DNA of 64,000 nt from NCBI RefSeq assembly GCF_003597675.1, contig NZ_CP030827.1:2108001-2172000 (forward strand), given 5' to 3'. The DNA is from Neorhizobium sp. NCHU2750 (GTDB taxonomy: Bacteria; Pseudomonadota; Alphaproteobacteria; Rhizobiales; Rhizobiaceae). The notes under the pieces were generated by a model. It was not told where the DNA came from, did not search any database, and saw nothing but the letters and a program-made list of their open reading frames with translations. A program made the translations under genes and the position numbers. This document shows positions 1-64,000 of this stretch, piece after piece (the stretch's first letter is position 1; every line of letters begins with the position of its first letter).

Positions 1-80
1 GACATCGGAGCGACTGTAACGGCAAGCGCAACGCCTCCCAAGGCAACGCGCTTCCAGGACGATCGAACCTGCTGAGCCAT
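1..80 (-). CDS. N-terminus of probable Do-family periplasmic serine protease (partial)
   Basis: Only the first 26 codons are inside the window; the gene runs off the left edge. The start ATG at 80 has a strong ribosome binding site (GAGGAGG) just upstream. The visible residues are a typical secretion signal: basic n-region with Arg, Trp, Lys and Arg, then a hydrophobic Ala/Val/Leu stretch. The gene lies directly downstream of hflK-hflC on the same strand. In Rhizobiaceae the next gene is usually a DegP/DegQ-type (Do) protease that degrades misfolded envelope proteins. The product name rests on this gene order, because no catalytic residue is visible. Confidence 0.5.
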   Translation of the reverse strand, partial: MAQQVRSSWKRVALGGVALAVTVAPM

Positions 81-261
81 CTGGCCTCCTCGCATTTTGG
101 ACTATCTGCGCAGCCCGATGGACGGGCGTCGTCGAACTGCTCATTGGAGCGGCTGAATCAGGCAGAGTTTCGGCAGAGAATAGGGTGGAATGATCCGGCA
201 GGAAATTACCTTTTTCGTGAGAGGGCCAATCCCTGCACATAAAACTCCCGGCCGATAAGCA

Positions 262-286
262 GAAAGGGCGGCCAGGCCGCCCTTTC
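262..286 (-). terminator. Hairpin downstream of hflC
   Basis: A near-perfect inverted repeat (GAAAGGGCGG / CCGCCCTTTC with a five-base loop) lies 12 bases beyond the hflC stop codon. It probably ends or attenuates the hflKC transcript before the downstream protease gene. There is no long T-run on the minus strand, so it may act as a processing or attenuation hairpin. Confidence 0.55.
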
Positions 287-297
287 GCTTCGGTTGT

Positions 298-1245
298 TTA
301 CTTCCCCGGCGCCGGTTGAGCCGGCGCCTGCGGCGGAACCACAGGCCCACCAGCCGGCGGGTTTGCGCCATCGGCGGATTCGAAGAACTTGAAGAACTCC
401 GATTTGGGCGAAAGCACCATCGTCGTCTGATGATCGGCAAGCGAAGCTGTATAGGCCCGCATCGACCGGTAGAACTCGAAGAAGCCCGGATCCCGCTTGA
501 ACGCATCGGCAAAGATGCGGTTGCGCTCTGCATCGCCTTCGCCGCGCAGGATTTCCGAATCCCTCTGCGCTTCCGAGACGAGCTCGACGACCTGGCGGTC
601 GGCGATGGCCCGGCGCCGCTGGCCCTGCTCGTTACCACGGGCACGGATCAGCTCGGCTTCTGCGAGACGTTCCGCCCGCATGCGCTGGAAGGTCTGCTGC
701 GAGACTTCCTGCGTCAGGTCGGTCCGGCGGATGCGCACGTCGCGGATCGTCAGGCCCAGCGATTCCGCCGCGCCGTTGAGGTCGGAACGGACATCCTGCA
801 TCATCGAGACGCGCTCGTTGGACAGTGCCGCACTGAAGTCGCGCAGACCATAGACCCGGCGAAGTGCGGCATCGAGGCGGGTGCTGAGCCGCGATTCGGC
901 GGATTCGCGATCACCCGAAACCGTCTCGCGGAATTTCCGCGGATCCGTGATCGAATAGACGACGAAAGCATCTACTTCGTAAAACGCACCGCCCTTCACC
1001 TGCACGCGGATATTATCGAGGTCGAAGCGCAGGGCCCGGTCTTCGACATACTGGACGCGATCGGCGTCCATGAAGGCGAATGGCAGCTTGAAATAGATGC
1101 CCGGCTCGCGCTTCACGTCCTGGATCTCGCCGAAGCGGATGACGATCGCCTGCTCCCGCTGATTGACGATGAAGACAGACGAATAGCCGAGGAACAGCAC
1201 GATGGCGAGGCCGACAAGGATGGCCGGCAAACGGTTCGAGATCAT
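298..1245 (-). CDS. hflC: HflC, SPFH/band-7 regulator of FtsH
   Basis: A 315-residue protein of the SPFH/prohibitin family. HflC pairs with HflK in the inner membrane to form a large periplasm-facing complex around the FtsH protease and modulates its activity. One N-terminal membrane anchor (about residues 7-27) is followed by the band-7 domain, which begins at the VNQREQAIVIRFGE stretch, then an Ala/Arg/Glu-rich helical region, and a Pro/Ala-rich tail. Its ATG overlaps the hflK stop (ATGA), so the two are translationally coupled. Length and order are those of the family. Confidence 0.95.
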   Translation of the reverse strand: MISNRLPAILVGLAIVLFLGYSSVFIVNQREQAIVIRFGEIQDVKREPGIYFKLPFAFMDADRVQYVEDRALRFDLDNIRVQVKGGAFYEVDAFVVYSITDPRKFRETVSGDRESAESRLSTRLDAALRRVYGLRDFSAALSNERVSMMQDVRSDLNGAAESLGLTIRDVRIRRTDLTQEVSQQTFQRMRAERLAEAELIRARGNEQGQRRRAIADRQVVELVSEAQRDSEILRGEGDAERNRIFADAFKRDPGFFEFYRSMRAYTASLADHQTTMVLSPKSEFFKFFESADGANPPAGGPVVPPQAPAQPAPGK

Positions 1246-2354
1246 TTGCTGCCTCCCTGCTGCTGTACGGTCTGGTTACGGAGCATGTCGGTGAGCGGAA
1301 GATAGGGAACCGCCCCCTGCTGGCCATCGAGAATGATCTTGTTCGACGACTTCAGCACGGACTCCATTGTCTCCAGGTAGATGCGGCGGCGCGTGACTTC
1401 CGGCGCGTTGACATATTCGTTGTAGATCGAGACGAAACGCTGGGCTTCACCCTGTGCTTCGTTGACCACGCGATCCTTGTAGGCGGATGCCTCTTCACGG
1501 ATCTGCGCTGCCTGACCGCGTGCCTGACCAAGCTTCTGGTTGGCATACTGGTTGGCTTCCTCGACGAAACGGTCCTCGTCCTGCTCGGCGCGCTGCACTT
1601 CTTCGAATGCGTCGGCGACTTCGCGCGGCGGAGCCGCATCCTCGATCGGCACGGCATTGATGGAAATGCCGGAACCATAGGTATCCATCGTACCCTGGAT
1701 GATGTTGCGAACCTCGGTGGAGATTTCCTCGCGGTTGTCGCGGAAAATATCCTGCGCCGGGCGACGTCCGACGACCTCGCGCATGGCGCTTTCAGCCACC
1801 TGCTGCAGCGTTGCGGTCGGCGTTTCCAGATTGAACAGATAGGCCTTCGGATCGGTCACCGTGAACAGGACCGAGAATTGCACATTGACGATGTTCTGGT
1901 CGCCGGTCAGCATCCAGCCCGCATTCGAGCTGGAACCGCGAGCGGCACCGATATTCTGCTGCTGCTCGGTGACCTTGACGATCTCGACGGATTCCAGCGG
2001 CCACATGTGGAAATGCAGGCCCGGCATGGAAATCTCTTCCTTGGGCTTGCCAAACCTCAGTTCGACGCCACGCTCGTCCGGCTGCACAGTATAGATGGAC
2101 TGGAAGACGAAGAATGCTGCGATGACGAGCAGCACGATGACGACGGCGCCACCGTTGAAGCCGCCCGGAACGAACCCCTTCAGCCGGTCTTGGCTGCGAC
2201 GGATGATGTCCTCGATATCGGGCGGGCCGCCATTGCCTCCTCCACCGCCGCGTGGGCGGTTCGGTCCCTGTCCCCAGGGTCCTTTATTATCGCCGCCGCC
2301 ATTGCCGCCGCCGCCCCAAGGGCCGCCGCCGCCATTCTGATTGCTCCAGGGCAT
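1242..2354 (-). CDS. hflK: HflK, SPFH/band-7 regulator of FtsH
   Basis: A 370-residue partner of HflC. The first about 60 residues are the Gly/Asn/Pro-rich low-complexity tail typical of HflK, followed by a single membrane segment (about residues 75-95) and the band-7 domain starting near YTVQPDERGVELRFG. The ATG at 2354 is preferred over an in-frame TTG one codon upstream, because an AGAGG element sits just ahead of it. The gene is first of the hflK-hflC pair and lies downstream of folA on the same strand with a 140-base gap. Confidence 0.95.
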   Translation of the reverse strand: MPWSNQNGGGGPWGGGGNGGGDNKGPWGQGPNRPRGGGGGNGGPPDIEDIIRRSQDRLKGFVPGGFNGGAVVIVLLVIAAFFVFQSIYTVQPDERGVELRFGKPKEEISMPGLHFHMWPLESVEIVKVTEQQQNIGAARGSSSNAGWMLTGDQNIVNVQFSVLFTVTDPKAYLFNLETPTATLQQVAESAMREVVGRRPAQDIFRDNREEISTEVRNIIQGTMDTYGSGISINAVPIEDAAPPREVADAFEEVQRAEQDEDRFVEEANQYANQKLGQARGQAAQIREEASAYKDRVVNEAQGEAQRFVSIYNEYVNAPEVTRRRIYLETMESVLKSSNKIILDGQQGAVPYLPLTDMLRNQTVQQQGGSK

Positions 2355-2494
2355 CAAAACCTCTTTTTACGTGTCTCCCTCCCCCGTCACGCAACTCATC
2401 GAAGAACAACAAGGGGTCCCGCCCGTTATAGGTATCGGACGCACCGCTTTCAACGCGCGTTCAATAACTTCCCGTTCAACGGTAACGAAATGTT

Positions 2495-3040
2495 TCAGTT
2501 TGCCGCAATTTTTCGGCGATAGACGGTAAAACGCGTCGCGTAACTGTCCTTTTCGCCGGCCGGAACCGGTTCTTCGGAAAGCCTCTCGAACTGGCCGGGA
2601 TCGATCGCCGGAAACACCGTATCGCCATCGGCGATCTCGGCCTCGACATGGGTCACGTAAAGCCGGTCGGCCAGATCGATCGCCTGCCGGTAGATCTCGC
2701 CGCCGCCCAGAATGCCGATTTCCTCTGCCCCGCTCTCGGCTGCAATCGCCCGTGCCTTGTCGATAGCCTCCTGCAGCGAGCCTGCCAGTTGCACGCCGTC
2801 GATCTGGCGCGAGGCATCACGCGTCACCACCACATGCGGCCTACCCGGCAAGGGCTTGCCGCCGAAACTGTCGAGCGTCTTGCGCCCGACGATCATCGGC
2901 TTGCCCAGAGTCATCGACTTGAAGCGCTTCAGGTCGGTGGAAAGCTTCCATGGCATGTCGCCATCCCGGCCGATCACGCCATTGCGCGCAACCGCCACGA
3001 ATATAGCGAGCGGGACAACGCCCTTGTGAGGATCGGCCAT
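2495..3040 (-). CDS. folA: Dihydrofolate reductase
   Basis: A 181-residue enzyme that reduces dihydrofolate to tetrahydrofolate with NADPH. It recycles the dihydrofolate made by the ThyA encoded immediately upstream. Family signatures are visible: an N-terminal VAVARNGVIGRDGDMPW stretch, the acidic active-site residue in STDLKRF, the cofactor motif VGRKTLDSFGGKPLPGR, and ILGGGEIYRQAI. The reading frame continues open upstream into thyA, but the ATG at 3040, which overlaps the thyA stop by one base (TGATG), gives the family length and is the likely start. Cytoplasmic housekeeping gene. Confidence 0.95.
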   Translation of the reverse strand: MADPHKGVVPLAIFVAVARNGVIGRDGDMPWKLSTDLKRFKSMTLGKPMIVGRKTLDSFGGKPLPGRPHVVVTRDASRQIDGVQLAGSLQEAIDKARAIAAESGAEEIGILGGGEIYRQAIDLADRLYVTHVEAEIADGDTVFPAIDPGQFERLSEEPVPAGEKDSYATRFTVYRRKIAAN

Positions 3041-3834
3041 CAGACAGCCACCGGCGCCTTGATATGCGCGTCGGCCACATAGTTCTGCAGCTCGAAATCC
3101 TCGAACTTGAAGCCGAATATGTCCTTCACCTCTGGATTGATCTTCATCACCGGCAAAGGCTTCGGCGTGCGCGTGATCTGCAGCTTCGCCTGTTCCACAT
3201 GGTTGGAATAGATATGCGCATCGCCGAACGTGTGGACGAAATCGCCGGGACGCAGGCCGACGACCTGGGCCACCATCATCGTCAGCAGCGCATAGGAAGC
3301 GATGTTGAACGGCACGCCGATAAAGATGTCGGCCGAGCGCTGGTAGAGCTGGCAGGAAAGCCGTCCGTCCGCGACATAAAACTGGAACAGGCAGTGGCAG
3401 GGCGGCAGCGCCATGTCGTCGACCTGGGCCGGGTTCCAGGCCGAGACGATATGCCGGCGGGAATTGGGATTGGTCTTCAACCCCTCGATCAACTGCACGA
3501 TCTGGTCGACATGCCCGCCTTCGGGCTTGGGCCAGGAGCGCCACTGATAGCCGTAGACCGGGCCGAGATCGCCGTTCTCGTCGGCCCACTCGTCCCAGAT
3601 GGAAACGCCGTTATCCTTCAGATAGGCGATATTCGTATCGCCGCGCAGGAACCACAGGAGTTCGATGATGATCGATCTTAAATGCAGTTTCTTGGTCGTC
3701 AGAACCGGAAAGCCGTCTTCCAGATCAAAGCGCATCTGATAGCCGAAAACCGAGCGCGTGCCCGTTCCGGTCCGGTCGCCACGGTCGGTGCCGGTCTCCA
3801 TCACATGCTTCAACAGGTCGAGATACTGCTTCAT
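3040..3834 (-). CDS. thyA: Thymidylate synthase
   Basis: A 264-residue enzyme that methylates dUMP to dTMP using methylenetetrahydrofolate. The catalytic Cys146 is in the LPPCHC motif, with the downstream [17 protein letters not shown] signature and the N-terminal RTGTGT phosphate-binding loop. Length matches the E. coli enzyme. It is translationally coupled to folA, giving the classic thyA-folA pair. Start ATG at 3834. Confidence 0.97.
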
Positions 3835-3966
3835 GGCAGGCCAGCCTTCCGGTTTGCTTGAGAGCCTTCACATAATAGCACGAGTCGCATCGACCAATCC
3901 CGCACGTGCGGTTTTGCACGTTTTCCACCGGCGCGGCAGCGTCTGTCGAACCGCCACTGCCAATTA

Positions 3967-4872
3967 TCAGACGGCAGCATGCCAATCGGCGAACACCTCG
4001 ACGAGAAAATCGACGAAGGCGCGCACCTTGAGATCGAGCGTCGCATGCTGGGGAAACACCGCCGTCAGCTCCATATCCCGCGCCCGCCGCCACTGCGGCA
4101 GGACCGGCCGCAATTGGCCGGAATGAAACAGCGCGGCGGAGAACTGCGCCGAAAACAACCCGATCCCCTCGCCGGCGATCGCCTGGCGGATCAGCGTCCC
4201 GGATTCGTTGGACATCAGGGCAGGCTTGACCGTGACCTCCGCCACGTCGCCGCGATCATCCACCAGCCGCAGCGTCGAAAGCGGCGCAAGGCTTCCCATC
4301 AGCAGCAGTTCGTGATTGACCAGATCGGCCGGGCTCGCCGGCTCGCCATGGCGGTCGAGATAGGCGGGGCTTGCAGCAAGCTTCGCCCGCGACCACCCCA
4401 GATGCCTGACGGCATAGACGGAATCGGCAAGCGGCCCGTAGCGCAGCGCGACGTCGAGGCCGCGTTCGATCAGGTCCAGCGGATTGTTGTCATAGGTGAG
4501 CACGATCTGCACCTGCGGATGGCGCCGGCGAAACTCTGCCAGCCGCGGCTCGACCGCGATCAACCCGAGCGTATAGGGCATCAGCACTCTCAATGTCCCG
4601 GACGGCTCCAGGCGCAATGCCCGGACGCTTCTGTCGGCCTCTTCGAGGATTTCCTGCGCCCGCGCGCAGCTTTCGTAATAGGCCCGCCCGGCCTCCGTGA
4701 CGGAGACCCGCCGCGTGGTGCGATAGACCAGCTGGATGCCGAGATTGTCCTCAAGCGCCTTCACCTTGCGGCTGACCGTCGTCAGCGGCAGGCCGAGCTG
4801 CTGCGCCGCGGCGGTAAAACTGCCCCGCTCCGCCACCCGCAGAAAAATCCGGATACCGTCGAAATCGACCAA
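3967..4872 (-). CDS. LysR-family transcriptional regulator
   Basis: A 301-residue LysR-type regulator. The N-terminal winged HTH (about residues 1-62) contains FLRVAERGSFTAAAQQLGLPLTTVSRKVKALE; the rest is the two-lobed effector-binding domain. The only start compatible with family length is TTG at 4872. It is divergent from the FUSC exporter gene across an 80-base, AT-rich gap, the usual arrangement for a LysR protein controlling the neighbouring transporter (as with AaeR and AaeB). The inducer cannot be read from the sequence; an aromatic acid is only a guess by analogy. Confidence 0.85.
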   Translation of the reverse strand: MVDFDGIRIFLRVAERGSFTAAAQQLGLPLTTVSRKVKALEDNLGIQLVYRTTRRVSVTEAGRAYYESCARAQEILEEADRSVRALRLEPSGTLRVLMPYTLGLIAVEPRLAEFRRRHPQVQIVLTYDNNPLDLIERGLDVALRYGPLADSVYAVRHLGWSRAKLAASPAYLDRHGEPASPADLVNHELLLMGSLAPLSTLRLVDDRGDVAEVTVKPALMSNESGTLIRQAIAGEGIGLFSAQFSAALFHSGQLRPVLPQWRRARDMELTAVFPQHATLDLKVRAFVDFLVEVFADWHAAV

Positions 4873-4952
4873 GGCATATTTCCATTTAAAGCAATAATAT
4901 CTTCCAATAATGGCATATTATCCCGACACGACAAAAGGCCTAATTCCCCGTC

Positions 4953-7025
4953 ATGTCGCAGCGCCTTCCCGCCCCGGTCCGCGTCCTGCTCCCGGACCGT
5001 CTTCCCGATCTGCCCTTCGGCCTCACCTGGCCTGGCATCGAATTTTCCCTTCGCACCACCGTCGCGTCGCTTCTGGCGCTCTACATCGCTTTTCTCATCA
5101 ACATGGACGACCCGAAATGGGCGGCGATGACGGTCTGGATCGTGGCGCAGAGCAGCCGTGGCATGAGCCTGTCCAAAAGCAGATACCGGCTGTTCGGCAC
5201 CGTGGTCGGCGCAGCGGTCGGCGTGGCACTGGTCGGCACGTTGGCGCAGGCGCCCGTGCCGTTCATCCTTCTTCTCGGCCTGTGGCTCGCCGTCTGCACC
5301 TATTTCGCCACGAGCCTGCGGAATTTCCGCTCTTATGGCGCGATTCTGGCCGGCTATACCGCCGTCATCATCTCGCTAGATTCGATCTCGACGCCGGAAG
5401 ATGTCTTCACCATCGCCGTCTCGCGCATGCTCTATATCTGCCTCGGCATCATCGTCGAGGCCACCGTCAGCGCCGCCTTCTCACGCGGCGACCCCGTTGC
5501 CGGGGTGAGGGCAAACCTTGCCGCCTATGTCAGGAAGGCGATGGATGCGTCGGCACTTGCCCTCCGGCTGCAGGTCAATGGTCCCGCCCTGCGCAAACTC
5601 GGCGCCGAGGCCCTGACGCTCGATGTCAGCGCCGAATACGCTGCAGCCACCTCAGCCGATATGCGCCGCCGTCTCGGCCTCGTGCGGGCCGCCTCCGGCT
5701 CGATCATGCAACTCATCGCAACCGCCCAGGGCCTTCGCGAACATCTGGAACTCCATCCCGAGGGCGCGGATCCTCTGGCGGAAAGCGTAGCATCCCTTCT
5801 CGATACCGCCGGCAAGGACATGCCGCTTGCCTTGGGAAAATTGCCGACGCTGGAGGAAGATGTCCGCGATGCGATGAGCCGGAACGTTCAGGATAACGGC
5901 TTCACGGCGAGGCTGGTGACGCTGGCAAGGCTCGAAATCATGCTCGAAGGCGTCCGCCAGACCGCCGCCTACGCAACGGCATTCTCCGCGCGGGCCGGCC
6001 GTGGCCCGAACACGCGGTTCGCGTTCCATGTCGACCACACCCATGCATGGCAGAACGCCGTTCGCGCCTTTGTCACCGTCGTGGTCGGAGCACTGATCTG
6101 GATCATGACGGCGTGGTCGTCCGGCCCGCCCTTCGTCATCATCGCCGCCGTCATCGCCGCGCTCTACGCCACAAGGCCCAACCCGATCGCCGGCGGCAAA
6201 GGTTTCCTCAACGGCGGCATCGCAGCCGTACCCGCCGCCATGGTGTGCAATTTCGCCATCCTGCCGCTCATCAACGCTTTCGTGCCCCTGGCACTCGTGC
6301 TGGGCACGTTCCTGTTCGTCGCCGGCCTTGCCATGCGCCTGCCCCGCTATGCCGCGCCGGCCACCGTCTTTGCCTTCCTGTTTCTCGACATGGCGACGCC
6401 GCCGGGCATTGCCGATAGGGTGCAGGCCGTCGATTTCTTCAACGGCGCCATCGCACTCATCACGGGCGTCGGCTTCGGCATCGTCGTCTTCTCGCTCATC
6501 TACCCGGCCAATCCGAGGGCGGTGAGGACGAGGCTTCTTGCCGCCACCCACCGGGATCTCCGCCGCGTGGCGACCCGTCCGGATCGCTGGACGGTGGAGA
6601 CCTGGCTCAGCCTCGGCGCAGACAGGCTCGGCAGGCTTGCCGCAACCGACGGCATCGTCACGCCCGAGCAGGCGGAAGCCGACCTCAAGGGATTGCTGTC
6701 CTCCGTCGCGATCGGCCGCGCCCTCATCCTCATCGACGGGATCGGCCGCCACATGAAGCCACGCACGGGATCGCGCCTGGCGCGCAGCACCAAGCTAGTG
6801 CGGACGAGACTTGGTCGCGGCCACATCGACAAAGCCGCGACCGCTGCACGACGTGCCTCCGGCGCCCTCGCAGCATTGGCGCGCACCGATGGCGGCGGCG
6901 AAGCACCCGCGCTTGTGCGCGCCGCCGTGCTGATGACGGAAATCGCCGAAGCCGCTGGCGACCAGAGTGATGTCCTCGACAAAGGCCCGGTCGGCGCAGG
7001 GACCGAGACGCAGCAAGCGGCCTGA
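4953..7025 (+). CDS. FUSC-family (aromatic acid exporter-like) membrane protein
   Basis: A 690-residue inner-membrane protein of the fusaric-acid-resistance / AaeB type. Two blocks of hydrophobic helices, at about residues 30-190 and 360-510, flank a soluble middle domain, with a further soluble C-terminal region. The SLSKSRYRLFGTVVGAAVG stretch after the first helices is the FUSC signature. Such proteins export aromatic carboxylic acids or related toxic compounds. It is probably controlled by the divergent LysR gene. No adaptor or outer-membrane partner is adjacent. It is the last host gene before the island. Confidence 0.8.
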   Translation: MSQRLPAPVRVLLPDRLPDLPFGLTWPGIEFSLRTTVASLLALYIAFLINMDDPKWAAMTVWIVAQSSRGMSLSKSRYRLFGTVVGAAVGVALVGTLAQAPVPFILLLGLWLAVCTYFATSLRNFRSYGAILAGYTAVIISLDSISTPEDVFTIAVSRMLYICLGIIVEATVSAAFSRGDPVAGVRANLAAYVRKAMDASALALRLQVNGPALRKLGAEALTLDVSAEYAAATSADMRRRLGLVRAASGSIMQLIATAQGLREHLELHPEGADPLAESVASLLDTAGKDMPLALGKLPTLEEDVRDAMSRNVQDNGFTARLVTLARLEIMLEGVRQTAAYATAFSARAGRGPNTRFAFHVDHTHAWQNAVRAFVTVVVGALIWIMTAWSSGPPFVIIAAVIAALYATRPNPIAGGKGFLNGGIAAVPAAMVCNFAILPLINAFVPLALVLGTFLFVAGLAMRLPRYAAPATVFAFLFLDMATPPGIADRVQAVDFFNGAIALITGVGFGIVVFSLIYPANPRAVRTRLLAATHRDLRRVATRPDRWTVETWLSLGADRLGRLAATDGIVTPEQAEADLKGLLSSVAIGRALILIDGIGRHMKPRTGSRLARSTKLVRTRLGRGHIDKAATAARRASGALAALARTDGGGEAPALVRAAVLMTEIAEAAGDQSDVLDKGPVGAGTETQQAA

Positions 7026-7071
7026 GCCACGGGCCGCCGCCTCGAAGGGCAAGCCAAGTCCGAATACCCCC

Positions 7072-7100
7072 CTTTTCAACGCCCTCGCAAACACCTATAT
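7072..7100 (+). promoter_or_regulatory. Probable promoter of the host tmRNA gene
   Basis: CTTTTC (7072-7077), 17 bases, then CTATAT (7095-7100). The -10 is a perfect match and the -35 a 4/6 match to the rhizobial sigma-70 consensus CTTGAC-N17-CTATAT. It lies just upstream of the 5' half of the host tmRNA acceptor piece. With the island in place it would transcribe that half and run into the island's left end. Confidence 0.5.
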
Positions 7101-7106
7101 GAGCCA

Positions 7107-7168
7107 TGCCGGATTTCGGTCCGGCTATGGCGATAAACGGTCGGTGTAATAAACCTATTGGACCCGGG
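7107..7168 (+). ncRNA. ssrA: 5' half of host tmRNA acceptor piece, cut by the island (attL)
   Basis: Bases 7123-7168 align without gaps to 43697-43742 of the complete tmRNA gene carried by the island (31 of 46 identical by hand count, same distance to the T-loop). The last five bases, CCGGG, are the 5' strand of a T-stem. The matching 3' half (T-loop TTCGGTA, T-stem CCCGG, acceptor strand CGCCTCC, ACCA) sits 36.9 kb away at 44105-44127. Joining the two gives a perfect T-arm, so this is the left remnant of the host gene. The 5' boundary is approximate (predicted transcription start to junction). Confidence 0.85.
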
Positions 7169-7172
7169 GGCG

Positions 7173-7204
7173 TTATACAGACATCGGCTTTGATTTAGTC
7201 GACG
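7173..7204 (+). repeat. Left terminal inverted repeat of the island
   Basis: TTATA (7173-7177), CA, GACAT (7180-7184), ten bases, TTAGTCGACG (7195-7204). The same blocks occur in reverse complement at the right end (44073-44102), with a two-base difference in the internal spacer. These are probably binding sites for the island recombinases. Four bases (GGCG) separate it from the last host base. Confidence 0.75.
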
Positions 7205-7277
7205 TTGTGAACCTCGACATCAGTCCTGTCTTATCACTCGCTTAGATTCAGCACATTTCTCCTACTCAAAAAAAAGC

Positions 7278-7304
7278 ATCGGCCGAAAGGCCGATTCCGT
7301 TTTT
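7278..7304 (+). terminator. Rho-independent terminator near left island end
   Basis: Stem ATCGGCC / GGCCGAT with a GAAA loop (7278-7295), followed by a T-run (7300-7304). It is placed to stop transcription entering the island from the host tmRNA promoter. An A-run on the other side suggests it may work in both directions. Confidence 0.7.
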
Positions 7305-7360
7305 GTAGACAAGCCTGATCGACGTTGAACCAATACTAAAGTCGATTCAGGCTTGACTAC
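7305..7360. repeat. Long inverted repeat (hairpin) near left island end
   Basis: Two arms of 19 and 20 bases (7305-7323 and 7341-7360) are reverse complements except for one mismatch and one extra base, with a 17-base loop. It directly follows the terminator hairpin. It could be a structured RNA, an accessory recombinase site or a transfer/packaging-type signal; nothing in the sequence decides between these. The rest of 7361-7515 contains only short hairpins and no gene. Confidence 0.5.
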
Positions 7361-7515
7361 TTCTTATGAGATAAAGTCGGGCGAAGCCCGTCCTTTTCGG
7401 CGCAGCCGAGCAAAGGCCCCGCAGGGCTTGTAGACTGTGATGGCCACCGGACAGAGCCCTATCGTCTTACATGAAAATCTGCTGGCAGTGGATGCAGATT
7501 CATCATCGACCCGGT

Positions 7516-7776
7516 TCAACCATGCCGTTCTTGCTCGTACGGCAGCGTCAGGAATGTTGCCGTAACCCCCCAGCCTTCACCAGCAACCGGCTCAATGAAA
7601 CGGATACCGGATCGCTCATAGTAGGCCATGAGCGTCTCCACAGCCCCAGGTCCGGCAGTCCCAATCTCCACGCGATGAATCGTCTTGGTTCCAAGCCCAC
7701 ACGCCCGCGCAATCTCACCCTGTGTCTGGCCGACAAGGATTCGCGCTGAAATAAGGATGCGCTTCGGGGCTCTCAT
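7516..7776 (-). CDS. Small HTH (XRE/Cro-CI-like) transcriptional regulator
   Basis: An 86-residue protein with a helix-turn-helix near the N-terminus, around residues 16-40 (VGQTQGEIARACGLGTKTIHR reads as a Cro/CI-type HTH), followed by a short tail. Start ATG at 7776. It is divergent from the small gene and AAA+ protease operon at 7957, and the gap between them carries a perfect palindrome and a related half-perfect copy. The likely role is repressing its own gene and the divergent operon. The family name is sure only at the HTH level. Confidence 0.7.
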   Translation of the reverse strand: MRAPKRILISARILVGQTQGEIARACGLGTKTIHRVEIGTAGPGAVETLMAYYERSGIRFIEPVAGEGWGVTATFLTLPYEQERHG

Positions 7777-7835
7777 AAGGTTTGAGTGTCACCAAAAATC
7801 ACACCATGCAAACAAAATGCAAAAATGACCATTGC

Positions 7836-7895
7836 GACGTCATTAATGACGTCGTATTAGTCATTCGTGACTGATTAGACGTCAACAATGACGTT
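7836..7895. promoter_or_regulatory. Palindromic operators between HTH regulator and AAA+ operon
   Basis: GACGTCATTAATGACGTC at 7836-7853 is a perfect 18-base palindrome. A related copy, GACGTCA-ACA-ATGACGT, lies at 7878-7894. Both fall in the divergent intergenic region and are the natural binding sites for the HTH protein encoded at 7516-7776. An AT-rich stretch with another imperfect dyad (TTAGTCATTCGTGACTGA) lies between them. Confidence 0.6.
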
Positions 7896-7956
7896 CTCAG
7901 CGCCGCAAGGATTGAGACGAGCCCGAATCGCTAGGGCGTTTTCCAAGAGGTTGCAA

Positions 7957-8256
7957 ATGAAACTACGATACGCACCAGTCGAGGCCCTCTCGCGTTTGGT
8001 CGATGATCTCCGCCTTGCAGAGGCCGCTTCCCTGTCGATTTCGGACATTTCAGATTCACCGATACTTCACAGCCATCGGATTCTACCTATGTCGGTCGGA
8101 ATACTTGAAGGGATCGTTGAAGGTCATCCGAAGTTGGGAACGGGGCGCCCGATAACGACAAGCCAAGTCTTCTACCTCGACACTGAACTCGGCATCGCCA
8201 GAACGTTGAGCAGATGGTATCGGCTCGGTGTGTCTGCAGAAACTGGCAGACACTGA
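7957..8256 (+). CDS. Small protein of unknown function upstream of AAA+ protease
   Basis: A 99-residue protein from the ATG at 7957, which has a good ribosome binding site (AAGAGG, six bases ahead). An in-frame ATG at 7888 would add 23 residues but lies inside the second operator and lacks such a site. The protein is soluble, with an N-terminal helical segment rich in Leu, Ala and Asp and no signal or membrane segment. I do not recognise the family. The next gene starts within a few bases of its stop, so the two are probably co-translated; it could be an adaptor or substrate of the protease. Confidence 0.6.
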   Translation: MKLRYAPVEALSRLVDDLRLAEAASLSISDISDSPILHSHRILPMSVGILEGIVEGHPKLGTGRPITTSQVFYLDTELGIARTLSRWYRLGVSAETGRH

Positions 8257-8257
8257 G

Positions 8258-10120
8258 ATGAGGCGAGGATTGACGCGCAGCAAGTTCAGTGAACTTGCAG
8301 AGGACCCGATCAGGTTTCTTGCATACTGCAGTCTGCGACGAGCGCTCAAGGCACAGCCGTACACCCTCAGCTCTCCTTCAGACGGGCCCATAATAATCGT
8401 CGTACCGCCCGGACACCAAGCACATGTGTACAAGTCCGCTTTACATCTTCTGCTCAAAATCGAGCGTGAAGAGTGGGGTGAACAATTCGGAGAGATACGT
8501 CTAGCCAGCCCCCCAAAAAAGAAGGGATCCACCGATAAGCAGATTTCAGTCTTTGACCTGAAAGGGCTTCGCGTACTGATCGCAAACCGCATTAGCGAGG
8601 TGCCAAGGGATATCCGTTTCGTGGCACAGAGAACGTTCCATATCGAGCCGCCATGTGCACGACATATCAATGCCGCGCGTCACTTGGTGGGAAGGCTACC
8701 CATCGCCAACGAGCACGCGGAGCTGCTCATCGGAAGGCCACATAATGTCATTGCAGCAGCGACATTTAAGAAGACGGTCGGGGGAGACGAGATTGCCGAG
8801 TTAAGTGCACTTGATCGCGCGGAGGTCGCGGGGCCGTGTCTTTTCGATCTTCCCGGATACGACGAGGTGAAACCTTGGGTCCGTGGTCTTTACCGCGATG
8901 TCGAGCAGTGGCGCCGGGGAAACCTATCGTGGAAGGAGCTTTCCCGCGGAGCACTTCTTTCCGGGCCGCCAGGAACCGGAAAAACACTATTCGCTAGTGC
9001 TTTCGCTTCGTCACTGGGATTGAGGCTCATCGCAACGACTGTCGGGGCTTGGCAGTCCGCAGGACATCTTGACGACACGTTGAACGCGATGAGGTCTAGC
9101 TTCCAGGATGCAAACGATGGTCGTGGCGCAGTCCTTTTCATAGACGAGTTCGACAGCATTGGTACAAGGCCAACCAGGCCCTCCAGCAACCATAATGATC
9201 AATACTGGCAAATCGTGATCAACGAGTTTCTCAGCCTGATGAACAATCTGGGCGATGGGGTCGTCGTTTTGGGCGCTACAAATAACCCAGAGTGGATCGA
9301 TCCGGCGATTTTAAGGGCAGGGAGAATTGAGAACCACTTTTCGCTGCATCTTCCCGACACCAGGACGCGAGCCGAGATTATACGATACCACGCAGGCACA
9401 AAGTTTTCGCTCGAATCCTTGGTGGAAATTGCCGATGAGCTGGAGGGAAAGTCAGCCGCGGCGCTAGAAGAATTGGTGCGTGACGCTCGAAAAGACGCGC
9501 GGGACGAAGGTTGCGAACTGGAGATACGACATCTCCGAGCTCGACTTCCGGAGAAGCGATACTATTCCCTGGAACAGCAGTTCCGGCTCGGGGTCCACGA
9601 GGCCGGTCATGCTCTCGTATCCTTGGCGCTAGGATACGCGTCGAGCGCGACGATCGAAATCAAGGATTCATTCGACCCCAATGCGACATCTTTTCGGGGC
9701 GGGCAGACGTCCTACGACCTTATCGAAAACTATCTTCCGACGGAAACAGCGCTGCTCGATCGTATTGCGGTCGCCTTAGCTGGGATGGCTGCGGAAGCTG
9801 TTGTATTTGGGGACCGCTCTCTTGGATCTGGAGGTGTGATTGGCAGTGATATCGAAAGAGCAACGACCCTGGCGAAGCGGATAGTGGCCACATATGGCTT
9901 GGGCACGACGCCCGCATTTCTCGGAACGGTCGAAGAGGTAGATGACAAGCCCATGCCTCAGCCATTCGAGGACGAATTGTTCGAAATCTTACGTGTCCAA
10001 TACGCACGCGTACTTGCTATGCTCACTGATGAGCGGGAAAGAGTGATTGGCCTTGCGCGAGACGCTGTGACCCACCACCGAGTTAAGATCGAACGAGATG
10101 GAAACCTGGATGCAGCGTAA
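8258..10120 (+). CDS. Soluble FtsH-like AAA+ ATPase with zinc metalloprotease domain
   Basis: About 620 residues. The N-terminal about 230 residues are of unknown type. An AAA+ module follows, with Walker A GPPGTGKT (about residue 237), Walker B VLFIDEFD (about 293) and the NNPEWIDPAILRAGR arginine-finger region. A peptidase-M41-like domain comes next, with HEAGH (about 446) and a downstream GSDIERAT motif supplying the third zinc ligand. This is the FtsH architecture without FtsH's membrane helices, so it should act in the cytoplasm. The start may instead be GTG at 8228, overlapping the upstream gene; ATG at 8258 follows that stop by one base. It is probably controlled by the divergent HTH protein. 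A quality-control or anti-phage role is inference. Confidence 0.75.
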   Translation: MRRGLTRSKFSELAEDPIRFLAYCSLRRALKAQPYTLSSPSDGPIIIVVPPGHQAHVYKSALHLLLKIEREEWGEQFGEIRLASPPKKKGSTDKQISVFDLKGLRVLIANRISEVPRDIRFVAQRTFHIEPPCARHINAARHLVGRLPIANEHAELLIGRPHNVIAAATFKKTVGGDEIAELSALDRAEVAGPCLFDLPGYDEVKPWVRGLYRDVEQWRRGNLSWKELSRGALLSGPPGTGKTLFASAFASSLGLRLIATTVGAWQSAGHLDDTLNAMRSSFQDANDGRGAVLFIDEFDSIGTRPTRPSSNHNDQYWQIVINEFLSLMNNLGDGVVVLGATNNPEWIDPAILRAGRIENHFSLHLPDTRTRAEIIRYHAGTKFSLESLVEIADELEGKSAAALEELVRDARKDARDEGCELEIRHLRARLPEKRYYSLEQQFRLGVHEAGHALVSLALGYASSATIEIKDSFDPNATSFRGGQTSYDLIENYLPTETALLDRIAVALAGMAAEAVVFGDRSLGSGGVIGSDIERATTLAKRIVATYGLGTTPAFLGTVEEVDDKPMPQPFEDELFEILRVQYARVLAMLTDERERVIGLARDAVTHHRVKIERDGNLDAA

Positions 10121-10232
10121 GACATCGAAAAGAACCATTTATAGGATCAATTAGTCCAAAAAATGGTCCATTCTTTCAACCGCCTGTAACTGCCTGAGGC
10201 ACTCAACCAAATTGCTCCTAGAAAATGCTCCG

Positions 10233-10244
10233 CCCCCCCCCCCC
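10233..10244. repeat. Homopolymer of twelve C
   Basis: An uninterrupted C12 tract in the 360-base non-coding gap between the AAA+ gene and the convergent Druantia operon (10121-10480). Such tracts are prone to slippage. An open frame covers it on the minus strand, but it looks like a chance frame. The remainder of the gap holds only a terminator. Confidence 0.6.
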
Positions 10245-10430
10245 ACGACAAATAAACCTGGAAATGATCGAGCTGCTGGTCCTGGATAATGCAAAACCCC
10301 GCTGCAATGTACTGACCGACGAAAAGAGTTTCCGACGCTTCATCCTTCCGTCTGGTGGAGGACGGGTTTTCGCTCGCAATGGGTGAGCAAGGGCAGGATT
10401 CGCTTGTATGAATGATAAACAGCGATAGCG

Positions 10431-10464
10431 ACGGGCGCATCATTCGAAGCGCCCGTTGCTTTTT
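10431..10464 (+). terminator. Terminator between convergent AAA+ gene and druE
   Basis: Eight-base stem ACGGGCGC / GCGCCCGT with a ten-base loop, followed by TTTTT at 10460-10464. It is oriented for the plus strand (AAA+ operon) and lies 17 bases from the druE stop, so it may serve both sides. Confidence 0.65.
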
Positions 10465-10480
10465 AAGTGACCCGCTGCCG

Positions 10481-13400
10481 CTAGGCCATACCGCGTGCCC
10501 GCTGAAGCACGTGCAACGGGCGTCGGGATAGTTCGAAACTATCAACGGCTACGTGGCTCCGAGGATCAAGCCCTACCGTCTGGAACAGACGCTCGCGGCT
10601 CCAAAGGGGATGAACAACCACACCCCAGCGGCTATTCCGGTCGTCTAGCGAGAAAATCGGTATATCCGGGCGACCCTTCAAACTCGAGACGGTGTTTCCA
10701 GGTATGAACGTCTTGGTCTGCAAAGCCAAATCCTTCGCCGACTGCGACCAGTCGTTGAGCTCGAAGTGGCCGTAGTGGCCGTCAATCCCGCATTCGTAGC
10801 ACGGGTCCACTATCGCTCGCAGGTAGGACAACCCAAGCCGCCAGTCGAGAAGGCCATGGAAGTTCCTGTTGTTGTACCTCTGCAGGCACCTGTAGCAGGA
10901 CGCTCCGCACCTTTTCATGTGCTCGGGATCCGAAACGTCGGTTCGCGGCCATGCACCGTCCTCATCGAGGATACTGCGGATCAGGGCGGATACCGGGATG
11001 GTGCTGTCGCCCAGAAGATGTCGGCAGAAACCGGATCCGTTAGGAAGAGCGTCCGATATCTGCAGGTATGGTAGCCGATCACCGCTCGGGGAAACCATGA
11101 TGTTCGGGGAGAGGGCGTCGAACTCCTCCGGTGCTATGTCGAGGTCGAGTGCAGCCCGCTGGACGAGTATCTCCGTTGCCGAGATCGCGGCCGCGCGCAC
11201 GCTCGTTCGGGCCGGATCCCGCCGTCCCATGGACAGGCCGATATCCATGTCTAGCAGGCGCAGGTTGGGATTGAGGCGCCGGGGGCCGATCTGCAGCGAG
11301 TTGGTGACCTTGGTCGATGCCAGCCACGCGCTGATGGGATCATCAACGGCCCGATAGCGGCTCCTGGGGTCGTCTGCGAGCGCCTCCGTCGAGAGAGCCT
11401 GCCCAGCGAGCTTAAGGGTCGGCTTGTCCTTCCACCACCAAATCTTCTGAACGTCGTTGTCGATAGTTTCAGCGACTTCGAACCCCGTGAAGTCCGTGTC
11501 GTCCCTGAAACCGGGATTGACGAGGAAGATCTCCGATTGCTCGGCGAAGTTGACACTGAGGTTCTCGTCGGTCTTCTGCTTGTCCGGCTTTCCAAGGCTC
11601 GCGAGGGTCAGTCGCTGGCCGACCTTCGATGCAAGGTTCTCGCCAGACGGCCTGAGTTCAGTTCGATACGCCGCTGGCGTGATGCACCGGATGCCCGTGT
11701 CTGCAAGAGGCGCATCGCAGACATTGCAGGCGACCGTGTGTTCAGTGCCTCGGCTCCAGGCTCCGCACTGGCCGCAGAAGCGCAGATGGAAATCGTCCTT
11801 GAACCAGGGTGAGAAGGGCTGCATCGGAACCCCGAAGTCAGTCGCAAACTCGTCAGGTTCGGGAAGAACGCCGCTGAAGCCGATGCAACGATGCCTGAGC
11901 TTTTCACGTGTGCGGACGCTGCCCGGTGCGAAGTCGAAGATCGCCATGTCCTGATCGCGGTCGATCGTGTCCCATTCGGCTTCGAAACCGCTTTTTGGCC
12001 TCTTCAGCTCCACATACAGGTTCCTTGAGCGGGTCGGCATGCCGTAGAGTGGAACGAGACCACGTTCGGCCAGAGCCGCCGCGATGCCGACCCCCTGCAG
12101 GCCGAACTCCTCCTCGAGGTTATCGATGGCAGACAAGATCGTGTCAGCCGAAACGGAAGCGAGGATCTTCTCAACTTCGCAGTCGGACACCGCAGCGAGG
12201 ATTGTTGCTAAACGGATGCGGCGATGTTCACTGCGCGATAGCGCGTCGGCCAGCCGTTCCCGCCAGTTCATGTCCTGCCGGAAGTATTCCCTGCAGTACA
12301 GGAACTCGCCGTGGATGTCGCCCGGAACGAGGTCATCGCCAGCCCAAGTTTCGCCTGCTTCCTCGCGAATGAGACGAAATGCCTCCACCAGCCAGAACTT
12401 ACGCAGAAGGCGTGAGGGAATGTCCGTCAGCCCGGTCGTGATGAACGGCGGCGGCGGGGCCGATCCGGTGATCTCTATCGGATTATGGAAGTAGTGTATA
12501 TCGTGGCTCTTGCTCCGGCATACGGTCAGAACGGTCGAGAAAGCCTGGCCCCGTCGGCCGGCGCGGCCGACACGCTGCTGGTAGTTGAAGCGCTGTGGCG
12601 GCATGTTGCCTTGGTAGACCGCCTGCAGGGAGCCGATGTCAACCCCGACCTCCATGGTCGTCGTGACCGATAGGAGATCGGATGTATCGAAGAGCTTGCG
12701 CCATTCGAAGTCCTCGTCGCTCTCGCCGTCATTCTTGACGAAGACACCTTTGAACTGCTGGAGCCTGGTTGCAGGATCGCTCGTCTGCCCCGTCAGTTCC
12801 TCGCACTTGAGCCTGAAATGTGCTTCGCCGTTCGTGACGGAACGCATGACCCTCCGTCCGAGAAAGTTCTCGGACGAGATCTTTGAGGCAATGAGATCAT
12901 CGGGGCGCGTCAGTGTCTCGCCGCAGCGGGTGCATCTTCCGAACCCCTCGTGCAGATGTACCCGTCCGCAACGTTCGCATCGCCATGCCGGACCTGCAGG
13001 ATCCGCGGCGCGGAAATACAGCATGCTGATGTCGATGGAGCCGTCGCCGCGCTTTTGACCCAACTTGTTCTTGAGCTTGTCAAGGAAGTCGTCGCACTCC
13101 TTTTCAGGGTTCTGCAGGATCTTTGTCATCAGACGCTTGAGCCTGTTGTCTCCCCTCCCCAGCATGTCGAAGGCGTTCTTCCATGCGGTGCGTGTCTCTT
13201 CCTGGAACTGGTTGGGCGTGATCCGATATGCATCGGCGAAGATGCGAAGCATCGCGTCGTCCCGCGACTCGGCCGTCGAGTATTCCCGCGGCTCGTAGAA
13301 GCTTGGCCAACCCAGACCCGTCTCTTCGAGCGCGAAGTATGTCTTGCTGAATAGCAGGTCGGTCGCATCCGGCGGCTGCTCGTCCTGCACCTTTTCGCGT

Positions 13401-16342
13401 GCCTTTCGGATGCGCTTGAGTTCTTCCTCGGGCACGTCGTGCTTCCAGGATATCTGGCCGTCCGCGTTGATCTCGAAGAATTCGTACCAGTCGCGGCCTT
13501 GGATACGCGTGTGAACGGTGTCAGCTCCCTCGACCGGCGTGGAGCCGAGCTTCATGAGTTCGCTCAGTATCGGACGTGTGAGGTGGCCAACCTTGTCGCG
13601 CTCGAACTCGAAAAGCTCCTTGAGCGGGACGCTTGGGGCCTGTCCGACGGACTTCATCCTGGCCTGCAGCGCCTTGAGCCTCGGCATGAGATGGTCGGTG
13701 TCCTTGTCATCCATGGTGAGCTCGGCAACCTCGGCCTTGAGACGCCTGTATTCCGCCTCCTCCTCAGGCCCGAAGACATGGTCGACCGCGATGCGTGTCG
13801 CTGCGGAAATAAGGATCTCTCGGCGCAGGTCACGCTGGTGCTGCACTTCGACTTCGAGGGCGAGGTTGGCCGCGTCCTCGCGGCTGTCCGAGAAGGCCAC
13901 GAGCTTGCCGTCGCCGCCCTGCGACTTGAGCGATGCAACGAGTTCAGTCGCCAATAGCTGGGAGGTCTTTCCGAAACCCGTCCTGAAGCTTCGGATCGGA
14001 GACAGGCGGCCCTCGCGTTTCTTGGAATTGGCTTGACGGTAGCGGCCGGAATAGTCGGTTCCGCACTTGGCGCAGCAGAAGGGCACCGCCGTCCCGTCGT
14101 CTTCGATGGTCCGTTGCTGGAATCCGTCGGTGCCTGACCATCTCAGCAGGTGGCCAGGCACGTCGCCATGCTCCTCGGTGTCGCTGACAACACCCGTCCG
14201 CGGATTGAGATAGCCGGGGGTCCAGCGGTAGGGGCTTCTCTCGACACGGATCTCCGTCTCCGCCTGCCCCCGGCTTGGCCAGAAGAGGGCAAACTCGCGG
14301 AAGCTGGCGTCCTCGAAGCGGATCGATGATGCGCTTTCCGGCAGCTTCTCAAGTTCCTGAGGTGCAGGGAGCAGAGACACTCTGCGGGACGACCCGGGAT
14401 CCGCCTCTCCTCGCTTGCCGCCGAGGTACAGGTCTCCGCAGGCTTCGCAGTAGAGCATCTCGAACAGCCGTTTGCGGCCTACCTGGTCACTGTCACCATC
14501 GTAGTTCTGGCCGCGCTCGATGCTCGGCGTTCCCCATACGACGGAACCATCCTCATTCCGGTCGATGGATGCGAACAGGCCTTCGATGTTGCGGACGAAG
14601 CAGTGCATCCTGAAGCCGGGCAGTGATGCCACGGCACCGCGTCCGGGAGCCATGGCCGACGGGAGGACGCTCGGAGGCAGATCGGGGATGGCCCTGAGCG
14701 CGAGGAGTCCTCGGACGGCATCCCGTTCCACGTATCCGAAGAGTGCCTTCGAGATGTCCTCGACAGTGCATGGGCGCTTCGATCCCTGCTGTTCCGGATT
14801 CTGTAGAGCAAAATCAAGCATCGCCGCCGCAGCCGCGGTGGCCGCTTCCATCATCGCCGCCGGGGTCTTGCCGCCGGCACCCGGAATACTTGTCGCCGCA
14901 GCAAGGAAGAGATCGAGCAGATCCTGCGGGTTGCGTCGGTGGTCCAGATCGTTGAGTCCCCTTGCAAGATCAACGAGACGTTCCCGCGAAGGGATGTTCT
15001 CCGGACGATCCACGACGATTGGTTCGCCTGTGACGATGCTCTGTCTCCAGGCCTCGTTGAGATCCGAGGCTCCGGCCGTTCCGGCGTCGCCGAACATGTT
15101 CCTGAGGTAGTCTATGCTTGCTGCGGCATTCTTATCGTCCATGGGCAGGGAGGCCGACGAGGAGAGGATGCGGAGCTTGTGGGCGTGCTCTGGTTCCGTC
15201 AGTCCCAGCCGCTCGAGAAGGACCTTGAGAAGGCCAGCCATCTCAGCCCCGGCCGATCCGCGGATCAGGTGGAGTTCATCGAGAACGAGGAAGAAGCGCG
15301 CGTCCTCGTTGTTCGTGATCCATTCGCGGGTCTGGACGAGAATGTCGTCATCGACCTCGCGGACAAGCATCGCGTTGAGGATCGACTGGTTGGTGACGAG
15401 GATGTCCGGAGGGGTTGCCTGCATGTCCCACCGCGATATCAGTTCGGCGCCATCAGTGGTCGGGAATATGTATCTGAGTTCGGGATCGCCATTTCCCGCC
15501 AGCCTTTGCTGGATGGACTGGTAGCGCTTCATTTCCTGCTTGAGTTCGCGGCGCGCGCGCGTGTTGCGGGCCTTCCACGTCTTGTCCTTGCTCTTCCGGG
15601 GGTGGCTCAGGAAGCCTGTGACCGGAGACTTGCCCGTATATCGGCCGAAGAAGATCCTGTTGCCGTTGAAATGGCGCTCCATCACGTCCTGGGCATCGTC
15701 GGAATCGAGGGCCTTGCGCAAACGGACCATCTGGTCCTCAACGAGGGCGTTGAGAGGATAGAGCACGAGCGCTCTCACCGCTTTCGGCCTGGAGGGATGC
15801 TCGTTCCTGCGGTGGTGCTCGAACTTTTTCTTGTCTGCGAGCCAGTCGTCATCGAGTGGCTGCAGCGGGGGCGGCCACGATGTCGCCTCCTTGGCGAGCT
15901 GGGCCAGGATCGGAAGCATGAATGACTCCGTCTTCCCCGAACCCGTCCCCGATGTGACGATCCCCGGCGTTCCGTCGCGTGCGCCCTTCTCCAGCATCTG
16001 CACCTGGTGAAGGTATGGGGCATACGCCCCCTTCACCTCGGGAGCCGATCGGTCACGATCGAAGAGACCAGACAGCGCGAGTTCCACGAAGGCCTGCCGT
16101 TCGGGGCGGGAGAAATGCGGAAGTCTGCCTTCCGGGTCCTCGATCAGGCCTTCCAGTCCATAACCTACGGGCTTGTAGCGCGCGACAGCCTCGAAGATCG
16201 GGTCAAGCGCAAGCTGGCCGGGCGTGGTCAGAAGCTGCCTTCTCATGGACGCCACGCGCGGATCATCGATCCGGTACGCGGTGTCGAGATATGCGAGGAA
16301 TTGGTCGATCATGCGGTTGAAGCCGCCAATCGGATCAAACAT
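10481..16342 (-). CDS. druE: DruE-like giant DUF1998 helicase (Druantia hallmark)
   Basis: A 1953-residue SF2 helicase. Motif I GTGSGKT is near residue 130, the DEAH-type box DELH near 355, SSSASLP as motif III, and motif VI QRVGRAGRRG near 1257. The C-terminal DUF1998 zinc region has CGASCYRC near 1812. Several further zinc clusters are visible: CEACGD, CAKCGT, CERCG-CTRCG and CGQCG-CNVCD. Size and domain order match DruE, the constant subunit of Druantia anti-phage systems. The ATG at 16342, with AGAGGG ahead and two bases after the druG stop, is preferred over an upstream in-frame start that would overlap druG by 70 bases. Last gene of the druM-F-G-E operon. Confidence 0.85.
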   Translation of the reverse strand: MFDPIGGFNRMIDQFLAYLDTAYRIDDPRVASMRRQLLTTPGQLALDPIFEAVARYKPVGYGLEGLIEDPEGRLPHFSRPERQAFVELALSGLFDRDRSAPEVKGAYAPYLHQVQMLEKGARDGTPGIVTSGTGSGKTESFMLPILAQLAKEATSWPPPLQPLDDDWLADKKKFEHHRRNEHPSRPKAVRALVLYPLNALVEDQMVRLRKALDSDDAQDVMERHFNGNRIFFGRYTGKSPVTGFLSHPRKSKDKTWKARNTRARRELKQEMKRYQSIQQRLAGNGDPELRYIFPTTDGAELISRWDMQATPPDILVTNQSILNAMLVREVDDDILVQTREWITNNEDARFFLVLDELHLIRGSAGAEMAGLLKVLLERLGLTEPEHAHKLRILSSSASLPMDDKNAAASIDYLRNMFGDAGTAGASDLNEAWRQSIVTGEPIVVDRPENIPSRERLVDLARGLNDLDHRRNPQDLLDLFLAAATSIPGAGGKTPAAMMEAATAAAAAMLDFALQNPEQQGSKRPCTVEDISKALFGYVERDAVRGLLALRAIPDLPPSVLPSAMAPGRGAVASLPGFRMHCFVRNIEGLFASIDRNEDGSVVWGTPSIERGQNYDGDSDQVGRKRLFEMLYCEACGDLYLGGKRGEADPGSSRRVSLLPAPQELEKLPESASSIRFEDASFREFALFWPSRGQAETEIRVERSPYRWTPGYLNPRTGVVSDTEEHGDVPGHLLRWSGTDGFQQRTIEDDGTAVPFCCAKCGTDYSGRYRQANSKKREGRLSPIRSFRTGFGKTSQLLATELVASLKSQGGDGKLVAFSDSREDAANLALEVEVQHQRDLRREILISAATRIAVDHVFGPEEEAEYRRLKAEVAELTMDDKDTDHLMPRLKALQARMKSVGQAPSVPLKELFEFERDKVGHLTRPILSELMKLGSTPVEGADTVHTRIQGRDWYEFFEINADGQISWKHDVPEEELKRIRKAREKVQDEQPPDATDLLFSKTYFALEETGLGWPSFYEPREYSTAESRDDAMLRIFADAYRITPNQFQEETRTAWKNAFDMLGRGDNRLKRLMTKILQNPEKECDDFLDKLKNKLGQKRGDGSIDISMLYFRAADPAGPAWRCERCGRVHLHEGFGRCTRCGETLTRPDDLIASKISSENFLGRRVMRSVTNGEAHFRLKCEELTGQTSDPATRLQQFKGVFVKNDGESDEDFEWRKLFDTSDLLSVTTTMEVGVDIGSLQAVYQGNMPPQRFNYQQRVGRAGRRGQAFSTVLTVCRSKSHDIHYFHNPIEITGSAPPPPFITTGLTDIPSRLLRKFWLVEAFRLIREEAGETWAGDDLVPGDIHGEFLYCREYFRQDMNWRERLADALSRSEHRRIRLATILAAVSDCEVEKILASVSADTILSAIDNLEEEFGLQGVGIAAALAERGLVPLYGMPTRSRNLYVELKRPKSGFEAEWDTIDRDQDMAIFDFAPGSVRTREKLRHRCIGFSGVLPEPDEFATDFGVPMQPFSPWFKDDFHLRFCGQCGAWSRGTEHTVACNVCDAPLADTGIRCITPAAYRTELRPSGENLASKVGQRLTLASLGKPDKQKTDENLSVNFAEQSEIFLVNPGFRDDTDFTGFEVAETIDNDVQKIWWWKDKPTLKLAGQALSTEALADDPRSRYRAVDDPISAWLASTKVTNSLQIGPRRLNPNLRLLDMDIGLSMGRRDPARTSVRAAAISATEILVQRAALDLDIAPEEFDALSPNIMVSPSGDRLPYLQISDALPNGSGFCRHLLGDSTIPVSALIRSILDEDGAWPRTDVSDPEHMKRCGASCYRCLQRYNNRNFHGLLDWRLGLSYLRAIVDPCYECGIDGHYGHFELNDWSQSAKDLALQTKTFIPGNTVSSLKGRPDIPIFSLDDRNSRWGVVVHPLWSRERLFQTVGLDPRSHVAVDSFELSRRPLHVLQRARGMA

Positions 16343-16344
16343 GT

Positions 16345-18387
16345 TCAGCCCTCTATATTTCTGAAGTACTCGTTGTATTGGTGATCTTTGCCCGCAGTGA
16401 CCGCCGCGAGCCATTCCGAATGGGTGATGAAGATCTCAACGAGATCAGGGATATTCACCCATGACGGAGTACGTGCCATTGCTCGCGCCGCGTTCTGCAT
16501 GGACGATCCTTCTAGGCCCCGATCAACGAGCATCCCTACCGCCTCCCCCATGCGCTCCTGGTCGGGTTCGGTTGTGACAGGCCAGGTGCCGGCGAATGCC
16601 GCGGTTCCGGGGCGCGATGTGTTCGAAGGCAGAAGCGGGAACAGGTGCCGGAGCGCGGCATTGGGAACGGAGATGCGGCTGCCATCCGCTGCGGCGCTTG
16701 CGATGACTGCAAGGTTGCGTGGCAGGCGGCCCACCCGCCTCATCTCAACGATCTGAGGAAGCCAGTACTCGCAAGGGCCGCTCGTCAGGTTGCACAACGC
16801 CACCGCCCCAAGCGTATCGGGATGGTTCCGGCAATCGTTGATCGCCGCCTGCAGGCCTGATTGCTCATCGATCAGCAGGTCGGCAAGCGATACCTTGGTG
16901 GGGTCGCAGAAGACGACCGCTGCCGCCTCTCCGGCTATGGCTGTCGCGATATCGATCGCTGCCGATGAGGCCTCGTTTCCGACGAGCACGGGGACTGCCT
17001 GGGTGGACGTGGCCAGAACGGTCGAAATCTGTGCTGCAGTGAGGCCTGTGGCTACGGCGAGTTCCTTCAGGGTGGTCTGCCTCTGCGTCTCAGACGCAGT
17101 GAGCCTGACGGGTGTGACCTCTGGCTTTGTCTGCTCTCTGGCTACGGCAGGCTCGATAATTGGTGGAGCGACGGCAGGAGCCGCCATCTGCGCCATTTCA
17201 TCTCGCAACCGTGCCACTTCCTCGCGAATGATCGAGGTTTCCCGAACGGAAGCCTCGATCATGCCGCCAGCGGCGCTTTCGATCCGCTGGCGGAGCGTCT
17301 CATCAAGCTTCTCCGTCTCGGCTTTGAGGAGCCCTTCCCGATGAGCCGCCGCCGCAAGCCTCATCTCGCATTCAGACAACTCGCTTCGCATCGTGGCGAG
17401 ACGGGTACTTTCCGCCTCCATCTCGCGACGGAGCTGTCCTTCGATCTCGGTGCGCAGTCGCGTTTTCTCGGAGGCCTCGAAAGCAGCCAGCTTCTCCCTG
17501 AATTCATGGGCACTCCCCAGGATGCTGGGCAGGATCTCGGAGAGTTCGCTTCTTCCAGCAAGGTGTCCGGACAGGACGGCCAGTTCCGACTTCTCCTCGT
17601 CGCTGACCGTCCGGTCGGCGATGAGCCTGAGAAGGGTGGAGGCATCCATGGAACCTGCGCCGTCCGGCAGGGCGACGAGGGACTTCAATCTCGATATCCA
17701 GCCTTCGACCGAGTGGAGAACCTCCTCCTCGGGCCGCAGGTCGGCGGCTCGGGGTTCGGACCATTTCGGCTGGGCCACGAAAACGACGAGGCCGTGCGGC
17801 AGGCTGATCGTTTCGGGACGGTTCTCAAGCCTGGATACGGGAACCGACCGCAGGGACGGAAGCCTGAGGCGGTGCCTGCCTGATGACGAACTCTCGAAGT
17901 CCGAGGTCAGCCAATCATCCGCGCCGACCTTGATGGCCGAAACCGCGGTCTCGAGAGGTATCTCAAGCGTTCCCTTCGATAGCTCGGAAAGCACGTCGCG
18001 TCCGTCTCCAGCGGTGGCTGCGTAGCCGACACAAAGCCTCGTCGCCGCGGAGAAGGAGACCGCATCGAGCTTGCCCGGCTCGGAACTGCCGTTGGCTGTC
18101 TTCTGGAGGTCGAACATGGAACTGGCACGGATGCTGGTCGCCGTCCTCGATATGCTGGCCACGAAAGCCGGGAGAGAAACCTCTTCGCGATTGATTGCGA
18201 GTTTTGACTCCTTCTTCTCTCCGCTGACGAGCCAGAATGAATCCACGCCTCCGAGAATGATCCTGGGGTCCCTGGTCTCGCGCATCCTGCCGCCGAAGAT
18301 CTCGCCGTCCTTCACCTCGGCGATGACTGCGACGTCGTGCGCGACAATCTGTCTGACCCTGTAAACCGACTTGCCTGAAGCTGCCAT
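16345..18387 (-). CDS. druG: DruG-like protein, Druantia type II subunit
   Basis: A 680-residue protein with no catalytic motif that I recognise. An N-terminal beta-rich region is followed by a long coiled coil (about residues 290-410, Glu/Arg/Leu-rich with heptads), a Pro/Ala/Val-rich linker and a C-terminal region with Rossmann-like hydrophobic strands. It sits between druF (three-base gap) and druE (two-base gap). The type II order is druM-druF-druG-druE, so position and length point to DruG. The function of DruG is not established. Confidence 0.7.
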   Translation of the reverse strand: MAASGKSVYRVRQIVAHDVAVIAEVKDGEIFGGRMRETRDPRIILGGVDSFWLVSGEKKESKLAINREEVSLPAFVASISRTATSIRASSMFDLQKTANGSSEPGKLDAVSFSAATRLCVGYAATAGDGRDVLSELSKGTLEIPLETAVSAIKVGADDWLTSDFESSSSGRHRLRLPSLRSVPVSRLENRPETISLPHGLVVFVAQPKWSEPRAADLRPEEEVLHSVEGWISRLKSLVALPDGAGSMDASTLLRLIADRTVSDEEKSELAVLSGHLAGRSELSEILPSILGSAHEFREKLAAFEASEKTRLRTEIEGQLRREMEAESTRLATMRSELSECEMRLAAAAHREGLLKAETEKLDETLRQRIESAAGGMIEASVRETSIIREEVARLRDEMAQMAAPAVAPPIIEPAVAREQTKPEVTPVRLTASETQRQTTLKELAVATGLTAAQISTVLATSTQAVPVLVGNEASSAAIDIATAIAGEAAAVVFCDPTKVSLADLLIDEQSGLQAAINDCRNHPDTLGAVALCNLTSGPCEYWLPQIVEMRRVGRLPRNLAVIASAAADGSRISVPNAALRHLFPLLPSNTSRPGTAAFAGTWPVTTEPDQERMGEAVGMLVDRGLEGSSMQNAARAMARTPSWVNIPDLVEIFITHSEWLAAVTAGKDHQYNEYFRNIEG

Positions 18388-18390
18388 GAA

Positions 18391-20835
18391 TTATCTCTTT
18401 CCGGCGATCCTACGCGTAAGCCGCGTGGACCGTGATCTGCTGTCATGGATTGCTCGGCCCCGGTTGGAAGCCGATGATATGAACCTGTCTATCCAACGTG
18501 TGGTCGCGGCACCGGTCTGCTCGGCGACCGGAACGAGACGGGCGATCGATGATAGGGACGAGCCGCCCACCGCATACTGATAACGCCACACACCTTCCGA
18601 CAGGATGGGAGCCGGGTTGCACAGGATCCTGTCCGACGCCCATCTTGCCCATGCCGACGGAAGCAGGACGCGCGAGCGGTTGGGAATCAGGAACCCCCGT
18701 TCGTGCAGGAACAGAGCGCCGCAGGCGCGCAGGTGATGGGCGAGGATCGCCACCGAAGGCGAAACGTAGTTCTGGGCGGGCTTGCCTGCGATGACCGAAC
18801 GATAGAGGAACGGGTTTCGAGACTCTTTTCTTTCGAGCCTGTAGAGACCGTCCGATTCCACTCCATCGAACCGAACCGAGAAGAATCCACGTTCCTCTTC
18901 GAGCTTTCCGATCGCGGTATAACCATGGACGCCATCGGTGTCCGGCACGTCTGACCGCGCGCCCTGCGGTGTCGGCAGCGGAGTGATCGACATCCTGAGA
19001 ATGAATTCACCCCTGATGCGTTCGTCAGCGCATCTGACGGCGTAACGGGGAAGCGCCCATTCCGACATGCCGTTCCAGACCTCAACGACGGCCCCGGAAG
19101 CGCCCGCGGCTGCCTTGATACGTTCGGCCACCGCGAATGGAACCGGGCCGTTTATCCGGACCAGATCCTTGCCGGCGAGTTCGTATGCCAGAGGGTTCTG
19201 CAGGATGCGGCGAACGGGGTAGTGCCGAAGGAGCGTCATCTCCAGCCATCCCGCATCGGCGAATGAGCGCAGGATATCCCATTCCGAAGGCCGGTCACCC
19301 TGAGGGAGCCCTCTGAGGATGATCTCTATGGCCTCGGAAAAGGAAAGCCCGCGGGCCGTGCGTTCATAGAGAGCTTCCGCGATCGTCAGCAGTTCGTCGC
19401 ATGGCGGTGTTCTCGTGCCATGCCAGTCCTCGATCGTGGAGACGACTTCGGGAACGGTGCCATGGTGGAATTCGTCCTCGGATATCTCTCGCGTGTGGTC
19501 GAAGGCGAGACGGCGCATCTCGCCGACCTCGTTGGCACGAGGCACAAGGAGGATCTCGCGCGTCTCCCTGAGGCTTCGCGCGACGAACAATCCCGTGTGA
19601 ACACCCGCCGGGAATGCCAGGCCAGACTCGTGTTGATCCATTGCGATCGGCTTGCCGTTTCGCTCAACGCGCATGGATGCCGGAAGCGGCCCGGAGATGA
19701 CGGGAGCCAGTGGCGTGCGTCCAAGATATGCGCCGCCGACCCTGATGCCGTCACGCCAACCGAACTCGCGGGAAGATCCCACGGGTTGAGTTTGCCCCTC
19801 GATCCTGTTGCGGAACCTCGCGACGACCCACTCCCCGTTCAGTCCGGCAACGGATCGGACAGCCTCGAGACTGTCCCCGGTAAGTTTGGAGCGCTTCATC
19901 AGCAGGATGTTCGATGGCGACGCCATGGCCCGGTACTTGCCGAACCCCAGACTGTCCAGAAACACGATGCCGTTCCGCACGAGCTTTCCGATGGGCTTGG
20001 GGATGTATCGGAGAGCGTCCTCCGGAGTGAAGATGGCAACGCGCTCGCCCAGTGGTGAGACCCGGAACATCTCGTGCTCACCGAACGCGCTTTCGGCAAT
20101 CTCGATCTCCTCGAGCGCCGCCTGCTCTGCAACGATCGAATACCAAGCCTTCCAGAACGGCGTTTCCATGTACTCGCGCACGCCGCGTCTTCGCGCCACT
20201 TCGAATTTCGCGAAGTTGTACACGAAGGACTGCATCGTATCGCTACGCATCTTAGACGTCTGGATCTTGTTCGTGACGGTCAGCGGCTCCAAGAGTTGCT
20301 CGGCCGGAATGAGATCCCGCGCCCTGCGGAGCTCCACCTTGTGCCGCCATGTCGGAAAGGCCATCTGCAGCGTGCGGCCGATCCTGTTGATGTGGGCAGG
20401 AACGGTTTCTGGAAGCACAAGTTCGATGCTGTGGTCAGTCCTGAGGAAATCTCTCAGATGTTTCCACATGAGGTCGAGGCCGTTCATGGATGCCCCAGTG
20501 AAGTACTCGTTGAGTTGCTTGCCGAGGAGGTCATCCCGAAAATCGCGGTCGCCAGGCACCCTGGTATCCGTCGTCTGCATCCAGCAGAGGAAGACAAGTA
20601 TCCTCACGTAGTCGGGGGCGTTCCCCTTACGCGGAGCGATGTCTCCCGATAGGCGCGCCTTCAATATATCGATATGCGGAAGGCTCCTGATGAGCATCCT
20701 CCGAGCTTCATCGAGATCGGACACACCAAAGATGTCGAGAAGATCCTGGTCAGCCACATAGACGCTGCCGATCGGCCCAGCACTGCCGGGACCAAGGAAA
20801 TACCTCTCAATACACTCTGTCTCGAAATCCTTCAT
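18391..20835 (-). CDS. druF: DruF-like protein, Druantia type II subunit
   Basis: An 814-residue soluble protein without a motif I can name. The N-terminal third is rich in charged helices; the rest mixes hydrophobic and basic patches, and the C-terminus is strongly basic (Arg/Ser-rich), suggesting nucleic-acid contact. The ATG at 20835 is preceded by a GAGGGG ribosome binding site. It lies 42 bases after the methyltransferase stop and three bases before druG begins. Assignment as DruF is by operon order and size next to clear DruM and DruE homologues. Confidence 0.7.
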   Translation of the reverse strand: MKDFETECIERYFLGPGSAGPIGSVYVADQDLLDIFGVSDLDEARRMLIRSLPHIDILKARLSGDIAPRKGNAPDYVRILVFLCWMQTTDTRVPGDRDFRDDLLGKQLNEYFTGASMNGLDLMWKHLRDFLRTDHSIELVLPETVPAHINRIGRTLQMAFPTWRHKVELRRARDLIPAEQLLEPLTVTNKIQTSKMRSDTMQSFVYNFAKFEVARRRGVREYMETPFWKAWYSIVAEQAALEEIEIAESAFGEHEMFRVSPLGERVAIFTPEDALRYIPKPIGKLVRNGIVFLDSLGFGKYRAMASPSNILLMKRSKLTGDSLEAVRSVAGLNGEWVVARFRNRIEGQTQPVGSSREFGWRDGIRVGGAYLGRTPLAPVISGPLPASMRVERNGKPIAMDQHESGLAFPAGVHTGLFVARSLRETREILLVPRANEVGEMRRLAFDHTREISEDEFHHGTVPEVVSTIEDWHGTRTPPCDELLTIAEALYERTARGLSFSEAIEIILRGLPQGDRPSEWDILRSFADAGWLEMTLLRHYPVRRILQNPLAYELAGKDLVRINGPVPFAVAERIKAAAGASGAVVEVWNGMSEWALPRYAVRCADERIRGEFILRMSITPLPTPQGARSDVPDTDGVHGYTAIGKLEEERGFFSVRFDGVESDGLYRLERKESRNPFLYRSVIAGKPAQNYVSPSVAILAHHLRACGALFLHERGFLIPNRSRVLLPSAWARWASDRILCNPAPILSEGVWRYQYAVGGSSLSSIARLVPVAEQTGAATTRWIDRFISSASNRGRAIHDSRSRSTRLTRRIAGKR

Positions 20836-20877
20836 CCACCGCCCCCCTCAAAGCGTCCCAGATGCTGTTATTTCCCG

Positions 20878-22695
20878 CTAGCGCAGATGGAGATTCCGGG
20901 GGAAAGCAGCCGCCCTAGCCTCCATGCCCTGACCGCCATAATGCAGAACCACATGCGGCACCTTGAGCGATGCGTCCGAGAGATGCGTATCCTCGAACGT
21001 TAGACTTGCGAACACTTGCGGCGCTGTGCCTTCACCCAGAAGGACGGCAGCGCCGTCTTCGGGGATCGAGAGAGGCGGGAGTTCGGAGACGCGCCGCTCG
21101 AATAGCTGGTCATGGAGCAGCTTGAGACGTGAACGAAGGTATCGGACCGGGATATCCACCTCCAACCGCCCACCATGAGACCCGATGATGGCAAGCAGTT
21201 GGACGATAGCCCGGTCGATCGCGTCCACATCTCCCTCCTTGGTCAGAGGAAGCGCGATCGTGGAAGCTGCCTCGACAGCTTTGGCCTGCTGCTGTTCGTA
21301 GACCGCAACCAGATCCTGATGGGCGAACTTGTCGCGAGAGGCGCGCCATTCGTCCCGGCGACGACGGGGAGTCGCATTGCTGAGACGATAGCCGTTAGCC
21401 GTAACGGTATCTGCCGGGATCGGCTCACCCCAGCCTGCTGGCCAGTATGTGCCGCTGCCATATCCCTCGCCGGATCTCTCCGAGTCGTTCTTCTTGTTCA
21501 TGTAGCGCTTCACCATGGGGGGAAGCTTGCGTCCGCTGGCGATGACTTCCGATGTCATCCTCGCAGGAATACCTTCAACTGCACCTGCCAGAAGATGGCG
21601 CACGAGCTTGTCCATGAAGAATGGCGGTACGGCGTTTCCGACCTGACGATACTGGGCTTCGCGTGAACCGAAGAATTCGAAAGAGTCCTTGAAGCCTTGG
21701 AGACGCGCGCCTTCCCGGACGGTGAGCGCGCGGTCGTGCCTCGGATGTGTGAAGCAACCCGACGTCACATTGCTGAAGCCGGCGGAGATGGTATAGGCAG
21801 GCGTTTCCTCATGGAGCCGTCCATAGAGCGTGGCGTAATCGGTCAGCCTGACCTTTCGGAACCTGTCAGGCAGGAGGTCCGGGGGAATGTCTTTCCAGCT
21901 TCCTCCTTGGGGGACATTCGAAACCCTCTTCCTGTTCGTTTCCGACAGGGTGTTGGCATGGTGGTTCGGCACCAGTCCCGCAGTGTCGCGAACGAAACGC
22001 TGGAAGTCAGTCTGCGGGCCTGCTGGGCCGAGCTTCGCGAGCGCCGATGCATCCGTATCGCATTCGAAAAGGTCGCTGATGGCCTCATGGACACTCACAT
22101 ATGCGGGGAGATCGCCGGAAGAGACGGAAGCATTGGAGTGGTGGGGGAAATTCGCGGGGATGGGATCAACTGTGGCGACGAGTATGAATCGGTTGCGAAG
22201 CTGCGGAAGTCCGTAGTCTGCCATGTTCACCACGTCGGCAAACACATTGTACCCTCTGTCCTCAAAAAGCTTGAATAGCTCTCGTACAATGACAAGGTTT
22301 TTTCCGTAGACTACACCCGGCACATTCTCCATGACTACCCGGCGCGGCTTGCGGCCGACGGCGGTAAAGCCATCCAGAAGGCGGATGAAATGGACGAAGA
22401 GGGCATTGCGAGGGTCATCAAGGTGGAAGACCCCCATGGTGCTGACCGCTTGGCATGTTGGACCAGCAAAGAACCAATCGATCTTCTCTATCCCCGCCCG
22501 CTCAACCACGTCCGCCGCGGATACCAGGGATACGTCGCAGCAGTCTACTACGGCCTCAGGGTGGCTTTTGCGAAAGGTCCGCGTCGCATCAGCATTGATA
22601 TCAAGTGCCCATTTGACTTCTAGGTCAGGTATTGCCGCACTCGCGCCCGCTGACATACCGCCGCAGCCTGAGTAGAGATCTATTGCAGTCTGCAT
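20878..22695 (-). CDS. druM: DruM-like DNA cytosine-5 methyltransferase
   Basis: A 605-residue C5-cytosine methyltransferase. Motif I is AIDLYSGCGGMSAG at the N-terminus, the catalytic loop reads GPTCQAVSTMG, motif VI is MENVPG, motif VIII is QLRNRF, and motif X is QVGNAVPP around residue 360. The remaining C-terminal about 230 residues are an extra domain of unknown type. The nucleophile Cys is present, but the normally invariant Pro before it is Thr. It is first in the Druantia operon, transcribed leftward from about 22700. In type II systems this enzyme presumably marks self DNA. No typical ribosome binding site is seen before the ATG. Confidence 0.85.
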   Translation of the reverse strand: MQTAIDLYSGCGGMSAGASAAIPDLEVKWALDINADATRTFRKSHPEAVVDCCDVSLVSAADVVERAGIEKIDWFFAGPTCQAVSTMGVFHLDDPRNALFVHFIRLLDGFTAVGRKPRRVVMENVPGVVYGKNLVIVRELFKLFEDRGYNVFADVVNMADYGLPQLRNRFILVATVDPIPANFPHHSNASVSSGDLPAYVSVHEAISDLFECDTDASALAKLGPAGPQTDFQRFVRDTAGLVPNHHANTLSETNRKRVSNVPQGGSWKDIPPDLLPDRFRKVRLTDYATLYGRLHEETPAYTISAGFSNVTSGCFTHPRHDRALTVREGARLQGFKDSFEFFGSREAQYRQVGNAVPPFFMDKLVRHLLAGAVEGIPARMTSEVIASGRKLPPMVKRYMNKKNDSERSGEGYGSGTYWPAGWGEPIPADTVTANGYRLSNATPRRRRDEWRASRDKFAHQDLVAVYEQQQAKAVEAASTIALPLTKEGDVDAIDRAIVQLLAIIGSHGGRLEVDIPVRYLRSRLKLLHDQLFERRVSELPPLSIPEDGAAVLLGEGTAPQVFASLTFEDTHLSDASLKVPHVVLHYGGQGMEARAAAFPRNLHLR

Positions 22696-22929
22696 AGCGT
22701 TACTGGACCTGTATACACTGACCTCTGAAGGTCAAATTAAACTCGCTTAACCTATGGTAGTAGCCAACCATTCAGCCGATCAAGGATCTGGTACGCAGGA
22801 AAAGACTCTCTCCATAGAAATTCGATATCACTCAATCAAGATTGCACGAGGCTGAACGACAGCGCGACATATTCTCTCAATCCCGCGTGCAAAGAGCAGT
22901 CAATCTACTTTTCGTCGCCCCACTGGAAG

Positions 22930-23199
22930 CAATATCTCGATCGTCGCTTCAGGATCTCTTCGCCGGATCCTGGATGGCGGGGTGGTGCTGTCACCCCGAT
23001 CTACGCGGTGACGGAAACTCGTCGGCTGCCTGCCAAGGCGCAGAAGTTCATCGAGTTCCTCAAAACGCGTCTCCGGCAGGATGCTCCTTTGAGAACGAAC
23101 CTCGGCAAGGCGGTCAATGAAATAGAAAGGCCCGAGGGCGCAGCCGATACAGGCAATCATCGAATACGGCAAAAATCGCTTGACCTAAAGTATAGTTGA
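22930..23199 (+). pseudogene. 3' remnant of a LysR-type regulator gene
   Basis: The frame ending at the TAG at 23197 encodes GGAVTPIYAVTETRRLPAK-AQKFIEFLKTRL, which looks like the C-terminal end of a LysR effector domain (pattern YAV-x-RRLPAK-x-FI-x-FL). No HTH or start is present upstream, and nearby frames look scrambled, so the gene has lost its 5' part. It lies just ahead of the SoxR-controlled pump promoter; a LysR gene may once have regulated the pump. Bases 22696-22929, between the druM start and this remnant, hold only promoter-like AT-rich sequence. Confidence 0.6.
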
Positions 23200-23210
23200 G
23201 GTCTTATCAA
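23180..23210 (+). promoter_or_regulatory. SoxR box in promoter of the efflux operon
   Basis: The dyad GACCTAAAGTATAGTTGAGGTC (23182-23203) closely resembles the SoxR site CCTCAAGTTAACTTGAGG. It sits between -35 TTGACC (23180-23185) and -10 TATCAA (23205-23210) with a 19-base spacer, the stretched spacing characteristic of MerR-family activation. It matches a second copy upstream of sodB at 29866-29896. It predicts redox-dependent activation of the downstream pump by the island's SoxR. Confidence 0.8.
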
Positions 23211-23287
23211 GATGTCTGGGCCTGCCGTTGCAGGCTCCGCGGGCGTGCCGTTTGGCCACCGCAGCCAACGACAACCCGGACACGTCA

Positions 23288-24487
23288 ATGACCTTTAAAA
23301 TCTCCAGAATGCCTCTCTACCTGCTTTTGCCAGCAGTGCTTGCCTCATGTGACGCTTCAGACGGAGGGTCGCAAGCGGCCTACCCTCCCCCAGCAGTCAA
23401 GACAATATCTCTCAGGGCCGAGGACGTACCTCTCCGCAAGGAGTATCCTGGACGCCTGCTGCCAATCAGGCTCGCGGAAGTTCGCGCCCGTGTGACTGGT
23501 GTCGTCCTTGCACGGACGTTTGCTGAGGGTACGGATGTCAGCGCCGGAGCGATCCTCTTCCAGATCGATCCCGCCAAGTTCGAGGCGGCGGTCTCGGCGG
23601 CCGAGGCTCAACTGGAGCGATCCAGCGCAGCGCTCTCGCTTGCCGTCCAGCAGGAGTCGCGTGCCGATGCCCTGATCCAGAAAAACGTTGCCACGAAGGA
23701 TCAGTTCGACATCGCTGTCGCCACGCGCAAGCAGGCCGAGGCGGAAGTATCGGTGGCCAGGGCCAACCTGCGGACCGCCGAACTCGAACTCGGATACGCG
23801 TCCGTCCGCTCTCCGATCGACGGTCGCATCGGTGCGGCGCTCGTTACGGAAGGTGCATTCGTCCGACAGGAAGACGGAACCCAGATGGCTACCGTGCGCG
23901 ACCTGAACTCCGTCTACGTGGACTTCACAGCGCCCCTGTCCGATCTGAACAAGGTTCAGAATGACATCGCTTCCGGCGCGCTGGGAAGCGCTGATGCAGA
24001 TGGTGCGATCGAGTTGGTGACCAATGACGGAAGCACGTTTGGGGAACCCGGCAAGCTTCTGTTCTCGTCGGCCGTCGTCAACGAGACGACCGGACAGGTC
24101 TCGCTCAGGGCGGAGTTCCGCAATCCGAACCGCACTCTGCTTCCCGGAACCTACGTGCGTGTCCGCATGACACAGGGCGTTGCCGAGCAGGCCGTCCTGG
24201 TGCCACAGCGCGCCGTCCAATGGGATACTCTTGGTCAGGCTAAAGTGATGACCGTGCAAGACGGCAAGGCTGTTCCTCAGCCGATCGTCACGTCGCAGTC
24301 GGTAGGCAACCGCTGGCTCGTCACGACGGGTCTGAAAGCGGGCGACCAGGTCATCATCGATGGCGCTGAGAAGGCGATGCCAGGCAGTCCCGTTACCGCA
24401 CAGGCGATCGCTGATCCGTCCGGGAAGGACGCCGCCGCCTCCACCACTGACTGCGCGTCCACCTGCGATCAGCAGGCGAATCTCTAA
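23288..24487 (+). CDS. RND efflux periplasmic adaptor lipoprotein (MFP/HlyD-like)
   Basis: About 399 residues. A lipoprotein signal with lipobox LASC ends near residue 21. The adaptor core follows: barrel-sandwich half-motifs around VRARVTGVVLARTFAEG and SVRSPIDGRIGAALV, a coiled-coil hairpin at about residues 110-170, then beta-barrel and membrane-proximal domains. It bridges an inner-membrane RND pump to an outer-membrane channel. The ATG at 23288 is chosen because it gives a short n-region before the lipobox; an in-frame TTG at 23228 is possible. It lies ten bases before the pump gene and is driven by the SoxR-box promoter. No outer-membrane channel gene is nearby. Confidence 0.85.
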   Translation: MTFKISRMPLYLLLPAVLASCDASDGGSQAAYPPPAVKTISLRAEDVPLRKEYPGRLLPIRLAEVRARVTGVVLARTFAEGTDVSAGAILFQIDPAKFEAAVSAAEAQLERSSAALSLAVQQESRADALIQKNVATKDQFDIAVATRKQAEAEVSVARANLRTAELELGYASVRSPIDGRIGAALVTEGAFVRQEDGTQMATVRDLNSVYVDFTAPLSDLNKVQNDIASGALGSADADGAIELVTNDGSTFGEPGKLLFSSAVVNETTGQVSLRAEFRNPNRTLLPGTYVRVRMTQGVAEQAVLVPQRAVQWDTLGQAKVMTVQDGKAVPQPIVTSQSVGNRWLVTTGLKAGDQVIIDGAEKAMPGSPVTAQAIADPSGKDAAASTTDCASTCDQQANL

Positions 24488-24497
24488 GGACCACGAC

Positions 24498-27400
24498 ATG
24501 CCTCAATATTTCATCGAGCGGCCCGTCTTCGCATGGGTCATCGCTTTGGCCATCGCGCTTGCGGGGGCAATTGCAATCCCTTTTCTCCCGATCTCGCAGT
24601 ATCCGAATGTGGCGCCGCCGACCATCTCGGTGACGACCAGCTATCCCGGCGCGACCCCGCAAAACCTCTACGACAGCGTCACCAAGCTGATCGAGCAGGA
24701 GATGAACGGCGCGGTCGGAATGCTCTACTACGACTCGGTCAGTGACAACCAAGGAAGCGTGACGATCAACATCACCTTCCAGTCAGGGACCGACCCACAG
24801 ACTGCGACGGTCGACGTTCAGAACCGCATCAGCCGTGTCGAGGCGAGACTTCCTCCGTCGGTCCGCCAACAGGGCATCCGCGTCGAGGAGACGAGCAGTG
24901 CCTTTCTTCTCTTCGTCGGACTTATCTCGACGGACGGAAGGCTGAATGCCATCGATCTCGGTGAATTCGCCACCCGCAACGTAATCGACGAACTTCGTCG
25001 TCTTCCGGGCGTGGGCAAGGCGCAGCTCTACGCGACCGAGCGGGCGATGCGGGTCTGGATCGACACCAAGAAGCTGGTCGGTCTCAACCTCACTGCGAAG
25101 GATGTCACTGACGCAATCGCCGCGCAGAACGCCCAGGTGTCCTCCGGCAGCATAGGTGCGCAGCCGAACACAAACGGCCAGGAGATCTCGGCAACGGTTT
25201 CCGCGACTGGCCAGCTTTCGTCGGCTGAAGAGTTTGCCGAAATCGTGCTTCGAGCGAACCCGGATGGTTCCGTGGTCAGGCTCGCCGACGTCGCACGGGT
25301 TGAATTCGGCGGTCAGAGCTACTCGATCTCATCGAGCATCAATGGCCAGGAAGCTGCAATGATCGGCATCCAGCTCAATTCCACAGGCAACGCTCTTATC
25401 ACGGCAGAGGCCGTCAAGACGCGCATGGCCGAACTCGCCCAAACCTTCCCGGAAGGGATCAAGTTCGAGATCCCTTACGACACCACTCCGTTCGTTTCGA
25501 TCTCGATCGAGAAGGTCATCCACACGCTTCTCGAGGCTGTCGGCCTTGTCTTCGTGATCATGTTCCTCTTCCTCCAGAACTTCCGGTACACGCTGATCCC
25601 GACGCTCGTCGTGCCCGTGGCGCTGCTTGGCACCTGCGCAGCGCTCTATCTCTTCGGGTTCTCCATCAACGTCCTGACCATGTTCGCGATGGTCCTTGCG
25701 ATCGGCATTCTTGTCGACGACGCGATCGTCGTGGTCGAGAACGTCGAACGGATCATGCACGAGGAGGGATTGCCACCCAAGCAAGCGACCGTGAAGGCGA
25801 TGAAACAGATCACCGGGGCTGTCATCGGCATCACGGTGGTTCTGATCGCCGTCTTCGTCCCCATGGCATTCTTCCCGGGGGCCATCGGCATCATCTACAA
25901 GCAATTCTCGCTGACCATCGTGATGTCGATGGTGTTCTCCGCCCTCATGGCTCTGACGCTTACGCCAGCGCTTTGTGCGACGATCCTCAAGCCGATCTCG
26001 CATGATCACAAGAAGAACTGGTTCTTCAGAGGTTTCGACCGCGTCATAAACAAGACGACGGACGGCTATGGATGGGTGATCGGCGGAAGCGTGAAGCGGA
26101 GCGTCCGCATGATGATCATCTATCTCGCGATCTTCGCCGGGCTTGGATACACCTACATGCGGCTCCCAACGGGATTCCTTCCACTCGAAGACCAGGGCTA
26201 CGCGATCGCGACAACCCAGCTACCAGCCGGCGCGACAGGCGAGCGCACGAAGGAGGTTCTCGATCAGGTCGACAGTTTCTTCCTCAACCGCTCCGGCGTT
26301 GAGAAGATCGTGACCATTCTGGGCTTCGGCTTCAACGGAAACGGCCAGAACGCAGGGATCTCTTTTGCCACCTACAAGGACTGGGCCGAGCGTGGACCTG
26401 CCGACTCTTCTGACGCTATCGTCGGATCCGCGCTGGGAGCACTTGCGGGCCTGCCTGAAGGATCCGTGTTCACGCTGACGCCTCCGCCGATCGCGGCTCT
26501 CGGAAATGCAAGTGGTTTCAGCTTCCGGCTCCAGGACAGGGGCAACCTCGGCAACGCTGCCCTCGTGGAGGCTGCCAATGGACTTCTGATGAAGGCCTGG
26601 CAGAGCCCGGTTCTGCAATACCCCTACATCGAGGGTCTTCCGCCTGCAGCGCAGATCATGCTCGACATCGACCGTAGGAAGGCCAACGCCTACGGTGTGA
26701 CCTTCGATGAGATCAACGCCGTCCTCTCGACATCGATCGGGTCGAACTACGTGGCAGACTTCCCGAACTCCGGGCGGATGCAACGCGTCATCGTGCAGGC
26801 GGAAGCCGCTGAGCGCATGGACGTCTCCAGTCTGCTTGAGCTCAATGCGCGAAACGGTAAGGGTGAGATGGTACCATTGTCCGCGTTCACGACGGCCCGC
26901 TGGGCACTCGGTCCGACCCAGGTCGTCGGTTACAATGGTCTCCAAGCTGTCAAGATCAGTGGTGGCGCAGCACCCGGCTTCACCAGCGGTGATGCCATGG
27001 CGGAGATGGAACGTCTGGCTTCGGAGCTTCCTGCGGGGTTCGGCTTCGAGTGGACTGGGCAGTCCTACCAGGAGAAGGCGTCGGGCAATGCCGCGCCCTT
27101 GCTCCTCGGGCTCTCTCTCGTCTTTGTATTCCTGTGCCTTGCCGCCCTGTACGAAAGCTGGTCGATCCCGATCGCGGTGATGCTCGTGGTGCCTCTTGGT
27201 GCGGTTGGGGCAGTCGTCGCGGTGATGCTCCGCGGTATCCCGAACGACATCTACTTCACTGTCGGCCTCATCACCATAATTGGCCTGTCGGCGAAGAACG
27301 CCATCCTGATCATCGAGTTTGCCAGAGAGCTGCGATCTGAAGGCCGTCCTCTTCTCGAGGCGACAGTGGAAGCAGCCAAGCTCCGCTTCCGCCCAATCGT

Positions 27401-27644
27401 GATGACCTCGTTCGCATTCATCCTGGGTGTCGTTCCTCTCGCTTTCGCGTCTGGTGCCAGCTCGGCAAGCCAGCGTGCGATCGGCACGGGCGTTCTTGGC
27501 GGAATGATTTCGGCGACGGTTCTCGCTGTTTTGCTTGTTCCGACCTTCTTCGTGGTCGTTTCAAAGCTCTTCAGCCGCAACGCCCTTGCAGATCGGTCCG
27601 AGACCCCTCACCAGTCCACCAAGGAGAGCACCCAGGCCGCGTAA
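24498..27644 (+). CDS. RND multidrug efflux pump (HAE1, MexF/AcrB type)
   Basis: A 1048-residue inner-membrane proton-driven exporter. It starts with the typical MPQYFIERPVFAWVIA, has twelve expected membrane helices and two large periplasmic loops, and the central helix carries GILVDDAIVVVENVER with the paired Asp residues of proton relay. The ATG at 24498 follows AAGGA by seven bases. It forms one operon with the adaptor upstream. A SoxR box ahead of a pump suggests export of redox-cycling compounds, as in other SoxR-controlled pumps; the substrate is inference. Confidence 0.92.
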   Translation: MPQYFIERPVFAWVIALAIALAGAIAIPFLPISQYPNVAPPTISVTTSYPGATPQNLYDSVTKLIEQEMNGAVGMLYYDSVSDNQGSVTINITFQSGTDPQTATVDVQNRISRVEARLPPSVRQQGIRVEETSSAFLLFVGLISTDGRLNAIDLGEFATRNVIDELRRLPGVGKAQLYATERAMRVWIDTKKLVGLNLTAKDVTDAIAAQNAQVSSGSIGAQPNTNGQEISATVSATGQLSSAEEFAEIVLRANPDGSVVRLADVARVEFGGQSYSISSSINGQEAAMIGIQLNSTGNALITAEAVKTRMAELAQTFPEGIKFEIPYDTTPFVSISIEKVIHTLLEAVGLVFVIMFLFLQNFRYTLIPTLVVPVALLGTCAALYLFGFSINVLTMFAMVLAIGILVDDAIVVVENVERIMHEEGLPPKQATVKAMKQITGAVIGITVVLIAVFVPMAFFPGAIGIIYKQFSLTIVMSMVFSALMALTLTPALCATILKPISHDHKKNWFFRGFDRVINKTTDGYGWVIGGSVKRSVRMMIIYLAIFAGLGYTYMRLPTGFLPLEDQGYAIATTQLPAGATGERTKEVLDQVDSFFLNRSGVEKIVTILGFGFNGNGQNAGISFATYKDWAERGPADSSDAIVGSALGALAGLPEGSVFTLTPPPIAALGNASGFSFRLQDRGNLGNAALVEAANGLLMKAWQSPVLQYPYIEGLPPAAQIMLDIDRRKANAYGVTFDEINAVLSTSIGSNYVADFPNSGRMQRVIVQAEAAERMDVSSLLELNARNGKGEMVPLSAFTTARWALGPTQVVGYNGLQAVKISGGAAPGFTSGDAMAEMERLASELPAGFGFEWTGQSYQEKASGNAAPLLLGLSLVFVFLCLAALYESWSIPIAVMLVVPLGAVGAVVAVMLRGIPNDIYFTVGLITIIGLSAKNAILIIEFARELRSEGRPLLEATVEAAKLRFRPIVMTSFAFILGVVPLAFASGASSASQRAIGTGVLGGMISATVLAVLLVPTFFVVVSKLFSRNALADRSETPHQSTKESTQAA

Positions 27645-27669
27645 CCCCAGCGGCTCGCTCTCCTTGCCA

Positions 27670-27702
27670 GCAGAAGGGCCGCGGCCGCCGCGGTCCTTCT
27701 GC
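27670..27702 (+). terminator. Strong hairpin after the efflux operon
   Basis: A 15-base stem (GCAGAAGGGCCGCGG / CCGCGGTCCTTCTGC, one G-T pair) with a three-base loop, 25 bases after the pump stop. The following T-run is short (ATTTCT). It probably ends the adaptor-pump transcript. Confidence 0.6.
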
Positions 27703-27833
27703 ATTTCTGCGCTCTCACCGACAGCTTTGCGCGACCTCGTGAAATCGTTCGAGGGGCCATTGCCCGAGACGGAACACCGCGATAATGGCGATTCAATCCC
27801 AATCGTTGACTACGCCTCATTTGGAGAAATGCA

Positions 27834-29291
27834 TTGAACAAGCGATCGGCACTCATAATCGGCAACAGCAACTATTTCGGTCCGAACACCACCAAGCTTA
27901 CAAATCCCGTCAACGATGCGACGGCGATGTCCGCCAAACTACAAAAATACGGCTTTCAGACCACACTTGTTGCAGATGGCGACCATGCTGTCATGCGGTC
28001 CGCCCTGACCTCATTCAATGGGACGCTGGAGCCGGGATGCTGCGCGCTCGTATTCTTCGCGGGGCACGGGGTGCAGATCGACGGGGAGAACTTCCTTTTC
28101 GCTTGCGACACTGACGCCACTGGTGAGAACGAAGCGAAGTATTCCTCGATCTCCCTCAACCAGATCATAGACCTGCTGGAAAGATCTCAGGCAGACACGA
28201 AGATCGTGATCCTCGATGCATGCCGCGAGAACCCGTTCGAGAAATCATGGCACCGATCTGTAGCAACGACCGGGCTGGCTCCCGTCTTCGCGCCTCGAGG
28301 TACGATAATCGCGTTTGCGACTTCGCCTGGTCAGAAGGCCAGCGACGGACGCTCGGGGAACGGCGTATATACCGGTGCCCTCCTCCAGCACATCGATGCC
28401 CGTGATTGCCCGGTCGAGACCGTCTTCAAGCGCGTCAGGAACGCGGTCTCGGCGGCAACCGGAGGCAACCAAGTCACATGGGAGCATACATCACTAGCTG
28501 GTGACTTCTACTTCAACGTCAGTGCCACCAGCGTCGTCTCATTATACAGGCCATCCGCCGTCGCAGATCATCTCTTCGTTCTCGATCCCGCGAAGAACTC
28601 GCACAAGGTGATCCGGGCGTTGAAGTCGCTGGACTGGTATGTGCAGAATCCGGCGGTTGACAGCATCTTGCCTGGATTTCTGGACAAGGCCGGAACCAAC
28701 AGCTTGTTCGTCCTCGGGAGGAACATCTATCAAGCTGCCAACGGTGGCGCGCGCAGCGCGGAATCCTTTGTGAAGAATTTCGCGGACCGGACGAGCGGAG
28801 CTCGCTCGGACAAGGTCCGTGCACTACTCGACGGGATTCTATTCGAGATATTCTTCGACAGCCAGGGCGAGCTCCGGGAGACTATCAAGGGCAACATGTT
28901 CGATGCGGTGTTCGACATCCAGGCCTATGGCCAGTTCAAAGCGAGCTTCGACTTCATTGCGGATGTGCTTGTAGCGACCAACGGCAGGTACCACGCAATC
29001 CCGGGCAAGGGGCATTCCGTTTCGGCCTCCATCACGACCGTAGCGCACAAGCGTGGGCGTCTGATAACAGGGGTTTTCATCGGCACGGTCAATGTTCTCA
29101 CCCTCGCCGATCCGGACTACGAGACGGACGACGACAGCACGACGCTCGGCCGCCGGCTAACTAGAATGGCGTTCGAGGAGGAACTAGCGAAAGATCTCGT
29201 CGTGCCCGAAAGATTGCTTACAGTTGATTTCGACGTGCAGCCTAAATCGGGCGAATATCTGGTGATGCCCTTCGGGAAGAAGGTCGCCTAG
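27834..29291 (+). CDS. Caspase-like (C14) cysteine protease
   Basis: A 485-residue protein. The first about 230 residues are a caspase p20-like fold: N-terminal ALIIGNSNY, catalytic His78 in FFAGHGVQ and catalytic Cys130 in ILDACRENPF. The C-terminal about 250 residues are a separate domain that I do not recognise, with no membrane segment. The start is TTG at 27834 with GGAG seven bases ahead; the nearby ATG is out of frame. Prokaryotic caspases often act as suicide effectors, but no sensor partner is adjacent; neighbours are the pump operon (upstream) and soxR (convergent). It could be a stress- or phage-triggered protease. Domain call is firm, role is not. Confidence 0.8.
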   Translation: MNKRSALIIGNSNYFGPNTTKLTNPVNDATAMSAKLQKYGFQTTLVADGDHAVMRSALTSFNGTLEPGCCALVFFAGHGVQIDGENFLFACDTDATGENEAKYSSISLNQIIDLLERSQADTKIVILDACRENPFEKSWHRSVATTGLAPVFAPRGTIIAFATSPGQKASDGRSGNGVYTGALLQHIDARDCPVETVFKRVRNAVSAATGGNQVTWEHTSLAGDFYFNVSATSVVSLYRPSAVADHLFVLDPAKNSHKVIRALKSLDWYVQNPAVDSILPGFLDKAGTNSLFVLGRNIYQAANGGARSAESFVKNFADRTSGARSDKVRALLDGILFEIFFDSQGELRETIKGNMFDAVFDIQAYGQFKASFDFIADVLVATNGRYHAIPGKGHSVSASITTVAHKRGRLITGVFIGTVNVLTLADPDYETDDDSTTLGRRLTRMAFEEELAKDLVVPERLLTVDFDVQPKSGEYLVMPFGKKVA

Positions 29292-29402
29292 CTCGGGCCG
29301 TATTCGTCGCGATCAAAACCAAGGCGCAGGACGGAACGAGTTTCGCGCTTTCCAGCATCGAGATGCCCGGCATTACGGGCATCCCCCGTGTATGTGATGG
29401 TA

Positions 29403-29855
29403 TCACTCACCGTGCTGCAGTAGAACGGCACCAGTCGCGCCCTTGCCCAGCTCGTCCCGCGGGTTCCGCAACGGACATTCCTTGAGCGAAAGACAGCCGC
29501 AGCCAATGCATCCCGCCATCTCGTCGCGTAGCTGGGTGAGCGCTACGATCCGCTCCTCCAAACTGTCTTTCCACTTGGAAGACAGTTTTCTCCAATCCTC
29601 GGCATTGGGCGTCCGCCCGGCGGGGAGTGTCGACAAGGTATCATTGATCTCGGACAGTGCGATACCTGCACGCTGCGCGATCCTGATGATCGCCACCCGG
29701 CGTAGCAGGCTGCGGGGATATCTCCGCTGATTGCCCTCTGTCCGACGCGACGCGATCAAGCCCTTCGTTTCATAGAAATGCAGTGTCGAAACGGCGACAC
29801 CTGCGCGTCTGGCAAGCTCGCCCACCGACAGCTCATTTTCCAGTCGTTCCACCAT
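29403..29855 (-). CDS. soxR: Redox-sensitive transcriptional activator SoxR
   Basis: A 150-residue MerR-family regulator. The N-terminal winged HTH contains VGELARRAGVAVSTLHFYETKGLI. A dimerisation helix follows, and Cys116, 119, 121 and 127 form the [2Fe-2S] motif C-x2-C-x-C-x5-C of SoxR. Oxidation of the cluster switches on target promoters. The ATG at 29855 gives the family length; longer frames would read through the SoxR-box promoter. It is divergent from sodB, and the box at 29868-29889 sits directly upstream, so it can control both itself and sodB. A second box precedes the pump at 23182. Confidence 0.93.
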   Translation of the reverse strand: MVERLENELSVGELARRAGVAVSTLHFYETKGLIASRRTEGNQRRYPRSLLRRVAIIRIAQRAGIALSEINDTLSTLPAGRTPNAEDWRKLSSKWKDSLEERIVALTQLRDEMAGCIGCGCLSLKECPLRNPRDELGKGATGAVLLQHGE

Positions 29856-29865
29856 AAAAAACCTA

Positions 29866-29896
29866 TTGACCTTAACTATACTTGAGGTTTTATAAG
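29866..29896 (+). promoter_or_regulatory. SoxR box in promoter of the sodB operon
   Basis: -35 TTGACC (29866-29871), a 19-base spacer, then -10 TATAAG (29891-29896). The dyad GACCTTAACTATACTTGAGGTT fills the spacer. Read in reverse it is nearly identical to the box at 23182-23203. It overlaps the region just upstream of the divergent soxR start, allowing autoregulation. Confidence 0.8.
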
Positions 29897-29961
29897 TGAT
29901 GTCACCTTGTTCCCGCAAGGCCTTTTTCGACTTCCGATGAACAGTGACAAAGGAATACTCG

Positions 29962-30564
29962 ATGGCATTCGAGCTACCCGAACTACCCTACGCCTACGAT
30001 GCGCTTGCTCCCCTCGGCATGTCAGAGGAGACGCTCAAGCTCCATCACGATCTCCACCACAAGGCCTATGTCGACAACGGCAACAAGGCTGTTGCTGGCA
30101 CCCAGTGGGAGAACATGAGCTTGGAGCAGGCCGTGGTCGCGACCTATCATGCCGGGGTTGTCAACCAGTCGCCGCTTTTCAACAATCTTTCTCAGCATTG
30201 GAACCACAACCTCTTCTGGGAGATCATGAGCCCGGAACAGGTGTCGATGCCTGACAATCTCGGCAGCGCCATCGTGCAGTCGTTCGGTTCGATCGAGAAT
30301 TTTCGAAACGAGTTCGTTACCACCGGCGTTTCGCAGTTCGGTTCGGGATGGGTCTGGCTCATCCGTGATGATGCAGCAGGGATTTTGCGCGTCGTGAAGA
30401 CCGAAAATGGCGTGAACCCGTTGTGCCACGGACACAAGACGCTCCTAGGATGCGATGTCTGGGAGCACAGCTACTACGTCGACTTTCGCAACAAGCGTCC
30501 TGCCTACATCGAGAACTTCATCGACAAGCTCGTCGACTGGAACGCCGTAGCGGCGCGTCTCTAA
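29962..30564 (+). CDS. sodB: Superoxide dismutase, Fe/Mn family
   Basis: A 200-residue enzyme that converts superoxide to hydrogen peroxide and oxygen. The N-terminal MAFELPELPYAYDAL, the metal ligand His28 in LHHDLHHKAYV, and the C-terminal signature DVWEHSYYVDFRN are all present. Start ATG at 29962 with AAAGGA eight bases ahead; an in-frame GTG at 29944 is less likely. It is first gene of a run of six plus-strand genes and is preceded by a SoxR-box promoter. Metal preference (Fe versus Mn) cannot be settled by eye; the sequence looks like rhizobial Fe-type. Confidence 0.95.
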   Translation: MAFELPELPYAYDALAPLGMSEETLKLHHDLHHKAYVDNGNKAVAGTQWENMSLEQAVVATYHAGVVNQSPLFNNLSQHWNHNLFWEIMSPEQVSMPDNLGSAIVQSFGSIENFRNEFVTTGVSQFGSGWVWLIRDDAAGILRVVKTENGVNPLCHGHKTLLGCDVWEHSYYVDFRNKRPAYIENFIDKLVDWNAVAARL

Positions 30565-30672
30565 TCCTTCACGAGTTCCAACCGCATCTTGTCAGTGTCC
30601 CCAGCAAGAGCGGTCGACCGCGTGCAGCAGCGCCCTTCCCTGCGCGGCTGCACGCGTTAATGGAGAGGCAAG

Positions 30673-31008
30673 ATGGCATACGTCGTCACCGAAAACTGCA
30701 TAGCATGCAAGTACATGGACTGCGTCGAAGTCTGTCCGGTCGAGTGTTTCTATGAAGGCGAGAACATGCTCGTCATTCATCCGGAAGAATGCATCGACTG
30801 CGGCATCTGCGAGCCGGAGTGTCCGGCAGCGGCAATCCTTCCCGACAACAAGCCGGGCATACAGTCCTGGCTCGACCTCAACCGCCACTATTCCGAGATA
30901 TGGCCCCGAATCCATGAAAAGAAAGCTCCGCCCGCGAACGCGGACATCATGAACGGCGCGGCCGCGAAACTAGCAATCTTCTCCAAGGAACCAGGAGCGG
31001 ACTCCTAA
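30673..31008 (+). CDS. fdxA: Seven-iron ferredoxin (FdxA type)
   Basis: A 111-residue ferredoxin with one [3Fe-4S] and one [4Fe-4S] cluster. The N-terminal Cys set (9, 12, 17, 21, 25) and the second set (40, 43, 46, 50, in [11 protein letters not shown]) follow the FdxA pattern, with the usual 50-residue C-terminal extension. A GGAGAGG ribosome binding site precedes the ATG. It lies between sodB and a flavin reductase in the SoxR-controlled run. It may supply electrons for keeping SoxR reduced or for the downstream flavoprotein. Confidence 0.93.
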
Positions 31009-31020
31009 GTCCGGCATGTT

Positions 31021-31608
31021 ATGTTGCCTACAGTTATTCCGTTGAAGCGTCCTATCGCACACTTGCACCTGCCTTTGGGTGCAACGAATTCCCCCGTTGT
31101 TAGTGAGAGCGAATTCAAGAATTCGATGTCGGCGTTGGCATTCTCCATTGCCGTCGTGACGGCGCGCGGCGGTAACGAGGAGATTGGCAGAACGATCACG
31201 TCGTTCATGCCACTGAGTGCCGTACCGCCACGTATCATGATCTCGATCGACGTGCGCAGCCGTCTGATCGATCTCATCGGTGCCTCGAAGTCGTTCTCCG
31301 TGTCATTTCTTTCGGACAAGCATCAGGATGTCGGAGATGCGTTCGCGGGCAGATGGCTGCAGTCCGATCGCTTCAAGTCGGCCGACTGGAATTTCTGGCC
31401 ATCAGGCAACAGGAGGCTCGTCGGTGCTGTCCTTTCTTTCGATTGCGAGCTCACGTCGTCAATCGATGCGACTGATCACATGCTGTTCGTCGGCACGATC
31501 GTCCACGCCGAAGCGGAAGGTGCTGTCGGCCATCTTCTTTGGAACGAGCGGTCCTATGCGACACTGAGGTGCGATGCCGACACGTGCGGAGAAGGCTCGC
31601 CGGAATGA
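31021..31608 (+). CDS. Flavin reductase-like FMN-binding protein
   Basis: A 195-residue protein of the flavin-reductase-like split-barrel family. It has the typical FKNSMSALAFSIAVVTA start of the barrel, TSFMPLSAVPPRIMISID (flavin contact region), FSVSFLS, and a terminal H-LLW-RSYATL. These enzymes reduce free flavin with NAD(P)H. It begins 12 bases after the ferredoxin stop and its own stop overlaps the next ATG (ATGA). Such an enzyme could feed a redox cycle or detoxification within the SoxR regulon; no monooxygenase partner is adjacent. Confidence 0.8.
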   Translation: MLPTVIPLKRPIAHLHLPLGATNSPVVSESEFKNSMSALAFSIAVVTARGGNEEIGRTITSFMPLSAVPPRIMISIDVRSRLIDLIGASKSFSVSFLSDKHQDVGDAFAGRWLQSDRFKSADWNFWPSGNRRLVGAVLSFDCELTSSIDATDHMLFVGTIVHAEAEGAVGHLLWNERSYATLRCDADTCGEGSPE

Positions 31609-31967
31609 AGAAAGCCTCAGTACTCGCATCTTTGCTTAACGGCACCCTCGCCGCGATGTTCGCGCTCGGCGGAGTGCTTCTGATCATCGGGCATCCTGCG
31701 ACAGTCAATCTCTTTGATCGCGCAGGGTCACCCAGAGAATTCGCAGGCCTGATCGGATTCTTGTCGGTCCAAGCTGCCGTTCTCCTAGCTATACCCTCGG
31801 CCCGGTTGGCCGGACTGGCTACAGCGGGGACGCTTTCTTCCGCCGCGGTCGCTACCGCCGTGATCGACTGCGACTATGTAGCATCCCTTCCGCCGTTGGC
31901 TCTCCTCGCCGCGGTCGCGGTCGATTTCTGGGTGACGCCCTCCACGATCGCGAGCAAGGCTACCTGA
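31605..31967 (+). CDS. Small four-helix membrane protein
   Basis: A 120-residue, strongly hydrophobic protein with about four predicted membrane helices (residues 5-27, 43-62, 65-85, 95-112). The family is not recognised. It is coupled to the genes on both sides by ATGA-type overlaps, so it belongs to the sodB-fdxA-flavin reductase transcription unit. A role in membrane redox or efflux is only guessed from context. Confidence 0.65.
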   Translation: MKKASVLASLLNGTLAAMFALGGVLLIIGHPATVNLFDRAGSPREFAGLIGFLSVQAAVLLAIPSARLAGLATAGTLSSAAVATAVIDCDYVASLPPLALLAAVAVDFWVTPSTIASKAT

Positions 31968-32350
31968 TGTCCACGCCATCACCTATTAGCATTCTGAGGC
32001 TCAAGAAAGCCGGCCGATATGTCGTCGTCACCAAGGGTTCCGATGGTCATGTCTCGGCACCATTCTGGACGGAGGCGCAGGCTCTGATGTCCTGGAGCAT
32101 TCCGGCAAGGGAATGGTCGTCTGTGCCGACGGAAGTCTACGCCGAAATCCACGCCGCCGACATGCCTGCCGATGTCACGATGTTTGCCAGATCGACCCGC
32201 CGCGGTCTCATCCACGGCGTGGTTCTCTGGACAGAGCAAGGCGTTTTCCCTCGGGTTCTCGACACGGTTGATGAGGCGTTGTCCATGGCAGCACGGATTA
32301 ACCGATTGGTCAGCCGGGATGCTGCCGCGCCGGAATGCCAGGCATCATGA
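31967..32350 (+). CDS. Conserved-looking protein of unknown function
   Basis: A 127-residue soluble protein. The N-terminal half has alternating hydrophobic strands (ILRLKKAGRYVVVTKG), and there is no signal peptide or catalytic motif that I recognise. The start overlaps the previous stop and its own stop overlaps the next start (both ATGA-type). It is the fifth gene of the SoxR-controlled run. Confidence 0.6.
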   Translation: MSTPSPISILRLKKAGRYVVVTKGSDGHVSAPFWTEAQALMSWSIPAREWSSVPTEVYAEIHAADMPADVTMFARSTRRGLIHGVVLWTEQGVFPRVLDTVDEALSMAARINRLVSRDAAAPECQAS

Positions 32351-32673
32351 CAGAGCTTAGTTCACGACTGGAAGCAGAGCTTGAGCGAGGGCGGGACAGT
32401 TCTCTGCTGAGATTTACGCTCGCACGATCGTTGATGGCGTCCGGTGCCGCTGAAAAGGCGCTCGTCCATCTGGATGCTGCCGTCGAAATGTCGCCAACCT
32501 ACTCAGCCGCATGGGGACAACTCGGTAAGTGCAAGGAACTGCTGGGAGACACCGAGGGGGCCGTCGCCGCTTGGCTTACGGGAAGCAGAACGTCTCTCGA
32601 TAACGGAGACATACAGGCGCATCGGCAGATGGAAGTCTGGCTGCGCAGAATGAAGGCTCGGACTGGCGAGTAG
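32347..32673 (+). CDS. Small tetratricopeptide-repeat protein
   Basis: A 108-residue all-helical protein. The ALVHLDAAVEMSPTYSAAWGQLGKCKELLGDTEGAVAAW region reads as about two TPR units, suggesting a protein-protein adaptor. The ATG at 32347 overlaps the previous stop; an in-frame start at 32335 would add four residues. Last gene of the coupled run beginning at sodB. Partner unknown. Confidence 0.7.
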   Translation: MTELSSRLEAELERGRDSSLLRFTLARSLMASGAAEKALVHLDAAVEMSPTYSAAWGQLGKCKELLGDTEGAVAAWLTGSRTSLDNGDIQAHRQMEVWLRRMKARTGE

Positions 32674-33233
32674 CCTGGCTCACTCACAAAATCACGGAAC
32701 CCGGCGAACAAACAAAAACGGCCCCTCTCGGGGCCGCTTGACCAATTTGGTCTCGGTGCGAAGCTCTTAGGACCCACCCTTCCCCGCCTCCGCAGGGACC
32801 GAGCCTACAGCCCGGTGGCGCTGGCTATCTCACGCACAATGACCAGCGATCTAAGTTTAGAAATGCGCGTTTGGGCACTAATGTCAATTGCTGGCGTGCA
32901 CGGTAATCAACGCACGATCGCTCCAGCGTCGCCGATGTGGTCGAGACGGGCGTCACGCTTCTGATTCCGTCGCTGCTCGGATTCTATAGAAATCATCTAT
33001 GCTTCCTTCCGCCCGCCCTCATCGCCAAGGTCGCGGCAGGCCGCATAGGAAGCAGCGACCTTGGCGAGCCGCCAGCCGCTACCATCGTCCGCGCGATCAA
33101 TGCCACACCCACTCGGCTCGCGTTCGGTCCAGACGGCGTTGATCTTAAGGATGACCGTCATTTTGCGAACTCAAGTGGATGCGCGTCCATGCCACGTAGA
33201 TTGCATCGTCCTGCCAGTCTCACGTCGCCAACG
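32674..33233. other. Non-coding gap with terminator and an inverted repeat
   Basis: No convincing gene. Stem CGGCCCC / GGGGCCG (32719-32736) has an A5 run on its left, making a terminator for the minus strand and possibly for the TPR operon end. A perfect 12-base inverted repeat, CGCCAAGGTCGC / GCGACCTTGGCG, lies at 33023-33034 and 33055-33066. An open frame from 32937 to 33389 covers this area but has poor start context and unconvincing composition. Confidence 0.5.
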
Positions 33234-33803
33234 TCAGTCATCGACTTCCCACCCCTCAACAACCGGGAATGTCGCAGAGATGAAAGGCCAGATATGCCGG
33301 AGCCGACGCTGGTACCATCTCACCTGCAGTCGAGGCCTCTTTGCCCCCCGCAAGGCCGCAGTTGCCTGATTATCCATTATAGCATCTAGTGCCCGCAGCG
33401 CTGGAGGCGCATCGGCAGCGGCGAGCGTGATCTTAGAACGCCATTCAGCACACAGCGATCTCGTCGGCTGCGTGGTCAAGTCGATTTCCGCCATGAGATC
33501 GTAGAAACGGCGTTGCAGAAACTCATGCGTCCTGGCCCGCCCCCCGAAATCCCAAACAAGCTGGGACGCACCTACTGCAGCGATTACAAGTCCCAGCGAG
33601 ATGTCTGCAGAGGATCCGCTTGCGACAATCTTTGTCGCGCTCGCGGAACCACCGAGTATGACAACAAAGTTGTAGAAACGGTTCCAGCCATCCAGCCATC
33701 CGCGTCGCGCCGAGTGATATAGGGCGTTCCGCAGCGCCATATGCCTGAGATGGAAGACTTCAACGTAACAATCGTCGTCCTCAATCTCGCCAGTGGCACT
33801 CAT
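33234..33803 (-). CDS. SLATT-like two-TM protein
   Basis: A 189-residue protein with an N-terminal charged helix, two adjacent membrane helices (about residues 43-62 and 69-87), and a C-terminal cytosolic helical part containing the ARTHEFLQRRFYDLMAEID stretch. This resembles SLATT domains, membrane-perturbing effectors found in nucleotide-signalling conflict systems. Start ATG at 33803, three bases after the stop of a 50-residue gene on the same strand. The locus is divergent from an MBL-fold gene and its 4TM partner. The SLATT call is by pattern, moderate certainty. Confidence 0.6.
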   Translation of the reverse strand: MSATGEIEDDDCYVEVFHLRHMALRNALYHSARRGWLDGWNRFYNFVVILGGSASATKIVASGSSADISLGLVIAAVGASQLVWDFGGRARTHEFLQRRFYDLMAEIDLTTQPTRSLCAEWRSKITLAAADAPPALRALDAIMDNQATAALRGAKRPRLQVRWYQRRLRHIWPFISATFPVVEGWEVDD

Positions 33804-33806
33804 CTA

Positions 33807-33959
33807 TCACTTCTTCCGTGGCGGCGGCGGCGGCGGCTGGTTTCCGTGACTGCGGGTCACCTCAGCTTTGCCTCCGTTGAATGAGCCGGTGACAGAACCC
33901 TTACCAGGGGCGGGTGCAGGCTTTGCGCCTCCGCTGGCCGATGGAGTCTTTTTGGTCAT
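33807..33959 (-). CDS. 50-residue basic, proline-tailed small protein
   Basis: Starts at ATG 33959 with GGAG about ten bases ahead and ends three bases before the SLATT-like gene start (stop TGA followed by TAG). The sequence is rich in Lys, Ser, Gly and Pro, is probably disordered, and ends in six prolines followed by Arg-Lys-Lys. No family recognised. Its spacing to the next gene suggests co-translation, so it may be a regulator, antitoxin-like partner or leader of the SLATT-like protein. Too short for routine gene calling, so coding status rests on position and start site. Confidence 0.5.
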   Translation of the reverse strand: MTKKTPSASGGAKPAPAPGKGSVTGSFNGGKAEVTRSHGNQPPPPPPRKK

Positions 33960-34289
33960 TTCGAGGTGGCTCCCAGACTTGGCTGTTCCAACGTTTTACC
34001 AGCGCTTTCCGATCGTTAGGCACATTGCGCTGCGTCGTGCAGGATTCACATCGAATCCTGCCGCCGTCAAGAAAGTGTATTCACCAGTCTTCACGTAACA
34101 CACGGTTTAATACCGTCGGAACGAGAAAGGGGTCATGACGGGAAGGTAACGCATCGGCTGCGAGACGGCCAATTTATGTACTGAAGCGTCTTTACCCAAT
34201 AAGATTGAAGTACCTGTGGAGGACCACGTCAGCGTGTTGCACAAGTTGACCGGCGGGATCAGATTGCACCTGGGCTGGGCGGGCGGAAC
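33960..34289. other. Divergent intergenic region
   Basis: 330 bases between the 50-residue gene (minus) and the MBL-fold gene (plus). No gene is supported. It should hold the divergent promoters, but no clear -35/-10 pair or operator stands out. Confidence 0.4.
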
Positions 34290-35354
34290 ATGGGTTTCGA
34301 AGTAGATTTTCTTTCTGTCGGAAACAGTAACGGCGACGCGATTTGTGTCAGATACGGCACGTCCGAACTCGGATATACGATTCACATAACCGATGGTGGC
34401 TATGTCGAAACGGGCCAGCGCATCATCAATCATGTCAATCAGCATTATGGATTCAATCCGTTCATAGCGAACGTGGTGTTGTCCCATCAGGACGGAGATC
34501 ACATCGCCGGATTGATCCCTGTCGTTCGTTATTTTGACGTCGGGGCACTCTGGATGAACAGGCCGTGGCTTTACGCAGCAGAGCTTCTAGGCGCGTTCCA
34601 TGGGAACTATACGGCGGAGGGGCTTCGCCAGGCGATCCGCGATGCATACCCGCAGCTCGTAGAGCTTGAGGCGTTGGCCATAGAGAAGGGAATACCGATC
34701 TACGAGACGTTCGCAGGATCCTGGATCGGAAACTTCCTCGTGCTCGCGCCCAGCCGAGTAAGATATCTGTCGTTAATTCCAGAGTTCGACAGGACACCTG
34801 AAAGCTACGCGAAGCCTGTCAAGGGCATCTTCGGCAAGCTGTTAGAGGTCGCTAAAAAGGTGGCGGCATTCTTTGAGACATGGGCAAACGAAGCGCTTCA
34901 GGAGAACCCGTCTCCAACCTCGGCATCCAACGAATCCTGCGTCGTTCAGCTCGGTGTTTTCGATGGAAAAACGGTCTTGCTGACTGCCGACGCCGGCCCT
35001 ATGGCGCTTTCTGAAGCTGCGGACACCGCTGCACGTTACGGATTTCTATCCGCTCCCGCCGTTATCCAGGTCCCTCATCACGGGAGTCGGCGCAACGTCA
35101 CGCCATCAGTGCTCGACAAGTGGCTCGGCGCTCCCCTGCCCGAAGGGGCGCAAACGCGCGGACTGGCGTTTTGCTCGGTCGGGGACAACAAGCCGGAATA
35201 TCCGAGGAAGCGCGTGTCCAACGCATTTCTGAGGCGTGGCTATCCTGTCTATAGCACGCGCGGGGTCGCGTGGCTCCGGCACCATGAGAATATGCCGACG
35301 AGAGCGGGATCTGCGGCCGAACACGTGCCCTTCACCAGTTCCTACGAGGAATAG
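34290..35354 (+). CDS. ComEC/Rec2-like metallo-beta-lactamase-fold hydrolase
   Basis: A 354-residue soluble protein. The metal site LSHQDGDHIAG (H-x-D-x-D-H pattern) is near residue 66, and PHHGSRRN near 257 matches the second conserved motif of the ComEC C-terminal MBL domain, a likely nuclease or phosphodiesterase. An about 80-residue helical insertion lies between the two. It is directly followed by a 4TM gene starting at the next base after its stop. Stand-alone ComEC-like MBL proteins beside membrane proteins recur in defence islands. Whether it degrades DNA, RNA or a signal nucleotide cannot be told. Confidence 0.75.
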   Translation: MGFEVDFLSVGNSNGDAICVRYGTSELGYTIHITDGGYVETGQRIINHVNQHYGFNPFIANVVLSHQDGDHIAGLIPVVRYFDVGALWMNRPWLYAAELLGAFHGNYTAEGLRQAIRDAYPQLVELEALAIEKGIPIYETFAGSWIGNFLVLAPSRVRYLSLIPEFDRTPESYAKPVKGIFGKLLEVAKKVAAFFETWANEALQENPSPTSASNESCVVQLGVFDGKTVLLTADAGPMALSEAADTAARYGFLSAPAVIQVPHHGSRRNVTPSVLDKWLGAPLPEGAQTRGLAFCSVGDNKPEYPRKRVSNAFLRRGYPVYSTRGVAWLRHHENMPTRAGSAAEHVPFTSSYEE

Positions 35355-36077
35355 ATGGACTTTCTCGACGGCTACATCATCCGCGCTCGTCTGTTTCCCG
35401 CAATGCTTGGAATCGCGCCGGCTCTCGTTTTCCTATTGGTCACAGTCGGTGCTGACTACAAGGATATCGGACTGCCTGACGTGCTCATGACAGCTACCAC
35501 CGGCGTACTGTTCTTCGCGTTCGCTGACATTGCGCGCAGGTTAGGCCGGCGAGCAGAAAGAAAGTTGTTCTGTTCTTCCAACGGCAGGCCCTTCCCGACC
35601 GTTCTCAGGTATCGCGACGATACTTTGAATTCTTTATCGAAGGCGCGAATTCTTGCCTTTGTCGCCGGGGAAATCGGAGGGCAGGCTCCAACCCCACAGG
35701 AGGAACAAGCAGACCCCGTGAAGGCCGATGAGTTTTATGTCGCGTCCGGGGACTTTCTTCGGGAACGAATGCGGAATCAGTCGAGGTTTAGCCTGCTCTT
35801 TGCGGAGAACGTTTCATACGGGTTTCGAAGGAACCTCTATGGACTACGTTTTCCCGGCCTCGTGCTCAATCTGCTTACGGTCGCCGGCAGCGTGTTTCTT
35901 ATATACAGCGCCAGCGGAGAGAACCTTGCCCAGTACGGCATCGTATTGATCGTGGCAGCTCTCCACGCGCTCTATTTCATTTTCGGTGTGACGCGAGGCT
36001 CGGTCCTCGAGGCCGCCGATACCTATGGTCGGCAACTCGTGCTCTCAGGCGAGGATCTGATCCGGGCATCCGGATGA
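35355..36077 (+). CDS. Four-TM membrane protein paired with MBL hydrolase
   Basis: A 240-residue protein with two N-terminal helices (about residues 16-33 and 41-61), a cytosolic middle of about 110 residues, and two C-terminal helices (about 167-190 and 193-213). The ATG immediately follows the stop of the MBL gene, and GAGGA is placed at that stop. No family recognised. The architecture suits a membrane effector or anchor for the hydrolase. Confidence 0.7.
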   Translation: MDFLDGYIIRARLFPAMLGIAPALVFLLVTVGADYKDIGLPDVLMTATTGVLFFAFADIARRLGRRAERKLFCSSNGRPFPTVLRYRDDTLNSLSKARILAFVAGEIGGQAPTPQEEQADPVKADEFYVASGDFLRERMRNQSRFSLLFAENVSYGFRRNLYGLRFPGLVLNLLTVAGSVFLIYSASGENLAQYGIVLIVAALHALYFIFGVTRGSVLEAADTYGRQLVLSGEDLIRASG

Positions 36078-36599
36078 TCCTATGCTGCAGATAGCGGTGA
36101 CACGGAATTTTGATGTCCTACCATCCGTTCGGCCATTATCGAACACCCGTTCGCATGATCAAACGGCGTTTTTTTTCGACCCTCATTTGTCCGTGGGGCG
36201 GCCGGAAAACGACTCATCGCGCTCGTCGCTGCAGGGGATCGACTAGAAGCTGTTGTTGAAACCGAAGCGATGCGACTGATTTCGGCTCGATGAACCGACG
36301 TCGATCCGAAGCGTTCATGGGAATGGAATCTAGCAACACAACGATCCTTAGTTCTCTTCCAGCTTCGCAGAATGGTCGCGTTGGGTTGCGACCAACTCGT
36401 CAGCGCGGAAGGCGACAGGTATCAGGCATTTCCTTGTCTCGAATCCCAAGCCGCCTCGCGCCCTGGCATGCGCGACTATTGATGGGCGATCCGGTGGCGG
36501 GGGGACTTGAGTCATTTCACGCTCAGGCTATCTTCTTGATGTTGTTCGACCTGGACGATCACCTGCGTTATCGCTTTAGGGATACTAGGAGGCTAAGCA
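36078..36599. other. Non-coding or degraded stretch
   Basis: 520 bases with no convincing gene. A 145-codon frame beginning at 36290 has no good start context and its 3' part overlaps the better-supported small gene at 36600. A T8 run lies near 36170. This may be remnant DNA from earlier insertions. Confidence 0.4.
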
Positions 36600-36785
36600 G
36601 TGGTAGGCTTGAAAGATGTCATCGCTTTCGTGCGCTCAGCACTAAGACCGACGCTGGCCAAAGAGCTCAAGCGGTCTGGGTTCGAGTCGCATCGCACCGA
36701 ACCGAGGCCTGTCGGGGAGCGGCGTAACCGAGAACGCCTGAAGCGTCGCGGCACTGACGCGCATGGAACTTACTCGGACAGATGA
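36600..36785 (+). CDS. Small basic protein coupled to a short-chain dehydrogenase
   Basis: A 61-residue protein starting with GTG at 36600, preceded by a textbook AGGAGG site seven bases upstream. Its stop overlaps the next ATG (ATGA). It is very rich in Arg, Lys and Glu with a short hydrophobic N-terminal helix. No family recognised. The strong ribosome binding site and coupling support a real gene, which may act as a translational leader for the dehydrogenase. Confidence 0.55.
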   Translation: MVGLKDVIAFVRSALRPTLAKELKRSGFESHRTEPRPVGERRNRERLKRRGTDAHGTYSDR

Positions 36786-37489
36786 CGAACCACGATGGAG
36801 AACTGCTGCCTTCTCTTTCCGCAGATTTCAGAGCAGTCATCATCGGGACTAGCGGCGGCATCGGCTCCGCGATCACTGCTCTCGTCAGGCAGCAGAGAAA
36901 CGTCGGAGATGTCATCGAGCTCTCCCGAAGCCGCGATGGGCTGGATCTGCTCGATGAGCCAGGTATCGCCGCCGCAGCAACCGCGATTGCCGGACCGATC
37001 CATCTGCTGGTGTGTGCTACCGGAGTTCTCACCGTTGACGGCACGAAGCCGGAGAAATCCTTCAGGCATCTCGACCCCGAAGTCATGCTTGCCCAGTTCA
37101 AAACGAACGCGGTAGGTCCTGCTCTGATCGCGAAGCACTTCGTGCCTCTACTCGATCGCGGCTCCCGTTCGATTGCGCTGTTCCTGTCCGCACGCGTAGG
37201 GTCTATTGGAGACAACATGCTCGGTGGATGGGTGTCGTACCGCTCATCGAAGGCGGCACTCAATCAGATCGTCAGAACTGCCTCGATCGAGACGTCACGC
37301 ACGCATGCCGAAGCGGTCATAGCCGCGATCCATCCTGGCACCGTCCGGACAGCCTTGTCGGAACCGTATTCCAGCGGACATCCGACGGTGTCGCCGGATG
37401 AGGCGGCAAGGAGTATTCTCCGCTCCGCAGACGGCCTGCGGGAGACTGGTGTGTTCGTTGCATATGACGGCAGCGCGATCGATTGGTAG
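36782..37489 (+). CDS. Short-chain dehydrogenase/reductase
   Basis: A 235-residue SDR enzyme with a Rossmann fold. The cofactor motif is IGTSGGIGSA (T-G-x3-G-I-G variant with Ser-Gly), and the catalytic Tyr and Lys are in YRSSK, with a Ser upstream in FLSARVGS. It resembles the CsgA/C-factor-like SDR group. It is translationally coupled to the small gene upstream. Substrate unknown. It is the last cargo gene before the recombinase module. Confidence 0.8.
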   Translation: MTNHDGELLPSLSADFRAVIIGTSGGIGSAITALVRQQRNVGDVIELSRSRDGLDLLDEPGIAAAATAIAGPIHLLVCATGVLTVDGTKPEKSFRHLDPEVMLAQFKTNAVGPALIAKHFVPLLDRGSRSIALFLSARVGSIGDNMLGGWVSYRSSKAALNQIVRTASIETSRTHAEAVIAAIHPGTVRTALSEPYSSGHPTVSPDEAARSILRSADGLRETGVFVAYDGSAIDW

Positions 37490-37936
37490 TTTTATCGTCC
37501 CTCGGAAGCGTGCTCGCCCTCGGTCCGCAAAGATTGCCAAGGCTGCGTCCCTGCATCAGCACAGTCATTTGCGCCCTCCGGAACGCAGACGAAGTACTGT
37601 GATCACTCAGAACCATCTCCCATCACCCGCGTTCGTTCGGGACAACGGGGATATGGATTTCATGAAACGATACCCTATCGCCGCCGCCGCTATCGCCGAA
37701 CTTTGTGCGACGGCAAGGACTCGCGAAGCAAACTCAAGGATTGAATCCTAGAAATCCTCAACGGCACGATCTGAACATGGATTCGCGAGCGAATCCTTCC
37801 TTAATTGTTGACACTAACCATTTGTTTTATCGACATATTTTCGATTTACAACATCCTCACCACTTGATAGAAATCCACGCACTTCAAATGGCACTATCCG
37901 ACGCCATTAAGTGCAGTTTCCGTTGAGGAGGTTCTG
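37490..37936 (+). promoter_or_regulatory. Upstream region of the recombinase operon
   Basis: 447 bases without a supported gene. An AT-rich segment around 37800-37870 contains TTGACA followed by AT-rich hexamers and is the likely promoter area of the ginABCD-like operon, but no exact -10 can be assigned. A strong TTGAGGAGG ribosome binding site for the GTG start at 37937 lies at its end. Confidence 0.4.
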
Positions 37937-39358
37937 GTGGCATTTTTGCATTGGCCGACGTCGGCGCACATCCCTCTGATGAACAACATGAGAGAAGGGT
38001 ATCCGTTCATCTCGGATGTCACGGGGAACCTTACCAGCCCCGTCAACTGGTACATCTACGATCGATGCAGAGGGAAGATTGACCCAGAGAACCTCGCAAA
38101 GCCACGGACGAAATTGAAAGAGCTTTCGCATAATACCGTAAAAAAGGTCGGCTACTCGATATGCAACGCGCTTACCTGGGGTGAGACGGAAGAAGCGCAT
38201 CCCAACCTCGGCGTGCTTCTATGGCATCAAATCAAAGAGTGGCATGTCACAGAAATCTACCAGGATGCACTAACCCGGGGTTATTGGACCCAGCAATTCT
38301 GGCAGGATGGTCATGAAGCGCCATTGCACCCACAAGAGACCATCTACTTTCGGATCAACGAGGTGCTATTGTGCTACCGATGGATGGCACTGGAAGGTCT
38401 AGTAGATCGTTTCGAACAGCACCCAACATCGCGAGACATTATACTCGCCACTCACGACGCAAATCTGTCGTATTCCTCACGTGCGGAGGAGCCCGATACA
38501 GATCGACCAAAGAAACAGAATTTTCGAAGAACACGAACCATTCCAGGGAACGGCGTCCTACCGCCAATGGATGGCCTCATTGACTGGCTGGAAAGGGTGT
38601 CCGCGGAATCTCATCGACCTGCACTTCTCCATACCCTGGAGATAGGTCTCAGGATAAGCGAGACCGAGGAGAACACGCTTCTTCCCGGAGTGATGCATGC
38701 GCGCAAACTCAGCCACATACGCCGAAGTGTTAGCCACCGCAAATGGACCAGCCAAACCCGTCTTCTGAAATATAACCTTTCAGACGACGCAATGATCGGC
38801 GTCCTTCCCGACAGACGGGTATCCTTTTCCGATGCTGATGTGATCAGCATGAGGGTTATTGGCAAGGGCGCCAAGGTCCGGCTCGTTCACATGGCTAGAA
38901 AGACAGCGCAGGCAGCTTGGCATTATGCCGATAGCACGCGCATACATATCCTGAACCGGAACAACATTAGTCCGCTGGATGCGCCAGCTCAACTTTTTCT
39001 CAATCGCGACGGTCACCCCTTGACCGCCGCCGCTATGATCCGCGGGATCAGCCGAGCAAATGAAAACAGTACAGACGCCGTCAAAATAACTGCCCATGTT
39101 TTGAGGCACCTCTTCGCATGCTTCTATTTGAAGAACGCAATTGAAGGTCAAGCGGCCCGCGAAGGCCTCACCATGGATCAGCTCTCTTACGAACAAATCG
39201 AAAAGATCGCAGAGGCACCAGCCAGGACGCTTCAGCTCCATCTCGGCCATACCTATTTCGAAGATACCGCCGGCTACATCAAGCTCGTGATCGAATGGTG
39301 GTTGACGCCCAAATACTTCACGATGTGGAACAATTACTTGGACGGGCAAAATGCGTAG
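37937..39358 (+). CDS. ginA: GinA-like tyrosine recombinase
   Basis: A 473-residue integrase-family protein. The catalytic domain shows the first Arg near LEIGLRISE, Lys in the GKGAKVRLVHM beta-hairpin, HVLRH (H-x-x-R), LGH and the nucleophile Tyr in DTAGYI. So all active-site residues appear present. GTG start at 37937 with TTGAGGAGG five bases ahead. First of four genes joined by 4-8 base overlaps. Three unequal recombinases plus a small protein is the GInt arrangement; the gene symbol is by analogy. It should excise and integrate this island at the tmRNA gene. Confidence 0.8.
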   Translation: MAFLHWPTSAHIPLMNNMREGYPFISDVTGNLTSPVNWYIYDRCRGKIDPENLAKPRTKLKELSHNTVKKVGYSICNALTWGETEEAHPNLGVLLWHQIKEWHVTEIYQDALTRGYWTQQFWQDGHEAPLHPQETIYFRINEVLLCYRWMALEGLVDRFEQHPTSRDIILATHDANLSYSSRAEEPDTDRPKKQNFRRTRTIPGNGVLPPMDGLIDWLERVSAESHRPALLHTLEIGLRISETEENTLLPGVMHARKLSHIRRSVSHRKWTSQTRLLKYNLSDDAMIGVLPDRRVSFSDADVISMRVIGKGAKVRLVHMARKTAQAAWHYADSTRIHILNRNNISPLDAPAQLFLNRDGHPLTAAAMIRGISRANENSTDAVKITAHVLRHLFACFYLKNAIEGQAAREGLTMDQLSYEQIEKIAEAPARTLQLHLGHTYFEDTAGYIKLVIEWWLTPKYFTMWNNYLDGQNA

Positions 39359-41270
39359 AGGCCCAAAAATAGGTAAATCTACGCCTCCCGTTGTGAAGCG
39401 GGACTTTTCGCCCCCTATCGCGCAACGACCTCTAAAGACGCATTCCTCTATCGAGAGAGACCAAGATTTCCTGGAGATTTCTAACTGTGCCTTTTTGCAC
39501 AATCATGCCCTTATAATCAGAAAAGAATTCCTAAAGGAAAAGCAAAACACCGACGCACAGCGAACACAACTTCGATTCATCAAGCAATTCTTGGACCACC
39601 ATGAAAAACTTGAGGATAGTTCGATAAAAAGCGCCAATGATATTACCTCATTCCTTTGCGCGCATTTTATTTTCTATTGCAAAGACTACGCTTCCCGGGC
39701 GGCACGCGTTCGGTTTTTCTGGCGACTGCTCAGGGCCATTGGAGTCCCAAGCGACATAATCCCACCGAATCCCTATATCGATGGGCGCCCACCAGCAAGG
39801 GACGCGATAGATGAGCGTGACGCTCGCCACGCTGTCAAGCTTGCGAAGGAAGATGCCCGAGCAATACTTCATAGGCACCGGATCGCTGAAGCAATGCGTT
39901 CTGTGGGCAGAGACCCTCGCCGAGCCCATGGCGGAGCGCCGGGCGACTGGGACAAGCTTGAAAATCGCCTTTGGGTTTGTCGAGAGGTGTTAGGGCTTCG
40001 GGTTCAAACTGAGGCCGACCTGGTGGCAGCGGGGAATCGCGGGGTCATTAGATTAATGGAGGGTAAGCCTGGGGCGATAACAATTGATCCAGCCGAGGGA
40101 GCGAAGCTCGGATACCACCTCCTGTCACATATGCGGTTCTATCATCCCACATTCGAAGACCTTGTTCCATTCGTCGTGCTCTTGATGATCCGATCAATGG
40201 TTAACTTCCAGTGCGTCGCGGATCTTCAGGCTTCGAGCCAGTGGTCGAAGCCATATCCCTACTCGATCAACGACAGCGAAGCCGGGAAGGCGTGGGTCAC
40301 AGTCGTCCTGCCCAAGTTGCGCGGTGCTCAAGCTTCTGAAGTCGCGAACATTCCACGCGCCGTCTCGTTTCCGAGCTTGGTAACGCCTTGGTCCCATCCA
40401 TATCAGATATTGAAGTCTGTGCAGTCTATAACCGCCCCGCTGCGGCTGGAGGTAAACCGTCGGATTAAGGAACTGTCGCGCAAGGAATATCGCACCGCCA
40501 AAGAGAACAAAGAGCTCGAAAGGCTGCAATTTATCCAAGACGATATGTTTATCTACCGAACCAATGACGGCATTACGTCGATTAAATACGTCACTCGCGA
40601 GGGTTCCAGGTTCCAGAATTTGCCGAGCATTCTCTCTAGGTACGGCATTAAAGGCGGAATAAGAGCTTTACGCGACGTCGGGCTTCAGTTCGGTTTCAAG
40701 GCGTCTGGGCACAACCTTCTAGTTCTTCATATGCTTGCTCGCCATTCGTCCAGAGCCACCGCTGCAGCGTACGCTCACCGTCAGGAGTTTTTAAGAAAGA
40801 GCGAGGAACTGTTCGTCAAGATTTTTGATGCTTCGATCGCCCTCGTAAGAGCCGCGAAATACTCACTTGCCAACTTGAAGAAGGTGCTCAGGGATTCTGG
40901 ACTTGAAGACTGGCAGATCGAGAATGTTCTCGACCCGACAAATCAAAGCCGATACGGGAACCGGTGCGCCAGTCCTAGATCTGCGCCTCCGCAGTACAGC
41001 GGCGGAACCCCACCGGGCGATTTATGCCGGAAACAAGATTGTATCGACGGTTGCCCTCTTGCACGTTTTTTGCCCGATGCACTTCCATTTCTAGTTAGGC
41101 GATGGGACGAGCTAAGGACCAACCTTTCAAGTGTCGGCCTTGCCGCTCAGTTCGAGAACATCCTTTCGCAACGGCTCCGGAACATCGAACGCATACTCGC
41201 TCGATATCCAGCGGCAGCCGTGACGAAGGAGAAGCGCCTGCTGGCGCATCAGTCACAGGCTAGCCGATGA
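39351..41270 (+). CDS. ginB: GinB-like tyrosine recombinase homologue
   Basis: A 639-residue protein. The mid-region Arg lies in LLMIRSMVNFQ. The C-terminal part, FKASGHNLLVLHMLARHSSRATAAAYAHR, resembles the H-x-x-R / LGH / Tyr region of integrases but lacks an obvious H-x-x-R, so it may be catalytically weak or a structural partner. A Cys cluster (CRKQDCIDGCP) near residue 565 suggests zinc binding. Starts at an ATG overlapping the ginA stop; its stop overlaps ginC (ATGA). Comparable to the second large recombinase of Tn554-type and GInt elements. Confidence 0.75.
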   Translation: MRRGPKIGKSTPPVVKRDFSPPIAQRPLKTHSSIERDQDFLEISNCAFLHNHALIIRKEFLKEKQNTDAQRTQLRFIKQFLDHHEKLEDSSIKSANDITSFLCAHFIFYCKDYASRAARVRFFWRLLRAIGVPSDIIPPNPYIDGRPPARDAIDERDARHAVKLAKEDARAILHRHRIAEAMRSVGRDPRRAHGGAPGDWDKLENRLWVCREVLGLRVQTEADLVAAGNRGVIRLMEGKPGAITIDPAEGAKLGYHLLSHMRFYHPTFEDLVPFVVLLMIRSMVNFQCVADLQASSQWSKPYPYSINDSEAGKAWVTVVLPKLRGAQASEVANIPRAVSFPSLVTPWSHPYQILKSVQSITAPLRLEVNRRIKELSRKEYRTAKENKELERLQFIQDDMFIYRTNDGITSIKYVTREGSRFQNLPSILSRYGIKGGIRALRDVGLQFGFKASGHNLLVLHMLARHSSRATAAAYAHRQEFLRKSEELFVKIFDASIALVRAAKYSLANLKKVLRDSGLEDWQIENVLDPTNQSRYGNRCASPRSAPPQYSGGTPPGDLCRKQDCIDGCPLARFLPDALPFLVRRWDELRTNLSSVGLAAQFENILSQRLRNIERILARYPAAAVTKEKRLLAHQSQASR

Positions 41271-43105
41271 ATATCGCTGTACTGGAGGACTACCTTGGTG
41301 ACGACGACATCGATGCAAGTTTGTGGTTTGTTTTCGCACGGGCGCTCGATGACGGCCGCCCACCCTACTCCAAAGCCAAGAAGGTATCGCCGCTTTCCGT
41401 TTACGGCGATCTAGTTTGGCATTTTCCCAAATCCTGGTATCCGCCAGGAGCGCACTACAAGAGCAAATTGAATTTCTTGGGAAGAGCCTGGCTCACCAAC
41501 GGCTCAAAGCGACGCCTAAGCCCAGGATCTCTGCTGTTTCAACAGCTTCAGGAGATCACGTTTGCCCTCACTCATCTAATCCATATCTTTTCAGACGCGC
41601 GGACGACCACCTCCCTGTCCAACACATTTATGCTCTTGCGCAAGCTGGCAATCGCTGCGGAGGAGGCTGGGTGCACGAGTCTCTCGCAAGTCACTCCCCA
41701 CAACATCCAGACAATCATCGGTCTCGCGTCGCGTAGCAGTTCACAAATAGACCAGCTCTGTTTGTGGCTCGATAACCTTGTAGAGTTAACACGCCGAGGT
41801 TACCTCACTGACGGCGTTAAAGATTACGACTTTGATGTAGAGGTTGGGATCCGAAACGCGGATACATCGCTCCCGAAAGGCAAGCAGCCCCTTACCGACG
41901 AGCAACGCCAGGAACTGCTGACAAAAGTCCTCTTGATTATTGACAATCGTGGCTCTTTCATTGCGTGGACGAAAGAATGCTTATTGACAGGACGCTCGAG
42001 TGACGCAGTCGAGTGGTTGCAAAGGATATTTCCAGAAACCGCAAAGAAGAACTTTCGATACCCGGATATTTTGTTCCAACTATATCAAGCAGCCACAGGG
42101 GCACTGATAGGAGACGCCATAGGGTGCCGCCCCAGTGAACTGCTGTCCATAGAAAGCGGTTTTGTTCTTCAGCACCAGAGCGATGCCTTCGTATCCCTAA
42201 ATCATTTCACCCTAGACTCGGTAACGACAAAGGGCCTTCGGAATATTGGGGGAAACGAAAAACGCCTTCGTGTTTCGGAACTGGTCTATCAGGCCGGTTG
42301 CGGATTGCAAGAACTGCATTCGTTGCTGGGACAGCGGACTGAGAGGCTCTTCTCAGGTAGGGGCGAAGATCTGGAATACAGTACAAACAGGTGGAATGGA
42401 ATCCTGAAACGCTTCTGTGAAATAACAGGTCTTCCATTTCGAATCACGCAATACACCGGTCGCAAAACCCTTATCGCCAACGTTGTCAGGACAGTGACCA
42501 ATGGTCTAGCTGCAGCCCAGGCAGTTATGGACCACGTCGACCGGGGAACGACGGCTGGCTATGGTCTTTCAAATCCTTTCGTCCGTGAGGAAATCTATGC
42601 AGAGTGTCTCGAGGGCTTCCGGAACGGGACACGAACGCTGCTGGAGACTACGATCGCGGCAGGTGGTCGAGGTCTAGGGGGAAACGCAGGGCGCCGCTTG
42701 GAAGAACGCGTTGCAGCCTTAGCTGAGGATACCGGCGTGGTCGTTCCGAAAACGATTGACATCTTCGTTGAAGAACTCATTCGCCAACAGACCATACCAA
42801 TCCCGGTGGCCCCTGGAATACTCTGCATGAAGCAAGGCACGGTGCGCGGGAAGTGCGGAGACATCATCCCACACGCAGGCCTATGCACCGCCGAGTGCAC
42901 TTGGCAAGTCCAGGAGATGTATCGGCGCGAGCTTTTGTTGTGGGAAATCGAGATGGCACGCTCTGGGGGGCTCGCCTCGTCGTCAGGGCTTCAGAAGACA
43001 TATTGGTTGCACCAAATGGAGGATCAACTGCACGCGTGGCCAGATCTACGACACGAGTTTGAACAACTGCTTTCCGACGTTCCAACCTTGAAGGGAATGC
43101 TATGA
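41267..43105 (+). CDS. ginC: GinC-like tyrosine recombinase
   Basis: A 612-residue protein. It contains Arg in GCRPSELLSIE, QYTGRKTLIANV in place of the H-x-x-R motif (Gln for His, Arg kept), MDHVDRGTTAGYGL with His and the likely nucleophile Tyr, and a C-terminal zinc-like cluster (C-x8-C, then C-x3-C). The ATG overlaps the ginB stop and the stop overlaps ginD. Third member of the recombinase trio. Confidence 0.78.
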   Translation: MNIAVLEDYLGDDDIDASLWFVFARALDDGRPPYSKAKKVSPLSVYGDLVWHFPKSWYPPGAHYKSKLNFLGRAWLTNGSKRRLSPGSLLFQQLQEITFALTHLIHIFSDARTTTSLSNTFMLLRKLAIAAEEAGCTSLSQVTPHNIQTIIGLASRSSSQIDQLCLWLDNLVELTRRGYLTDGVKDYDFDVEVGIRNADTSLPKGKQPLTDEQRQELLTKVLLIIDNRGSFIAWTKECLLTGRSSDAVEWLQRIFPETAKKNFRYPDILFQLYQAATGALIGDAIGCRPSELLSIESGFVLQHQSDAFVSLNHFTLDSVTTKGLRNIGGNEKRLRVSELVYQAGCGLQELHSLLGQRTERLFSGRGEDLEYSTNRWNGILKRFCEITGLPFRITQYTGRKTLIANVVRTVTNGLAAAQAVMDHVDRGTTAGYGLSNPFVREEIYAECLEGFRNGTRTLLETTIAAGGRGLGGNAGRRLEERVAALAEDTGVVVPKTIDIFVEELIRQQTIPIPVAPGILCMKQGTVRGKCGDIIPHAGLCTAECTWQVQEMYRRELLLWEIEMARSGGLASSSGLQKTYWLHQMEDQLHAWPDLRHEFEQLLSDVPTLKGML

Positions 43106-43662
43106 CGTCGCAAAAGGATAGCCCGCCGCGCAAGCGGGCGGCGGTAGATGGACTCAAAGTTGCCGCATACTCGCGGACACACGAGGCAATCGGAAAAATC
43201 CAAGCCGGAATGGCCCTCGTTGAAAAAGAGCTTCAAGACGGGTCCCTCTACGCCCGACTTGAGCAGAACGACAAAATAGAGCTGGAGCAAGGGGATTTCA
43301 TGAGACTTTGTGGACTCGGGTGGAATTTCCTGAATGGTGAAAAACACCGTAGGACGACGAAACCGAAGGTCATTTCGTTTCTTACCGACGTGAACCAGAG
43401 GCTTCTTCAGCACCTCGCCGAACGACCAGACCTAGATCTTGGCCACACCCCCTCCTTGGCGTTCATCCAGTTACAAGCGCGCTACGACCGCCTAAGGCAA
43501 GAACGCGATGATTTGCAAGACTATCTCAGTCGAGTGCTGACCCACGGTCACAAGTGGCAACTCGATCTTCGTCAGGCGCTTCGCGTTATTAGAGAGCTAC
43601 GAGGCTCACAGGAATTGACTGTTGTTCCTCTTCACCGGCGACAGCCCATTGAAACTCGGTAA
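43102..43662 (+). CDS. ginD: GinD-like small accessory protein
   Basis: A 186-residue basic protein, starting with Lys/Arg-rich residues. An HTH-like helical part (about residues 15-75) is followed by a C-terminal coiled coil (ARYDRLRQERDDLQDYLSRV region). It probably assists the recombinases as a DNA-binding or directionality factor. It overlaps the ginC stop by four bases. The promoter of the island tmRNA gene begins inside its last codons. Confidence 0.65.
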   Translation: MTSQKDSPPRKRAAVDGLKVAAYSRTHEAIGKIQAGMALVEKELQDGSLYARLEQNDKIELEQGDFMRLCGLGWNFLNGEKHRRTTKPKVISFLTDVNQRLLQHLAERPDLDLGHTPSLAFIQLQARYDRLRQERDDLQDYLSRVLTHGHKWQLDLRQALRVIRELRGSQELTVVPLHRRQPIETR

Positions 43663-43676
43663 AAAATACACTATCT
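43649..43676 (+). promoter_or_regulatory. Probable promoter of the island tmRNA gene
   Basis: TTGAAA (43649-43654), 16 bases, CTATCT (43671-43676), close to the rhizobial consensus CTTGAC-N17-CTATAT. It starts in the end of ginD and would initiate about 15 bases upstream of the acceptor piece. Confidence 0.5.
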
Positions 43677-43696
43677 CAATCCTGCCTTCTCAAGGA

Positions 43697-43764
43697 GGCT
43701 ACGGTGCTAAACCTTTTGTGCAATAGACATACAGGACGGGGCTTCGATGCCCCCGCCTCCACCA
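43697..43764 (+). ncRNA. ssrA: Island-borne tmRNA, acceptor piece (two-piece permuted form)
   Basis: The tRNA-like 3' end is complete. T-stem GGGGC / GCCCC encloses TTCGAT, then comes acceptor strand CGCCTCC and encoded ACCA (CCA at 43762-43764). CGCCTCC pairs with GGGGGCG at the start of the coding piece (43795), including one G-U. CTTTTGT (43713-43719) pairs perfectly with ACAAAAG (43827-43833) of the coding piece, forming the P2 helix. In the permuted gene the acceptor piece comes first. A 30-base removable spacer with a small hairpin follows (43765-43794). The T-loop is one base shorter than the host's. Confidence 0.88.
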
Positions 43765-43794
43765 AATCACCTGATGATCGTTTCATCGGCAAAT

Positions 43795-44010
43795 GGGGGC
43801 GACATGGGATCGACTGGTGTTGAAAGACAAAAGCTGTGCTCGGCATGATACCACCGTTATCGGGTCAAAAAGTGTAGTTGCAAACGACAACAACGCTAAG
43901 GGTTATGCTCTCGCTGCCTAATGGCGGTGCGGGAAATCCGACCTAAGTCCTTATTGTTAGCACTTTAAGGCGGGGTCCGGAGGTACCTGGCAACAGAAAC
44001 CTCCACCTTT
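43795..44010 (+). ncRNA. ssrA: Island-borne tmRNA, coding piece; tag ANDNNAKGYALAA
   Basis: Begins with GGGGGCGACATGGGATCGAC, the standard 5' tRNA-like arm. The resume frame at 43880-43921 encodes ANDNNAKGYALAA then TAA. The alphaproteobacterial signature AACAGAA is at 43992-43998 in the loop of the terminal pseudoknot, whose arms GGAGGT / ACCTCC match. The 3' end is approximate. Differences from the host coding piece at 44158 are spread along the molecule, so this is a distinct lineage rather than a recent duplicate. Confidence 0.92.
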
Positions 44011-44072
44011 CCCAGATTGCAGTTAGTTGAAATGCATGTCGCTTTAAAGTATTGTTTCTGTAATGCTTTTAC

Positions 44073-44102
44073 CGTCGACTAACCGGTAACATGTCCTTAT
44101 AA
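44073..44102 (-). repeat. Right terminal inverted repeat of the island
   Basis: CGTCGACTAA (44073-44082), eight bases, ATGTC (44091-44095), CT, TATAA (44098-44102). This is the reverse complement of the block pattern at 7173-7204. Two bases (AG) separate it from the first returning host base at 44105. Confidence 0.75.
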
Positions 44103-44104
44103 AG

Positions 44105-44127
44105 TTCGGTACCCGGCGCCTCCACCA
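44105..44127 (+). ncRNA. ssrA: 3' half of host tmRNA acceptor piece (attR)
   Basis: T-loop TTCGGTA, T-stem strand CCCGG, acceptor strand CGCCTCC and ACCA. The bases just upstream (TATAAAG) cannot form the T-stem, but CCGGG at 7164-7168 can, with five Watson-Crick pairs. CGCCTCC pairs with GGGGGCG at 44158. So this is the right remnant of the host acceptor piece after island insertion. A 30-base spacer (44128-44157) precedes the coding piece. Confidence 0.88.
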
Positions 44128-44157
44128 CAAGCTGGCATGATCAGGCCGGTTTATGAT

Positions 44158-44372
44158 GGGGGCGAAATAGGATCGACAAGGGTGTAAAGATCGAACTTTT
44201 GCTCGGCATGATACCGCCGTTATCGGGTCACAAGTGTAGTTGCAAACGACAACAACGCTAAGGAATACGCTCTCGCTGCCTAATGGCGGTGCGGGAATTC
44301 CGCTCTAAGTCCTTACGGTTAGCCCCGTAAGGCGGGGTCCGAAGGCACCTGGCAACAGAAGCCTTCACCTTC
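44158..44372 (+). ncRNA. ssrA: Host tmRNA coding piece; tag ANDNNAKEYALAA
   Basis: Starts GGGGGCGAAATAGGATCGAC. The tag frame at 44242-44283 encodes ANDNNAKEYALAA and TAA. AACAGAA lies at 44354-44360, between pairing arms GAAGGC and GCCTTC. The piece itself is intact, but its acceptor piece is cut by the island and its own promoter is now 37 kb upstream. ATCGAAC (44190-44196) can pair imperfectly with GGTCGGT in the left remnant (7139-7145), in the position of the P2 helix. It is followed by sspB, the host neighbourhood. Confidence 0.92.
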
Positions 44373-44487
44373 CCCCTTCACTGGAATACAATCAGGACTG
44401 ACTCGACGGAACGGGACTTCCGCCCGCGGGAACGGCATGGCATAACGCGTCTTACTAAAAGACGTTAACAGGGAAAGACAGGACCGC

Positions 44488-44991
44488 ATGGCTCAGGATC
44501 ATATCCGTTACGATATTCTGGCACAGGATGCGCTCAGAGGCGTCATTCGAAAGGTTCTCTCCGAAGTCGCGGCCACCGGCCGTCTGCCCGGCGATCATCA
44601 TTTCTTCATCACCTTCCTGACCAATGCGCCGGGTGTGCGGATCTCCCAGCACCTCAAGGCCAAGTACAACGAGCAGATGACCATCGTCGTTCAGCACCAG
44701 TTCTGGGACCTGAAGGTGACGGATACCCAGTTCGAGATCGGCCTCTCCTTCTCTGATACGCCCGAACGCCTGGTCATCCCCTTCAATGCCATCCGCGGTT
44801 TCTATGACCCGTCGGTGAATTTCGAACTGGAATTCGAGGTGCCGCTGACGGAAGAAGAGGAAGCCTCCGCCGAAATCACCGCCATTCCGGTCGATGCCGC
44901 CGCCAAGCCTTCCGAGCCCGCCAAGGAAAACGGCGAGGAAAAGAAGGAAGGCTCCGTCGTTTCGCTCGATTCGTTCCGCAAGAAGCAGTAG
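44488..44991 (+). CDS. sspB: SspB-like ClpXP adaptor
   Basis: A 167-residue protein of the SspB family (alpha type). A folded domain of about 110 residues contains ITFLTNAPGVRIS and FDLSFS-like strands (FEIGLSFSDTPERLVIPFNAI). An acidic, disordered linker follows, ending in the short VSLDSFRKKQ tail that resembles the ClpX-docking peptide. SspB tethers ssrA-tagged proteins to ClpXP. It lies about 115 bases after the tmRNA coding piece. Start ATG at 44488 with AGGA ahead. Its natural partner is the host tag; the island changes one tag residue. Confidence 0.92.
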   Translation: MAQDHIRYDILAQDALRGVIRKVLSEVAATGRLPGDHHFFITFLTNAPGVRISQHLKAKYNEQMTIVVQHQFWDLKVTDTQFEIGLSFSDTPERLVIPFNAIRGFYDPSVNFELEFEVPLTEEEEASAEITAIPVDAAAKPSEPAKENGEEKKEGSVVSLDSFRKKQ

Positions 44992-45036
44992 CGCAGACCC
45001 GAGGGCGAAAGCCTTCAAGGCGAGAGGAAATGTGCC

Positions 45037-45231
45037 ATGGGTGACGTCGTCAATCTCAGGCAGTTCCGCAAGAGCAAGGCCCGTTCCGAGAAGGAACGGC
45101 AGGCCGAACAGAATCGCCTGAGCCACGGCCGCAGCAAGGTCGAGAAGAACCTCACCGATGCGCTGAACGAGAAGGCTGAGCGTGTCCTTGATCAGGGCAA
45201 GCTCGACAAGTCCCATAACGACACAGATTAG
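45037..45231 (+). CDS. DUF4169 family small protein
   Basis: A 64-residue, highly charged helical protein beginning MGDVVNLRQFRKSKARSEK, which is the DUF4169 pattern common in Rhizobiales. Function unknown. It lies 45 bases after sspB on the same strand, with GAGAGG ahead of the ATG, and probably shares its transcript. Confidence 0.85.
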   Translation: MGDVVNLRQFRKSKARSEKERQAEQNRLSHGRSKVEKNLTDALNEKAERVLDQGKLDKSHNDTD

Positions 45232-45314
45232 GTGGACATTAAGATCTTGTTATCTGTGCCTATTTGGGTCGCTTGACGTCCACCGTTGCGCCAAATTTAT
45301 AGAGGCCCTTGGTC

Positions 45315-45599
45315 ATGATGATCATGGAGCCCCTTTTGATTCACAAGCATTCTGCGACACTTCACGGGCATCGAACGAGCTTCTCTCTCGAAGATGAGTT
45401 CTGGTCCGAACTGAAGACGATCGCCAAGGCACGGGGCATGAGCCTCGCCGGCCTGATCACCGAAATCGATGATGAACGCGGGGGGCTTGGCAATCTCTCG
45501 TCGTCCCTGCGTCTCTATGTTCTTCGCTACCTGAAGAACACGCTCGCGACCGAGAACGAACAGCACGCCAATCCGCAGGCGGCGCTGCCGGCGGCCTGA
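45315..45599 (+). CDS. Ribbon-helix-helix domain protein
   Basis: About 94 residues. The HRTSFSLEDEFWSELKTIAKARGMSLAGLITEID stretch is a ribbon-helix-helix DNA-binding fold of the type annotated in Rhizobiales next to DUF4169. The C-terminal tail is Ala/Pro-rich. Several ATGs at 45315, 45318 and 45324 are possible; the first has AGAGG nine bases ahead. It may regulate the local genes, but the target is unknown. Confidence 0.8.
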   Translation: MMIMEPLLIHKHSATLHGHRTSFSLEDEFWSELKTIAKARGMSLAGLITEIDDERGGLGNLSSSLRLYVLRYLKNTLATENEQHANPQAALPAA

Positions 45600-45600
45600 A

Positions 45601-45635
45601 GCGCGTCGGAGGCTTCAAAACAGCCTCCCACGCGC
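45601..45635. terminator. Bidirectional terminator between RHH gene and asmA-like gene
   Basis: A 13-pair stem, GCGCGT-c-GGAGGCT / AGCCTCC-c-ACGCGC, with a seven-base loop, followed by AATTT, immediately after the RHH stop. It separates two convergent genes. Confidence 0.7.
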
Positions 45636-45773
45636 AATTTCCCAGCCTATCGCATGCCTGCCGAAAGCGCCCCCTCCATCAGGATCGGGCAATCGACAGG
45701 ACAGCCATATCAGGTGTGATACCGGAGCCCTCGGCGCCGTCGCCTGCGCCATCCCACCATTCGCCACAAACGC

Positions 45774-48700
45774 CTATTGGCCAACGCCCGGCAGGCTTTG
45801 TCCGCCGAAGGACGGAGCCGGTTGGGCTCCGGGTGTCAAGTTCTCATCGGTCGGCGGCACGGATAGCTGCGGGCCGTCGCTCTGGCGTTGCCGCTGTTGT
45901 TCTGCAGCCTTGGCGGCTTCTGCCGCAGCCTGCTTCTGCTGCTCTTCCGTGGCGGCCTGTCTTGCCTTTTCCGCTGCCCGCTCGGACGCATTGAAATTAT
46001 AAAGCGCCACCTCGCGGCGCAGCCTCTGCTTTTCCAGCACGCTCGACTGCAGCATCTCCACCCGGCGACGCTCCTGTTCATAGGCGCGCATCGACAGGAA
46101 ATTGGAGAGCGCGGAAACGTCGAGGCGCTCCTTCGGCGCCGAATAATCGCCGGAATAGTTGAGACGGATCGTCGGATCGCCGCCGGCAATCGCCTCGTCC
46201 TTGGCGTCATAGGTGGCCGCGATCGAGGCATCCATCCCGCCATCGGCGAGATCGGCATGCCCCTCACCCGTCAGCACGAGGCCACGAGCGGGAACCTTCA
46301 CCTCCTGCGCCCTGATATCGCCGCCGGTGATAGTCACCGGAATGCTGACCTGTCCCAGATCGAGACTGCCACGATGGACGATATCGGCAACACGCGCGGC
46401 AACCTTGCCCTCGTTCACCTCGCCCTTGGCGGCATCGGTGGATGCCATCACCTGCGACAGGAGATCGGGATTAATCCCGTCCACCGAAAGGCTCGCCAAC
46501 CGGATCGTGCCCGAACCGCTCAGCGCCGCAAGCAGGTCCCGCATATTGGCGCCGCTCGCCTCCGCCGACGCACCGAGGCTCACCCTGCCGCTCGCCACGG
46601 GCTTGCCGCCACGCTGCCAGGCGATAGAGCCAAGATCGGCATTGTCCACCTTGAGCTTGGTCTGCAGGATGCCCGTATGGTTGGCGTTGGAGATCAGCAT
46701 CTTTCCGCCGATCTTGCCGCCATGCCAGTCGCCGCTCATCTCATCGAGCGAAATTCCGCCCTGCTGGTGAGCGAGTTTCGTTTGGAAATTGGCAATCGTC
46801 CCCATTTCATCGGCATGAAATGCATGTGCCTTCAGGTCGAGGGCCAGCTGCGCATCGCCGAACATCGGCAGCGAGAATGCATCGGCTGACGGTTTTCCTG
46901 TAGCCGCATCGGTCAGCGGTCCGAACACGGCCTCACCCAGCCAGCCGAGATCGACCGTGTCGACATCGAGCCCGCCGGCGGCCTTGAGATTGGCAGCCGT
47001 CCGGTCGATCGACAGCCTGCCCGTGAAATTGTTGCCGTCTGCCTGACCGTGCAGCGCCGAAATGTTGATCGCCTTGTCATTGATGGCGAGATCGGACTGG
47101 ATATCGACCGGCAAGCCGCCGCCGAACTGCGGAATGCTGATGCCGGTGAGCAGCAGATAGGGTTCGATATCCTGGCTCTTCAATTCCACATGCCCGCGCC
47201 CGGCGGCGAAATCTGAGGCATCCAGCGATATGTCACCGCCTGCCGCAAGCGTGGTCCGCGCAGTGGCGAAGGCGAGCTTCGTTTTCGCTGCCCCTTCGGC
47301 AGGCTTGTTGACATCGAGCGACAGCGTGCCCGCCCCGTCTGCGCCGAACGGCAATATGTCGATACCGGCCTGGCCGAGCAGCACTTCCGAATGCGGATTG
47401 GCAAGCGAAGCGGCAAGCGTCATCGCGTTCCCGCCGGTCAGGTCGAAGAGCGTCGGAAGATCGACGGAAGCGTTGACGCTGCTGCCGTTGACGGTGCCGG
47501 TCACCTTGGCCGCCAGCCCACCGCCCCCCTGCCCGACCGTCAGGTCAGCCGAGAGATCCGCCTTGGAATAATATCCGGCATTTGCAGCCAGCCGGTCGAG
47601 AACCGGATGTTCCGGCAATTGCTGTTTCAGCATCGCCATGAACGCCGTTGGATCGGCCGACTGGAAATGCACCTTGGCCGTGCCCTTATAGTCGAGCAGA
47701 GATCCCTCGACCTGCCCCACCGCCGAGACCTTGGCACCGGCAATGTCACCCGCCGAAAGATGGCCGAGCGACAGAACACCGCCGGCCATTGTGAAGGCCG
47801 TATCGACATTCTCCGCGGTCACCCCGAAGGCGGTGAATTTCTGCGCCTTGAGCTTGGCCTCGAGCCTGTGGTCCAGCACGCTGCGGCCCGCATCCTCGCC
47901 GGTCACCAGCGAGCCGAGCGCACGCATCGCATCGAGATCAATCTCGTCGCCGGACAGATCGAGTGAAAGGCTCTGCGGCTGGCCGGCCTGGGAATGCCGT
48001 TCGATATCGCCCTTCAGCGTTGCCGGGCCGATCGAGAGTTCGAGATCGGCGAAACGCTGGCGTTCCGTCGTCAGATCCACATCGGCGGAAAAGCCGGCCG
48101 TGCGAAGCTGCCGGATCGCCGGATCCACATGTCCGGACAACCAGTCGGCAAGTCCGGACGGCTGCGTCGAGGCAAACAGCATATTGCCCTTGAAGGACGG
48201 CTTGCCCTCCAGAACCAGCGCCCCGCTTGCTTCCATTTTCGTCCGGCCGGGGAAGGTCGCCACGGCCTTGTCCACCGTCCAGCCGGCACCGGCCGGCCTG
48301 ACATCGAGCTGGATGTCGCGAATGGTCGTGTCGTTCCAGATGACCGCAGGAAGCTTGAGGCTGGCATGACCGGGAACCTGCGGGATCGGGATCGAGGCCG
48401 CCATCTCGACGAAGGCATGCAGCCGTCTCTGGGCGGAACTTGCCGCATCGCGGCTGGTCTTGCCGCGCTCTCCCTGCTGCTGGCCGATATGGTTGGCGTC
48501 GATCTGCTGCCCCTCGGCCGTCAGCAGGAATTCCGGCTTCACGCCCGTATCGAGCGTCGCCTCTCCCGTCACCACATAGGGATCGTTGAGCGCACCCGCT
48601 TCCAGACGGTAGTCGGAAACGCGGATACGGTCATTGGTGAGCTCGAACGTGCCCTTTACGCGCGGGGCCGGAGGCGGCGCGTTGACCGGCTCGGTATCGT

Positions 48701-49448
48701 CCTCTTCCTGCAGCACATTGGCGGTAAAATTGCCGCCATAGGTCGGCACGTTGTCTGCAAGCGCCAGGTCGCCATCGAGATTGACTTCCAGCGGCGCTGC
48801 ATCCGGCCAGACCCTCAGCCGCAGCGGCAGCTTTTTCTCCTCGACATTGGCAGCACCGGTCACGAGGCTGAAATGCGCCTCCTCGCCGTCGAGCGTGGCA
48901 TTGCCTTCGCCGCGCCACGGCCCGGCAAGCGACTGAGCCGACATTTCAGCCGTCAGCCCGGTCAGGCTGCGCGATCGCCCCGACTGCTCGTCGACAAGAT
49001 CGACGGAAGCATTGGTGACATGCACGTCCTCGATGACGACGACCCGCGTTGGAATGGCGGGTTTGCTGCCACGCATCCAGTCGAGCGTACCGTCCTTCAG
49101 GATATGCACCCTGACCTTCGGATCGTCGATGCGCATATCGAAGATCCGCGCCTCGCCGGAGAGAAACGGCGCAAGCTCCATGTCCATGGAGAAGCTGGCA
49201 ATCTGCGCCAGCGGCTTGCCTTCCGCATCGGGGCCGATGCGCACGTCATGCAGCGTGATCGACGGGAATGGCAGGATACGGGCATCGACCTTGCCATGCA
49301 CCGACACTTTCTTGCCGAGCATGCGGCTCGCCTGCTCTTCGAATTCCACCCGAAAACTCGACCAGTCGAGAAAGAACGGCGCAAGCAGCGCGGCGAAAAG
49401 CACCACGACGATCACGCCGCCGATTGCCAGCATCACCCGTCCGATCAC
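45774..49448 (-). CDS. AsmA-family protein
   Basis: A 1224-residue envelope protein with a single N-terminal membrane anchor (about residues 5-28). The AsmA N-domain follows (SVHGKVDARILPFPSITLHDVRIG). A very long beta-rich body and the C-terminal AsmA domain come next, ending in a Gln/Ala-rich coiled coil (about residues 1130-1190) and a Pro/Gly tail. AsmA-like proteins lie in the periplasm and are linked to phospholipid transport and outer-membrane homeostasis. No close operon partner; the FAD oxidase gene lies 55 bases upstream on the same strand. Confidence 0.88.
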   Translation of the reverse strand: MIGRVMLAIGGVIVVVLFAALLAPFFLDWSSFRVEFEEQASRMLGKKVSVHGKVDARILPFPSITLHDVRIGPDAEGKPLAQIASFSMDMELAPFLSGEARIFDMRIDDPKVRVHILKDGTLDWMRGSKPAIPTRVVVIEDVHVTNASVDLVDEQSGRSRSLTGLTAEMSAQSLAGPWRGEGNATLDGEEAHFSLVTGAANVEEKKLPLRLRVWPDAAPLEVNLDGDLALADNVPTYGGNFTANVLQEEDDTEPVNAPPPAPRVKGTFELTNDRIRVSDYRLEAGALNDPYVVTGEATLDTGVKPEFLLTAEGQQIDANHIGQQQGERGKTSRDAASSAQRRLHAFVEMAASIPIPQVPGHASLKLPAVIWNDTTIRDIQLDVRPAGAGWTVDKAVATFPGRTKMEASGALVLEGKPSFKGNMLFASTQPSGLADWLSGHVDPAIRQLRTAGFSADVDLTTERQRFADLELSIGPATLKGDIERHSQAGQPQSLSLDLSGDEIDLDAMRALGSLVTGEDAGRSVLDHRLEAKLKAQKFTAFGVTAENVDTAFTMAGGVLSLGHLSAGDIAGAKVSAVGQVEGSLLDYKGTAKVHFQSADPTAFMAMLKQQLPEHPVLDRLAANAGYYSKADLSADLTVGQGGGGLAAKVTGTVNGSSVNASVDLPTLFDLTGGNAMTLAASLANPHSEVLLGQAGIDILPFGADGAGTLSLDVNKPAEGAAKTKLAFATARTTLAAGGDISLDASDFAAGRGHVELKSQDIEPYLLLTGISIPQFGGGLPVDIQSDLAINDKAINISALHGQADGNNFTGRLSIDRTAANLKAAGGLDVDTVDLGWLGEAVFGPLTDAATGKPSADAFSLPMFGDAQLALDLKAHAFHADEMGTIANFQTKLAHQQGGISLDEMSGDWHGGKIGGKMLISNANHTGILQTKLKVDNADLGSIAWQRGGKPVASGRVSLGASAEASGANMRDLLAALSGSGTIRLASLSVDGINPDLLSQVMASTDAAKGEVNEGKVAARVADIVHRGSLDLGQVSIPVTITGGDIRAQEVKVPARGLVLTGEGHADLADGGMDASIAATYDAKDEAIAGGDPTIRLNYSGDYSAPKERLDVSALSNFLSMRAYEQERRRVEMLQSSVLEKQRLRREVALYNFNASERAAEKARQAATEEQQKQAAAEAAKAAEQQRQRQSDGPQLSVPPTDENLTPGAQPAPSFGGQSLPGVGQ

Positions 49449-49503
49449 CGTTCCCGTTCTCCTTTTCTCTCAACAGACTAGACGATCATCCGTGTCGTTC
49501 AAG

Positions 49504-50922
49504 TCACGGCTGCGCCATCCGGAAGATCTTGCCTGGGTTGAATATATTGTCGGGATCGAGCCCCTTCTTGACCGAGCGCATCACGTCGACGGCGCCACCC
49601 AGTTCCTCGTCGAGATAGGACATCTTGCCCTGGCCGACCCCATGCTCGCCGGTGCAGGTGCCATCCATGGCGAGTGCCCTGCGGCTGAGGCGCGCCGTAA
49701 AGGCCTCGACAGTGGCGACCGATTCCGGGCTCTTGTCGTCGAACAGCACGAGAACATGGAAATTTCCATCCCCGGCATGACCGACGATCGGCGCAAGAAG
49801 GCCGCATTCCTGAATGTCGGCCTGGGTCTCGGCCACGCATTCGGCAAGCCGCGAGATCGGCACGCAGACATCGGTCGAGAGACCGTTGAGCGAAGGATCG
49901 AGCGCCCGCCCAGCCCAATAGGCATTGTGCCGGGCGTTCCACAGCTTGGTGCGTTCTTCCGCATTGGCGGTCCACTGGAATTCGTCGCCGCCGCATTCCG
50001 CGGCAATCTCGGCGAACTGCTCGGACTGGATACGCACCGTATCCTCCGTCCCGTGGAATTCGAGAAACAGCGTCGGCTTTTCCGGATAGGACAGGTTGGA
50101 ATAGGCGTTGCAGGCGCGGATCTGCACGTCGTCGAGAAGCTCGATACGCGCTACCGGAATCCCCATCTGGATCGTCATGATGACAGCATTGCAGGCCGCC
50201 TCGACGCTCGGGAAGGCGCAGACGCCGCCGCCGATCTTTTCCGGAATGCCCTGCAGCCTCAGCGTCACCGAGGTGATCACACCGAGCGTGCCTTCGGCCC
50301 CGACGAAAAGCCGTGTCAGGTCATAACCGGCGGAGGATTTCTTCGCCCGCCGTGCGGTGCGGATCTCTTCGCCATCGGCGGTCACCACGGTCAGCGCCAG
50401 CACGTTGTCCTTCATCGTGCCATACCGGACGGCATTGGTGCCCGAAGCGCGGGTCGAAGCCATGCCGCCGATCGTTGCATTGGCGCCCGGATCGATCGGA
50501 AAGAACAGGCCGGTGTCGCGCAGTTCGCGGTTCAGTTCCTCGCGGGTAATCCCCGGCTCGACGGTCACGTCGAGATCCTCAGGGCTGATGCGCAGCACCT
50601 TGTTCATCCGCGAGAAATCGACGGAAATTCCGCCCGACGGAGCGTTGACCTGTCCCTCGAGCGACGATCCGACCCCGAAGGGAATGATTGGCACGCGATG
50701 GTCCGCGCAGGCCCTGACGACGGCCTTCACCTCGTCGTTGGTCTCGACGAAAACAACGCCATCGGGCAATTGCGCAGGCAGGTAGGTCGTCGTGTGAGCA
50801 TGTTGTTCACGAAACGACTGGCCGGTCTGGAAGCGCTCCCCGAATGCCTGCTTCAAAATACCGAGGACGGCGGCGATGCCCTCCTCGTTGCGAAGGCCTG
50901 CCTTCACGTCCCGAATTGCCAT
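49504..50922 (-). CDS. FAD-linked oxidase, D-lactate/2-hydroxyacid dehydrogenase type
   Basis: A 472-residue flavoprotein of the FAD_binding_4 / FAD-oxidase C family (GlcD/Dld-like). FAD contacts are seen in PFGVGSSLEGQV, PGITREELN and GGMASTRASGTNAVRYG; the catalytic C-terminal domain carries VGHAGDGNFH and EHGVGQGK. It probably oxidises D-lactate or a related 2-hydroxyacid and passes electrons to the respiratory chain. The ATG at 50922 is chosen because AGGAG lies nine bases ahead; in-frame ATG at 50940 is the alternative. Confidence 0.88.
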   Translation of the reverse strand: MAIRDVKAGLRNEEGIAAVLGILKQAFGERFQTGQSFREQHAHTTTYLPAQLPDGVVFVETNDEVKAVVRACADHRVPIIPFGVGSSLEGQVNAPSGGISVDFSRMNKVLRISPEDLDVTVEPGITREELNRELRDTGLFFPIDPGANATIGGMASTRASGTNAVRYGTMKDNVLALTVVTADGEEIRTARRAKKSSAGYDLTRLFVGAEGTLGVITSVTLRLQGIPEKIGGGVCAFPSVEAACNAVIMTIQMGIPVARIELLDDVQIRACNAYSNLSYPEKPTLFLEFHGTEDTVRIQSEQFAEIAAECGGDEFQWTANAEERTKLWNARHNAYWAGRALDPSLNGLSTDVCVPISRLAECVAETQADIQECGLLAPIVGHAGDGNFHVLVLFDDKSPESVATVEAFTARLSRRALAMDGTCTGEHGVGQGKMSYLDEELGGAVDVMRSVKKGLDPDNIFNPGKIFRMAQP

Positions 50923-51123
50923 CTCGATAGTCTCCTGCATGCTGAGCAGGAAACTGGTTATGGGACAAGGACTTGTTTGTCCAGTGACAACAGCCCTCCA
51001 GCGGTTCGCTCGGCCCCTGCGGGCAGCCGCCACCGCGACCGTTCAAAAACGCGAGAGCATCTTGATCGCTTTACCGCCTGCGTTACCAATGGCGCAAGGA
51101 TTTAAGCATTGAAGGAGCCGGAC

Positions 51124-51954
51124 ATGGCAACGATCGGAATTATTGGCGCGGGTGCCATGGGCAGCGGGATCGGCGGATTACTCGCGAGCAACGGTGCGAC
51201 GGTCCTGACCGACCTCGAACATCGCTCCCCCGCGACGGTGAGTCGGGCGGAAGCTGCAGGCATGACCGCTGCGACACTCGCCCAATTGCTCGATGCCGAG
51301 ATCGTCCTGTCCATCGTGCCGCCGGCGGAAGCCGTGGCCGTGGCCCGGCGCTTTGCCGACGAGGCACGGCGGCAGGATCGCTCTGCGGTCTATGTCGACT
51401 GCAACGCCATCTCGCCCGCAACCATGAAAGAGGTCGCCGAGACGTTCATCGGCACGAAGGTCGAGGTGCTGGATGGCTGCGTGATCGGTCTGCCACCGAG
51501 CGGAGGCAAGCCCCCCAAACTTTATGTCAGTTCCGACGCCGACAATCGCACGTCAACGCTTGGTCAGCACGGACTGCCGGTCCGCACGGTTTCCGGCGGC
51601 ATCGGCGCCGCCTCGGCCCTGAAGATGTGCTATGCGGGCATCAACAAGGGCCTGACGGGCCTTGGCACGGCCATGATGCTCGCCGCCATCCGCAGTGGCG
51701 CCGACGAGAGCTTGAAGTCGGAACTGGCCGAGAGCGCGCCGGCTGTCGACAAGAAGCTGACAGGCAGCATTCCTGACATGTATCCCAAGGCCTATCGCTG
51801 GGTTGCCGAAATGGAGGAGATCGCCGATTTCCTCGGTGACAAGGATCCCGCCTCGCTGATTTTTCGCGGCATGGCCGGGCTATTCCAGCAAATGGCCGAT
51901 GATCGTCAGAATGGCGGCGAACTCGCAGCCGAACTCAACCGCCTGCTCGCCTGA
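51124..51954 (+). CDS. NAD(P)-dependent oxidoreductase, 3-hydroxyisobutyrate dehydrogenase-like
   Basis: A 276-residue protein. The N-terminal Rossmann domain has GAGAMGSGIGG (residues about 7-17). The second half is a helical domain of the DUF1932 kind (KMCYAGINKGLTGLGTAMM). Family members reduce or oxidise beta-hydroxyacids; the substrate is unknown here. Start ATG at 51124 has AAGGAG seven bases ahead; a TTG at 51109 is less likely. Divergent from the FAD oxidase gene across about 200 bases. Confidence 0.82.
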   Translation: MATIGIIGAGAMGSGIGGLLASNGATVLTDLEHRSPATVSRAEAAGMTAATLAQLLDAEIVLSIVPPAEAVAVARRFADEARRQDRSAVYVDCNAISPATMKEVAETFIGTKVEVLDGCVIGLPPSGGKPPKLYVSSDADNRTSTLGQHGLPVRTVSGGIGAASALKMCYAGINKGLTGLGTAMMLAAIRSGADESLKSELAESAPAVDKKLTGSIPDMYPKAYRWVAEMEEIADFLGDKDPASLIFRGMAGLFQQMADDRQNGGELAAELNRLLA

Positions 51955-52015
51955 GCATACCCCCTCGGTCCTCACGAAGATGGAGCCGGTACGGCACATG
52001 CCGCCCCCGGCACCC

Positions 52016-55000
52016 TTATTCCGCCGCCATCAGCGGCGGATGCCCGCGGTCGTTGGCACGACCCTTCTTGGCATTTTCCAGTTCGTGATGCAGCCGCGCT
52101 TCCTCATGCGCCTGAGGCTTGGCGAAGCGGGCAAGCAGGAGATAGGCGACCGGCGTGATATAGAGCGTCACCAATGTCGCAAAGCCGAGCCCGCCGACGA
52201 TCACCCATCCGAGCGCGATGCGCGCTTCCGCCCCGGCCCCCTTGGCAAGAACCAGCGGCACCCCGCCAATAACGGTGGCGATCATCGTCATCATCACCGG
52301 CCGCAGGCGCAGAGAGCAGGCCCGCTCGATCGCTTCGCGGCAATTGGCGCCTTCGTTGCGCAGGTGATTGGCGAATTCGACGATCAGGATACCGTTCTTC
52401 GCCATCACCCCGACAAGCAGCACAAGCCCGATCTGGCTGTAGACGTTGAGGCTCGACCCGGTGAGAACCAGCGCGAAGGCGGCACAGGCGAGCCCCAGCG
52501 GCACAGTCGACATGATGATGACCGACGACAGCACGCTTTCGAACTGCGCGGCGAGCACGAGAAAGATGATGGCGATGGCAAAGCCGAAGGTCAGCGCCAT
52601 GCCGCTCGAATTTTCCTTCAGCGTCGCCGCTTCCGCCAGAGGAATGAGGCGCGATCCCGGCGGCAATAGCGGCTGCGCCAGCGCCGTGGCGGTCTCGACC
52701 GCCTGCCCGAGCGACACGCCCTCCTTGAGCCCGGCGGAAAACGACACGGCAGCCAGCCGCTGCTCGCGGTTCAGCCGCGGTGCGACGGCCTTCTCCTCCA
52801 GCGTGGCGACCGTCGCAAGCGGCACCATCCGGCCATCCTTGGCCTTGAGGAAGATGTTTTCGAGATCCGTCGGATCGTCGATCGGCCGTGTCGTGGAGGT
52901 AAGCTTGACCGGTGTCGCCTCGCCATCGACGAACACGTCCACCACGGAACGCCCTTCCAGCAGGGACTGGAGCGACGTGCCGAGATTGGTGATGTCGATG
53001 CCGAGATCGGACGCTTTCTCGCGGTCGACCGACACGAAGATCTGCGCCTGGCTCGGCTCGTTATTGAGCCGCGGCGTGTCGAACAGGCCGCTCAGCCGCA
53101 ACTGGTCGACGAGCTTGAGCGCGGCATCGGTCAGCTGCTCGTGGTTGGTGCCGACCAGCGCCATCTGCAGCCCGTTGCCGGCACCGCGGATGCGCAGACT
53201 GTTCTGCTGCTGGGCAAAGGCTCGCAGCGCCGGCACGGTGGCGGTGGCGGCATTGATGTCCTTGACGATCTCCGCCTGGCTCCGGTCGCGCTCCGACCAT
53301 GGCGCAAGCGTCAGCACAATGAAACCGTTATTGGTGGCGCCCCCCTGCCCCGAGATCGAATAGATATTGCGGATCTCGCCGGCATCGACCAGCGGCTTCA
53401 GCTTCTCTTCGATCTGCTGCAGCTTGTCGCGCATATATTGCAGGCTGATCCCCTCCGGCGCCGTGGCACGCAGGAACACCATGGCGCGATCTTCCGTCGG
53501 CGTCAGCTCGCTCTTCACCGTCTTGAACGCCATGAACCCGGCGGCGCCGAAAACGAGCGCCACCACGACGACGATGAACGGCGCCCCGAGACATGCATGC
53601 AGCGTCACCCGGTAAAATCGGGCAAACAGGGTGCCGAAACGCCCGAGCAGACCATCCTGCCTTTCGCGGATCGGCTTCGTCAGCATGCGCGATGCGAGCA
53701 TCGGGCAAAGCGTCAGCGCGGTGATCGACGAAAGCGCCACGGCAAAGGCCAGCACGAAGCCGAATTCGCGGAACAGCCCGCCCATCTGGCCGGGCAGGAA
53801 GGAGAGCGGAATGAAGACAGCGGCAAGCGTCGCCGTCGTCGCCAGCACGGCGAAAAACACTTCCTGCGTCCCAAGCACGGCCGCAGCCCGTGGCCCCATG
53901 CCCTCGGCCCGTCGCCGGACGATGTTTTCCAACACGACGATCGCGTCATCCACCACCAGACCTGTTGCCAGCACGATGGCAAGCAGCGTCAGGATGTTGA
54001 TCGAGAAGCCGACGAGATAGATCGCCACCAGCGTGCCGATCAGCGCCACCGGCATGGTGAGCGCCGGGATCAGCGTCGCCTTCCAGTCGCGCAGGAAGAG
54101 GAAGATGACGATGACGACGATGGTACCCGACAGTGCCAGCGCGATTTCCACCTCATGCAGGGCGCCTTCGATGAACACCGCATCGTCGCTGGTAATGGCG
54201 ATCCTGGTGCCCTCCGGCAGGCCCTTCTGCAACTCTGCGACGGCCGCCCGAACCCCTTCCGAAATGCTGAGCGTGTTCGATTGCGCCTGCCGCAGCACGC
54301 CGAGCCCGACGCCCTGCACGCCATTGGATCGAAGCGCCGTCGTGCCGTCGTCCGGCCCGAGCATGACGGTCGCGACATCACGCAGCCGCACATTGTCGCC
54401 GAGCATCACATTCTCGAAGTCTTCCGGCTTGGTCAGGCTCGCGGTCGCGCGCACGACGATATCCTGCGTCGACGATTCCAGCGAGCCGGCGGGAACGTCC
54501 ATCGCCGCCGTATCGAGCGCGGTGGCAAGATCGGCAATCGTCAGGCCACGACTTGCGAGCGCCACCTGGTTGACGTCGACGCGGAACACCTTTTCCTGGT
54601 CGCCATAGAGTTCCACATCCGCCACGCCGTCGACCGCCGCAAGCCGGTCAGAAACCTCGTTGTCGACGAGCAGCGTCAGGTCCTCCATCGACAGGGTCGA
54701 GGAGGTGACGGCAAGCCGCATGATCGGCTGGCTGTCGGAATCGGCCTTGATGATGCGTGGTTCGTCGACATCCTCCGGCAACTGGTTCGTCACGCGGCCG
54801 AGCGCATCGCGCACATCGTTGGCGGCGACGGCAAGATCGGCGGTATCGTTGAATTCCAGCGTCACCCGGCTCTGGCCGAATTGCGATTCCGACGAGATCG
54901 CCTTCAGCCCGCTGACGCGCGCGACAGCCCCCTCGATGACATCGGTCACCTCCTGGTCCATCGTCTGGGCCGACGCACCGTCATAGGTGGTGCGGATCGT

Positions 55001-55207
55001 GATCACCGGCTGGTCGACATCCGGCAGTTCTCGCACCTCGACGCCGACAAGTGCGGCAAGACCGGCCACGACCAGCAAGGTATTGAGAACGGCGGCAAGA
55101 ACCGGCCGACGCACGAAAAGCGCCGTGAACCCCTGCTTGCCCGAGCCGGAAGACGCTTGTTCCGGGGCCGCATGCTCCAGATTGTGACCGGACTGATCGG
55201 CGCTCAT
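52016..55207 (-). CDS. RND efflux transporter (AcrB/MdtB-like)
   Basis: A 1063-residue proton-driven inner-membrane exporter. It has a short cytosolic N-terminus then FVRRPVLAAVLNTLLVVAGL as the first helix, and GLVVDDAIVVLENI in the central proton-relay helix. GVMAKNGILIVEFANHLR is the repeat-two counterpart. The ATG overlaps the stop of the adaptor gene upstream (ATGA), forming a two-gene operon. Substrate unknown; different subfamily from the island pump. Confidence 0.92.
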   Translation of the reverse strand: MSADQSGHNLEHAAPEQASSGSGKQGFTALFVRRPVLAAVLNTLLVVAGLAALVGVEVRELPDVDQPVITIRTTYDGASAQTMDQEVTDVIEGAVARVSGLKAISSESQFGQSRVTLEFNDTADLAVAANDVRDALGRVTNQLPEDVDEPRIIKADSDSQPIMRLAVTSSTLSMEDLTLLVDNEVSDRLAAVDGVADVELYGDQEKVFRVDVNQVALASRGLTIADLATALDTAAMDVPAGSLESSTQDIVVRATASLTKPEDFENVMLGDNVRLRDVATVMLGPDDGTTALRSNGVQGVGLGVLRQAQSNTLSISEGVRAAVAELQKGLPEGTRIAITSDDAVFIEGALHEVEIALALSGTIVVIVIFLFLRDWKATLIPALTMPVALIGTLVAIYLVGFSINILTLLAIVLATGLVVDDAIVVLENIVRRRAEGMGPRAAAVLGTQEVFFAVLATTATLAAVFIPLSFLPGQMGGLFREFGFVLAFAVALSSITALTLCPMLASRMLTKPIRERQDGLLGRFGTLFARFYRVTLHACLGAPFIVVVVALVFGAAGFMAFKTVKSELTPTEDRAMVFLRATAPEGISLQYMRDKLQQIEEKLKPLVDAGEIRNIYSISGQGGATNNGFIVLTLAPWSERDRSQAEIVKDINAATATVPALRAFAQQQNSLRIRGAGNGLQMALVGTNHEQLTDAALKLVDQLRLSGLFDTPRLNNEPSQAQIFVSVDREKASDLGIDITNLGTSLQSLLEGRSVVDVFVDGEATPVKLTSTTRPIDDPTDLENIFLKAKDGRMVPLATVATLEEKAVAPRLNREQRLAAVSFSAGLKEGVSLGQAVETATALAQPLLPPGSRLIPLAEAATLKENSSGMALTFGFAIAIIFLVLAAQFESVLSSVIIMSTVPLGLACAAFALVLTGSSLNVYSQIGLVLLVGVMAKNGILIVEFANHLRNEGANCREAIERACSLRLRPVMMTMIATVIGGVPLVLAKGAGAEARIALGWVIVGGLGFATLVTLYITPVAYLLLARFAKPQAHEEARLHHELENAKKGRANDRGHPPLMAAE

Positions 55208-56391
55208 CGGCTGGCAACCTCCGGCGGCTTCTCGCCGGCAATCCTGACGGTGCCGTTCTCACGCACCCGCTGCAGGCCCTCGGTGGCAACGACGTCGCCC
55301 TCCTTCAGCTCTGCGGCAACGAGGATAGCATCCGGATTGCGCTGGATGATCTGCACCCGCGCCTTGACCGACCTGTGATCGACGATACGCCAGACGAAAG
55401 AGCCCTGGGCATCCCATTGCACGGCAAGCGGATCGACGGCCGGATAGGTTTCACCGGGAAAGCGCATCGTCACGCCGAACGACATGCCGGCGCGCAACTC
55501 GTCTTCACCATTGGGAATTTTCGCCCGGATGCGGATCGTGCGGCTGGCCGGATCGACGCGGTTGTCGACGGCATAGACGGACCCGGCAAAGGTACGGCCG
55601 GGACGCGACACCGAGACCGCCTCGACCGGCATCTCCGTCTTGACCTGCACGGCAAAACGCTCCGGCGCCCAGAAATCCACCAGCAGTTCGGAACGGTTGT
55701 CGATCGTCACCACATTGCTCGCCGTCGTGACATTATCGCCGATATTGATGGCAACGATGCCGACGATCCCGTCGATCGGCGCAAGGACGGAGCGGCGCTT
55801 GAGCGCCAGCTCGGCATTGGTCAGCGCCAGTTGCGCCGTTTCCGACGCGATCTGTGCATCGAGTACTTCGAGGCGCGAGAAGCTCTTCAAATTCTTGTAG
55901 CTGTCGGACTTTTCCCGCGCGCTGCGCAGCAGCACCTGGGCCTGGTCGCGCAGGATGATCTGCTCGTCGTCGTCGAGTTGCGCCAGAACCTGGCCCTTTT
56001 TCACCAGATCACCGGATTTCACCAGGATCTCGTTGATCGTGCCGGTCGCCTGCGGCATCACGACGACCGACTGGATCGCCTCCCCGTCGCCGATCGCCGA
56101 AAGCCTGTCATTGACGACGCCTGTCCCGACCGGCCGGGTTGCGACCAGAACGGCCTGCCCATCGGCATGATTGCCCGCGCCGCCATGCTCCGCCCCTGCA
56201 CTATGTCCCCCGCTCCCGGCAACCGTTGCGGACGGCGGTTCTGCCGCTTTCGGATTGATCGCCGAAACGACGGCCTGAGGCATGCCCATGGAAATCAGCG
56301 TACGCCCGGCATCGGCAGACATATACACCCAGAGACAAAGCCCTGCGATGAGTGCCGCAACCGACAGAAGAAGCTGGTTCCATATCCGCAT
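55204..56391 (-). CDS. RND efflux periplasmic adaptor (HlyD-like)
   Basis: A 395-residue membrane-fusion protein. An N-terminal anchor helix (about residues 6-27) is followed by a Gly/His-rich linker, the first lipoyl half near VVMPQATGTINEILVKSGD, a coiled-coil hairpin, and the second half at SVLAPIDGIVGIVAINIGD, then barrel domains. Start ATG at 56391. It couples the RND pump to an outer-membrane channel encoded elsewhere. Confidence 0.9.
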   Translation of the reverse strand: MRIWNQLLLSVAALIAGLCLWVYMSADAGRTLISMGMPQAVVSAINPKAAEPPSATVAGSGGHSAGAEHGGAGNHADGQAVLVATRPVGTGVVNDRLSAIGDGEAIQSVVVMPQATGTINEILVKSGDLVKKGQVLAQLDDDEQIILRDQAQVLLRSAREKSDSYKNLKSFSRLEVLDAQIASETAQLALTNAELALKRRSVLAPIDGIVGIVAINIGDNVTTASNVVTIDNRSELLVDFWAPERFAVQVKTEMPVEAVSVSRPGRTFAGSVYAVDNRVDPASRTIRIRAKIPNGEDELRAGMSFGVTMRFPGETYPAVDPLAVQWDAQGSFVWRIVDHRSVKARVQIIQRNPDAILVAAELKEGDVVATEGLQRVRENGTVRIAGEKPPEVASR

Positions 56392-56588
56392 GCATGCCCT
56401 CTCGGAAAACAGGATCTATCGCGGAGAGTATCCGCGTTTCCGGCGCAACAAGCAATGGTCGCACCACCTCAGGATGTCGATCCTAACCTCACGAAATTTC
56501 ACGCTTATGTCAGAATGAATGCAACCTTGTGGATGAAACGTGAGCGGGCGCCGAAAGGCATAGCGCCCGATCCACGAAATCCGACACG

Positions 56589-57161
56589 CTATGAGCGCGT
56601 CACCTCGATGCGATGACGGCACGCGTCCATTGCCCGGATGAAGACCTCCGGATCGTCGAGCGACCGGGACAGGACGATCGCCCCCTGAATGGTGAGGACG
56701 GCATCCTCCGCGCTCCGTTTTGCGTCCGCAGATGAGGCGCCTTCCCTTTCCAATGCGGCAGCCAGCGCCGCAATCCATCTTGCGAAATAGTCCCTGATCG
56801 CCGCCGCGAAACGATCGCGGGTGGCGTCGAGCGCGAAGGCACCGACCAGGCAGACACGGCCGCCCGAGCGAAAATAGCGGGTCACATTCAGCCACATCCG
56901 GGCGATCGGTTCATCCGAACCGCCGCTCTCCAATGGCAGGAATATCTCCCGCTCGAACCATTGGTCGACATCGGCCAGCACCGCGGCAGCCATCTCCTCC
57001 TTTCCGCCGGGAAAGAAATGATAAAGGCTGCCCTTGCCGATCCCCGTTCGCTCGGTGATGCGGTTGAGGCTCGTCCCTTCATAGCCGAGTTCGCGAAAGA
57101 CTTCCGCCAGAAGCGGCACGACATCCGCACGTTCATATTGTGTCTTCAATCCAATCCTCAC
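56589..57161 (-). CDS. TetR-family transcriptional regulator
   Basis: A 190-residue regulator. The N-terminal HTH (VFRELGYEGTSLNRITERTGIGKGSLYHFFPGGKEEM) is clear, with a TetR C-terminal helical domain. The start is GTG at 57161 or TTG four codons further in; the latter has GAGGA just ahead. It lies between the DUF1348 gene (upstream, same strand) and the efflux operon (downstream), so it may control either. A dyad at 57693-57708 before the DUF1348 gene is the best operator candidate. Confidence 0.87.
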   Translation of the reverse strand: MRIGLKTQYERADVVPLLAEVFRELGYEGTSLNRITERTGIGKGSLYHFFPGGKEEMAAAVLADVDQWFEREIFLPLESGGSDEPIARMWLNVTRYFRSGGRVCLVGAFALDATRDRFAAAIRDYFARWIAALAAALEREGASSADAKRSAEDAVLTIQGAIVLSRSLDDPEVFIRAMDACRHRIEVTRS

Positions 57162-57195
57162 AAGCCAGGGCCAGCTTCACAAGCCAAAATCGGCT

Positions 57196-57657
57196 TCACA
57201 GGCCAAGATCGGAAAGGCCGGGATGATCATCCGGCCGACGGCCGCGTGGCCAGTGAAATTTACGCTCGGTGGCCTTGATCGGCATGTCATTGATACAGGC
57301 AAACCGCCGCTGCATCAGGCCCGCAGCATCGAATTCCCAGTTCTCATTGCCATAGGAGCGAAACCAGTTCTGGCTGTCGTCGTGCCACTCGTAAGCAAAC
57401 CGAACGGCGATCCGATTGTCCTTGTGGGCCCATAATTCCTTGATCAGCCGGTAGTCCAGTTCCCTGTTCCACTTGCGAGTCAGGAACGCGACGATCTCTT
57501 CGCGCCCGGTGACGAATTCCGAGCGGTTTCGCCACTGGCTATCCGGTGTGTAGACGAGCGAAACTCTGGCGGGATCGCAGCTGTTCCAGCCGTCTTCCGC
57601 AAGACGGACCTTGAGAGTTGCGGTTTCATCCGTGAACGGGGGCACAAGCGGCGTCAT
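57196..57657 (-). CDS. DUF1348 protein (NTF2-like fold)
   Basis: A 153-residue protein of the DUF1348/SnoaL-like NTF2 superfamily, recognised from [25 protein letters not shown] and [23 protein letters not shown]. Function unknown; some relatives bind small hydrophobic ligands. Start ATG at 57657 with GGGAGA six bases ahead. It is upstream of the TetR gene with a 34-base gap, so the two probably form an autoregulated pair. Confidence 0.88.
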
Positions 57658-57673
57658 TGAAATCTCCCTTTAA

Positions 57674-57708
57674 TGTACCGAATGGAATTCAATGTACCAT
57701 AAGGTACA
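57674..57708. promoter_or_regulatory. Probable TetR operator ahead of DUF1348-tetR
   Basis: TGTACCATAAGGTACA (57693-57708) is a palindrome with one mismatched pair; a second TGTACC half-site occurs at 57674-57679 in the same orientation. Both lie in the promoter region of the DUF1348-TetR pair. Confidence 0.5.
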
Positions 57709-57891
57709 ACTCCAGGCAAGAATTTTGGTATGCGCATATCCGCGCACCGGGCCCGGAGGTTGGTCAACCGCGTCAGGATGAGCATGCCGAGGCTGCCGAA
57801 ATCTCCGCCCGGCCACAGATTTCCGCCCCGGATCCGGAATGAAACCAGAACATTATCTGGTCTTTCGGCCTCGAATCACTACATTGGCCGC

Positions 57892-60453
57892 ATGAGTAAC
57901 AGTTTCGACGACATCCCGTTCTTCGACGAAGAGCCGGAACCCGCGCCCCGCAAGCCGCAGCAGGCCACGGACCGCCAGCAGCCGGCCACGAGCGGCCCGG
58001 CAGCCTGTGGGCCTATGGCGGGTGGGCCTATGACAGGTGGATTGGGCATTGCCGCCCGTGCCATGGCGGCGCGCGATGGCGCACGCCCGGCCCCGGACTA
58101 TCTGACCGGCCTCAACCCGGAACAGCGCGAGGCTGTCGAAACGCTGGATGGCCCCGTCCTCGTCCTGGCCGGCGCCGGCACCGGCAAGACCCGCGTGCTG
58201 ACCACCCGCATCGCCCATATTCTGGAAACCAACCGCGCCTTCCCGAGCCAGATCCTCGCCGTCACCTTCACCAACAAGGCGGCCCGCGAGATGAAGGAAC
58301 GTATCGGCGTTCTCGTCGGCGGCGCCGTCGAAGGCATGCCCTGGCTCGGCACCTTCCACTCGATCGGCGTAAAAATCCTGCGCCGCCATGCCGAACTGGT
58401 CGGCCTGCGCTCCGATTTCACCATTCTCGACACCGATGACGTCGTCCGCCTCATCAAGCAGCTGATCCAGGCCGAGGGCCTCGACGACAAGCGCTGGCCG
58501 GCAAAGCAGTTCGCCGGCATGATCGACGGCTGGAAGAACAAGGGCCTGCTGCCGCACGACATCCCGGAAGGCGATGCCCGCGCCTTCGCCAACGGCAAGG
58601 GCCGTGAACTCTACGCCGCCTATCAGGCGCGCCTGCGCACGCTCAACGCCTGCGATTTCGGCGATCTTCTGCTGCATCCGATCGCGATCTTCCGCAAGAC
58701 GCCGGATCTGTTGAAGGAATATCACCAGAAATTCCGCTACATCCTGGTCGACGAGTATCAGGATACCAACACCGCTCAGTATATGTGGCTGCGCCTCCTC
58801 GCCCAGCGCCCAAAGGGCGTGCCGCAGAATGTCTGCTGCGTCGGCGACGACGACCAGTCGATCTATGGCTGGCGTGGTGCGGAAGTCGATAACATCCTCC
58901 GCTTCGAGAAGGATTTCCCCGGCGCCAAGGTGATCAAGCTGGAGCGCAACTACCGCTCCACCGAACACATCCTCGGCGCCGCCGGCCACCTGATCGCCCA
59001 TAACGAAGGCCGGCTCGGCAAGACGCTGTTCACCGACCGGGTCGACCCCGACGACGAGAAAGTCATCGTCCACGCCGCCTGGGACTCGGAAGAGGAAGCC
59101 CGCGCCGTCGGCGAGGAGATCGAGCGCCTGCAGCGCGGCGATAATACCAATGGGGATGGCAAGAAGCACGCGCTGAACGATATGGCGATCCTCGTCCGCG
59201 CCTCCTTCCAGATGCGCGAATTCGAAGACCGCTTCGTCACGCTCGGCCTGAATTACCGCGTCATCGGCGGCCCGCGATTCTACGAACGGCTCGAGATCCG
59301 CGATGCCATGGCCTATTTCCGCCTCGTCTGCCAGCCGGCCGACGATCTGGCCTTCGAGCGGATCATCAACACGCCGAAGCGCGGCCTTGGCGATACGACC
59401 GTGCGCTACCTGCATGATTACGCCCGCGCCCGCGATATCCCGATGTTGCAGGCGGCCGCCGATATCATCGAGACGGACGAGCTGAAGCCGAAAGCCCGCA
59501 AGGCGCTGTTCGACGTGATTCAAAGTTTCAGGAACTGGCAGGAACGGCTTGAAAACACCGAACATACCGAACTTGCCGAACAGATCCTCGAAGAGTCGGG
59601 CTATACCGACATGTGGAAGAACGACAAGTCGGCAGAGGCACCGGGCCGCCTCGATAACCTGAAGGAACTGATCCGCTCGATGGAAGCCTTCGAATCGATG
59701 CGCGGCTTCCTCGAACATGTCTCGCTGGTCATGGATGCCGAGCAGAACGAGAACATGGATGCCGTCTCGATCATGACGCTGCATTCGGCCAAGGGACTGG
59801 AATTCGATACCGTCTTCTTGCCCGGCTGGGAGGAAGGCCTGTTCCCGCACCAGCGCGCGCTGGACGAGGGGGGCCGCTCCGGCCTCGAGGAGGAACGCCG
59901 CCTCGCCTATGTCGGCATCACCCGCGCCAAGCGCCGCTGCCACATCTGGTTCGTCTCCAACCGCCGCATCCACGGCCTGTGGCAATCGACCATGCCCTCA
60001 CGCTTCCTCGACGAACTGCCGCCGAGCCATGTCGATGTCGCAGCCTCGGACAGTTCCAACAGCTATGGCGGCTATGGCGGACGCGGAGGCTACGGCCAGT
60101 CGCGCTTCGACAAGGCAGATCCCTTCGCCAACTCCTATTCGACCCCCGGCTGGAAGCGCGCCCAGGCCAACAAGACCGAAGCCACCCGCGACAACTGGGG
60201 CTCCCGCTCCGGCCACGCGGTGGAACGGATCGGCTATGGTGAATCAGGCCCGCGCGGCCGCACGATCGACGGCGAACTGGTGGCAAAATCCGTGGCTGAG
60301 ACCCCGTCGAAATTTTTAGTCGGCGACCGCGTCTTCCACATCAAGTTCGGCAACGGCAACATATCCGCCATCGAAGGCAACAAGCTGACGATCGAATTCG
60401 ACCGCGCCGGGCAGAAGCGCGTGCTGGATGGGTTTGTGGAGAAGGCGGGGTGA
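57892..60453 (+). CDS. uvrD: ATP-dependent DNA helicase UvrD/PcrA
   Basis: An 853-residue SF1A helicase. A disordered acidic/Pro/Gln N-terminal extension of about 60 residues precedes the Q-motif GLNPEQREAV. Walker A is GAGTGKTR (about residue 93). Motif II LVDEYQDTN, motif III GDDDQSIYGWRGA and motif VI VGITRAKRR are present. The C-terminal Gly/Ser/Tyr-rich linker and Tudor-like KFGNGNISAIEGNKL segment are PcrA/UvrD-typical. It acts in nucleotide-excision and mismatch repair. ATG at 57892 is chosen as the start of the usual MSNSFDDIPFF N-terminus; the frame is open further upstream. Confidence 0.93.
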   Translation: MSNSFDDIPFFDEEPEPAPRKPQQATDRQQPATSGPAACGPMAGGPMTGGLGIAARAMAARDGARPAPDYLTGLNPEQREAVETLDGPVLVLAGAGTGKTRVLTTRIAHILETNRAFPSQILAVTFTNKAAREMKERIGVLVGGAVEGMPWLGTFHSIGVKILRRHAELVGLRSDFTILDTDDVVRLIKQLIQAEGLDDKRWPAKQFAGMIDGWKNKGLLPHDIPEGDARAFANGKGRELYAAYQARLRTLNACDFGDLLLHPIAIFRKTPDLLKEYHQKFRYILVDEYQDTNTAQYMWLRLLAQRPKGVPQNVCCVGDDDQSIYGWRGAEVDNILRFEKDFPGAKVIKLERNYRSTEHILGAAGHLIAHNEGRLGKTLFTDRVDPDDEKVIVHAAWDSEEEARAVGEEIERLQRGDNTNGDGKKHALNDMAILVRASFQMREFEDRFVTLGLNYRVIGGPRFYERLEIRDAMAYFRLVCQPADDLAFERIINTPKRGLGDTTVRYLHDYARARDIPMLQAAADIIETDELKPKARKALFDVIQSFRNWQERLENTEHTELAEQILEESGYTDMWKNDKSAEAPGRLDNLKELIRSMEAFESMRGFLEHVSLVMDAEQNENMDAVSIMTLHSAKGLEFDTVFLPGWEEGLFPHQRALDEGGRSGLEEERRLAYVGITRAKRRCHIWFVSNRRIHGLWQSTMPSRFLDELPPSHVDVAASDSSNSYGGYGGRGGYGQSRFDKADPFANSYSTPGWKRAQANKTEATRDNWGSRSGHAVERIGYGESGPRGRTIDGELVAKSVAETPSKFLVGDRVFHIKFGNGNISAIEGNKLTIEFDRAGQKRVLDGFVEKAG

Positions 60454-60465
60454 ATTGTCGGGCGA

Positions 60466-61266
60466 CTAGAATAAGCTGCCTCGCACTGCTTTTTCGGCAC
60501 CATGATTGAGGCGAACTATGCCATTTATAAGCCAATTTCCGTAAGCTTTGTGCGTTCCCATCGCCAAAACAAAGCCTTTCTGGGGATATTTTTCTCCAAA
60601 AGTCTCAGCCATATACTGGAGAGCTTTAGCCTCTCCATATTCGCGGCGCCACTTCAGGAAAGTCGCCTCTACTTCCCAGTCCTGACACGTCCCCTCGCGC
60701 TTCCCATCACTTATTTCGTATGAATACTTAAAGTTATACGGAGCAGGCTCGTAAGGAACAGTCCCCTTATTCATGTAGCCCATGTGGCCGAAGAGACCTT
60801 CCGTCTCGTGTCTATGCCATTCCAGGAAATGTGCCTTTTCCTCCTCGTACTGGCCTTTGTCCTTCTTCTCTATGATAAAGTAGGGATTACGTGGCCGAAT
60901 GAATGCCAAGCTGCGGCCCGCCTTGTATTCATCTTCTAAGCTATCAACGATGAGAGGTGCGACGAGATTTTCGCGCGCGCCCTCATTCTTTAAATGCCCC
61001 GTAATAGAGACGCTCCGATGCTCTACACGCCTGCTCTCGCAACGATGATCACCCTTGGGCAGCGACCATTTATATTGAACAATATCCCATCGTCCAAATT
61101 TTTGAGCGTCATCTAAGGTACGAAACGCAACGGGATATAGCCGAACCCAAACTCCACCAGGGTCGATGCCGGCGCAACACACGAGTTCTCCATGTGTCTG
61201 ACCCACACGCGGCGCCGCTTTAACAATAATAGTTGCCAAACTTTGCCCAGGTAACTCGTGGCCCAT
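60466..61266 (-). CDS. Protein of unknown function paired with DUF488
   Basis: A 266-residue soluble protein. The N-terminal half has CCAGIDPGGVWVRLYPV; the middle is rich in charged and aromatic residues (Lys/Glu/Trp). I do not recognise the family. Its ATG directly abuts the stop of the DUF488 gene upstream. Base composition drops well below the surrounding genes, as does codon use, pointing to horizontal transfer of the pair. It is convergent with uvrD across 12 bases. Confidence 0.65.
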   Translation of the reverse strand: MGHELPGQSLATIIVKAAPRVGQTHGELVCCAGIDPGGVWVRLYPVAFRTLDDAQKFGRWDIVQYKWSLPKGDHRCESRRVEHRSVSITGHLKNEGARENLVAPLIVDSLEDEYKAGRSLAFIRPRNPYFIIEKKDKGQYEEEKAHFLEWHRHETEGLFGHMGYMNKGTVPYEPAPYNFKYSYEISDGKREGTCQDWEVEATFLKWRREYGEAKALQYMAETFGEKYPQKGFVLAMGTHKAYGNWLINGIVRLNHGAEKAVRGSLF

Positions 61267-61731
61267 TCACGCCGCCTTACAACTAAACCCTTTCGGAACA
61301 CCCAAGTGCCGCACCTCAAGGCAGCATAATTCTTTCATCTTTTCAATCAAAATACTTCTATGGCAAAGTCGATGATCTCTTTCAAAGCACATAAGGCACA
61401 CATTTTTTGTTTTTGAAAGTTCAGACACCTCAGAAATCGCCTGCTTTGCAATTTCATTTTCTATATGATTATTAAATATATTTCGGAATTTATCATATTC
61501 TCCACTCCTAGCGGCAAGTCGCCCCTCTTTAGGATCACCGAGTACTTTCAGATGCAAATAATCAATTCCGGAGTTATGCAACGCTTCGCGCAGAAGATTT
61601 TTTGAAAAGCCTTTTTTTCTGGAAGACGGGACATCACGAACATCGATTAAAAGGTCCACCCTTTGATCCTCGAGGACTGCAATGAAATCGGAAATTTCCG
61701 CGCCCTCGTATCCAATAGTTTTGATGGCCAT
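61267..61731 (-). CDS. DUF488 family protein
   Basis: A 154-residue DUF488 protein: N-terminal TIGYEGAEISDFIAVL, then DVRDVPSSRKKGFSKNLL and C-terminal LMCFERDHRLCHRSIL, the Cys/His motif of the family. Function is unknown; it is often paired with a second gene as here. AT-rich compared with neighbours. Start ATG at 61731. Upstream is an AT-rich gap before the decarboxylase gene. Confidence 0.88.
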   Translation of the reverse strand: MAIKTIGYEGAEISDFIAVLEDQRVDLLIDVRDVPSSRKKGFSKNLLREALHNSGIDYLHLKVLGDPKEGRLAARSGEYDKFRNIFNNHIENEIAKQAISEVSELSKTKNVCLMCFERDHRLCHRSILIEKMKELCCLEVRHLGVPKGFSCKAA

Positions 61732-61941
61732 TTTGAATCGGTTTCCTTCTAGAATTTTCCTTCGTATACACTCAACGACACGACTTAATCGACGCTTTTA
61801 TGACCGTTGGGATTGATCGGATACCCGCTACAGGACGCGCACCAGCCCCGCGCAAGCGGATCGGCACAGAAACGAGGAGATCATTGCCGTGGCTCTGCGA
61901 AAGCCAGCCTCGACAATCCGCGTCAGTTTCTGGAGCTCCCT

Positions 61942-63423
61942 ATGGCCAAATCTCAGCATCTTCAGACTTCGATAGATTCTGAGGCGGTCGGCAAGTCGCC
62001 CACCCATCTCGACCCCACCGACTGGGCCGCCTTCCGCCAGGATGCCCATGCGATGCTGGACGACGTCATATCCCATATCGCATCGGTGCGCGAAAACCCG
62101 CTCTGGCGGCCGCAGCCGGAGGAGAACCGGGCGCATTTCCGCCAGCCCCTGCCCGAAGCGCCGCGTGAGCTTGGTGACGTTCTCTCCGATGTCCGTGATC
62201 ACATCATGCCCTATGCGACGGGCAACCTGCATCCGCGCTTCATGGGCTGGGTCCATGGCGGCGGCACGCCGGTCGGCATGGTGGCGGAAATGGTGGCGGC
62301 CGGCCTCAACATGAATTGCGGCGGCCGCGATCATGTCGGCATCGATGTCGAAAAGCAGGTCGCCCGCTGGATGAGCGAAGCCTTGGGCTATGATGCCGAT
62401 GCCGCCGGCGGCCTGTTCGTCACCGGCTCGTCCATGGCCAATTTCCTCGCCGTCACCATCGCCAAGACCAAGGCCATCGGCGTCGAGAGCCGCGCCTCCG
62501 GCCTGCGCGCCGCAGATCATCAGCTCGTCGCCTATACCTCGGCCGAAGCACATGGCTGCATCGCCCAGGCCATGCAGCTTTCCGGCATCGGCTCGTCCAA
62601 TCTGCGTCTCGTCGCCGTCGATGCCGATGGCCGGATGATGATGTCGCATCTGAAGATGATGATCGAACGGGACCGCGCCGAAGGCTTCCTGCCCTTCCTC
62701 GTCGTCGGCACCGCCGGCACGGTCAATACCGGCGCCATCGATCCGCTGAACGAGATCGCCGACATTGCCGCGGCCGAAAACCTCTGGTTCCATGTCGACG
62801 GCGCCATCGGTGCGCTGGCCGTTCTCTCGCAAGAGCTGCGTCCGCGCTTTGCCGGAATAGAACGCTCGCAGTCGATCGCGCTTGATTTTCACAAATGGGG
62901 ACAGGTTCCCTATGACGCGGGTTTCCTGCTGGTGCGCGATCAGGCAGACCAGAAGCAGACCTTCGCCCAGCCCGCCGCCTATCTGCAGCGCTCCACCCGC
63001 GGGCTTGCCGCCGGCGACACCTGGCCCTGCGATCTCGGGCCGGATCTCTCGCGCGGCTTTCGCGCGCTCAAAACCTGGATGACGCTCTCGACCCATGGCA
63101 CGCAGAAGATCGGCGCGGCGATTGCCAATAGTTGCGCTGTCGCGCGCTATCTGGAAGCGCGCATCGCAGCCCACCCGCTCTTCGAACTGAAGGCGCCGGT
63201 GGCGCTCAACATCGTCTGCTTCGCCATCACCGGCAGGAATTCGGCCTATACCCGCGAGATCGTTCTCGACCTGCATGAGGAAGGTGTCGCCGCTCCCTCA
63301 TGGACGACGATCGACGGCGAGCTCGCCATCCGCTGCGCGCTCGTCAACCACCGCACCACCGAAGCCGACATGGATATCTTCATCGACGCGCTGGTACGCG
63401 CGGTACAGCGTCGGCCGGAATAG
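61942..63423 (+). CDS. PLP-dependent group II amino-acid decarboxylase
   Basis: A 493-residue enzyme of the glutamate/aromatic-amino-acid decarboxylase family. The PLP-binding Lys is in LDFHKWGQVPYD (about residue 318). HPRFMGWVHGGGTPVG and GGLFVTGSSMANFLA are cofactor and substrate regions. ATG at 61942 with TGGAG six bases ahead is preferred; the frame is open further upstream but without a good start. Substrate cannot be set from sequence; tyrosine, tryptophan or aspartate types are possible. Confidence 0.87.
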   Translation: MAKSQHLQTSIDSEAVGKSPTHLDPTDWAAFRQDAHAMLDDVISHIASVRENPLWRPQPEENRAHFRQPLPEAPRELGDVLSDVRDHIMPYATGNLHPRFMGWVHGGGTPVGMVAEMVAAGLNMNCGGRDHVGIDVEKQVARWMSEALGYDADAAGGLFVTGSSMANFLAVTIAKTKAIGVESRASGLRAADHQLVAYTSAEAHGCIAQAMQLSGIGSSNLRLVAVDADGRMMMSHLKMMIERDRAEGFLPFLVVGTAGTVNTGAIDPLNEIADIAAAENLWFHVDGAIGALAVLSQELRPRFAGIERSQSIALDFHKWGQVPYDAGFLLVRDQADQKQTFAQPAAYLQRSTRGLAAGDTWPCDLGPDLSRGFRALKTWMTLSTHGTQKIGAAIANSCAVARYLEARIAAHPLFELKAPVALNIVCFAITGRNSAYTREIVLDLHEEGVAAPSWTTIDGELAIRCALVNHRTTEADMDIFIDALVRAVQRRPE

Positions 63424-63464
63424 TCTTCCGGCCGAGCTCTCTTGGAGATAGATCGCCTCAACTG

Positions 63465-64000
63465 TCACGGCAGGCCGATCGAGCGCAGGAAGGCATCGAC
63501 CTGTTGCGTGTAGTCGTTGCCGGCCCCAAGCTCGCTGTCGATCTGCATGTGCTTGAGCGCAACCGGCAGCACCTGCGCCTTGCCGCCCGTCTTTGCGGCA
63601 AAGGCCTTGGCCTGCGGGCAGGAATCGCTGCGAAGGCTGGAGCAGACCAGAAGCATCGGCAATACCGGCCCCTTGAGCTGCAGAGCCGGTGATGCCTCGG
63701 CCCAGAAGCGCGGATCCTTGCCGAAAACCTTGTCGTAGAACGGTGGATGCCCCGGCTGCTGCATGATTTTGATAATATCATAGGCAGCACTGTCGAGTGC
63801 CACAGTTCCGGCCCAGGGGCGCAGACCGACCTTTTGACCAAGGGCGTGATCTGTCGTCACCAATGCGACGAGATGGGCACCCGCAGAATGTCCCATCAGC
63901 ACGATCTTCGACGGATCACCGCCCCATGACGCGGCATTGCGTTCGACACTTGCGAGCGCTGCGGCCACATCGCCAGCCTGCTGCACCGGATCGGCCTTCG
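63465..64000 (-). CDS. Alpha/beta hydrolase (partial)
   Basis: The C-terminal about 178 residues of an esterase/lipase-type alpha/beta hydrolase; the gene continues past the right edge. The nucleophile elbow GHSAGAH is visible, with ALDSAAYDI and a late H in KHMQIDSELG as the likely catalytic His. It resembles the BD-FAE / carboxylesterase group. Convergent with the decarboxylase gene, 41 bases apart. The start is outside the window. Confidence 0.8.
   Translation of the reverse strand, partial: KADPVQQAGDVAAALASVERNAASWGGDPSKIVLMGHSAGAHLVALVTTDHALGQKVGLRPWAGTVALDSAAYDIIKIMQQPGHPPFYDKVFGKDPRFWAEASPALQLKGPVLPMLLVCSSLRSDSCPQAKAFAAKTGGKAQVLPVALKHMQIDSELGAGNDYTQQVDAFLRSIGLP

Follow-up and report, generated by a model that had tools for sequence, protein, structure and literature searches.

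Results

An island splits the host tmRNA gene within the T-arm

Islands resembling GInts very probably destroy the permuted tmRNA gene (ssrA) that they enter and supply an insulated replacement tmRNA, after which the cell would depend on the island. In the window (the whole analysed stretch of 64,000 nucleotides from Neorhizobium sp. NCHU2750), an island of 36.9 kb (7173-44108) lay inside the T-arm of the permuted two-piece tmRNA gene of the host. The host side of the locus consisted of the following features.

4953..7025, + strand: FUSC family protein gene, left flank (Pfam PF04632, E 4.2e-137)
7108..7172, + strand: host acceptor piece, left (5') half to the T-loop, ending in GGACCCGGGGGCG; host side of attL, its last 6 bp (GGGGCG) being the spacer; continuous with the right half in G047 and G140
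44109..44127, + strand: host acceptor piece, right half (3' half of the T-arm, acceptor strand and CCA)
44158..44369, + strand: host tmRNA coding piece, downstream of the island, with the tag ANDNNAKEYALAA (RF01849)
44488..44991, + strand: sspB, right flank (Pfam PF04386)

Search with the covariance model RF01849 (gathering score, 50 bits) detected a complete second permuted tmRNA at 43645-44007, adjoining the right end of the island (243.7 bits, model 1-355), and a broken host copy at 44039-44369 (175.2 bits as a whole), in which unrelated sequence replaced the 5' half of the acceptor piece. These were the only two RF01849 matches in the genome, and the left-half pattern (up to 2 mismatches) matched only at 7108-7172; neither search found an intact host acceptor piece elsewhere in this genome. 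The tmRNA gene was uninterrupted in two genomes of the same genus, G047 and G140 (301.4 and 305.5 bits), whose DNA matched the window up to 7172 and resumed at about 44143-44146, with an intact T-arm between. The RF01849 matches and this continuity in island-free relatives confirmed the split proposed in a preliminary description of the locus. The rejoined host acceptor also paired with the coding piece at 44158 as proposed there, forming 7/7 pairs in the acceptor stem and 17/18 in the inner helices. The halves had been placed at 7123-7168 and 44105-44127, but these limits had to be revised, since host sequence runs to 7172 on the left and begins at 44109 on the right. The loop TTCGGTA read across the join proved to be a mixture of host and island sequence, because 44103-44108 (AGTTCG) belongs to the element; the native host T-loop is GGCGGTA.

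Organization of the element

The gene order in the window was cargo-ginABCD-tmRNA-attR, and the element contained the following features.

7173..7203, + strand: left terminal inverted repeat (extent by eye; imperfect inverted match to 44074-44102)
7888..8256, + strand: DUF6634 protein gene (Pfam PF20339), found near one end of several related elements
8228..10120, + strand: cargo, protein with AAA ATPase and M41 peptidase domains (Pfam PF00004, PF01434)
10481..22695, - strand: cargo, Druantia type II-like defence cluster (PADLOC, as for its four genes)
10481-16414, - strand: DruE
16345-18387, - strand: DruG-like
18391-20835, - strand: DruF
20878-22695, - strand: DruM-like cytosine methylase
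37937..39358, + strand: GinA-like tyrosine recombinase, 473 aa (PF00589)
39351..41270, + strand: GinB-like protein, 639 aa, overlapping ginA; homologues at the equal operon position in related elements
41267..43105, + strand: GinC-like protein of 612 aa, its gene overlapping ginB by 4 bp; homologues found
43102..43662, + strand: GinD-like protein of 186 aa, its gene overlapping ginC by 4 bp; each of the other six elements has a homologue
43649..43677, + strand: promoter-like TTGAAA-17-TATCTC upstream of the island tmRNA (read by eye), overlapping the end of ginD
43699..43764, + strand: island acceptor piece, 5' leader hairpin excluded (RF01849), with T-loop TTCGAT and its own CCA
43795..44010, + strand: island coding piece (RF01849 and ARAGORN), with the tag ANDNNAKGYALAA
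44074..44102, - strand: right terminal inverted repeat (extent by eye)
44103..44108, + strand: element-derived 6-bp footprint AGTTCG, where the host has GGGGCG

The R, HxxR, H, and Y residues of the GinA-like protein were conserved in three aligned homologues. The structural model of GinC (pLDDT 65.7) matched XerH, Tn1549 Int, and Cre in the PDB with moderate confidence, and the GinB model had a pLDDT of 55.2. The left repeat motif TTATA..GACA..TTAGTCGAC was common to related elements.

The island tmRNA and its pairing partners

In the island tmRNA, the acceptor piece preceded the coding piece, all 7 acceptor and 18 inner pairs could form, and the tag had a reading frame; this full-length match upheld the earlier claim of an intact second tmRNA inside the right end. 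That gene had also been credited with its own promoter. Six of the seven island tmRNAs known to us (see below) were preceded by a similar TTGAWA / CTAT-T pair, which was not clear in G1114, and these sites may drive transcription, but the site in the window was absent from the output of a consensus promoter scan.

Helix pairs were counted as defined by Rfam in six genomes (G1114 left out), which superseded two-molecule energy folding, a procedure that could not tell own pairs from cross pairs. The island acceptor and coding pieces formed 18/18 inner pairs in five genomes and 17 in Rhizobium sp. Root1212, and the rejoined host pieces 17/18 in five and 16 in Root1212, whereas cross pairing between island and host pieces left 9-12 of 18. 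A mixed tmRNA, in which the host coding piece left behind joins the acceptor piece of the island, would be allowed by the acceptor stems, which were identical and gave 7/7 pairs in every combination in the six genomes. Its inner helices retained 10-12 of 18 pairs, compared with 17-18 when both pieces came from the island, and such a molecule is extremely improbable.

It is also very unlikely that the split host gene still works, as a tmRNA of three pieces (left half, right acceptor half, and coding piece) alongside the island tmRNA. The left half and the remnant coding piece kept 16-17 of 18 inner pairs in all six genomes, and in the window the interval from the island copy to the remnant yielded no terminator-like site. 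In the tRNA-like domain, the host halves differed by 0-6.1% from the nearest other host-type gene, which is little decay relative to intact relatives, but recent insertions would leave equally little. Moreover, just five pairs would hold the T-arm across the break, and processing of the tRNA-like end requires the acceptor/T-stem domain. Because the host halves have decayed so little, we infer the loss of the old gene from the split alone.

The preliminary description called the island tmRNA xenologous, which agreed with its tRNA-like domain, whereas its mRNA-like part resembled genes of the host lineage. In the window, the island copy bore alleles of the host genus in its tag-coding middle and the remnant bore those of the island, so that the two copies are not cleanly "foreign" and "host". 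The mRNA-like part of the island tmRNAs shares the tag type of the host and has undergone recombination with the host copy.

Recurrence of the split in other genomes

Sequence comparison confirmed the element as a member of a recurring family. A split at the identical base pair, together with an island-type tmRNA, was present in six more Rhizobiaceae/Rhizobiales genomes (7/7 elements). The right-junction pattern, searched over genome contigs, gave five loci, each with a GinD homologue, an island-type tmRNA, a host remnant, and sspB, and G1114 was a further case. An eighth, G131, was left out of the counts, having an assembly gap beside the remnant and the left half on another contig. The host left half was matched once in each of four newly found genomes and was also present in Ferirhizobium and G1114. 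RF01849 matched only the island copy and the remnant in the carrier genomes, with an additional weak match to the left half in G1114. The right-end footprints of the seven elements were AGTTCG, GGTTCG (2), GGTTCA (2), TGGGCG, and GGGGCG.

A ginD homologue directly preceded the island tmRNA in all seven elements, and the ginABCD-like operon was complete in four of them; a contig edge truncated it in one, and the remaining two had decayed operons. Among 394 family genomes, a tmRNA adjoined GinC in all four with a GinC match above 400 bits, and none was found in the scanned flanks of four weak matches (20-44 bits). DUF6634 had tblastn matches in Shinella, Ferirhizobium, AFS032198, and G131 and was also found in G1114, but the Metarhizobium and Root1212 stretches gave none. 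In G1114, ginA lay about 1.2 kb from the left border. The Shinella zoogloeoides PQ7 element, of only 6.3 kb, had a decayed operon and had kept its tmRNA; that genome gave no GinC match, and the stretch fetched contained no N. Root1212 had a short ginB and no ginA up to the contig end. Its island copy lacked 35 nt near the 3' end and its remnant 25, and because both carry deletions, the cell may be without any standard tmRNA, barring an assembly fault.

Across the seven copies of the island tRNA-like domain, 99.0% of cells were paired. Both sides had changed at four pairs, which was equalled in 7 of 500 shuffles, and no shuffle of 500 equalled the covariation score, although the count of further pair types was no better than in shuffles (266/500). 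These data bear on the view that the island tmRNA is a dispensable passenger, kept by chance and without benefit in hosts that tolerate the loss of ssrA. tmRNA is not essential in all bacteria, and the deletion in the Root1212 copy would fit a passenger. The covariation and pairing in seven genomes, the constant position directly behind ginD, and the retention of the gene in the shrunken Shinella element argue against this view, which we regard as unlikely. The earlier idea of a replacement gained from the covariation, from the Shinella element, and from the six further genomes with this split and kind of tmRNA. Most likely, the island tmRNA takes over the job of the old gene, so that the island would not readily be lost.

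The two tmRNA copies were close neighbours in six of the seven genomes, separated by a few hundred bp, an arrangement that could also come from a tandem duplication in the host, one copy of which an unrelated island entered later. However, the copies in G1114 were about 78 kb apart, and native loci had one coding piece each. The tRNA-like domain differed by 0.072 among islands and by 0.347 between island and host types, all seven island domains being about 35% from host genes. The target sequence was present in none of the seven island copies but in 34 of the 37 native genes read. Two RF01849 matches occurred in 5 of 151 family genomes (G000, G100, G131, G043, and G068); the first three are of the split kind, and G043 is a fragmented genome with two host-type genes. 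We therefore give a tandem duplication almost no credence, and it was set aside together with chance and assembly artefact.

In three genomes, G060, G098, and G148, the T-arm of the single tmRNA was of the island-like TTCGA form, and these genomes yielded no remnant of the left half.

Searches for the origin of the island tmRNA

The left-junction pattern GGACCCGGGGGCGNTATA matched in 1 of 397 genomes of the order and 1 of 385 of the class, both being the window itself, and GinD matched in 1 of the 397; the later cases escaped these samples, in which the family is sparsely represented. A phage origin was rejected: the phage set gave no match to the island tmRNA, and both patterns had 0 matches in viral contigs. 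A plasmid origin was likewise rejected, as 14 plasmid records matched at 60-80% identity, none over more than 80% of the query, and among the matches listed these lay in the coding part. A covariance model built from the seven island copies and run on 230 genomes revealed no other source within the class for the island-type domain, the best match listed outside the window genome scoring 95.3 versus 160.6 bits. Among 19 examined loci of this search, the T-arm was readable at 17; it had the exact target at 13 and small changes at 4, and TTCGA at none.

Discussion

Comparison with known integrative elements

Islands that destroy and substitute a tmRNA gene are a variant of an already known principle and are best read as analogous to the "tRNA-dependent lysogeny" of mycobacteriophages, which was shown by experiment (Guerrero-Bustamante and Hatfull 2024, PMC10865867). 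As described there, a tyrosine-integrase element uses an RNA gene with a short common core as its target, leaves it broken, and brings along a complete gene of the same kind; likewise, the tmRNA gene here was broken and not rebuilt by an element encoding the same kind of RNA. The phage systems concern a tRNA and a single-piece gene, whereas a tmRNA, a permuted two-piece gene, and a gin-like island are involved here, and the replacement, unlike theirs, differs from the host gene in the T-arm and inner helices, as known from sequence.

GInts, as described by Bardaji et al. (2017, PMC5385486), are site-specific islands with variable cargo and a four-gene operon encoding the tyrosine recombinase GinA, a recombinase-like GinC, and a small GinD, traits that make the present islands GInt-like. 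The GInt operon is at the 5' end, with cargo starting beside the end of ginD, whereas in the window cargo precedes ginA and ginD faces the right end. GInts have imperfect direct repeats of 10-11 nt, in place of which we observed only a 6-bp spacer/footprint (GGGGCG versus AGTTCG in the window). The terms tmRNA and ssrA are absent from the main text of that paper. Imperfect terminal inverted repeats with a 6-bp footprint, as found here, also characterize SE elements and Tn554, in which 6 bp are copied from the donor site to attR (PMC10214605); by the description given, SE elements have the gene order intA-tfp-intB-srap and other hosts. Ordinary islands at tRNA and tmRNA genes (Islander, PMC4383910; I23/I44/I55, PMC12595487, the latter with defence cargo) are also tyrosine-integrase islands, but in those accounts the target is restored or insertion is at the gene end, with a short shared sequence, whereas here the target is not restored and a whole gene is supplied. 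Our searches of the open-access literature found no account of an island that both interrupts a permuted tmRNA gene and carries a replacement.

Proposed mechanism and implications

In the mechanism that we propose, a GInt-like island family would enter the permuted tmRNA gene of Rhizobiaceae at a single base pair of its T-arm, moved by the four-gene operon with its up to three tyrosine-recombinase-like proteins. Integration would sever the acceptor piece without restoring it, because the element ends are inverted repeats and a 6-bp footprint and not gene sequence; the element would therefore carry its own permuted tmRNA gene, directly behind ginD and with its own promoter-like site. The different T-arm of its tRNA-like domain would make the island tmRNA no longer a target, so conferring resistance to re-insertion, and the different inner helices would cause its pieces to pair with each other and poorly with those of the host. 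Its mRNA-like part has the host type of tag, which it owes in part to exchange with the host copy, and after integration the cell would depend on the island for trans-translation.

More tentatively, such islands may be agents of forced gene replacement in the core machinery of translation, which break ssrA, install a tmRNA whose rewritten tRNA-like domain is target-free and insulated, recruit the mRNA-like segment of the host through recombination, and become locked in. On this doubtful extension, G060, G098, and G148 would descend from carriers that lost the island but retained its tRNA-like domain.

With this family, "destroy and replace" integration would extend to a second setting, that of islands and not phages and of tmRNA and not tRNA. 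It suggests a reason why a whole gene is needed, namely that inverted-repeat ends cannot double as gene sequence, and the recoded T-arm and insulated helices lead to predictions on target immunity and on partner choice in two-piece tmRNAs. It may also represent a route by which mobile DNA could come to own, and then permanently replace, a conserved gene of translation.

Interruption of the tmRNA gene

An Rfam search of the window detected a complete tmRNA at 43645–44007 (243.7 bits) and a second tmRNA match at 44039–44369 (175.2 bits), in which the 5′ part of the acceptor piece was unrelated to tmRNA. ARAGORN reported only 43645–44007 in the window, with the tag ANDNNAKGYALAA. The missing 5′ part of the host acceptor piece was located at 7108–7172, 36.9 kb leftward of the broken copy, and the pattern of this left half had one match in the whole 6.35-Mb genome. 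Two island-free genomes of the same genus (G047 and G140) had one tmRNA match each, and their DNA passed from the 7172 side of the window directly into the 44109 side with no island between. The two matches, the distant left half, and this continuous DNA indicated that the island-split tmRNA gene of the preliminary description is real, the gene being unbroken in both relatives.

Element and flanking genes in the window
7173–44108: element, 36,936 bp
Flanking genes: FUSC gene on one side, sspB on the other

Recurrence in other genomes

A right-junction pattern of 26 bases (20 specified) was scanned against genome_contigs with one genome per species. Among 84,980 species, it detected five loci: Rhizobium sp. 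Root1212, Ferirhizobium litorale KMM 9576 (the same contig as family genome G100), Shinella zoogloeoides PQ7, Metarhizobium album NS-104, and Rhizobiales isolate AFS032198. All five had a homologue of GinD, from the ginABCD-like operon of the element, together with an island-type tmRNA, a host remnant, and sspB. Island copies scored 246–262 bits at four loci and 197.5 bits in Root1212 because of a 35-nt deletion. The Root1212 deletions in the island tmRNA (35 nt) and the remnant (25 nt) had the same start point near the 3′ end (L053/L076); they may be genuine or may reflect misassembly of a hairpin. The four genomes other than Ferirhizobium had one left-half match and two RF01849 (permuted alphaproteobacterial tmRNA) matches each; the Shinella remnant was under the cut-off there and scored 84.2 bits with RF04321. 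The left half was on a separate contig in Ferirhizobium, Root1212, and AFS032198.

A GinC profile matched 8 of 394 Rhizobiaceae genomes: with more than 400 bits in the window genome, G100, G947 (whose tmRNA coordinates were those of Metarhizobium), and G1114, and with 20–44 bits in four others. No match was found in the other seven genus members among the 394. A tmRNA lay beside the gin genes in all four strong genomes (L078, L081, the window, and G100). G1114 was an additional case, with the left half, ginABCD, a tmRNA at 2,179,708, and the remnant at 2,258,145; its island measured 85.3 kb and carried the gin-tmRNA module at the opposite end. The four weak genomes had no tmRNA within the scanned flanks; G985, G103, and G092 had a single tmRNA match (311–317 bits), and G131 was an incomplete eighth case. 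In G068, a second RF01849 match lay outside the 20 kb around the host-type gene.

Element ends

In the seven genomes, the host left half stopped at the identical base, GGACCCGGGGGCG, and the right half restarted at GTACCCGG. The element termini were imperfect inverted repeats, with an ungapped left-right identity of 7–13 among the first 20 bases; the repeat was TTATA..GACA..TTAGTCGAC in the window type and GTATATGAG../TTATATGAG.. in G1114. The 6-bp stretch right of the element matched the host GGGGCG in G1114 only and resembled the footprint, likewise of 6 bp, described for SE and Tn554 elements (PMC10214605).

The 6-bp stretch right of the element
Window: AGTTCG
Shinella, Metarhizobium: GGTTCG
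Root1212, AFS032198: GGTTCA
Ferirhizobium: TGGGCG
G1114: GGGGCG

The resemblance of GGTTCG and GGTTCA to ordinary T-loops hints that earlier homes of the element may have been such sites. About 300 bp inside attL of Ferirhizobium (L050), a second left-end-like repeat, GGGCGGGGGC-TTATACAGACA...TTAGTCGAC, suggests possible nested or tandem elements.

Gin operon and cargo

All of ginA–D were present in the window, Metarhizobium, AFS032198, and G1114. In Ferirhizobium ginA was truncated by the contig edge, and in Root1212 ginB spanned a short 449 aa, with ginA absent from both the remaining contig end and the left stretch. Of the operon, the Shinella element (6,301 bp without N) retained just ginD plus another, partial ginD, with no GinC match in that genome. 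In all seven cases ginD was directly upstream of the island tmRNA. GinA (473 aa) was a tyrosine recombinase in which the R, HxxR, H, and Y residues were conserved, and the predicted structure of GinC (pLDDT 65.7) was tyrosine recombinase-like, with XerH as the best match (E 1.9e-4). GinB, GinC, and GinD had no Pfam match at E 0.001, and the GinB model was too weak for use. The Gin proteins of the window, Metarhizobium, and Shinella (ginD only) formed one subfamily with 51–61% identity.

Cargo in the window
10481–22695: Druantia type II-like cluster, DruF and DruG divergent (PADLOC E 6e-31 and 5e-6)
27834–29291: caspase-domain peptidase (PF00656)
34290–35354: protein weakly like Avs1a metallo-hydrolase
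Further cargo: RND pump, superoxide dismutase

Among nine larger Metarhizobium cargo proteins scanned, one (a DndA/SspA-like aminotransferase) had PADLOC matches; others among them included Ku and an IS66 transposase.

Island tmRNA as a structured RNA

Inner-helix pairs were counted on the helices of the Rfam alignment in six genomes, G1114 being left out. Island acceptor and coding pieces formed 18 of 18 inner pairs in five genomes and 17 in Root1212. For the rejoined host gene the counts were 17 and 16, respectively, and mixed island and host pieces formed 9–12 of 18. Across the 210 pair cells of the seven island copies, 99.0% were standard, as against 35–57% paired in slid controls. Four pairs were changed on both sides, which 7 of 500 shuffles reached; the covariation score was reached by none of 500, and the number of further pair types by 266 of 500. 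By these sequence comparisons, the replacement tmRNA is a structured RNA with a fold of its own.

Among the island copies, the tRNA-like domains were on average 7.2% apart, with a maximum of 13.3%; their distance to host-type domains averaged 34.7%, with a minimum of 29.2%. The target GGACCCGGGGGC[AG]GTACCCGG was present in none of the seven island copies and in 34 of 37 native genes read. At 19 class loci, 17 T-arms were readable, of which 13 had the exact target, four a slightly changed one, and none an island-type T-arm. Island copies (e.g., window 43738–43753) had a 6-nt T-loop between 5-bp T-stems, one nucleotide under the usual length, as did G148, G098, and G060. A candidate promoter, TTGAAA-17-TATCTC, read by eye upstream of the window island copy, overlapped the ginD end; a similar TTGAWA/CTAT-T pair was read in six of the seven cases, and the window candidate was not among the sites listed by a consensus scan.

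Exchange with the host copy

Island and host copies shared the tag AK(E/G)YALAA in the window, Ferirhizobium, and Metarhizobium, and AEARLAA in Shinella, Root1212, AFS032198, and G1114. The island tag region thus tracked the host, though the Gin proteins of the window, Metarhizobium, and Shinella belong to one subfamily. In the body tree, island copies were placed among host genes. The middle of the window island copy grouped with G047 and G140 alleles and that of the remnant with alleles of the Ferirhizobium and Metarhizobium islands, the outer parts of both staying in place, which looks like a reciprocal swap. Root1212 had an island-type middle in both copies. Recombination between adjacent copies would be the simplest account of the swapped middles.

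Proposed replacement of a host function

A single tmRNA match of 248–250 bits in G148 (L039 9079–9447), G098 (L040 9279–9656), and G060 (L041 9403–9774) had an island-like TTCGA T-arm, and a search for a host-type left half in these genomes found none. These genomes possibly descend from replacements of this kind, or they may be related to the donor. We did not classify the element among the GInts; the operon position in the window does not fit, and the likeness is one of description.

On our reading, the elements break the tmRNA gene, and because their ends cannot mend it, they bring a complete tmRNA gene with them. The same logic appears in tRNA-dependent lysogeny (PMC10865867), from which the present case differs in involving tmRNA, a permuted gene, and GInt-like islands. 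The reduced Shinella element, which retains a DruE fragment (80% identity to that of the window), DUF6634, and the tmRNA, is what lock-in would be expected to look like.
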